Below are positions 1 to 21,441 of a DNA stretch of 21,441 nucleotides, piece by piece. Position numbers and translations under genes: made by a program. Under the pieces are notes generated by a model, which did no database searches, had not been told where the DNA came from, and saw only the letters and a list, made by a program, of their open reading frames with translations. Position 1 is the stretch's first letter; every line of letters begins with the position of its first letter. The DNA comes from a virus, in IMG/VR virus record IMGVR_UViG_3300017744_002160, positions 1-21,441 of that record. One strand, 5' to 3'.

Positions 1-1964
1 AAGATGCCCTACTGGAAGAATATGCAGTAGGAATGTTAAAAGATTTTTACTTACGTGATTATGAAAAGAGTCCTCAAGAAGGATTCAGACGAGCAGCAGA
101 AGCTTGGTCTAAGTATAGAGAAGAAATGGACGATGAACTCGCCCAACGTCTCTATGATTATGTAAGTAATAAATGGTTTATGTTCGCCTCCCCTGTGCTA
201 TCTAATGCACCCAATGGAGAAACTAAGAAAGATAAAGGGATGCCAATCTCTTGTTTCTTGACCTATGTACCAGATACCCTCGAAGGATTAATCGGTCACT
301 CATCTGAGTTGAGATGGTTGTCTGTCTATGGTGGTGGTGTAGGTGGTCATTGGTCAGATGTAAGAACCGTATCAGACATAGCGCCTGGCCCGATTCCGTT
401 CCTACATACTGTTGATGCAGATATGATTGCATACCGTCAAGGTAAAACTCGTAAGGGTTCTTATGCCGCATACATGGATATATCACATCCTGATATTGTA
501 GAATTCATGAACATGCGTATACCTACAGGTGACGTACAACGTAAAGCATTAAACTTACACAATGCAATCAATATCTCAGATGAGTTTATGAATGCGGTAA
601 TGTCTAATGATACGTTTGACCTACGTGACCCTAAAGACGGAACAGTTAAAGAATCTATTGATGCACGTAAATTATGGGAACGTCTAATAGAGATTCGTTT
701 CCGTACAGGTGAACCTTACCTAAACTTTATTGATACCGCAAATGCGGGTCTACCAGAACCTCTTAAAGAAAAGGGGTTAAAGATACATGGGTCTAACCTA
801 TGTAATGAAATACATTTACCGACATCCGAAGACAGGACTGCGGTATGTTGTTTGTCCTCATTAAATTTGGAGTATTATGATGACTGGAAAGATACGACAA
901 TCGTTCGTGATATTACTAGGATGCTTGACAATGTCTTGCAGTACTTTATTGAAAACGCCCCCGATACAATATCAAGAGCAAAGTATTCCGCAGAAAGAGA
1001 GAGAAGTATTGGAATCGGAGCAATGGGATTCCATTCCCTCTTGCAACGACACGGAGTTGCATGGGAGTCTGAAGCTGCAAGAGATATTAACCGCACAGTG
1101 TTTGCTCACATTAAATCAGAAGCAGTACTGGAAACTGAACTGCTCGCAGAAGAACGTGGTGCATATCCAGATGGGGAACTGTCTGGAAGAAGAAACTCCC
1201 ATCTTCTTGCGATTGCTCCAAATGCCTCGTCTGGTGTAATTTTAGCGACAAGTCCATCTATTGAACCATTGAAGGCAAATGCATATACACATCGTACACG
1301 TGCGGGTTCATTTCTTGTAAAGAATAAATACCTCGGCAGATTACTAGATGAAAAAGGTGAGAACAATGAATCTACTTGGACATCTATTATTACTAAAAAA
1401 GGTTCGGTACAACACTTACCATTCCTTAATGAAGGTGAAAAGGCAATCTATAGGACTGCGGATGAACTTGACCAGACATGGATTATTACCCATGCATCTG
1501 AACGTCAAGAATATATCTGTCAAGGTCAATCAGTAAATTTATTTTTCCCTACTGGTTGTGAAAAGTCTTATGTAAACAAGGTGCATCTAAAAGCATGGAG
1601 TGACGGACTCAAAGGTTTATATTACCTAAGAACTGAGTCTAAACAACGTGCAGAGAATGTATCTGAAAAAGTAGAACGTGTTGCACTTGCGGGTGATACC
1701 CTTAGTATAGTCTATAGTAAAGCAGATTGTCCTTTCTGTTCTATGGCAATGGAAGAACTAAAACTAAGAGGAATACCTTATGACAAGATTGACCTCAAGG
1801 ATATTGGTAAGACTGCCGCAGAAGTAACAGGACGTAAAGTAAAAACAGTACCACAAATTTACATCGAAGGTGAATATGTCGGTGGGTACGAAGAATTGAT
1901 GGAATATTTAAACAAACCAATAGAAACAAACGAAGACGATGAATGTCGTGCTTGCGAGGGATAA
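1..1964 (+). CDS. nrdA: Ribonucleoside-diphosphate reductase large subunit with internal glutaredoxin domain (5' partial)
   Basis: Reduces ribonucleotides to deoxyribonucleotides with NrdB. The frame is open to the window edge (first full codon at 3), so the N-terminus, including any ATP cone, is missing; the ATG at 33 is internal. Counting from that Met, the class I core is visible: the redox Cys of the MPISC motif (74), the NLCNE active-site loop (N255, C257, E259), the partner Cys (272/273), the PNASS loop (396-400) and the radical-transfer tyrosine pair (530-531). Oddly, a glutaredoxin-like domain follows at about 556-627, with CPFC (566-569), the cis-Pro TVP (605-607) and GGY (617-619), and only after it comes a short tail with a CxxC pair (638, 641) like the usual NrdA swinging tail. 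The glutaredoxin therefore sits between core and tail and could re-reduce the enzyme in cis. nrdB follows after 3 nt. Confidence 0.96.
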   Translation, partial: DALLEEYAVGMLKDFYLRDYEKSPQEGFRRAAEAWSKYREEMDDELAQRLYDYVSNKWFMFASPVLSNAPNGETKKDKGMPISCFLTYVPDTLEGLIGHSSELRWLSVYGGGVGGHWSDVRTVSDIAPGPIPFLHTVDADMIAYRQGKTRKGSYAAYMDISHPDIVEFMNMRIPTGDVQRKALNLHNAINISDEFMNAVMSNDTFDLRDPKDGTVKESIDARKLWERLIEIRFRTGEPYLNFIDTANAGLPEPLKEKGLKIHGSNLCNEIHLPTSEDRTAVCCLSSLNLEYYDDWKDTTIVRDITRMLDNVLQYFIENAPDTISRAKYSAERERSIGIGAMGFHSLLQRHGVAWESEAARDINRTVFAHIKSEAVLETELLAEERGAYPDGELSGRRNSHLLAIAPNASSGVILATSPSIEPLKANAYTHRTRAGSFLVKNKYLGRLLDEKGENNESTWTSIITKKGSVQHLPFLNEGEKAIYRTADELDQTWIITHASERQEYICQGQSVNLFFPTGCEKSYVNKVHLKAWSDGLKGLYYLRTESKQRAENVSEKVERVALAGDTLSIVYSKADCPFCSMAMEELKLRGIPYDKIDLKDIGKTAAEVTGRKVKTVPQIYIEGEYVGGYEELMEYLNKPIETNEDDECRACEG

Positions 1965-1967
1965 CAA

Positions 1968-2969
1968 ATGGCATTATTAGAATTTAGCAAAACATATAAA
2001 CCTTTCCTCTACCCTTGGGCGGTGGAATTAACAAAGAAACATGAAGAGGTTCATTGGGTCGAAGATGAAGCGGAACTATCCGAAGACATCCAAGACTGGA
2101 GAACAAAACTGTCTGGTGAAGAGAAGGAATTTATTACTCAAGTATTGCGATTGTTTACTCAATCAGATGTACAGGTGGGTGAGAATTACCATGAACTGTT
2201 AATCCCTAAGTTCAAGAACAACGAGATTCGTAACATGTTGTCTTCATTTGCAAACCGTGAAGGTGTACACCAACGTGCATATGCATTATTAAATGATACA
2301 CTAGGATTACCAGACGAAGAACATTCTGCATTTATGGAATACAAAGAGATGGCAGACAAGATTGACTTCATGTCTCAAGGTGACATTAACACCCAAACAG
2401 GTCTTGCACTTGTACTTGCACAATCTGTATTCAACGAAGGTATGTCTCTGTTCGCATCATTTGTAATGTTGTTGAACTTCCAACGTTTCGGTAAGATGAA
2501 AGGTATGGGTACTATTGTAGAGTGGTCTATCAGAGATGAGACTATTCACGTACAGGGTAATGCAAAACTCTTCAGAGAGTTCTGTGAAGAACATCCACGT
2601 ATCGTCAACGATGAGTTGAAGTCTAAAATCTATCAGATGGCACGTAATGCTGTTAAGTTAGAAGACCGATTCATTACACTTGCATATAAGTCTGGTGATA
2701 TCGAAGGTTTATCTGAGGCAGATGTTAAACAATACATCCGTCACATTGCAGACCGTAGATTACTACAACTTGGTATGAAACCTAAGTTTGGTGTAAAGGA
2801 CAATCCACTACCGTGGTTGGACTGGGTACTGAATGGTGCATCTCATGATAACTTCTTTGAAAAACGTGTGACTGAATATTCAGTTAACGGTATGGAAGGT
2901 GACTGGGGTTGGGTCGAAGAAGGTGACCCTGAAAGTTGTGGATTGGATGGAACTGGTTGTGCCGCCTAG
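1968..2969 (+). CDS. nrdB: Ribonucleoside-diphosphate reductase small subunit
   Basis: Diiron-tyrosyl radical subunit that starts catalysis in NrdA. It is 333 residues, close to the family norm. By spacing to the E. coli protein the metal ligands are D67, E98, H101, E157, E191 and H194, and the radical tyrosine is Y105, so this is a radical-Tyr type enzyme. The motifs FANREGVHQRAY (94-105) and RDETIH (189-194) are clear. The start ATG follows a GAGGG ribosome-binding sequence at 1956-1960 and lies 3 nt after the nrdA stop, so the pair is cotranscribed. The C-terminus, which in this family docks into NrdA, ends with two cysteines (324 and 331) and Ala-Ala rather than the hydrophobic end seen in E. 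coli. The stop overlaps the next gene's GTG by one base (TAGTG). Confidence 0.97.
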   Translation: MALLEFSKTYKPFLYPWAVELTKKHEEVHWVEDEAELSEDIQDWRTKLSGEEKEFITQVLRLFTQSDVQVGENYHELLIPKFKNNEIRNMLSSFANREGVHQRAYALLNDTLGLPDEEHSAFMEYKEMADKIDFMSQGDINTQTGLALVLAQSVFNEGMSLFASFVMLLNFQRFGKMKGMGTIVEWSIRDETIHVQGNAKLFREFCEEHPRIVNDELKSKIYQMARNAVKLEDRFITLAYKSGDIEGLSEADVKQYIRHIADRRLLQLGMKPKFGVKDNPLPWLDWVLNGASHDNFFEKRVTEYSVNGMEGDWGWVEEGDPESCGLDGTGCAA

Positions 2970-3091
2970 TGGAAGACGACATAACCTACAATTTGGAATG
3001 TCATCTTTGTGAAACAGAAACGGAAGTACTCGTAAAGAATTGCGAGGAAGAACCCCAATATTGTCCCATGTGTGGGGTAGCAATAGACTAG
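2969..3091 (+). CDS. Small zinc-ribbon protein, 40 aa
   Basis: A 40-residue frame starting at GTG, whose G is the last base of the nrdB TAG. It contains two CxxC knuckles, CHLC at 11-14 and CPMC followed by Gly at 32-35, with one more Cys at 25, which is the pattern of a small zinc ribbon; the sequence is otherwise acidic. There is no ATG in the frame before the first knuckle, so GTG with stop-start coupling is the only reasonable start. Function is unknown: small zinc ribbons can bind nucleic acid or a partner protein. Its position directly after nrdB is suggestive but does not show a role in nucleotide reduction. Support is the tight coupling, the intact frame to a stop at 3089-3091, and the paired cysteines. 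Confidence 0.68.
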   Translation: MEDDITYNLECHLCETETEVLVKNCEEEPQYCPMCGVAID

Positions 3092-3120
3092 TTATATATA
3101 CTCGTATGTGGATATACGAG
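3092..3120 (+). promoter_or_regulatory. AT box plus start-codon hairpin before the GIY-YIG-like gene
   Basis: TTATATATAC at 3092-3101 is followed by a perfect inverted repeat, CTCGTAT (3101-3107) and ATACGAG (3114-3120), with a 6-nt loop. The ATG of the next gene (3106-3108) lies at the end of the left arm, and no Shine-Dalgarno sequence precedes it. The same arrangement occurs at 10712-10741. The AT box may be a late-type promoter element (one change from TATAAATA), in which case the transcript would start at or near the ATG; alternatively the hairpin controls translation of read-through mRNA. Structure is seen; function is inferred. Confidence 0.45.
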
Positions 3121-3510
3121 AATAAAGAGTTTAACCCTGAAGAAGAATTCTTGGAGGAATACCAAGGATTCGTCTATTGCGTTACAGAAGTATCAACAGG
3201 TAAGAAGTATATTGGTAAGAAATTCTTCTGGAAACCTAAGATACTTCCTGTTACAAAAACAAGAAAAAGACGCAAAAGAACAAGGGTTCAATCGGACTGG
3301 CGGAACTACTATGGTTCGTCAGAAACAGTAAAAACACTCGTAGAAGGGGGTCAGGACTTCCAGAGAACCGTTCTAAGACTATGTCGTACTAAAGGTGAGT
3401 GTTCATACTACGAAGCGAAACTACAATTTGAATATGATGTTTTGTTGAGTGATGAATACTATAATGAGTTTATAGGTTGTAAGATTCATGCAAAACATAT
3501 TAAATCGTGA
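3106..3510 (+). CDS. GIY-YIG-like nuclease domain protein, 134 aa
   Basis: Near the N-terminus the protein has a VYC strand (about residues 24-26), then GKKYIGKK about ten residues later, which matches the GIY/YIG two-strand signature, then a very basic loop (KTRKRRKRTR) and WRNYYGSS. A helix with YYEAKLQFEY near 107-116 could supply the catalytic Glu. Proteins with this GKKYIGKKxFW signature are common in marine T4-like phages, where they are usually annotated as hypothetical or putative endonucleases. I chose the ATG at 3106 because the upstream ATG at 3040 would run through the zinc-ribbon gene in another frame. That start lacks a Shine-Dalgarno sequence and sits in a hairpin. Its 3' end overlaps the ANL gene by 23 nt. 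Nuclease activity is inferred, not shown; a homing role is not supported because there is no interrupted gene beside it. Confidence 0.6.
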   Translation: MWIYENKEFNPEEEFLEEYQGFVYCVTEVSTGKKYIGKKFFWKPKILPVTKTRKRRKRTRVQSDWRNYYGSSETVKTLVEGGQDFQRTVLRLCRTKGECSYYEAKLQFEYDVLLSDEYYNEFIGCKIHAKHIKS

Positions 3511-4723
3511 TGCAATTTCCTCTGGACGAGGATTTGTATATGATAAGGTCGGCAAAAACACCGTCTGTTTAGAAATAAACAAAATAAAGAATTTACTCTG
3601 GGATGCGGGTGCAAGAAAAGGTGACATAGTAACTATCGGTATTATGGTAGTTGATGTGAAACATATCGCTTCTATCTTTGCATGTGCGGAACTAGGATTG
3701 AAAGTCTTTATCCTCAATAGTCCAGCAACAAAAGAATCCCTACCATTTACTAAACTTGCACTCCATGGCCCGAGTGATTTCACTATCTACAGTTCTCAAG
3801 AAGATACCACACAAGTCTATAATGGTCTTCACGATGAGATGATAAAACTATACGGTGGTATTCGTATTGATGTCATGGAAGATTCGTCTGATAGAAATAT
3901 CCAAGGTGAGTTAGTATATCCAGAAGACACATTCTTAATAAGTTCTACCAGTGGAACAACTAAAGCATCTAGACCAATATTGTTTTCACACCAAGAAACA
4001 ATGGCAATCGCCAAACGTAATATAGATATATTTTGGTTTGGACATGATGCAAAGGTTATTCATTCTAGAAATCTACATCATGCATCCGCAATCATGACGC
4101 ATCTGTTACCCGCACTTATGAATGCATACTCACATAGTTCTTTTGCACTGGGTCATGATGGGTCGCACGAAGAAGATTATGACTATCTAAAGGGTCTGAA
4201 AGATTTATCAGACAGTCCTCCATCAAACATTATGATGCCTAATAAGAATGTTCTCTTTGATTTTCTAGAGAGTTTTGGGGGTGCATTCAAAAGAACTGTC
4301 AATGTCAATATGTGTGGATTCTTAATGGATGCAGATTTCGTTGACCTTGCAAAAGAATACAATGTTTGTTTTCAGTCACATTACGGTAGTATTGATACCG
4401 CTATTCCCTTATTAATAAACCGTGTAGACAAAGATACGGTACATGTTCCTAATTCATTAGGGGTACTATGCGATGACTTTTATAAGACAACCCTTGAGGA
4501 TGGTCGTATGAAGGTAGAATGCCCATTCTGGAACGAACCAAGATACATGGATGATGAGATAGCTTTGTTTGATGGTGAATATATTTTAATGAGTAATCGT
4601 CCAGTATCCCTAAAAGATATGGGTGTACCAGAAGGATTTGATATAACTCCATTTTCCCATGATACTAAAATCGACTTTGAACAGTTGAGAGGATACTTAG
4701 ATGTTACTAATAGCAGGGTGTAG
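3488..4723 (+). CDS. AMP-binding (ANL superfamily) adenylate-forming enzyme, C-terminally short
   Basis: Looks like an acyl/aryl-CoA synthetase or amino-acid adenylation enzyme. Seen: an A2-like helix-strand region (GDIVTIGIMV, 45-54, then IASIFACAELGLKVFIL, 60-76), the ATP-binding loop STSGTTKASRP (153-162 region, core A3), an A5-like HYGSIDTA (298-305) where the usual Glu is Asp, and an A7/A8-like YMDDEIALFDGEY followed by SNR (353-371). The family normally has about 110 more residues after that Arg hinge, holding the A10 catalytic Lys; here only about 40 remain and no PxTxxGK-type motif is visible. So the enzyme may adenylate without the C-terminal lid, use a partner, or be degenerate. No carrier protein is seen nearby. 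The start overlaps the preceding gene by 23 nt; the end overlaps the SGNH gene by 23 nt, so the pair is probably coupled. The substrate cannot be read from the sequence. Confidence 0.75.
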   Translation: MQNILNRDAISSGRGFVYDKVGKNTVCLEINKIKNLLWDAGARKGDIVTIGIMVVDVKHIASIFACAELGLKVFILNSPATKESLPFTKLALHGPSDFTIYSSQEDTTQVYNGLHDEMIKLYGGIRIDVMEDSSDRNIQGELVYPEDTFLISSTSGTTKASRPILFSHQETMAIAKRNIDIFWFGHDAKVIHSRNLHHASAIMTHLLPALMNAYSHSSFALGHDGSHEEDYDYLKGLKDLSDSPPSNIMMPNKNVLFDFLESFGGAFKRTVNVNMCGFLMDADFVDLAKEYNVCFQSHYGSIDTAIPLLINRVDKDTVHVPNSLGVLCDDFYKTTLEDGRMKVECPFWNEPRYMDDEIALFDGEYILMSNRPVSLKDMGVPEGFDITPFSHDTKIDFEQLRGYLDVTNSRV

Positions 4724-5522
4724 TTTTGCATGGGGAGATGAGTTGGTTGGTTCAAGAAGCAAACCACCAACACATTATGATTTAGTATTCGGTAGTATTT
4801 TATCATTAAAGTTAGGGTTAGAGTACAATAATATATCTGCATGTGGTAATTCTAACTACAAGATATTCCGTGACGTTATGAATAATATGCATCTAAACCC
4901 TAGTCACATCTTTATCTTGTGGTCTGACCCTTTGAGAAAAGAGAATCTATTAGAAGTAGATAACCATCAAAGAGACCTGTTAAAGGTACATACTACTATG
5001 TCTATGACTCAGTGGCACGAGAATCGATGGGATGACTTGATGCTTTCTATGGAAGAAGGTGTTGCACACAAGTGGGCAAGACATCATCCATTTAATTATA
5101 TGACCTCGTTTGGAAGAAGTGAAAAAGCAATCGATGCATATGGTACAGGATTGTGTACTGGATTTACTCACCTATTACCTCAAATGATTGCAATGCAATA
5201 TATGTGCGATGGTATGGGGATTAAGATTTCTCAAGGTGTATTCCATGGAGAAGTTTTCTCTGAAGTGCAAAGATACATGGCAAAGATTGAAAGATTCCCT
5301 TCAAGTAATCAACTCAAAAAATGGAACACATGGGTATTAGATTCACTTGACAAACTAAGACCAGAGAATAAACTGGGAATGAACCCCGACAAGTCATTCG
5401 ATGAGAACGTCACCATAAAGTCTCTAATGGGGGACAGACCCATGAAGAAATGGGGTCATCCCGATGAAACTGCACATGTAGACTATGCAGAATACCTCTA
5501 TAAAATCATAAAAAATCTATAA
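4701..5522 (+). CDS. SGNH/GDSL-type hydrolase
   Basis: 273 residues. Block I is GCSFAWGDE (6-14), with S8 as candidate nucleophile; GNSN (49-52) fits the block II/III Gly-Asn oxyanion region; and near the C-terminus HPDETAH (253-259) resembles the block V His. The Asp normally three residues before that His is not obvious, so the catalytic pair is less certain than the nucleophile. SGNH proteins of this GCSFxWGDEL type occur in marine phage genomes next to glycosyltransferases, where an esterase or O-acyl transferase role on glycans is usually supposed. There is no signal peptide, so it should act in the cytoplasm. A GAGAGGA sequence at 4686-4692 fits the ATG at 4701, which overlaps the ANL gene by 23 nt; an acyl-adenylating enzyme and an acyl hydrolase could act on one acyl group. 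That link is inference. Confidence 0.68.
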   Translation: MLLIAGCSFAWGDELVGSRSKPPTHYDLVFGSILSLKLGLEYNNISACGNSNYKIFRDVMNNMHLNPSHIFILWSDPLRKENLLEVDNHQRDLLKVHTTMSMTQWHENRWDDLMLSMEEGVAHKWARHHPFNYMTSFGRSEKAIDAYGTGLCTGFTHLLPQMIAMQYMCDGMGIKISQGVFHGEVFSEVQRYMAKIERFPSSNQLKKWNTWVLDSLDKLRPENKLGMNPDKSFDENVTIKSLMGDRPMKKWGHPDETAHVDYAEYLYKIIKNL

Positions 5523-5529
5523 AAAAAGC

Positions 5530-5558
5530 TTGACAAACTCTGCTCTTGTTGTTATAAT
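5530..5558 (+). promoter_or_regulatory. Sigma70 consensus promoter P1
   Basis: TTGACA at 5530-5535, a 17-nt spacer and TATAAT at 5553-5558 preceded by TGT (extended -10). All twelve hexamer positions match. It reads toward the small gene at 5588, with transcription expected near 5565. It shares TTGACAAAC and TTRTTATAAT-type sequence with the promoters at 5865, 6506 and 10058. Confidence 0.92.
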
Positions 5559-5587
5559 AAGTATATAAAATGAGAAAAGGAGAGAAA

Positions 5588-5881
5588 ATGTTAACGTTTA
5601 ATCAAGAAGTGGGTTATCCTACCAACACCGAGAAAGGTCAATTCATTGAATACCTGATGTGTTTCTATGGTAAAGACCCTAAATGGGATGCGGTTTATCC
5701 CGAAATTGCAATGGGTACTATCGATGCAGTTGAGTGTATGGAAGAATTCCTCAACGGTAAGTACGAGAGTGCAGTGGTTAAAGGTGAACATATCTGGGGT
5801 GGTGGAGACACTATCGACAGAGAAATAGTTAGGGATATTTTCTTAAAAAAGTGTGAAAAAACCCTTGACAAACCTTGTTAA
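5588..5881 (+). CDS. Hypothetical protein, 97 aa
   Basis: No family recognised. A small acidic protein with aromatic-rich N-terminal half (residues about 18-35) and a GEHIWGGGD turn near 67-75; no membrane segment. The start is ATG 5588, because AAAGGAGA at 5576-5583 is the ribosome-binding site; an in-frame ATG at 5570 lies before that site and too near the expected transcription start. It is the first gene behind promoter P1, and its last codons overlap the -35 box of promoter P2. This position, together with small size, is what is expected for an early phage gene that acts on the host. The function cannot be inferred. Confidence 0.75.
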   Translation: MLTFNQEVGYPTNTEKGQFIEYLMCFYGKDPKWDAVYPEIAMGTIDAVECMEEFLNGKYESAVVKGEHIWGGGDTIDREIVRDIFLKKCEKTLDKPC

Positions 5882-5893
5882 TCTTGTTATAAT
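5865..5893 (+). promoter_or_regulatory. Sigma70 consensus promoter P2
   Basis: TTGACA at 5865-5870, 17-nt spacer, TATAAT at 5888-5893 with TGT before it. A perfect consensus, overlapping the end of the preceding gene and reading toward the gene at 5925. Confidence 0.92.
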
Positions 5894-5924
5894 AATAACA
5901 TAAACTGAAGAAAGGAGATAAATT

Positions 5925-6344
5925 ATGGCGTTTGTGAGTCAAGAAGATAAAAAGAAACTTGCGGTTGGAATCAAAGAAGTCTGCAAGAAATATGGATACA
6001 AAGTATCTTTGGGTGTTAATCACCACAGTACTTTGGTTGCAAAGGTCAAAGGTGCAGAAGACATCTTGACTGAATACTGTGAGGTTCAGATGCATCCTCA
6101 GAAGGTTTTGGAAAGAGAGAACAGACACTACACGTTTGACCCTGTTGAAGTAATGGAAGATTCTAAGAAGTGGGGACATAGAGTCAACGAGTATTGGATT
6201 CCCGAAAACTATGGTGAGAAAGGTATTCCTTTCTTGACTGAATTAAAAGGTGCAATGGAAGGTGAAGACTTCTTCAATGAAGATGACGCAATGACAGACT
6301 ACTTCCACAGAAGTCACTATATTGAAATAAGTCTGTACTCATAA
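5925..6344 (+). CDS. Conserved hypothetical protein, 139 aa
   Basis: The N-terminus (MAFVSQEDKKKLAVGIKEV) followed by a basic helix, the strand YKVSLGV and NHHSTLVAKV resembles hypothetical proteins I have seen in phage and plasmid genomes, beginning with a Lys-rich helix and a His-Ser-Thr strand; no function is known to me. The C-terminal third is acidic (EGEDFFNEDDAMTDYF) and could be a protein-interaction or DNA-mimicking surface. No metal-binding or catalytic signature and no membrane segment are apparent. AAAGGAGAT lies 7 nt before the ATG, which is a near-ideal ribosome-binding site, and promoter P2 is just upstream, so strong early expression is likely. The gene at 6357 follows in the same transcript. 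Confidence 0.78.
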   Translation: MAFVSQEDKKKLAVGIKEVCKKYGYKVSLGVNHHSTLVAKVKGAEDILTEYCEVQMHPQKVLERENRHYTFDPVEVMEDSKKWGHRVNEYWIPENYGEKGIPFLTELKGAMEGEDFFNEDDAMTDYFHRSHYIEISLYS

Positions 6345-6356
6345 GGAGATATTGTA

Positions 6357-6509
6357 ATGGAAATGTATTTTGAAATTTTAGATGACTTGAGAGAGTCTGG
6401 TGAAATCAACATGTTTGCTGCACCAAGGGTGTTACAAGAAATGTTTGATTTGAGTAAATTTGAGGCAAGGGACATCGTCTCTGCGTGGATGAAACAATTT
6501 AATGGTTGA
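6357..6509 (+). CDS. Conserved small T4-like phage protein, 50 aa
   Basis: A 50-codon frame with AAGGAGAT at 6343-6350 seven nucleotides before the ATG. The layout is a helix (MYFEILDDLRESGEINMF), a loop with AAPR, then a helix with DLSKFEARDIVSAWMKQF. Small proteins with this ILDDLRESG...EA..(I/V)...WM pattern are, to my recollection, widespread in marine T4-like phages without known function. The fold suggests a small two- or three-helix domain, possibly a helix-turn-helix, but I see no diagnostic residue. It is cotranscribed with the gene at 5925 (12-nt gap). Its TGA overlaps the -35 box of promoter P3. Confidence 0.75.
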   Translation: MEMYFEILDDLRESGEINMFAAPRVLQEMFDLSKFEARDIVSAWMKQFNG

Positions 6510-6534
6510 CAAACCATGTACTTAATGTTATGAT
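6506..6534 (+). promoter_or_regulatory. Sigma70-type promoter P3
   Basis: TTGACA at 6506-6511, 17-nt spacer, TATGAT at 6529-6534 preceded by TGT. One mismatch from consensus. It shares TTGACAAACC with P2 and reads toward the gene at 6561, which has AAGGAG at 6547-6552. Confidence 0.88.
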
Positions 6535-6560
6535 ATATAATTAAATAAGGAGTTACTTCA

Positions 6561-6746
6561 ATGTCTATAACTGTTGAAGAAATTGAAAAGAAAGTATCTG
6601 CAATCGAATCAATGATTGCGGGTGCGGAAAAGCTACTTGTGGCATCACAAGAAACTGGAAATGAAGAAGGTGTCGCATCTGCGACATATCTGGTCGTTGA
6701 ATATGAACAAATGTTGAAAGAATTTTGTAAATATTATAACGTTTAG
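6561..6746 (+). CDS. Hypothetical coiled-coil protein, 61 aa
   Basis: No family recognised. Almost wholly helical by composition, with heptad-like spacing of Ile/Val/Leu (VEEIEKKVSAIESMI and the TYLVVEYEQMLKEF stretch), so a small helical hairpin or dimer is likely. No membrane segment and a single Cys near the end. AAGGAG at 6547-6552 is 8 nt before the ATG and promoter P3 is directly upstream, giving a short leader of about 20 nt. An early-gene role is inferred from promoter and size only. Confidence 0.72.
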   Translation: MSITVEEIEKKVSAIESMIAGAEKLLVASQETGNEEGVASATYLVVEYEQMLKEFCKYYNV

Positions 6747-6783
6747 AGAATCTTTTTCGTATATATAATATTAAGAGGAAAAT

Positions 6784-7206
6784 ATGCAGAAAGAAGTATT
6801 TGAAATCTTCGAGGATTTCACTAAACTCAAAGCACGGAAAGATAAAATTACTTTCCTAAGAGAACAAGGGAATGAAGTCCCTGCCATTAAAGACATAGTC
6901 CGAGGTGCATTCGACACCCGACTAAAGTTTGTCTTACCCGTAGGTAAACCACCTTACTCCCCAAACAGACCTGAGTCTGTACCATCATCACTGAGAAAAC
7001 TGCACAAACAGTTCGGTGACTATGTGGAAGGTGCAAGGTCATCCGCAATGGGTCAAATCAGACTAGAAACAAGATTCATCCAACTATTAGAAAGTATCCA
7101 TGCAGAGGATGCTCTAATCGTTCTGGATATGGTGGCAAAGAAACCACCAGTAAAAGGATTGACAAAGAAAATAGTGGAGGAGGCTTTTCCAAACCTATTG
7201 ACTTGA
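6784..7206 (+). CDS. Conserved T4-like phage protein (DUF6433-like), 140 aa
   Basis: Very typical of a conserved unknown protein of T4-like marine phages, which I believe is catalogued as DUF6433: an N-terminal helix (MQKEVFEIFEDFTKLKARKDKITFLRE begins it), an (I/V)RGAFD motif (about 40-45), PVGKPPYSPNRPESVP (about 52-67), and a C-terminal VKGLTKKIVEEAFP with terminal LLT. No function is known; the fold is mostly helical with no catalytic signature. AGAGGA at 6774-6779 provides the ribosome-binding site. A TATAAT at 6764-6769 lies upstream but without a recognisable -35 box, so I do not call a promoter; transcription from P3 is more likely. The downstream gap holds TGTTATGTT (7212-7220), a possible weak extended -10. 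Confidence 0.82.
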   Translation: MQKEVFEIFEDFTKLKARKDKITFLREQGNEVPAIKDIVRGAFDTRLKFVLPVGKPPYSPNRPESVPSSLRKLHKQFGDYVEGARSSAMGQIRLETRFIQLLESIHAEDALIVLDMVAKKPPVKGLTKKIVEEAFPNLLT

Positions 7207-7258
7207 TATTTTGTTATGTTGTTACGTAAACTCACAACAGCAACCGTAAGGAGCAAAT

Positions 7259-7435
7259 ATGCCAAGAAACCAAATAGAACGATTAAAGAGTGACAGTCGA
7301 GAACTTGATAACTATATCCACCGTCTCAAGAAAAAAGGACGAGACAACCTTGCTCATAAGTTATCGATTAAAAAATCATTCTTAAATCAGACTATTACCG
7401 AGTACGAAAATCTGGACACTCAAATTCTAGCATAA
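7259..7435 (+). CDS. Hypothetical basic helical protein, 58 aa
   Basis: A 58-codon frame with AAGGAG at 7248-7253 six nucleotides before the ATG. The product is basic in its middle (HRLKKKGRDN, 21-30) and mostly helical, beginning MPRNQIERLK and ending in an acidic segment. No family recognised, no membrane segment. Support is the good ribosome-binding site, the uninterrupted frame, and its fit between the end of the DUF6433-like gene and a terminator-like hairpin. It could be a small nucleic-acid-binding protein by charge, but nothing specific shows that. Confidence 0.65.
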   Translation: MPRNQIERLKSDSRELDNYIHRLKKKGRDNLAHKLSIKKSFLNQTITEYENLDTQILA

Positions 7436-7460
7436 CTAAGGTAGGTGGTCAAAATCTCGT

Positions 7461-7482
7461 AGGGGGTGCTTAGGCACCCTCT
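7461..7482 (+). terminator. Hairpin at end of the early-type block
   Basis: A 9-bp stem with one G-T pair, left arm 7461-7469, right arm 7474-7482, loop TTAG. GGGTGC pairs with GCACCC at its top. It stands alone between the gene ending at 7435 and panD at 7507. There is no clear run of T after it (TCGTCAATTGG follows), so it may be a weak terminator, a processing site or an mRNA-stabilising stem rather than a classical terminator. Confidence 0.5.
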
Positions 7483-7506
7483 TCGTCAATTGGAATTATT
7501 ATTATT

Positions 7507-7845
7507 ATGACAATAACAATGCTGAAATCTAAAATCCATGGTGCAAAAGTGACTGAGTGTGATTTGCATTATGAAGGGTCAATCAAAATTGACCGTTTCT
7601 GGATGAAAAAAGTCGGAATCCTTCCCAACGAACAAGTAGATGTTGTTAACCTAAATACAGGTGGACGATGGACTACTTATGCTATCGAAGGAGAAACATG
7701 GCAAATTGGTGTCAATGGTGCGGGTGCAAGATTAGCTGTACCTGAAGATGAACTAATCATCATGGCATACTGTCAAGTTTCTACCCTGAGAGCAAGAACT
7801 CTATCCCCCAAAATATTAATAAACAAAGAGATGTATAAAATCTGA
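7507..7845 (+). CDS. panD: Aspartate 1-decarboxylase (pyruvoyl-dependent)
   Basis: Converts L-aspartate to beta-alanine and CO2, the step that feeds pantothenate and CoA. The proenzyme normally self-cleaves between Gly24 and Ser25 to make the pyruvoyl group; here HYEGS places G24-S25 at exactly those numbers. K9, H11, Y22, R54, T57 and Y58, which line the E. coli active site, are also present at the same positions, as is the NGAGAR loop (70-75; NGAAAH in E. coli). At 112 residues it is slightly shorter than the E. coli protein (126) and lacks part of the C-terminal tail. Agreement in numbering supports the ATG at 7507 over the one at 7519, although only a weak TTGGA precedes it. The stop overlaps the next ATG (TGATG), coupling it to the phoH group. 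All catalytic residues are intact, so it should be active; no other pantothenate gene is in the window. Confidence 0.93.
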   Translation: MTITMLKSKIHGAKVTECDLHYEGSIKIDRFWMKKVGILPNEQVDVVNLNTGGRWTTYAIEGETWQIGVNGAGARLAVPEDELIIMAYCQVSTLRARTLSPKILINKEMYKI

Positions 7846-8090
7846 TGCCCCTATATACAGTAGTAAATGAAAAAACTGGAGAAACAGAGGACTGTTTTTG
7901 TTCTTATGTACGTCTCCAAAAAAGATTAAAAGAACTAGGTTCTGATTGGAAACAACAGATTGGCGCTCCCGCATTAATAAGTGGTACTGGTAATGTTGTT
8001 AACAAAACAAGTAGTGATTGGAAAGACCACTTGAAGAATATCGAGAAAGGTGCTGGCGGTAAACGACAAGGGGTAGATTTTAAAAGATGA
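7845..8090 (+). CDS. Small conserved phage protein upstream of phoH, 81 aa
   Basis: Begins MPLYTVVNEKTGE, which resembles the first beta-hairpin of FmdB-type zinc-ribbon proteins, but only CFC (17-19) remains of the expected cysteines, so a zinc site is doubtful. The middle (APALISGTGNVVNKTSSDWK) and basic C-terminal tail match small unknown proteins that I recall lying beside phoH in marine T4-like phages. The start shares one base with the panD stop (TGATG) and the end overlaps phoH by 4 nt (ATGA), so it is translated as part of one run. The function is unknown; the conserved position suggests a partner of PhoH or of virion assembly, which is inference. Confidence 0.75.
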   Translation: MPLYTVVNEKTGETEDCFCSYVRLQKRLKELGSDWKQQIGAPALISGTGNVVNKTSSDWKDHLKNIEKGAGGKRQGVDFKR

Positions 8091-8773
8091 CAATGAAGCG
8101 TCTCAAGATAGACCATTTGATGACATACGATGCAATAACATCCAATCAACAAATTGCATATGAATCTTGGAAAGACGGAGACCATTTAGTTCTCTGCGGT
8201 TCTGCGGGTACTGGTAAGACCTTTGTTGGTATGTATCTTGCACTACAGGATGTCCTTGATAAATCTTATGAACAGGATAAACTTGTTATTGTAAGAAGTG
8301 TTGTTCCTACCAGAGAAATGGGTTATTTGCCTGGCAGTGTTGAAGAAAAGATTGATGCCTATGTTGCACCCTATAAATCAATTGCAACTGAACTCTTCAA
8401 TGAGAAGATGGCATATGAGAATTTAGAACAACAAGGAATTATTGAGTTTGTATCAACATCGTTTATACGTGGTACAACTCTAGATAACTGTGTGGTATTG
8501 GTTGATGAGATGCAGAATCTTACCTTCCACGAACTAGACAGTATCATTACAAGAGTGGGTAAGAATAGTCGTATTATCTTCTCTGGTGATTATTATCAGT
8601 CTGACCTGAAGTCCAGTTCAGATAAAAAGGGTATTCTTGACTTCATGAATATTATGGAAGTCATGAATAATTTTACAACTATAGAATATGGATGGGCAGA
8701 CATCGTCCGTTCAGACTTTGTTAGAGACTATATAATGACAAAGGAGATGGTTGAAAGAGGAAACATAAAATGA
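8087..8773 (+). CDS. phoH: PhoH-like ATPase
   Basis: P-loop ATPase of the PhoH family, 228 residues. Walker A is GSAGTGKT (38-45), followed by the PTREMGYLPG block (74-83) typical of PhoH, Walker B as VVLVDEMQN (136-144), and SGDYYQSDL (166-174) in the sensor region where most family members have GDxxQxD. The core resembles the ATPase domain of superfamily 1 helicases. In marine phages phoH is very common; it is not reliably tied to phosphate starvation, and an RNA-related role has been proposed for bacterial relatives. It overlaps its neighbours by 4 nt on each side (ATGA), so it belongs to the panD-to-glycosyltransferase run. No PIN domain or other fusion is present. Confidence 0.95.
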   Translation: MTMKRLKIDHLMTYDAITSNQQIAYESWKDGDHLVLCGSAGTGKTFVGMYLALQDVLDKSYEQDKLVIVRSVVPTREMGYLPGSVEEKIDAYVAPYKSIATELFNEKMAYENLEQQGIIEFVSTSFIRGTTLDNCVVLVDEMQNLTFHELDSIITRVGKNSRIIFSGDYYQSDLKSSSDKKGILDFMNIMEVMNNFTTIEYGWADIVRSDFVRDYIMTKEMVERGNIK

Positions 8774-9234
8774 AATTAAGTAAAAATTTTACACTCAATG
8801 AGTTTACTAAGTCTATGACTGCAACTCGTTTGGGTATCGATAACACTCCCCAAGACGAACATCTAGAAGCTGCAAAGGAATTGTTTGAGAACTGTGTACA
8901 GAAAGTTCGGGAACACTGGGGTATCACACGTATTAGTTCGGGATATAGAAGTCCCGCATTAAATAAAGCAATTGGTGGTTCGACTAGGTCACAACACAGT
9001 AAAGGTCAAGCAGTTGACTTTGAATGTGATGGAACAGACAATCTAGAAGTCGCAAAATGGATTAGAGATAATCTAGACTTTGACCAAGTTATCTCTGAGT
9101 TCTATGTAGAAGGTGACCCAACGTCTGGTTGGATTCATCTATCTTACGTAAATCCTGAAGAGAATCGTAACAGGTGTTTGACTGCAAAACGTGTAGATGG
9201 TAAAGTCCAATATAGTGTTGGATTACCTGAGTGA
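8770..9234 (+). CDS. M15-family zinc peptidase (endolysin-like)
   Basis: Peptidase_M15 type D-Ala carboxypeptidase/endopeptidase that would cut the peptide part of peptidoglycan. Seen: the N-terminal FTLNEFTKS helix common to this subgroup, GYRSPALNKAIGG (58-70), then the zinc ligands H76 and D83 in SQHSKGQAVD, and H123 in GWIHLSY. At 154 residues it is a complete single-domain enzyme without signal peptide or cell-wall-binding domain, like phage endolysins that need a holin. A role as tail-associated lysin or in virion maturation is also possible. It overlaps phoH by 4 nt and the next gene by 4 nt (GTGA). The two-helix membrane protein at 12264 is the best holin candidate in the window. Confidence 0.9.
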   Translation: MKLSKNFTLNEFTKSMTATRLGIDNTPQDEHLEAAKELFENCVQKVREHWGITRISSGYRSPALNKAIGGSTRSQHSKGQAVDFECDGTDNLEVAKWIRDNLDFDQVISEFYVEGDPTSGWIHLSYVNPEENRNRCLTAKRVDGKVQYSVGLPE

Positions 9235-10061
9235 ATTTAATATTCCAGTACATGATAACAAACGAGGAGACGGAAAAACGAGCTCCTGTCCCACAATATC
9301 CTCAAGGTACTAGGTCTGAATTATATCGTGTAACTGGTGATTTATCTGCAAAGTCGTTTCAAATCTATGCAGATAAGATTGGATGCAAACACCAATATTC
9401 TACTAAACAAGTGTACACCAAACACTTTGAAGGGTCAACCGTTCTTTTATTTGAATGTCTAAGAATCATCTTTGACCCTATTTACGACCAATTTGAGAAG
9501 ATTGCGTTTATTGATACCGACATAATCTGTAATACTGAAGAGAACATCTTTGACCAATGCGGTGAGTATGAGGTAACAGGTGTCTTAGAATCAGAGATTA
9601 AAACATCTAAAGGTGGTGGATATAATACTTGGGATTACAATGATAAAACAAAAAAGTCCTTAATAACTAAGTATGAACGCAATGGTATCCCTATTGTCCC
9701 TACAAAACCCCCACATCGTGCTTCTTGCGTTACAACATTCAATACTGGTGTGTTGGTGTGGACTAAACAAGCACGTCTCAAAGCACGTAGGGAGTTTGAC
9801 CCTTGGTGGAGTTATATGCAAGATGGAGACCAACACGGAGACCCATTTTGGTTGAATAATGACCAACCTTGGATATCTGGTCAAATAATGAAACACGGGT
9901 TAACATGGCAAAGTATCGACCAGAAATGGAATGATACCCCTACACACTGGGAAGATGACCGTGGATATGACATGAATTTCCTTCATTATACAGGTGGTGG
10001 TAATAAGGTTGTCATGTTAGATGACTATAAACAAGGTAAATTTAAATATTTAAAGCCTTGA
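9231..10061 (+). CDS. GT-A (GT8-like) glycosyltransferase A
   Basis: A nucleotide-sugar-dependent glycosyltransferase. DTD (95-97) in AFIDTDII is the metal-binding DxD; an FNTGVLVW strand follows at about 170-177, NDQPWI (about 208-213) fits the acceptor/catalytic DQ motif, and a late FLHYTGGGNK supplies the usual His-x-x-Gly. It is divergently related to the protein at 15156, which has the same order of motifs. Start is GTG 9231 in a GTGA overlap with the peptidase; the first strand MNLIFQYMI would be lost from the ATG at 9252. Neither donor nor acceptor can be read. It ends just before promoter P4, whose -35 box overlaps its stop codon. Confidence 0.82.
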   Translation: MNLIFQYMITNEETEKRAPVPQYPQGTRSELYRVTGDLSAKSFQIYADKIGCKHQYSTKQVYTKHFEGSTVLLFECLRIIFDPIYDQFEKIAFIDTDIICNTEENIFDQCGEYEVTGVLESEIKTSKGGGYNTWDYNDKTKKSLITKYERNGIPIVPTKPPHRASCVTTFNTGVLVWTKQARLKARREFDPWWSYMQDGDQHGDPFWLNNDQPWISGQIMKHGLTWQSIDQKWNDTPTHWEDDRGYDMNFLHYTGGGNKVVMLDDYKQGKFKYLKP

Positions 10062-10086
10062 CATTTCACGCATTTCTTGTTATAAT
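10058..10086 (+). promoter_or_regulatory. Sigma70 consensus promoter P4
   Basis: TTGACA at 10058-10063, 17-nt spacer, TATAAT at 10081-10086 with TGT before it. A perfect match that shares CTTGTTATAATARTAACAT with P2. Transcription would begin near 10093, the first base of an in-frame ATG of the next gene, which matters for choosing its start. Confidence 0.92.
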
Positions 10087-10125
10087 AGTAACATGAATGA
10101 AAAGACTAACAATATAGGAAAAAAA

Positions 10126-10707
10126 GTGCTAAGTCAGTACCATAAGGTAATACTTACAGACGCAGATGGTGTTCTCCTGAATTGGGGATACGCATTTGAC
10201 GTATGGATGACCGAGAAAGGTTATACCGCAGAAAACAAATTAGAATACAATGTCGGTACGATATATGGTATTACTAAAGAAGAATCAAGAAAACTAGTCA
10301 GAGAGTTCAACGAATCTGCCCATATGGGTTTTGTGCCTCCATTAAGAGACGCAATCCAGTATGTCAGAAAGTTGCACGAAGAACACGGATATGTGTTCCA
10401 CCTGATTACGTCAATGAGTAAAGACGAGAATGCACAGAAACTAAGAACAATGAATATCAAGAAGTTGTTCGGTGAGACTGCATTCGTCAAGTTCATTTAC
10501 CTAGATACTGGTGCAGACAAAGATGAAGTTCTAAGTAAGTACGAAGGTACAGGTTATACTTGGGTTGAAGACAAAGTTGAAAACGCAGTTGCGGGTGACA
10601 AGTTTGGTCTAGATTCTATCGTTATGGAACATGGATATAACATGAATAACGAAGAGTTCCCCCTCATGAAGGGTTGGAAGGACGTATACGAATACCTAGT
10701 TGGGTAA
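10126..10707 (+). CDS. HAD-superfamily phosphatase/5'-nucleotidase-like protein
   Basis: Phosphoaspartate phosphatase. From GTG 10126 the nucleophile motif is D12 and D14 in LTDADG, motif II is T95-S96 in HLITS, and motif IV is WVEDKVENA with E148-D149. A cap of mixed helices lies between motifs I and II. The fold and size suit a small-molecule phosphatase such as a deoxynucleotidase or sugar phosphatase. Start choice: an ATG at 10093 is in frame but coincides with the expected transcription start of P4, making it leaderless; GTG 10126 has AGGA 6 nt upstream and gives the leader length seen with P1-P3. The 10093 start would add 11 residues. Among the modification genes it alone has an early-type promoter. 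Confidence 0.82.
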   Translation: MLSQYHKVILTDADGVLLNWGYAFDVWMTEKGYTAENKLEYNVGTIYGITKEESRKLVREFNESAHMGFVPPLRDAIQYVRKLHEEHGYVFHLITSMSKDENAQKLRTMNIKKLFGETAFVKFIYLDTGADKDEVLSKYEGTGYTWVEDKVENAVAGDKFGLDSIVMEHGYNMNNEEFPLMKGWKDVYEYLVG

Positions 10708-10711
10708 ATAA

Positions 10712-10741
10712 CTTATATATACCTACATGAGATATGTAGGT
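10712..10741 (+). promoter_or_regulatory. AT box plus start-codon hairpin before the carbamoyltransferase
   Basis: CTTATATATAC at 10712-10722 is followed by a perfect 8-bp inverted repeat, ACCTACAT (10721-10728) and ATGTAGGT (10734-10741), loop 5 nt. The ATG (10727-10729) spans the end of the left arm and first loop base. There is no Shine-Dalgarno sequence. The same layout is found at 3092-3120, though the arm sequences differ. Confidence 0.45.
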
Positions 10742-12253
10742 TATTCAGAATTCTACCATGATGCCGCACTTGCCATTGTTGAAAACGATGGTACAGTTGC
10801 TTTCGCATCCCAATCAGAAAGATACAGTGGTGTTAAGATGGATGGTCTAATCCATCCACCTATGTGGAATATGGTTAATGACGATGACCATGTTACTTTC
10901 TATGAAGATATGGAAGAACGTGTTAGAGTCATGGGAGGTCTAAGAACCTTCGGTGCTAGGGGCAACCTTGCTAACAAAAATACTGTTGCTAACCCAGAAA
11001 TAACTGAATTAAAACGACCAATCCACTCGATGGCAATATATGATGATTTCAATAAACATCATGAAAGTCATGCCGCATTAGGATTCTTTACCCGTCCATG
11101 GGAATCAAAAGAAGATACTGTAATTGTATCTGTCGATGGTTCGGGAGAAGTAGAATCTACCGTAATCTATGACCACAATTTTAAACCCTTAAAAGTAGTT
11201 AAATGGCCTCAATCCTTGGGGACTCTCTATGGTATGGGATGTACTGCAATAAAACTAAAACCTCTGAGAGATGAATATATTCTTATGGGTCTTTCTGCAT
11301 ATGGTGAATCTAAGGATGAACTATATCAAATCTTAGAAGATTCCTATTACTGGCATGAAACTAAAAAAGGGAAAGAAGTGTGGGATATAGTTCAGTTCAG
11401 AATGGAATGTATTGCAGATAGTGAACTTGCGTATAGAGACTTTCAGTTTGAAAAACAATTTAAGAAACTAGCAAGGAGACATAGGGAAGAAGACGTAGCT
11501 GCAACAGTTCAGAAGTTCTTTGAGACAGAGATTATAAAACTTATGACCGAAGCACGACAATACGGTTCTAAGTTAATCTTTGCTGGCGGTTGCGCTCAAA
11601 ACGTTGTTGCAAATTCTTTAATTCGTCCTATGTTTGATGAGATGCATATTCCAATCGCACCCAATGATGCGGGTAATGCTCTTGGTTGTGCTGCTTATAC
11701 ATGGCATAAGGAGACAGGCGGAACACATCTGAAGTGGTCTCCATACCTTGGACATAACATAGAACGTGACATAGACCCTAAAGAAGTTGCACAATACCTT
11801 GCAGACAATAAGGTGTGTGGAGTTGCAAATGGACGTGCAGAATACGGGCCTCGTGCATTAGGTAATCGTTCACTACTTGCAGATGTAAGATATGATGTAA
11901 AGGATACAGTTAATGATATCAAACAGAGACATAGATTTAGACCATTCGCACCTGCTATACTATCAGAACATGCGAAAGATTACTTCGAAGGGCCAATGAA
12001 TCAATACATGCAATTTACATCAATTGCAAAACACGATTATTCTTCGGTAACTCATGTAGATGGAACTGCAAGGGTTCAGTTAGTTGAACCTGATTGTGAG
12101 TCCGTCCTACGTCAGATACTAGAAGAGTATTACAAATTAACGGGTGTACCGATGCTACTAAATACATCATTGAACATTCGAAATAAACCTATGGTCAATA
12201 CCATAGAAGATGCTATAGAATGGGAAAAGAAATATAAAGTAAAAGTATTTTAG
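10727..12253 (+). CDS. Carbamoyltransferase (NodU/TobZ/CmcH family)
   Basis: Transfers a carbamoyl group from carbamoyl phosphate, via carbamoyl-AMP, to a hydroxyl. Seen in order: YHDAALAIVENDG (10-22), SERYSG (30-35), the metal-binding HHESHA (111-116), SVDGSGE (135-141), GMGCTAIKLKPLRDEYILMGLSAYG (169-193 region), GGCAQN (287-292), NDAGNALG (313-320), and the C-terminal YrdC-related part with YGPRALGNRS (374-382 region), RHRFRPFAP and LLNTSLN. At 508 residues it is shorter than most relatives and stops soon after NTIEDAI. In marine phages the acceptor is unknown; in bacteria the family acts on Nod factors and antibiotics. Surrounding glycosyltransferases suggest a sugar acceptor, but a nucleotide or DNA base is not excluded. 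The start lies in a hairpin without a ribosome-binding sequence. Confidence 0.93.
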   Translation: MRYVGYSEFYHDAALAIVENDGTVAFASQSERYSGVKMDGLIHPPMWNMVNDDDHVTFYEDMEERVRVMGGLRTFGARGNLANKNTVANPEITELKRPIHSMAIYDDFNKHHESHAALGFFTRPWESKEDTVIVSVDGSGEVESTVIYDHNFKPLKVVKWPQSLGTLYGMGCTAIKLKPLRDEYILMGLSAYGESKDELYQILEDSYYWHETKKGKEVWDIVQFRMECIADSELAYRDFQFEKQFKKLARRHREEDVAATVQKFFETEIIKLMTEARQYGSKLIFAGGCAQNVVANSLIRPMFDEMHIPIAPNDAGNALGCAAYTWHKETGGTHLKWSPYLGHNIERDIDPKEVAQYLADNKVCGVANGRAEYGPRALGNRSLLADVRYDVKDTVNDIKQRHRFRPFAPAILSEHAKDYFEGPMNQYMQFTSIAKHDYSSVTHVDGTARVQLVEPDCESVLRQILEEYYKLTGVPMLLNTSLNIRNKPMVNTIEDAIEWEKKYKVKVF

Positions 12254-12263
12254 GAGAAGTACA

Positions 12264-12653
12264 ATGGCAAAAGAAATCGCAGACACTCCTGTAGGACAAG
12301 CAACAGTTGACTTGGAAAAGTATACTGAATTAGTTCTCAAGGTAGATGAAGCACAAGATAAAATTAAAGAGATGGAAAAACTCTCTAAAGAACTGCAAGT
12401 TGTAACAGCGGCAGCAAAACCAGTACCGAAAGGTTTTTGGTCTTTGTTTAGAGACGAGAACGACATCAACGAAAAATCAATTATTGGATTTGCATCATTT
12501 ATAATGATGGTCATATTTGGTATTTTTGATTTGATTACCGCAATGGACGGTACACCACTAGAGATATCTGATACAATCTATACGTCTTTTGTTGTTGTAA
12601 CACTAGGTTCGTTTGGTATTGCAGAAGCAGGAAAAGCGTTCTCAGGTAAATAA
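12264..12653 (+). CDS. Two-helix membrane protein, candidate holin
   Basis: 129 residues. A coiled coil at about 20-47 with many Glu and Lys is followed by a linker and two hydrophobic helices, about 72-92 (IIGFASFIMMVIFGIFDLIT) and 104-121 (YTSFVVVTLGSFGIAEAG), then a short basic end. AGGAG is 6-8 nt before the ATG. Short phage proteins with a long charged segment and two transmembrane helices are often holins or other inner-membrane proteins. The M15 peptidase at 8770 would need such a partner, but the two are 3 kb apart, so the pairing is inference. Other options are a superinfection-exclusion or membrane-anchoring protein. Confidence 0.7.
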   Translation: MAKEIADTPVGQATVDLEKYTELVLKVDEAQDKIKEMEKLSKELQVVTAAAKPVPKGFWSLFRDENDINEKSIIGFASFIMMVIFGIFDLITAMDGTPLEISDTIYTSFVVVTLGSFGIAEAGKAFSGK

Positions 12654-12654
12654 A

Positions 12655-13452
12655 ATGGAAAAAGTTAGGTGGAGAGGAACTTGGGGCGTAGGAGATTTTC
12701 AACACGCCCTAAACTGTTGTCATAACTATTGTTTCGAGAACAAGACGAAAGTCAATCTAGAAATGCATTGGTCTCACGATGAAGACTATTTACATCATCC
12801 AGATGACCCAGAAACAATCGTAGAACGAATGAACTGGTTACATAAGAAGTATCATCGACAAGATGACGTAACAGTTACTCATATATTTAATTCAGATTTG
12901 TTTCTTACTGGTAATGTCAATCCTGATAAAAAGAAAGACCGTTTCTACTTTGCAGACTATGACCCTAATGGAGCGCCACCTAATGATTGGTTATTTAAGA
13001 AAGAAGAGTATATACCTAAGAAAAATAAGATAGTTATATGGACACCCGCATACAATAGTGAACCACCAAGAAATTGGAAAAGGTTCTTGACAATTGATGA
13101 TTGGTCTGATATAATAAGCTTGCTGCGTTGGGAGGGTTGGATACTAGTTGAATTGACTTATAGAACACCTATCAAAGATGCATATAAACAGATACAAGAA
13201 GCAGACTTTATTGTATCATACGATGGTATGTGGCATTACATTGCAAGAAACTTTGGTAAACCAATGTTCATTCCATCATGGGAAGGAATAACAGATTATA
13301 ATACTCCTCAGTGTATAAGAAAACCTAATAGAGACCAGACTATGGAATTCTTCGGTGACGGTGGTGAAGGATTTGAACCTAATATGTCCCTAATGAAAGA
13401 CAAAGCATATGCATATATAAATATGTTAAAACAAAAGTACCATGAAAAGTAA
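12655..13452 (+). CDS. GT-B (GT9-like) glycosyltransferase-related protein, 265 aa
   Basis: Distantly resembles ADP-heptose/GT9-type transferases: GTWGVGDFQHALN (8-20) near the N-terminus parallels their GDFLxALP start, and ADFIVSYDGMWHYIARNFGKPMFIP (from 183) parallels the conserved nucleotide-sugar site D(x)vIgnDsGpmHlAaalGkP. The middle lacks clear catalytic marks, so donor and activity are uncertain; it could be a degenerate member. The ATG at 12655 is 2 nt after the membrane-protein stop with a weak AGG upstream; an ATG at 12613 would overlap that gene by 41 nt and is less likely. The 3' end contains the late-promoter box at 13416 and overlaps the next small gene by 11 nt. Confidence 0.6.
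   Translation: MEKVRWRGTWGVGDFQHALNCCHNYCFENKTKVNLEMHWSHDEDYLHHPDDPETIVERMNWLHKKYHRQDDVTVTHIFNSDLFLTGNVNPDKKKDRFYFADYDPNGAPPNDWLFKKEEYIPKKNKIVIWTPAYNSEPPRNWKRFLTIDDWSDIISLLRWEGWILVELTYRTPIKDAYKQIQEADFIVSYDGMWHYIARNFGKPMFIPSWEGITDYNTPQCIRKPNRDQTMEFFGDGGEGFEPNMSLMKDKAYAYINMLKQKYHEK
13416..13423 (+). promoter_or_regulatory. T4-type late promoter box (candidate)
   Basis: An exact TATAAATA inside the end of the GT-B-like gene, 18 nt before the ATG at 13442. In T4-like phages this octamer alone serves as the late -10 element. Such an A/T octamer can also occur by chance inside coding sequence, and the leader it would make lacks a Shine-Dalgarno sequence, so confidence is limited. Confidence 0.35.
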
Positions 13453-13618
13453 AAAGATATTACAAGTAGTAAACCTATCACCCGATGAATCAAGAATTGA
13501 AAGATTAACGGAAATGCATCCGATGAGACAAGTTGCGTATGCATCTGTGATACAGGTACTTGTATTTGGATTTATGTTATTATCATTCTGGATGATAAAT
13601 CTAGTAGTAGGTCATTAG
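13442..13618 (+). CDS. Small single-span membrane protein, 58 aa
   Basis: A 58-codon frame overlapping the previous stop by 11 nt and ending in TAG whose G begins the GTG of the radical SAM gene. The first 34 residues are polar and charged (starting MKSKKILQVV, with PDESRIERLTEMHPMRQ), followed by one hydrophobic helix at about 35-56 (ASVIQVLVFGFMLLSFWMIN) and a short GH end. Positive charges before the helix predict a cytoplasmic N-terminus. No family recognised. It might anchor the neighbouring glycan enzymes at the membrane or act in lysis; neither is shown. Confidence 0.65.
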   Translation: MKSKKILQVVNLSPDESRIERLTEMHPMRQVAYASVIQVLVFGFMLLSFWMINLVVGH

Positions 13619-14580
13619 TGAAAATAGATAGAGCAGTAATTGAAATTAACGGTGGGTGTAACTACTCATGTACTATGTGTCCACAGGATATGCGTACTGG
13701 TGGAAGACACAAAGACTTTCTCAAGAAGATGGGACTAGAAGAGTTTGAGAAGAATGTCGCAGATTGCGCCCAACACGGACTAAGAGTAGTCAATCTAGAA
13801 GGTAGTGGAGAACCCACACTGAATAGAAATCTACCTGAATACATTAAGATTGTAAAGAAGTATGGAGCGAAGTGTTTCATGTTCTCTAATGGATTCCGTA
13901 TGCACGGTAAGTTCATGGAAGATTGTGTTGATGCGGGACTAGACTTCTATCGATTCTCTTTTATTGGATACAGTCCTGAGAAGTATGATGAATGGATGAA
14001 CAATATTATTGGAGGAAACTTTAATCATATTGTAAAAAACATACGTGAAATGAAAGCATATGTAGATAAGACTGGTTCAGATTGTTCTGTTGCAACCTAT
14101 CATCTTATTACTGATAATGACAATTTAGACTTTGAACTGAATGCATATAAGAAGTTAGTGAATGACCTTGGGGTAAAGACTGAGATATGGAAGATGCATA
14201 ACTGGTCTGGTGTCTATGACCCTAAACAGAATACACGTAGTGGTGAAGAAAAAACATGTGGTAGACCGTTTAGTCCTGACGTTGTTATACGTGCTGGCGG
14301 TTCTGGTGGGAAAAGAGGTGGTGTCGCACCTTGTTGTCAAGTATTAGGACAAGATGAGAAAGCAGTCCTTGGACATACAAGTGAGAATACTATTGAAGAG
14401 ATATGGAACGGGCCAGAGTATACCAAGTTACGTGAAGACCACACAAATAAAACATATCCTGACTATTGTAAAACATGCGACTTCCTATTAGATGACCCTG
14501 AAGTATTAGTTTATACTAATCATGAACGTGACTTGATGAAGATGCATGGAACTGAGTTTGACTTAAATGATTTCAGATAA
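13618..14580 (+). CDS. Radical SAM enzyme with SPASM-like C-terminal domain
   Basis: Binds a [4Fe-4S] cluster through C14, C18 and C21 (CNYSCTMC) and cleaves S-adenosylmethionine to start radical chemistry. The GSGEPTL motif (62-68) is the SAM-binding GGE equivalent, and the rest forms the usual partial barrel. The C-terminal region has CGRPF (C214), APCC (C239, C240) and YCKTCDF (C284, C287), matching a SPASM/twitch auxiliary-cluster domain. SPASM proteins modify peptides, sugars (for example aminoglycoside dehydrogenases or epimerases) or other small molecules; placed among glycosyltransferases, a sugar substrate is plausible but not shown. No precursor peptide gene is evident beside it. 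Start is GTG 13618 in a TAGTG junction, as at 2969. Confidence 0.9.
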   Translation: MKIDRAVIEINGGCNYSCTMCPQDMRTGGRHKDFLKKMGLEEFEKNVADCAQHGLRVVNLEGSGEPTLNRNLPEYIKIVKKYGAKCFMFSNGFRMHGKFMEDCVDAGLDFYRFSFIGYSPEKYDEWMNNIIGGNFNHIVKNIREMKAYVDKTGSDCSVATYHLITDNDNLDFELNAYKKLVNDLGVKTEIWKMHNWSGVYDPKQNTRSGEEKTCGRPFSPDVVIRAGGSGGKRGGVAPCCQVLGQDEKAVLGHTSENTIEEIWNGPEYTKLREDHTNKTYPDYCKTCDFLLDDPEVLVYTNHERDLMKMHGTEFDLNDFR

Positions 14581-15163
14581 TTTATGGATGATACAGATAC
14601 CTGACCATAGGGTATCTCAACATTACGCAAATTTGTGTATCCCAACTTGGGACTGTAATGTTAATCTATTTAATGCATATACTCCAAATCATATGCCAGA
14701 CTATCTTGACTTCAATTTGATGTGGGGAGATAGACCTTTTAGTGAGAGTGAGAAAGCAGGATTCTATAGTCACCTAGAACTATGGAAAAAATGTTTTGAA
14801 GAAGACAAACCTATCGCAATCATCGAACACGATGTTGCACAACGTAAAAAGGATATGCCAATTATAGGTGATTTCTTTGCGTTTGCAGACTTTATTGATG
14901 AGGATGACTGGAAAAATTATTCTACCCGATTCAAGGGTCACCCTTACTGGGGAACAGAAGAACCATTGTGTCCTGTAACTCATGCATACTATATGACACC
15001 CGATGTTGCGGAGTCTATGTTCTATACAATATCAGAACAACAAATCAATAAGTTTGTGGACGATTACATGTGGGAGTTTATGGGTAAAGATAAAAGTAAA
15101 ATAATGCGATACTCTAGACCTATATACACTGACTACATTGGAGGAACAATGGTTCATGAATAG
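14567..15163 (+). CDS. GT25-like glycosyltransferase
   Basis: 198 residues. FSESEKAGFYSHLELWKKCFEED (58-80) followed by IAIIEHDVA (83-91) reproduces the GT25 (LPS biosynthesis) pattern LTxGExGCxxSHxxxW...ILEDD, with EHD in place of EDD. A later segment (CPVTHAYYMTPDVAE) matches the family's usual Tyr-Ile/Met-x-Pro-x-x-A strand. Relatives transfer galactose or similar sugars to lipo-oligosaccharide. The start could be ATG 14567, which overlaps the radical SAM gene by 14 nt, or ATG 14588; neither has a good ribosome-binding site. It overlaps the next gene by 8 nt. Confidence 0.72.
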   Translation: MISDNLWMIQIPDHRVSQHYANLCIPTWDCNVNLFNAYTPNHMPDYLDFNLMWGDRPFSESEKAGFYSHLELWKKCFEEDKPIAIIEHDVAQRKKDMPIIGDFFAFADFIDEDDWKNYSTRFKGHPYWGTEEPLCPVTHAYYMTPDVAESMFYTISEQQINKFVDDYMWEFMGKDKSKIMRYSRPIYTDYIGGTMVHE

Positions 15164-15947
15164 ATTGATATATCAAGTATCAGTTGGTAAACCATCCAAA
15201 CTATACCAACACTGTATCCGAAGTGTACATGATTACTGTGAACGACATGGTATCAAACACATTGTATTAACTCAACCTAAACTAAGAATCAAACCTGATA
15301 TCTTTACCAGTGGACGTAGTGAAGAATCTTACATGAAATATGGGGGATATCTTCCTATATTTGAAAAGGAGAATGCATTTGACTATCTCGATAGATTTGA
15401 CCAAGTTGCGATTGTGGATGCCGATATATACATCCGAGATGATGCACCCAATATATTTGATGATTTTGGTACTGACCACGCATTTGGGGCAGTAGCAGAA
15501 CGTGAGATGGATATCCAACAATGGTATGGTGGTAAGATTCAAAACTATTCCGCCATGCAGTATCGACACCTACACGGTAGTGGACAGGGCGATTTCAAAC
15601 CAAACGAATTAGGTTATGAGTTCTTTAACATGGGAATGATTCTCTTGAACTCCGAACTATTCAAACCATACCTCAAAGGACAAGACCCACACACCTTTTT
15701 GAATCGTATGGAATTTAAAGACTTTGTAGATGGTCTTGGTGCATACAAGTGGAGTACTGACCAGACCTTACTAAACTATTTCCTGAAGAAGTATAAGATA
15801 CCTACCAAACATATGGATGGTAAGTGGAATGGACTATTTGGTGCAATCAACAATATAGAAGATTGTAACTTTGTACATTTCTTTCTAAAGGATAAACTCC
15901 CCGATGGTGGAGAAAATGTTGACCAGTTAATGAATCAAATCGTATAA
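15156..15947 (+). CDS. GT-A (GT8-like) glycosyltransferase B
   Basis: 263 residues. DAD (88-90) in VAIVDADIYIRDDAP is the metal-binding DxD; FFNMGMILLNSELF, then STDQTLLNYF, and near the end FVHFFLKDKLPDG follow in the same order as in the protein at 9231, to which it is a divergent paralogue. The first residues, MNRLIYQVSVG, form the opening strand of a Rossmann-like GT-A fold. ATG 15156 is chosen because GGAGGA at 15140-15145 lies about 10 nt upstream; a TTG at 15138 would place the start before that sequence. The last codons contain the late-promoter box TATAAATA. Confidence 0.83.
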   Translation: MNRLIYQVSVGKPSKLYQHCIRSVHDYCERHGIKHIVLTQPKLRIKPDIFTSGRSEESYMKYGGYLPIFEKENAFDYLDRFDQVAIVDADIYIRDDAPNIFDDFGTDHAFGAVAEREMDIQQWYGGKIQNYSAMQYRHLHGSGQGDFKPNELGYEFFNMGMILLNSELFKPYLKGQDPHTFLNRMEFKDFVDGLGAYKWSTDQTLLNYFLKKYKIPTKHMDGKWNGLFGAINNIEDCNFVHFFLKDKLPDGGENVDQLMNQIV

Positions 15948-15950
15948 ATA
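15943..15950 (+). promoter_or_regulatory. T4-type late promoter box
   Basis: An exact TATAAATA that overlaps the stop of glycosyltransferase B and begins the only sizeable gap in this half of the window. Transcription would begin near 15956, leaving a leader of about 47 nt before the ATG at 16003, which has AGGAG at 15992-15996. Position, exact match and following ribosome-binding site support it. Confidence 0.6.
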
Positions 15951-16002
15951 CTATAGACAATACCGTCAAAACTTATATTAATAGAGTGATAGGAGAAACA
16001 AT

Positions 16003-16701
16003 ATGTTAACCCCACAAGAATTTGTGAAGAAAATTCGCAACGAAAACCAACCACTATTTGAAGCATCCAAGATGAATACTAAGGCGTATTTTGAAGGTGA
16101 CCTTCCTGAAGAGGAAATGGTTAATCATTTCATTGGTCGTATGGTCAATGAACGTATGAACATGTCTGAGATTTGTGATGCAATCGCAAGGTCACCCGAT
16201 GACGCAGACCCTAGAGAGTTAGAACTTCTAACTAAACAAGCAGCAGATGAAGCAAAACATTACCGTATGGTTCGAGAAGTAATTGAACACATCAAAGGTG
16301 AAGAGATTGATGTAGTCCATGCACTTGAATCAGAAAGAAAGGCAAACACCGCAAAAGGTGCTGCACTTCTAGAAAAATATGATGCACAAGAAGATGAGGC
16401 AGTCCTTGCCGCATACCAACTTGTTGCAGAAGGACGTGCGGAAGCAGTCTGGAATCAGATGGCAGACACTATCGAAGATGACTTTATCTCTTCTCGTTAT
16501 CGTGAGATTGCGAAAGACGAAGGTTTCCACAGTGCAATCGGTGGATACTCGTTACGTAAACTTGCTACAGACGAAAAGACTCAAAGTCGTGTCCAACGTG
16601 TTGTTGACGCAATGCGTAAAGACCTATTTGAAATCTCTTGTAGAAACCAAGTTGAAGCACAAGGTTCGAGAGAACTTGTGAATGCAGCTTACGGTTGGTA
16701 G
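16003..16701 (+). CDS. Ferritin-like diiron protein
   Basis: 232 residues, nearly all helical. A four-helix-bundle diiron pattern is visible: E50 (in MVNERMN), E83 and H86 (DEAKH), E143 or E147 (VAEGRAEA) and E173 with H176 (KDEGFH), which gives two ExxH motifs plus two single carboxylates. This suits ferritin-like oxygenases (MiaE-like, DUF455-like) more than ferritin itself, which lacks the second ExxH pair. The substrate is unknown; possibilities include hydroxylation of a tRNA base, a sugar or a small metabolite, or oxygen/iron handling. It is preceded by a late promoter box and a good AGGAG. Its codon use is rich in CGT for Arg, unlike the AGA-rich genes around it, which suggests high expression. 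The next gene starts directly after the stop. Confidence 0.75.
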   Translation: MLTPQEFVKKIRNENQPLFEASKMNTKAYFEGDLPEEEMVNHFIGRMVNERMNMSEICDAIARSPDDADPRELELLTKQAADEAKHYRMVREVIEHIKGEEIDVVHALESERKANTAKGAALLEKYDAQEDEAVLAAYQLVAEGRAEAVWNQMADTIEDDFISSRYREIAKDEGFHSAIGGYSLRKLATDEKTQSRVQRVVDAMRKDLFEISCRNQVEAQGSRELVNAAYGW

Positions 16702-17253
16702 ATGAAAATAGGACTCACGCAAAGAGTCCTCACGCACAATAAACAAGTACATGATTCCTTAGACCGTTGTTGGTATACATTTCTAAGGGGTCATGAACTT
16801 GTTCCTATCCCAAATCGTGAAGACTTGGATTACGAATCCCTTGCAGAATCTCTAGACCTTCTCATAATTACAGGAGGAGGAAACGAGCGTCTTCGAATTA
16901 CCACAGAAGTAAACATGGCAACAGAGATGTCAACTCTGAGATTACCCATACTTGGTATATGTCATGGTGCATTTTTACTCACAGAGATTCTTGGTGGTAA
17001 AACAAGAACAGGTAAAGAGAATCACTATGATGTAGAACATATTGTACACAGTAAGTATGAACCTCATTTAGTTAATAGTTTTCACAATATTGCTATTGAC
17101 AAATGCCCCCCAAATAGTGTACAATTATGTACAGATGCAGAAGGTGATTGTGAATCTTGGATAAAGGATAACATCTGTGCAATCGTGTGGCATCCTGAAC
17201 GGATGATAATACCCTATATACCTACAGAGATTATGAAGGCAACAGGACTATGA
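16702..17253 (+). CDS. Class I glutamine amidotransferase / C26-type gamma-glutamyl hydrolase
   Basis: 183 residues. The triad is C87 in GICHGAF (nucleophile elbow), H164 and E166 in VWHPE; LIITGGGNE (54-62) and VNSFHN (124-129) are family-typical and resemble PuuD-like gamma-glutamyl-GABA hydrolases and anthranilate/GMP synthase-type amidotransferase domains. There is no synthetase domain in the same protein, so it either hydrolyses a gamma-glutamyl compound or supplies ammonia to a partner, none being obvious here. ATG 16702 follows the previous stop with no gap, and the end overlaps the cupin gene by 4 nt (ATGA), so the three genes from 16003 form one unit. Confidence 0.85.
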   Translation: MKIGLTQRVLTHNKQVHDSLDRCWYTFLRGHELVPIPNREDLDYESLAESLDLLIITGGGNERLRITTEVNMATEMSTLRLPILGICHGAFLLTEILGGKTRTGKENHYDVEHIVHSKYEPHLVNSFHNIAIDKCPPNSVQLCTDAEGDCESWIKDNICAIVWHPERMIIPYIPTEIMKATGL

Positions 17254-17933
17254 TTAAAATTATAAAAGAAGGTCAGACCCACCAAGTTCGTGATATATGG
17301 AGTTATGATATCACGTTTATTAAAGGTAGGTACACAAGTGACGATGGTTTTTCGGAATTCGTAGGAATGACTCACGGAACGAGTTACTTGATGGGTAAGA
17401 ACGCTAGTATCAGTATAACTGATGGATTGTCAGTCAATGGTAAAGATTTTGCGGGACAAACAAGTAATAAGTTTACCGTATATGATGACTCCACATTTGC
17501 CCATATAAAATTCTATGGTCTGTCCATGAATGATGAACGTATGTTTATACCTCATGGGAATTCAAAAGGTAATCTATCGTACATGGATGGTGGTACAAAT
17601 ACTACCGCAGTAAATCCAGGCAGACTAGGATTACCTGTTATCAACTATGTCCATTTCCCCGCAGGGATGAAACAAACCCTACACACCCATCCAAGTCAAC
17701 GTATTGCTCTTATCCTTTCTGGTAAAGGTGAGATTGAACTTGACGATGGTGTAATGTTTCCTATCAAAGAAGGTGACTGTTGGGTGATGGAAAGAAATGT
17801 ATTACACAACTTTATGTGTAATCAAGGTGAAGATGTCACCCTATTCGTGTTCAGTCCTGACTCTGGTACAGGGCCGACAGATGAAATTAACCCATTGAAG
17901 GTGAGAACTTATGTCGGACAAACAAGAGTCTAA
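17250..17933 (+). CDS. Cupin-domain protein
   Basis: 227 residues. The C-terminal half is a clear cupin: HTHPSQR (145-151) supplies two His ligands, with Arg-151 near the place of the usual Glu, then ILSGKGEIELDDG (155-167), the GDCW turn and H186 (NVLHNF). The N-terminal half is beta-rich (several glycine-separated strands) and may be a second, metal-less cupin domain, as in bicupins. Cupins include sugar isomerases, epimerases and dioxygenases and also plain binding proteins; nothing here decides among these. It overlaps the amidotransferase gene by 4 nt and the sulfotransferase-like gene by 23 nt. Confidence 0.83.
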   Translation: MIKIIKEGQTHQVRDIWSYDITFIKGRYTSDDGFSEFVGMTHGTSYLMGKNASISITDGLSVNGKDFAGQTSNKFTVYDDSTFAHIKFYGLSMNDERMFIPHGNSKGNLSYMDGGTNTTAVNPGRLGLPVINYVHFPAGMKQTLHTHPSQRIALILSGKGEIELDDGVMFPIKEGDCWVMERNVLHNFMCNQGEDVTLFVFSPDSGTGPTDEINPLKVRTYVGQTRV

Positions 17934-18549
17934 GAAACTAATCATAATTACAGGGCCGCAAGGTTCTGGAAATCATCTATTCAGTAAAGTTTTTGGTTTC
18001 CATCCCGCAGTAGAGGGTTGGAACTTTGGAGATAAGTACTGGATACCATCTGACGAAGAACCCTTCGCAGAGTGTTGGGTTGACCCATCTAGAACAAAGA
18101 GTATGTTGACTCAACAATACATGGTTGCGAATGTCAGTGTACCGTTTGTCTTTGATGGTGTCAAACAAGTCCCTCAAATACAAGAAGTTGTTTATGAAGC
18201 AGAAGAAGCGGGATATGAAGTAAGCGTCTGTATTGTGGTACGAGATGAGAACATTAATAGAATGCAACAATTTAGAGTCCGTAAGGAAATAACTTTACAG
18301 ACTGCACTACAATACTATTATAATCTAGATGCAGAGACAGAGTTTCTCTCCGTTGAATCTCTATATCTATACAAAGCAAAATACTTGAAGTGGTTATCTA
18401 AGGTTCTTGACTTTCCTATTGCATGGTTTGATGAACGAATAGAAGATACTCTAAAAGACAATCAGAACGAGAAGTACGTGAAACGTGTAAAGAAACACTG
18501 GTTAGATGAACAGGTATGGAACGGAATAAAACCAAAAAATGAAAGATAA
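17911..18549 (+). CDS. Sulfotransferase-like P-loop protein 1
   Basis: 212 residues. IIITGPQGSGNHLFSK (11-26) is a P-loop-like 5'-phosphosulfate-binding start of the kind in phage and bacterial sulfotransferases (GxxGSGNH), which would bind PAPS. A second region, CIVVRDENINRMQQFRVRK (about 107-125), could be the 3'-phosphate site with its Arg. The acceptor is unknown. A kinase is an alternative because the GxxGSG loop is shared, but NH instead of K-S/T argues against ATP use. AAGGTGAG lies about 7 nt before the ATG. It overlaps the next gene by 11 nt. Confidence 0.68.
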   Translation: MSDKQESKKLIIITGPQGSGNHLFSKVFGFHPAVEGWNFGDKYWIPSDEEPFAECWVDPSRTKSMLTQQYMVANVSVPFVFDGVKQVPQIQEVVYEAEEAGYEVSVCIVVRDENINRMQQFRVRKEITLQTALQYYYNLDAETEFLSVESLYLYKAKYLKWLSKVLDFPIAWFDERIEDTLKDNQNEKYVKRVKKHWLDEQVWNGIKPKNER

Positions 18550-19117
18550 TTATTTATTAATGACAGGAGCGCCAGGCAGTAGATGGTCTGGAGTTGCAAA
18601 TAACATTCACTCATCTAGTAGTTTTGACCAGACTGATAACACAGAAGAGAGGTCATTCTCTCATCATAATGGATTAGTACATGGGGGTGCATACTTTGAC
18701 CCTATGATGGAATTTGGATTACATAGAGGTGAATGGGACAAACCTTTTTCTGGTAAAGGTATTAGACTAATAAAGTCACATACCTTATCTACATGTTTAC
18801 ATTACTTTGATAAGTTTCCTATTGTTATGGTAATAAGAAATGATTATGAGTGTTGGACGTGGTGGAACGAGTGTGGTGGTTTTGATATTCCATATCCTAG
18901 TTATGAATGGTACAAGAATCAAGATAACATGTTCACACAGATACAATTACAAAATACTGCTATAATGTCATTCATATATAATAAGAAGGACAAAGTAATT
19001 AAATGTAAAGATAACTTTGAAGTACTTGATACTCTAGGATTAAATGCACACCCTAAAGATGTGCAGAGAGATGAATATAATAAAAAGGATGTGAGTGTAT
19101 ATGTCTACCAACCTTAA
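18539..19117 (+). CDS. Sulfotransferase-like P-loop protein 2
   Basis: 192 residues. MTGAPGSRWSGVANNI (8-23) gives the 5'-phosphosulfate loop, IRLIKSHTLS (75-84) corresponds to the strand that carries a catalytic His or Lys in sulfotransferases, and PIVMVIRNDYECWTWW (94-109) with R100 fits the 3'-phosphate-binding strand and helix. Rich in Trp and Tyr, as carbohydrate-binding proteins often are. It differs from the two other sulfotransferase-like proteins in the cassette, so these are not recent duplicates. A nucleotide kinase is less likely because the P-loop has no Lys. It overlaps the methyltransferase gene by 23 nt. Confidence 0.62.
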   Translation: MKDNYLLMTGAPGSRWSGVANNIHSSSSFDQTDNTEERSFSHHNGLVHGGAYFDPMMEFGLHRGEWDKPFSGKGIRLIKSHTLSTCLHYFDKFPIVMVIRNDYECWTWWNECGGFDIPYPSYEWYKNQDNMFTQIQLQNTAIMSFIYNKKDKVIKCKDNFEVLDTLGLNAHPKDVQRDEYNKKDVSVYVYQP

Positions 19118-19646
19118 TCCACATATGGATTTTTTAAAAGATTATTTCACTTACGATTGGCCAAGTTCACGCACTGCGGGACTTGATAGGTATTACTGGA
19201 CGGGATTTAGATTAATTGAAGAAATCAAAGAAGAAGAATCAGTTCTGGATGTTGGTTGTGGTCTCAATCCTCTTAAGCGTCACATTACCAATCTTCATGG
19301 AATCGATATTACAAACATAGGTTCTGACGAACAGGTTGCAATAGAAGACTACCACACAGATAAGAAGTTTGATGTTGCATTTGCATTGGGTAGTATTAAT
19401 TTTGGTGATTGGGAACTAATTCAACAACAGACTAAGTCAATGTGTAATGCATTGAAACAGAAGTCTCGTATCTATTGGAGATGTAATCCCGCACACCGTG
19501 ACCATGGTAATGATAAGGTACAGGATGTACCTTTTTGGCACTGGTCACTAGATGACCACCTCTTGTTATCAAAACAAAACGGATTCCAAATAACAGAATT
19601 TATGCAAGACTTGAATCGTTATTATGTCAAGTGGGAAAGAGAATGA
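19095..19646 (+). CDS. Class I SAM-dependent methyltransferase 1
   Basis: 183 residues. VLDVGCGLNPL (50-60) is motif I, IHGIDIT-like sequence (GIDIT) marks the acidic strand-2 end, and FDVAFALGSIN is motif II/IV, giving a Rossmann-type methyltransferase of the Methyltransf_11/23 kind. The substrate is not evident; its place between two sulfotransferase-like genes suggests a glycan or sugar. Start: GTG 19095 has AAGGA 5 nt upstream, while ATG 19101 has it 11 nt upstream; both are possible and differ by two residues. The end overlaps the next gene by 4 nt (ATGA). Confidence 0.82.
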   Translation: MYMSTNLNPHMDFLKDYFTYDWPSSRTAGLDRYYWTGFRLIEEIKEEESVLDVGCGLNPLKRHITNLHGIDITNIGSDEQVAIEDYHTDKKFDVAFALGSINFGDWELIQQQTKSMCNALKQKSRIYWRCNPAHRDHGNDKVQDVPFWHWSLDDHLLLSKQNGFQITEFMQDLNRYYVKWERE

Positions 19647-20353
19647 AGATGTTTGTACACATCCCTAAAAATGGTGGGATGACAATAAGAAAGAATCATA
19701 AGATTCGTCAACAAGTGTTATTAGCAACACCTGACAATCATAAGAACAGAGCATATACTCAAGGTCTTGAGGAAAAGATGTCACAAACAAAAGACCACCA
19801 AGGATATGAACATGCACGTTGGAGAGACTGGAAACAAGATTTAAAAGACACACATAAAGCAGTTGCAATTGTTCGTAATCCGTGGGACAGAGTATGTTCT
19901 CGTTATATGTTCGCAAAGAAGGTAATGGAATACGAAGGAACTCAACCAGAAAAATATGCAGACACTTCATCATTTGAGGCATTCCTAGAGGAACGTCACA
20001 TATGGGGTGGACAAGAATACTTATGGCATCGTGCGATACGTGGATGGTATCCCGCATATGACCATGTATCAGATGAAGAGGGGAAAAACCGTTGTGACAT
20101 CCTACGGTTTGAAAACTATAACGAAGATGTCAAACTATATTTTGGATTGTTAGAGAATCCAGAAGCAAGAAATATTACTCGTGTACCTAATGACAAAGGT
20201 AAGACAGGATACGGTACTTCTTATAGGGATATATACACTAAAGATACTATTCAGATAATTGCTGACTGGTATAAGAAAGACATTGACTATTGGGGATTCG
20301 ATTTCGATAGTGGTGCAACGAGGAATTATTGGAATGTTAAAACAACTATTTGA
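19643..20353 (+). CDS. Sulfotransferase family protein 3 (Sulfotransfer_2-like)
   Basis: 236 residues from ATG 19643. FVHIPKNGGMTIRK (4-17) is the 5'-phosphosulfate loop of membrane-type carbohydrate sulfotransferases (HIPKTGGTS), and VAIVRNPWDRVCSRY (74-88) is the 3'-phosphate site (RNPxDRxxSxY). FENYNED later fits the family's acceptor-side FE(D/N) strand. This is the clearest sulfotransferase in the window and should move sulfate from PAPS to a sugar hydroxyl; it has no membrane anchor. The ATG at 19643 is favoured by its ATGA overlap with the preceding stop, over a GTG at 19631. It overlaps the next gene by 20 nt. Confidence 0.87.
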   Translation: MKMFVHIPKNGGMTIRKNHKIRQQVLLATPDNHKNRAYTQGLEEKMSQTKDHQGYEHARWRDWKQDLKDTHKAVAIVRNPWDRVCSRYMFAKKVMEYEGTQPEKYADTSSFEAFLEERHIWGGQEYLWHRAIRGWYPAYDHVSDEEGKNRCDILRFENYNEDVKLYFGLLENPEARNITRVPNDKGKTGYGTSYRDIYTKDTIQIIADWYKKDIDYWGFDFDSGATRNYWNVKTTI

Positions 20354-20951
20354 CAAATACGATTGTGATAAGGGTACAGAGAAACACCATTATTATAAAG
20401 AATACGAACCCTACATGGAGTCTGTAAGAGAAGACCCCATCAATCTATTGGAGATTGGAACATTTAAAGCAGCGTCTACTCGTGCATTTCATGAATATTT
20501 TCCTAATGGAACAATCTATACGATTGATATATTTGCAAGAACAAACCCAAAAGACCTAGACATCCTACACAAAGATAGAGTTGAATGGTTAAAGTGGGAT
20601 TCTACTGACGCAGCACTTGGAAAGAAAATACGAGAAACTTGGGGTGATGTAAAGTTTGATTTTATTATTGACGATGGCGCTCATTGGCCAGAAGCAAATA
20701 GATTAACTTTTGAGAACTGTGTTTCTTTTATGAAAGAAGATGGAACATACTTTGTCGAAGATGTCTGGCCTATGGATAAAATGAGTCGTAGTGAATTAGA
20801 CAACCCATGGTTATTAAGACAGTCTGAAAGATATGATATGTTAAAACACATTAGGTTTATGAATCATTTAGATAGTTATAACACAACTCACTATGACCGC
20901 AGAAAAGAAACTAAATGCGGTGATACATATATAATTGCAATAAAAAACTAG
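20334..20951 (+). CDS. Sugar O-methyltransferase-like protein (MycE/TylE-like N-terminal signature)
   Basis: 205 residues. CDKGTEKHHYYKEYEPYME (11-29) followed by INLLEIGTFKAASTRAF (36-52), YFPNGTIYTIDIF and DFIIDDGAH (109-117) matches a methyltransferase group that includes macrolide-sugar O-methyltransferases (MycE, TylE) and many polysaccharide-locus enzymes, in which the DxGT...YEPYxE start and the DDGxH motif near the metal site are characteristic. It would methylate a hydroxyl on a deoxysugar or glycan. AGGA at 20321-20324 lies 9 nt before ATG 20334; the ATG-type start at 20259 would overlap the previous gene by 95 nt and lacks support. Confidence 0.8.
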   Translation: MLKQLFDKYDCDKGTEKHHYYKEYEPYMESVREDPINLLEIGTFKAASTRAFHEYFPNGTIYTIDIFARTNPKDLDILHKDRVEWLKWDSTDAALGKKIRETWGDVKFDFIIDDGAHWPEANRLTFENCVSFMKEDGTYFVEDVWPMDKMSRSELDNPWLLRQSERYDMLKHIRFMNHLDSYNTTHYDRRKETKCGDTYIIAIKN

Positions 20952-20963
20952 GATAGCAAGTGC

Positions 20964-21441
20964 ATGATAAAATTAGTTTTATTTGATTTAGACGGTGTTC
21001 TTGTAGACACCAAACAAATGCATTTTGATGCATTGAATCAAGCATTGGAAAAGAATGATTACCTTCCAATAACTCTAAATGAACATCTTTTAAGATTCGA
21101 TGGATTGACAACTGACCAGAAGTTGGATATTTTAGAAATCCCTGATAAAGATAAAAGAAAAATTCATACTCGTAAACAGGCATATACGTATATGACTCTG
21201 AATACGATTAAACCAAACCATGATATTATAGAGTTATTCGAACAACTTAGAGGTGAAGGATATAAGATTGGTGTATGTTCCAATGCAATTGAAAAGACCG
21301 TAGAGAATTGTTTAGAACAACTCATGTTAACTCCATGGTGTGACATTGTATTAAGTAGTTGGGATGTTGAAAACAACAAACCTCATCCAGAAATTTATTG
21401 GAAAGCAATGTCCAAGATGGGAGTCTATCCTGATGAAACCG
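20964..21441 (+). CDS. HAD-superfamily phosphatase, beta-phosphoglucomutase-like (3' partial)
   Basis: At least 159 codons, open to the window end. Motif I is FDLDGVLVDT with D8 and D10; a helical cap with MHFDALNQAL follows, as in beta-phosphoglucomutase and Gph-type enzymes; motif II is GVCSNA and motif III is NKPHPEIYWKAM, after which the acidic motif IV is cut off (PDET is the last sequence seen). It should dephosphorylate or isomerise a sugar phosphate, fitting a glycan cassette. It starts 12 nt after the methyltransferase; GGATAG is the nearest, weak, ribosome-binding sequence. It is only distantly similar to the HAD protein at 10126. Confidence 0.87.
   Translation, partial: MIKLVLFDLDGVLVDTKQMHFDALNQALEKNDYLPITLNEHLLRFDGLTTDQKLDILEIPDKDKRKIHTRKQAYTYMTLNTIKPNHDIIELFEQLRGEGYKIGVCSNAIEKTVENCLEQLMLTPWCDIVLSSWDVENNKPHPEIYWKAMSKMGVYPDET

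Follow-up and report, generated by a model that had tools for sequence, protein, structure and literature searches.

Loss of GATC and several other palindromic words from a marine T4-like phage lineage suggests selection by host restriction

Avoidance of recognition sites is a well-known strategy, of which the phage described here is an extreme case. In the survey by Rusinov et al. (2018, PMC6286503), the eliminated sites are chiefly those of orthodox Type II systems, and the phages that lack them are for the most part non-temperate. Like phages of that survey, ours has completely lost palindromic Type II words. It differs from what is reported there in scale, since GATC and about seven other palindromes are at zero in 149 kb, and in that the avoided set varies among its relatives. 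Moreover, the survey works with phage-host pairs in which the host enzymes are known. Phage phiX174, as described in PMC5014478, also has zero GATC, but in a 5.4 kb genome, with a link to mismatch repair, and for a single word rather than a set.

Methylophilales phage Melnitz is likewise T4-like and marine, much the same words are gone or almost gone from it, and its capsid protein is 63.8% identical to that of G038, the 149 kb contig that contains the window. In the isolate genome Melnitz-2 (host OM43 strain H5P1), seen/expected counts are 23/438 for GATC, 0/101 for GGWCC, 1/56 for CGCG, 15/88 for CCGG, 0/29 for GTGCAC and 0/14 for GGTACC. However, Melnitz thus keeps 23 GATC and 15 CCGG sites, a tmRNA and a methylase of the HhaI type are annotated in it, and its NrdB lies far away, on a long branch of the NrdB tree. 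The source describing Melnitz reports that no integrases were found. Pelagibacter phage HTVC008M, a T4-like relative that infects a streamlined marine bacterium, and the GANTC-depleted pelagiphages show word depletion as well, although PMC9516812 reports their host clade to be without restriction-modification (R-M). In contrast to our phage, HTVC008M has lost TCGA (2/182) and GANTC (43/328), GATC is only reduced (83/294), and both GGWCC and CCGG occur at normal frequency.

Absence of GATC from the window and the larger genome

The window, which is the whole 21,441-base stretch of DNA analysed here, is a fragment of a marine T4-like bacteriophage genome, and corresponds at 99.87% identity to positions 56168-77608 of G038, a contig of 149,135 bases. 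It carries the following genes.

33..1964, + strand: ribonucleotide reductase (RNR) large subunit, matched at the DNA level to the RNR gene annotated in phage C48C1; its C-terminal end looks glutaredoxin-like by eye
1968..2969, + strand: ribonucleotide reductase small subunit (NrdB), the query for fetching relatives and for the tree of GATC state
3040..3510, + strand: SegE-like GIY-YIG endonuclease (PF19835, E 2.8e-33)
8087..8773, + strand: PhoH-like protein (tblastn to annotated marine cyanophage phoH genes, ~50-55% identity among the 40 matches listed)
10727..12253, + strand: carbamoyltransferase (PF16861 and PF02543)
13618..14580, + strand: radical SAM/SPASM protein (PF04055, PF13186), the query that fetched the 149 kb G038

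PhoH-like proteins are frequent in marine T4-like phages, and carbamoyltransferases are also annotated in HTVC008M. From its T4-like gene content and kin, the window phage is probably lytic (non-temperate).

A direct string search found zero GATC in the window, as an earlier note on this DNA had claimed from reading the letters. Five null models place the expectation at 67-85 sites: Markov models give 72.0 (order 0), 85.4 (order 1) and 78.7 (order 2), dinucleotide-preserving shuffles a mean of 85.2 (sd 8.9), and synonymous-codon shuffles a mean of 67.4 (sd 6.4, minimum 49 of 1,000 shuffles). The last null, run on 29 ORFs of our own choice (6,716 codons, some ORFs overlapping), preserves every protein and codon usage. 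The absence therefore persists with proteins fixed, which indicates that sites were removed under protein constraint. Since the G+C content is 37.9% by base counts, the earlier figure of ~70 chance sites was a good estimate (compare 72.0 at order 0). The larger genome behaves in the same way, G038 having 0 GATC against 541 expected, so that in both window and G038 the word lies below our threshold for elimination (observed/expected <0.1 with at least 15 expected). GANTC, by comparison, is present as the earlier note had said, with 99 sites in the window against 84 expected, and 94 in its ORFs against a codon-shuffle mean of 69.4.

In G038, every one of the three codon phases is fully recoded. 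Asp before a C-starting codon is written GAC in 386 of 386 cases and Ile after a codon ending in G is never ATC (0/457), both as the earlier note had described for the window and sharper in this larger genome; Ser after NGA never uses TCN (0/43). We also compared the window with orthologs from nine chosen relatives (five GATC-bearing and four GATC-free), pairs below 55% amino-acid identity being excluded. None of the 75 GATC sites in orthologs from the GATC-bearing relative G007 is kept, 42 having disappeared without an amino-acid change; for ten control words, CCGG and CGCG excepted, retention between the two is 12-56%. Across the five GATC-bearing relatives, 0 of 238 sites are kept, and the loss left the amino acids as they were at 136 of the 238. 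The control word TCGA is poorly kept (0 to 22% across these five comparisons) without being absent from the window, and we count this poor retention against an explanation by restriction.

Other missing words and their distribution among relatives

The earlier note had held avoidance to be specific to GATC. This proved wrong, because CCGG, CGCG and GGWCC are also at zero in the window, against synonymous-shuffle means of 13.5, 12.1 and 14.5, respectively. In G038 (seen/expected), the zeros comprise CCGG (0/129), CGCG (0/66), GGWCC (0/135), GTGCAC (0/22), GGTACC (0/18), CGNCG (0/80) and GACGTC (0/18). Besides GATC, three words are gone from the window and about seven from G038. Avoidance of GATC only was rejected after every 4-mer and the degenerate palindromes had been scanned. 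CCSGG, also 0 in G038, was discarded as a separate lost word, since both of its forms contain CCGG. GATC, CCGG, CGCG and GGWCC each read identically on both strands. We know of no enzyme that can be attached to the CGNCG palindrome, and this counts against the restriction reading.

Relatives of the phage amounted to 213 units, reduced to 99 non-redundant contigs, 73 of which are at least 10 kb long. In the seen/expected counts made contig by contig, G007, G043, G044 and G047 were counted up to their last 0.5-2 kb. When complete absence is taken as zero seen with at least 15 expected, palindromic 4-mers are absent in 58 of 1,082 tests on these 73 contigs and non-palindromic ones in 11 of 8,755. 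Absences are confined almost only to palindromes, which is the orthodox Type II pattern. The notable exception is AGCC, which makes up 10 of the 11 non-palindromic cases. In the window, AGCC/GGCT is strongly depleted, with 2 seen versus 58 (order 1) or ~15 (order 2) expected. We count the loss of this non-palindromic word against the restriction reading.

GATC itself is absent from 18 of the 73 contigs, and the avoided set varies from relative to relative. For example, G053 (144 kb) lacks GATC (0/681), GTAC (0/459) and GGWCC (0/161), and G011 is without CGCG and GGWCC, yet has 791 GATC against 627 expected. CATG is missing from L185, and AGCT and CCWGG from G006. On an NrdB tree of 75 rows, each with at least 12 expected GATC, the GATC state changed at least six times, with four of the changes forced by starred branches; the cut for GATC-free was set at 0.1, and L032 (0.16) was scored as having sites.

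Host restriction and rival explanations

We put at roughly three in four the probability that this marine T4-like lineage has been purged of several Type II-like recognition sites, GATC foremost, by the hosts it has met. We infer that selection comes from Type II restriction in the hosts, with cleavage as the cause. An unmodified site in entering phage DNA would be cut in hosts carrying the cognate system, and we propose that site-free genomes would therefore have more offspring. Sites would be removed by substitutions, over half of which are amino-acid-silent, until none remain, and selection would then keep new ones out. Were the lineage to shift to hosts with other enzymes, old sites would drift back and other words would vanish. 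Such turnover of host enzymes, we propose, may be why missing-word sets differ between relatives. The GATC-cutting restriction system that the earlier note had suggested in the usual hosts is thus the best-supported reading and fits the lineage-varying losses of palindromes, although its supposed specificity to GATC has fallen. The alternative offered there, a Dam-dependent system that reads GATC, loses ground now that other words have proved to be missing as well, yet it may hold for GATC alone.

Self-sparing from a nuclease, mismatch-repair evasion and a phage methylase fit less well than host restriction. It is unlikely that a GATC nuclease of the phage, a satellite or a competitor destroys host or rival DNA and that the genome is GATC-free to spare itself. 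Several different words are lost, in a set that changes between relatives, and several nucleases would be needed. In favour of such a nuclease, hosts of related phages are described as R-M-poor in PMC7029224 and PMC9516812, and a 91-residue gene (G038 86974-87249) partly tracks the GATC state. Among non-redundant contigs, it is found in six of the seven GATC-free ones that hold a neighbouring gene, in one of 19 GATC-normal ones (a weak match, 31% identity) and in neither of two reduced ones, the comparison including two near-complete GATC-free genomes. However, its product belongs to phrog_4074, a family without assigned function, shows no recognised nuclease domain among its PHROG matches and has relatives in 36 phage records from many unrelated hosts; its small size also makes a GATC endonuclease unlikely. 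G038 also has an HNH endonuclease gene that no other contig in the comparison carries, which could favour such a nuclease, but its absence from the GATC-free G053 speaks against it. The SegE-like GIY-YIG gene, although present in the window, was rejected as the cutter because relatives carry it whether or not they have GATC; among the 99 non-redundant contigs it is found in 54 GATC-normal, 19 GATC-free and 8 reduced ones. Twelve G038 ORFs recur in G053 but in none of the GATC-bearing contigs used for that comparison, three of them annotated (a 2OG-oxygenase, a cupin and the 91-residue protein); at a laxer cut-off six of the twelve, plus the cupin, match at least one GATC-normal non-redundant contig. 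PADLOC, applied to 125 of the 186 G038 ORFs, gave no Type II endonuclease among the 25 families listed out of 83, and no recognised nuclease gene tracks the GATC-free state among the contigs compared.

Escape from methyl-directed mismatch repair, or from another Dam/MutH-dependent process, has been proposed for phiX174, in which, as reported in PMC5014478, there are 0 GATC versus 20 expected and restored sites lower the mutation rate. The authors of that report nevertheless call the forces behind this avoidance unclear. For our phage we regard such an escape as very improbable, since it would cover GATC only, and not CCGG, CGCG, GGWCC, GTGCAC and GGTACC; the loss is not confined to GATC. In addition, MutH is found in 0 of 120 genomes of the OM43-like family, which may not be hosts of the window phage. 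The idea that the phage's own DNA methyltransferase or base modification accounts for the state of GATC has very little to commend it, even though G038 encodes a D12-class adenine methyltransferase (144637-145512; PF02086, E 1.8e-24) and Melnitz a methylase annotated as HhaI-type. A protective methylase would render site loss unnecessary and leave sites in place, but G038 keeps no GATC. As a cause, a phage Dam methylase was rejected because the D12 gene does not track the GATC state: it has no match in the GATC-free G053 (144 kb) and is present in C48C1 and G056, where GATC is normal in the stretches counted (219/196 and 75/77 seen/expected). A sequence search of the PDB (E<=0.001) matched the G038 enzyme to 7m6b only, and therefore nothing ties it to GATC. 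An artefact of assembly or library, or an effect of composition or codon usage, deserves almost no credence and is already contradicted. Although the window and most relatives are metagenome-derived contigs, synonymous and dinucleotide shuffles that keep composition still yield 67-85 sites, GATC is at 0 across many differently numbered metagenome records while other contigs of the same set are normal, and the isolate genome Melnitz-2 is strongly depleted too.

Candidate hosts and what the missing words may record

The suggestion that word avoidance could help identify the host is borne out weakly, by the like word set of Melnitz-2, a phage of OM43, and is opposed by a search for GATC cutters in an OM43-like family. 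That search covered the DpnII-type and the MutH/Sau3AI-type endonuclease families, and each was found in 0 of 120 genomes, whereas D12 methylases occur in 24 and C5 methylases in 41 of the 120. The family is that of genome G446, and its label rests on the order (that of a Leptothrix genome), a size of 1.33 Mb and 35% G+C in a 20 kb sample. Among Alphaproteobacteria, DpnII is matched in nine of 385 genomes, with five strong matches in genomes of 0.9-2.1 Mb, and at one locus (L386) the match lies beside two ORFs read by eye as methylases, one of them partial. These matches show that such systems occur, not that the window phage meets them. R-M is reported to be encoded by a single genome among more than 100 from SAR11 in PMC7029224, and by none of eight Pelagibacterales genomes in PMC9516812. 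That GANTC is retained is no more than mild evidence against hosts of the SAR11 type. If the hosts are of the OM43-like or SAR11 kind, the known enzymes are missing.

Other host clues were uninformative. A TonB-plug gene of the phage gave 31 stretches matching the pattern, none of which encoded a relative; for an epimerase, the best 80 bacterial matches come from many phyla, at 38-45% identity. A tblastn of two G038 genes against phages, covering three records, gave no match.

Very strong purges in a marine T4-like clade whose known hosts (OM43, SAR11) are streamlined bacteria with few or no known R-M systems would mean that something unseen is cutting. We hold this to be less likely than not: the cutter might be a new class of GATC-cutting enzyme in the hosts, rare R-M-bearing strains responsible for most phage deaths, or nucleases encoded by satellites or rival phages. 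The clash with the R-M-less related hosts reported in PMC7029224 and PMC9516812 turns this into a testable question, namely who cuts. If an unseen cutter is at work, the missing words of each lineage would be a readable record of the restriction met in nature. In each phage lineage, the restriction specificities encountered seem to be written down as a list that can be read from the genome, one that changes within one clade and may serve as a culture-free host clue for uncultured ocean phages.

Missing words in the window and in contig G038

A direct search of all 21,441 bases of the window finds no GATC, as the earlier note had claimed. Its expectation of about 70 sites was sound, since null models give 67.4 to 85.4: the mean is 85.2 (SD 8.9) in 100 dinucleotide shuffles, Markov models of order 0, 1 and 2 predict 72.0, 85.4 and 78.7, and permutation of synonymous codons in 29 ORFs of the window, with proteins and codon usage held constant, gives 67.4 (SD 6.4, minimum 49 in 1,000). 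Avoidance is not specific to GATC, contrary to that note, because CCGG, CGCG and GGWCC are likewise at zero (synonymous-shuffle means of 13.5, 12.1 and 14.5, respectively). In the same test, CCWGG, TCGA, AATT, AGCT and AGCC/GGCT are present but below expectation, and GANTC, CATG, GTAC and CTAG show no depletion. AGCC and GGCT occur only twice in total (58 expected from dinucleotides and 37.7 from synonymous shuffling), beside 11 occurrences each of AGCT and GGCC.

The window, a complete virus record on its own (G000, 21,441 bases), corresponds at 99.87% identity to positions 56168-77608 of G038, a 149,135-base virus contig. G038 has no GATC versus 541 expected, and also lacks CCGG (129 expected), CGCG (66), GGWCC (135), GTGCAC (22), GGTACC (18) and GACGTC (18). 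CGNCG, a site for which we know of no enzyme, is absent from both G038 (80 expected) and the window (11.6 expected). The codon pattern noted earlier for Asp and for codons ending in G holds throughout the predicted ORFs of G038 that are 90 residues or longer, and a Ser pattern joins it. Asp before C is written GAC in 386/386 cases (28-43% before other bases), Ile after G is ATC in 0/457 (25-33% otherwise), and Ser after NGA is TCN in 0/43 (73% elsewhere). The same three fractions are 0.25, 0.35 and 0.87 in the GATC-bearing relative G011.

How sites were lost can be seen by aligning 19 window genes with those of G007, a relative whose GATC rate equals expectation. None of its 75 GATC sites is retained in the window: 42 were lost without altering the amino acids and 33 along with a nearby change, and the most frequent substitute is GACC (20 sites). 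Ten control words, CCGG and CGCG aside, are retained at 12-56%, TCGA being the minimum. Against four more GATC-bearing relatives, GATC retention is 0/74, 0/27, 0/40 and 0/22, and TCGA retention 6, 22, 7 and 0%. Pooled over all five relatives, 136 of the 238 losses left the amino acids as they were.

Lost words across a marine T4-like lineage

The genes of the window region (ribonucleotide reductase, PhoH, carbamoyltransferase, radical SAM) and additional G038 genes (UvsX-like, CHASE2-cyclase, FecR) identify the virus as a marine T4-like phage. Its nearest named relatives by major capsid protein are Phage C48C1 (70.8%), Methylophilales phage Melnitz (63.8%) and Pelagibacter phage HTVC008M (61.3%). 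The FecR and CHASE2-guanylate cyclase genes (L230:9680-13032, in G038) resemble the curli/cyclase region of HTVC008M and Melnitz. G038 also encodes a protein, matched in none of the other phage contigs compared, that is perhaps a receptor decoy:

L233:10027-11547 (G038:90027-91547), TonB-dependent receptor plug domain protein, signal peptide by eye

Among 192 tabulated loci (L001-L082 and L119-L228, some overlapping; L002 is the window), GATC is mostly either absent or close to expectation, with intermediates such as L032 (6 seen/39 expected), L034 (17/63) and L164 (24/87). The non-redundant set has 73 contigs 10 kb or longer, with G038 representing the window, and GATC is absent from 18 of them. 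When every 4-mer class with at least 15 expected sites was tested in this set, complete absence was found in 58/1,082 tests for palindromes versus 11/8,755 for non-palindromes (10 AGCC and 1 CCCG). Absence biased toward palindromes in this way is the signature of Type II enzymes, and neither composition nor a single GATC-reading process would readily account for it.

The lost words differ between relatives. G053 (144 kb) lacks GATC, GTAC and GGWCC; G011 (144 kb) lacks CGCG and GGWCC and has GATC at 791/627; CATG is absent from L185, and AGCT and CCWGG from G006; TCGA is almost gone from HTVC008M (2/182). HTVC008M (loci L267, L391, L392) is also low in GANTC (43/328) and CGCG (1/34). G053, G031 and L194 form a sub-lineage entirely without GATC and GTAC. 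In L136, L221, L204 and G006 (loci L113-L115), AGCC, AGCT and GGCT are at zero while GGCC is reduced or normal, which suggests AGCY as the avoided word rather than a plain palindrome or full RGCY. With kinship uncorrected, GATC avoidance is accompanied by avoidance of CCGG (12/19 vs 7/51, p = 1e-4) and GTAC (5/21 vs 0/52, p = 0.001), the link with CGCG, GGWCC and AGCT being less clear (p 0.07-0.15). On a tree of NrdB, the ribonucleotide reductase small subunit (75 rows, 19 GATC-free), GATC state changed at least six times, four of them forced by starred branches, although this gene tree may differ from the whole-phage tree.

Explanations for the missing sites

The best explanation is selection by hosts whose enzymes would cleave phage DNA at Type II sites that lack modification, which would favor the loss of such sites. 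Two phage genes bear on other explanations:

L236:4637-5512 (G038), minus strand, D12-class adenine methyltransferase, with matches in 465 phage records, mostly of marine cyanophages

L233:6974-7249 (G038:86974-87249), 91-residue protein, phrog_4074, function unassigned

A phage methylase shaping the GATC state would be expected to follow it, but D12 does not: it is present in G038, C48C1 and G056 yet not in GATC-free G053, and GATC is normal in the counted stretches of C48C1 and G056. Evasion of mismatch repair, reported to matter in phiX174 (PMC5014478), would leave the loss of words besides GATC unexplained. A phage might also lack GATC in order to escape its own nuclease. The 91-residue gene partly tracks the GATC-free state, being found, among contigs holding a neighboring gene, in 6/7 GATC-free, 1/19 GATC-normal (weakly) and 0/2 reduced contigs. 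The genome-wide comparison covered two near-complete GATC-free genomes. The gene makes a self-sparing nuclease marginally more probable, though still very unlikely, and host cleavage marginally less so. Since relatives of the protein occur in 36 phage records from unrelated hosts and it has no recognized nuclease domain, we take it to mark a type of phage or host rather than to be the cutter.

Host, enzyme and precedent

At odds with host cleavage, no cutter turned up: the DpnII and MutH families were each found in 0/120 genomes drawn from the family to which an OM43-like genome belongs, where D12 and C5 methylases occur in 24 and 41. In SAR11, restriction-modification is described as almost absent (PMC7029224, PMC9516812), and one of these studies raised the same puzzle, having found about half of 33 pelagiphages depleted in GANTC (PMC9516812). 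GANTC, noted earlier as present, is undepleted in the window (99/84) and G038 (659/575), unlike in HTVC008M, which hints that the host is not SAR11-like. This hint is weak because GATC-free G053 retains GANTC (570/709) and carries an alphaproteobacterial feature:

L242:10239-10630, minus strand, permuted alphaproteobacteria-type tmRNA gene (RF04321, RF01849)

Among 385 Alphaproteobacteria sampled, 9 do have DpnII-type systems, and several of these have small genomes. In one small AT-rich alphaproteobacterial genome (L386:1480-3624), the DpnII family match adjoins two ORFs that look by eye like methylases, one of them partial.

A similar word set is depleted in Melnitz-2, an OM43 phage: GATC 23/438, GGWCC 0/101, CGCG 1/56, CCGG 15/88, GTGCAC 0/29 and GGTACC 0/14. 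The Melnitz paper, whose main text nowhere contains "GATC," describes one Type II methylase each in phage and host (PMC9004378). Among titles and the beginnings of abstracts, subscription papers and preprints lying outside the search, we found no earlier mention that phages of this group lack GATC. Restriction-site loss of this kind is already well documented, a survey having reported elimination chiefly of orthodox Type II sites and chiefly in non-temperate phages (PMC6286503). The GATC-free phage is a real example of a known strategy taken to an extreme, and the set of words lost differs from lineage to lineage.
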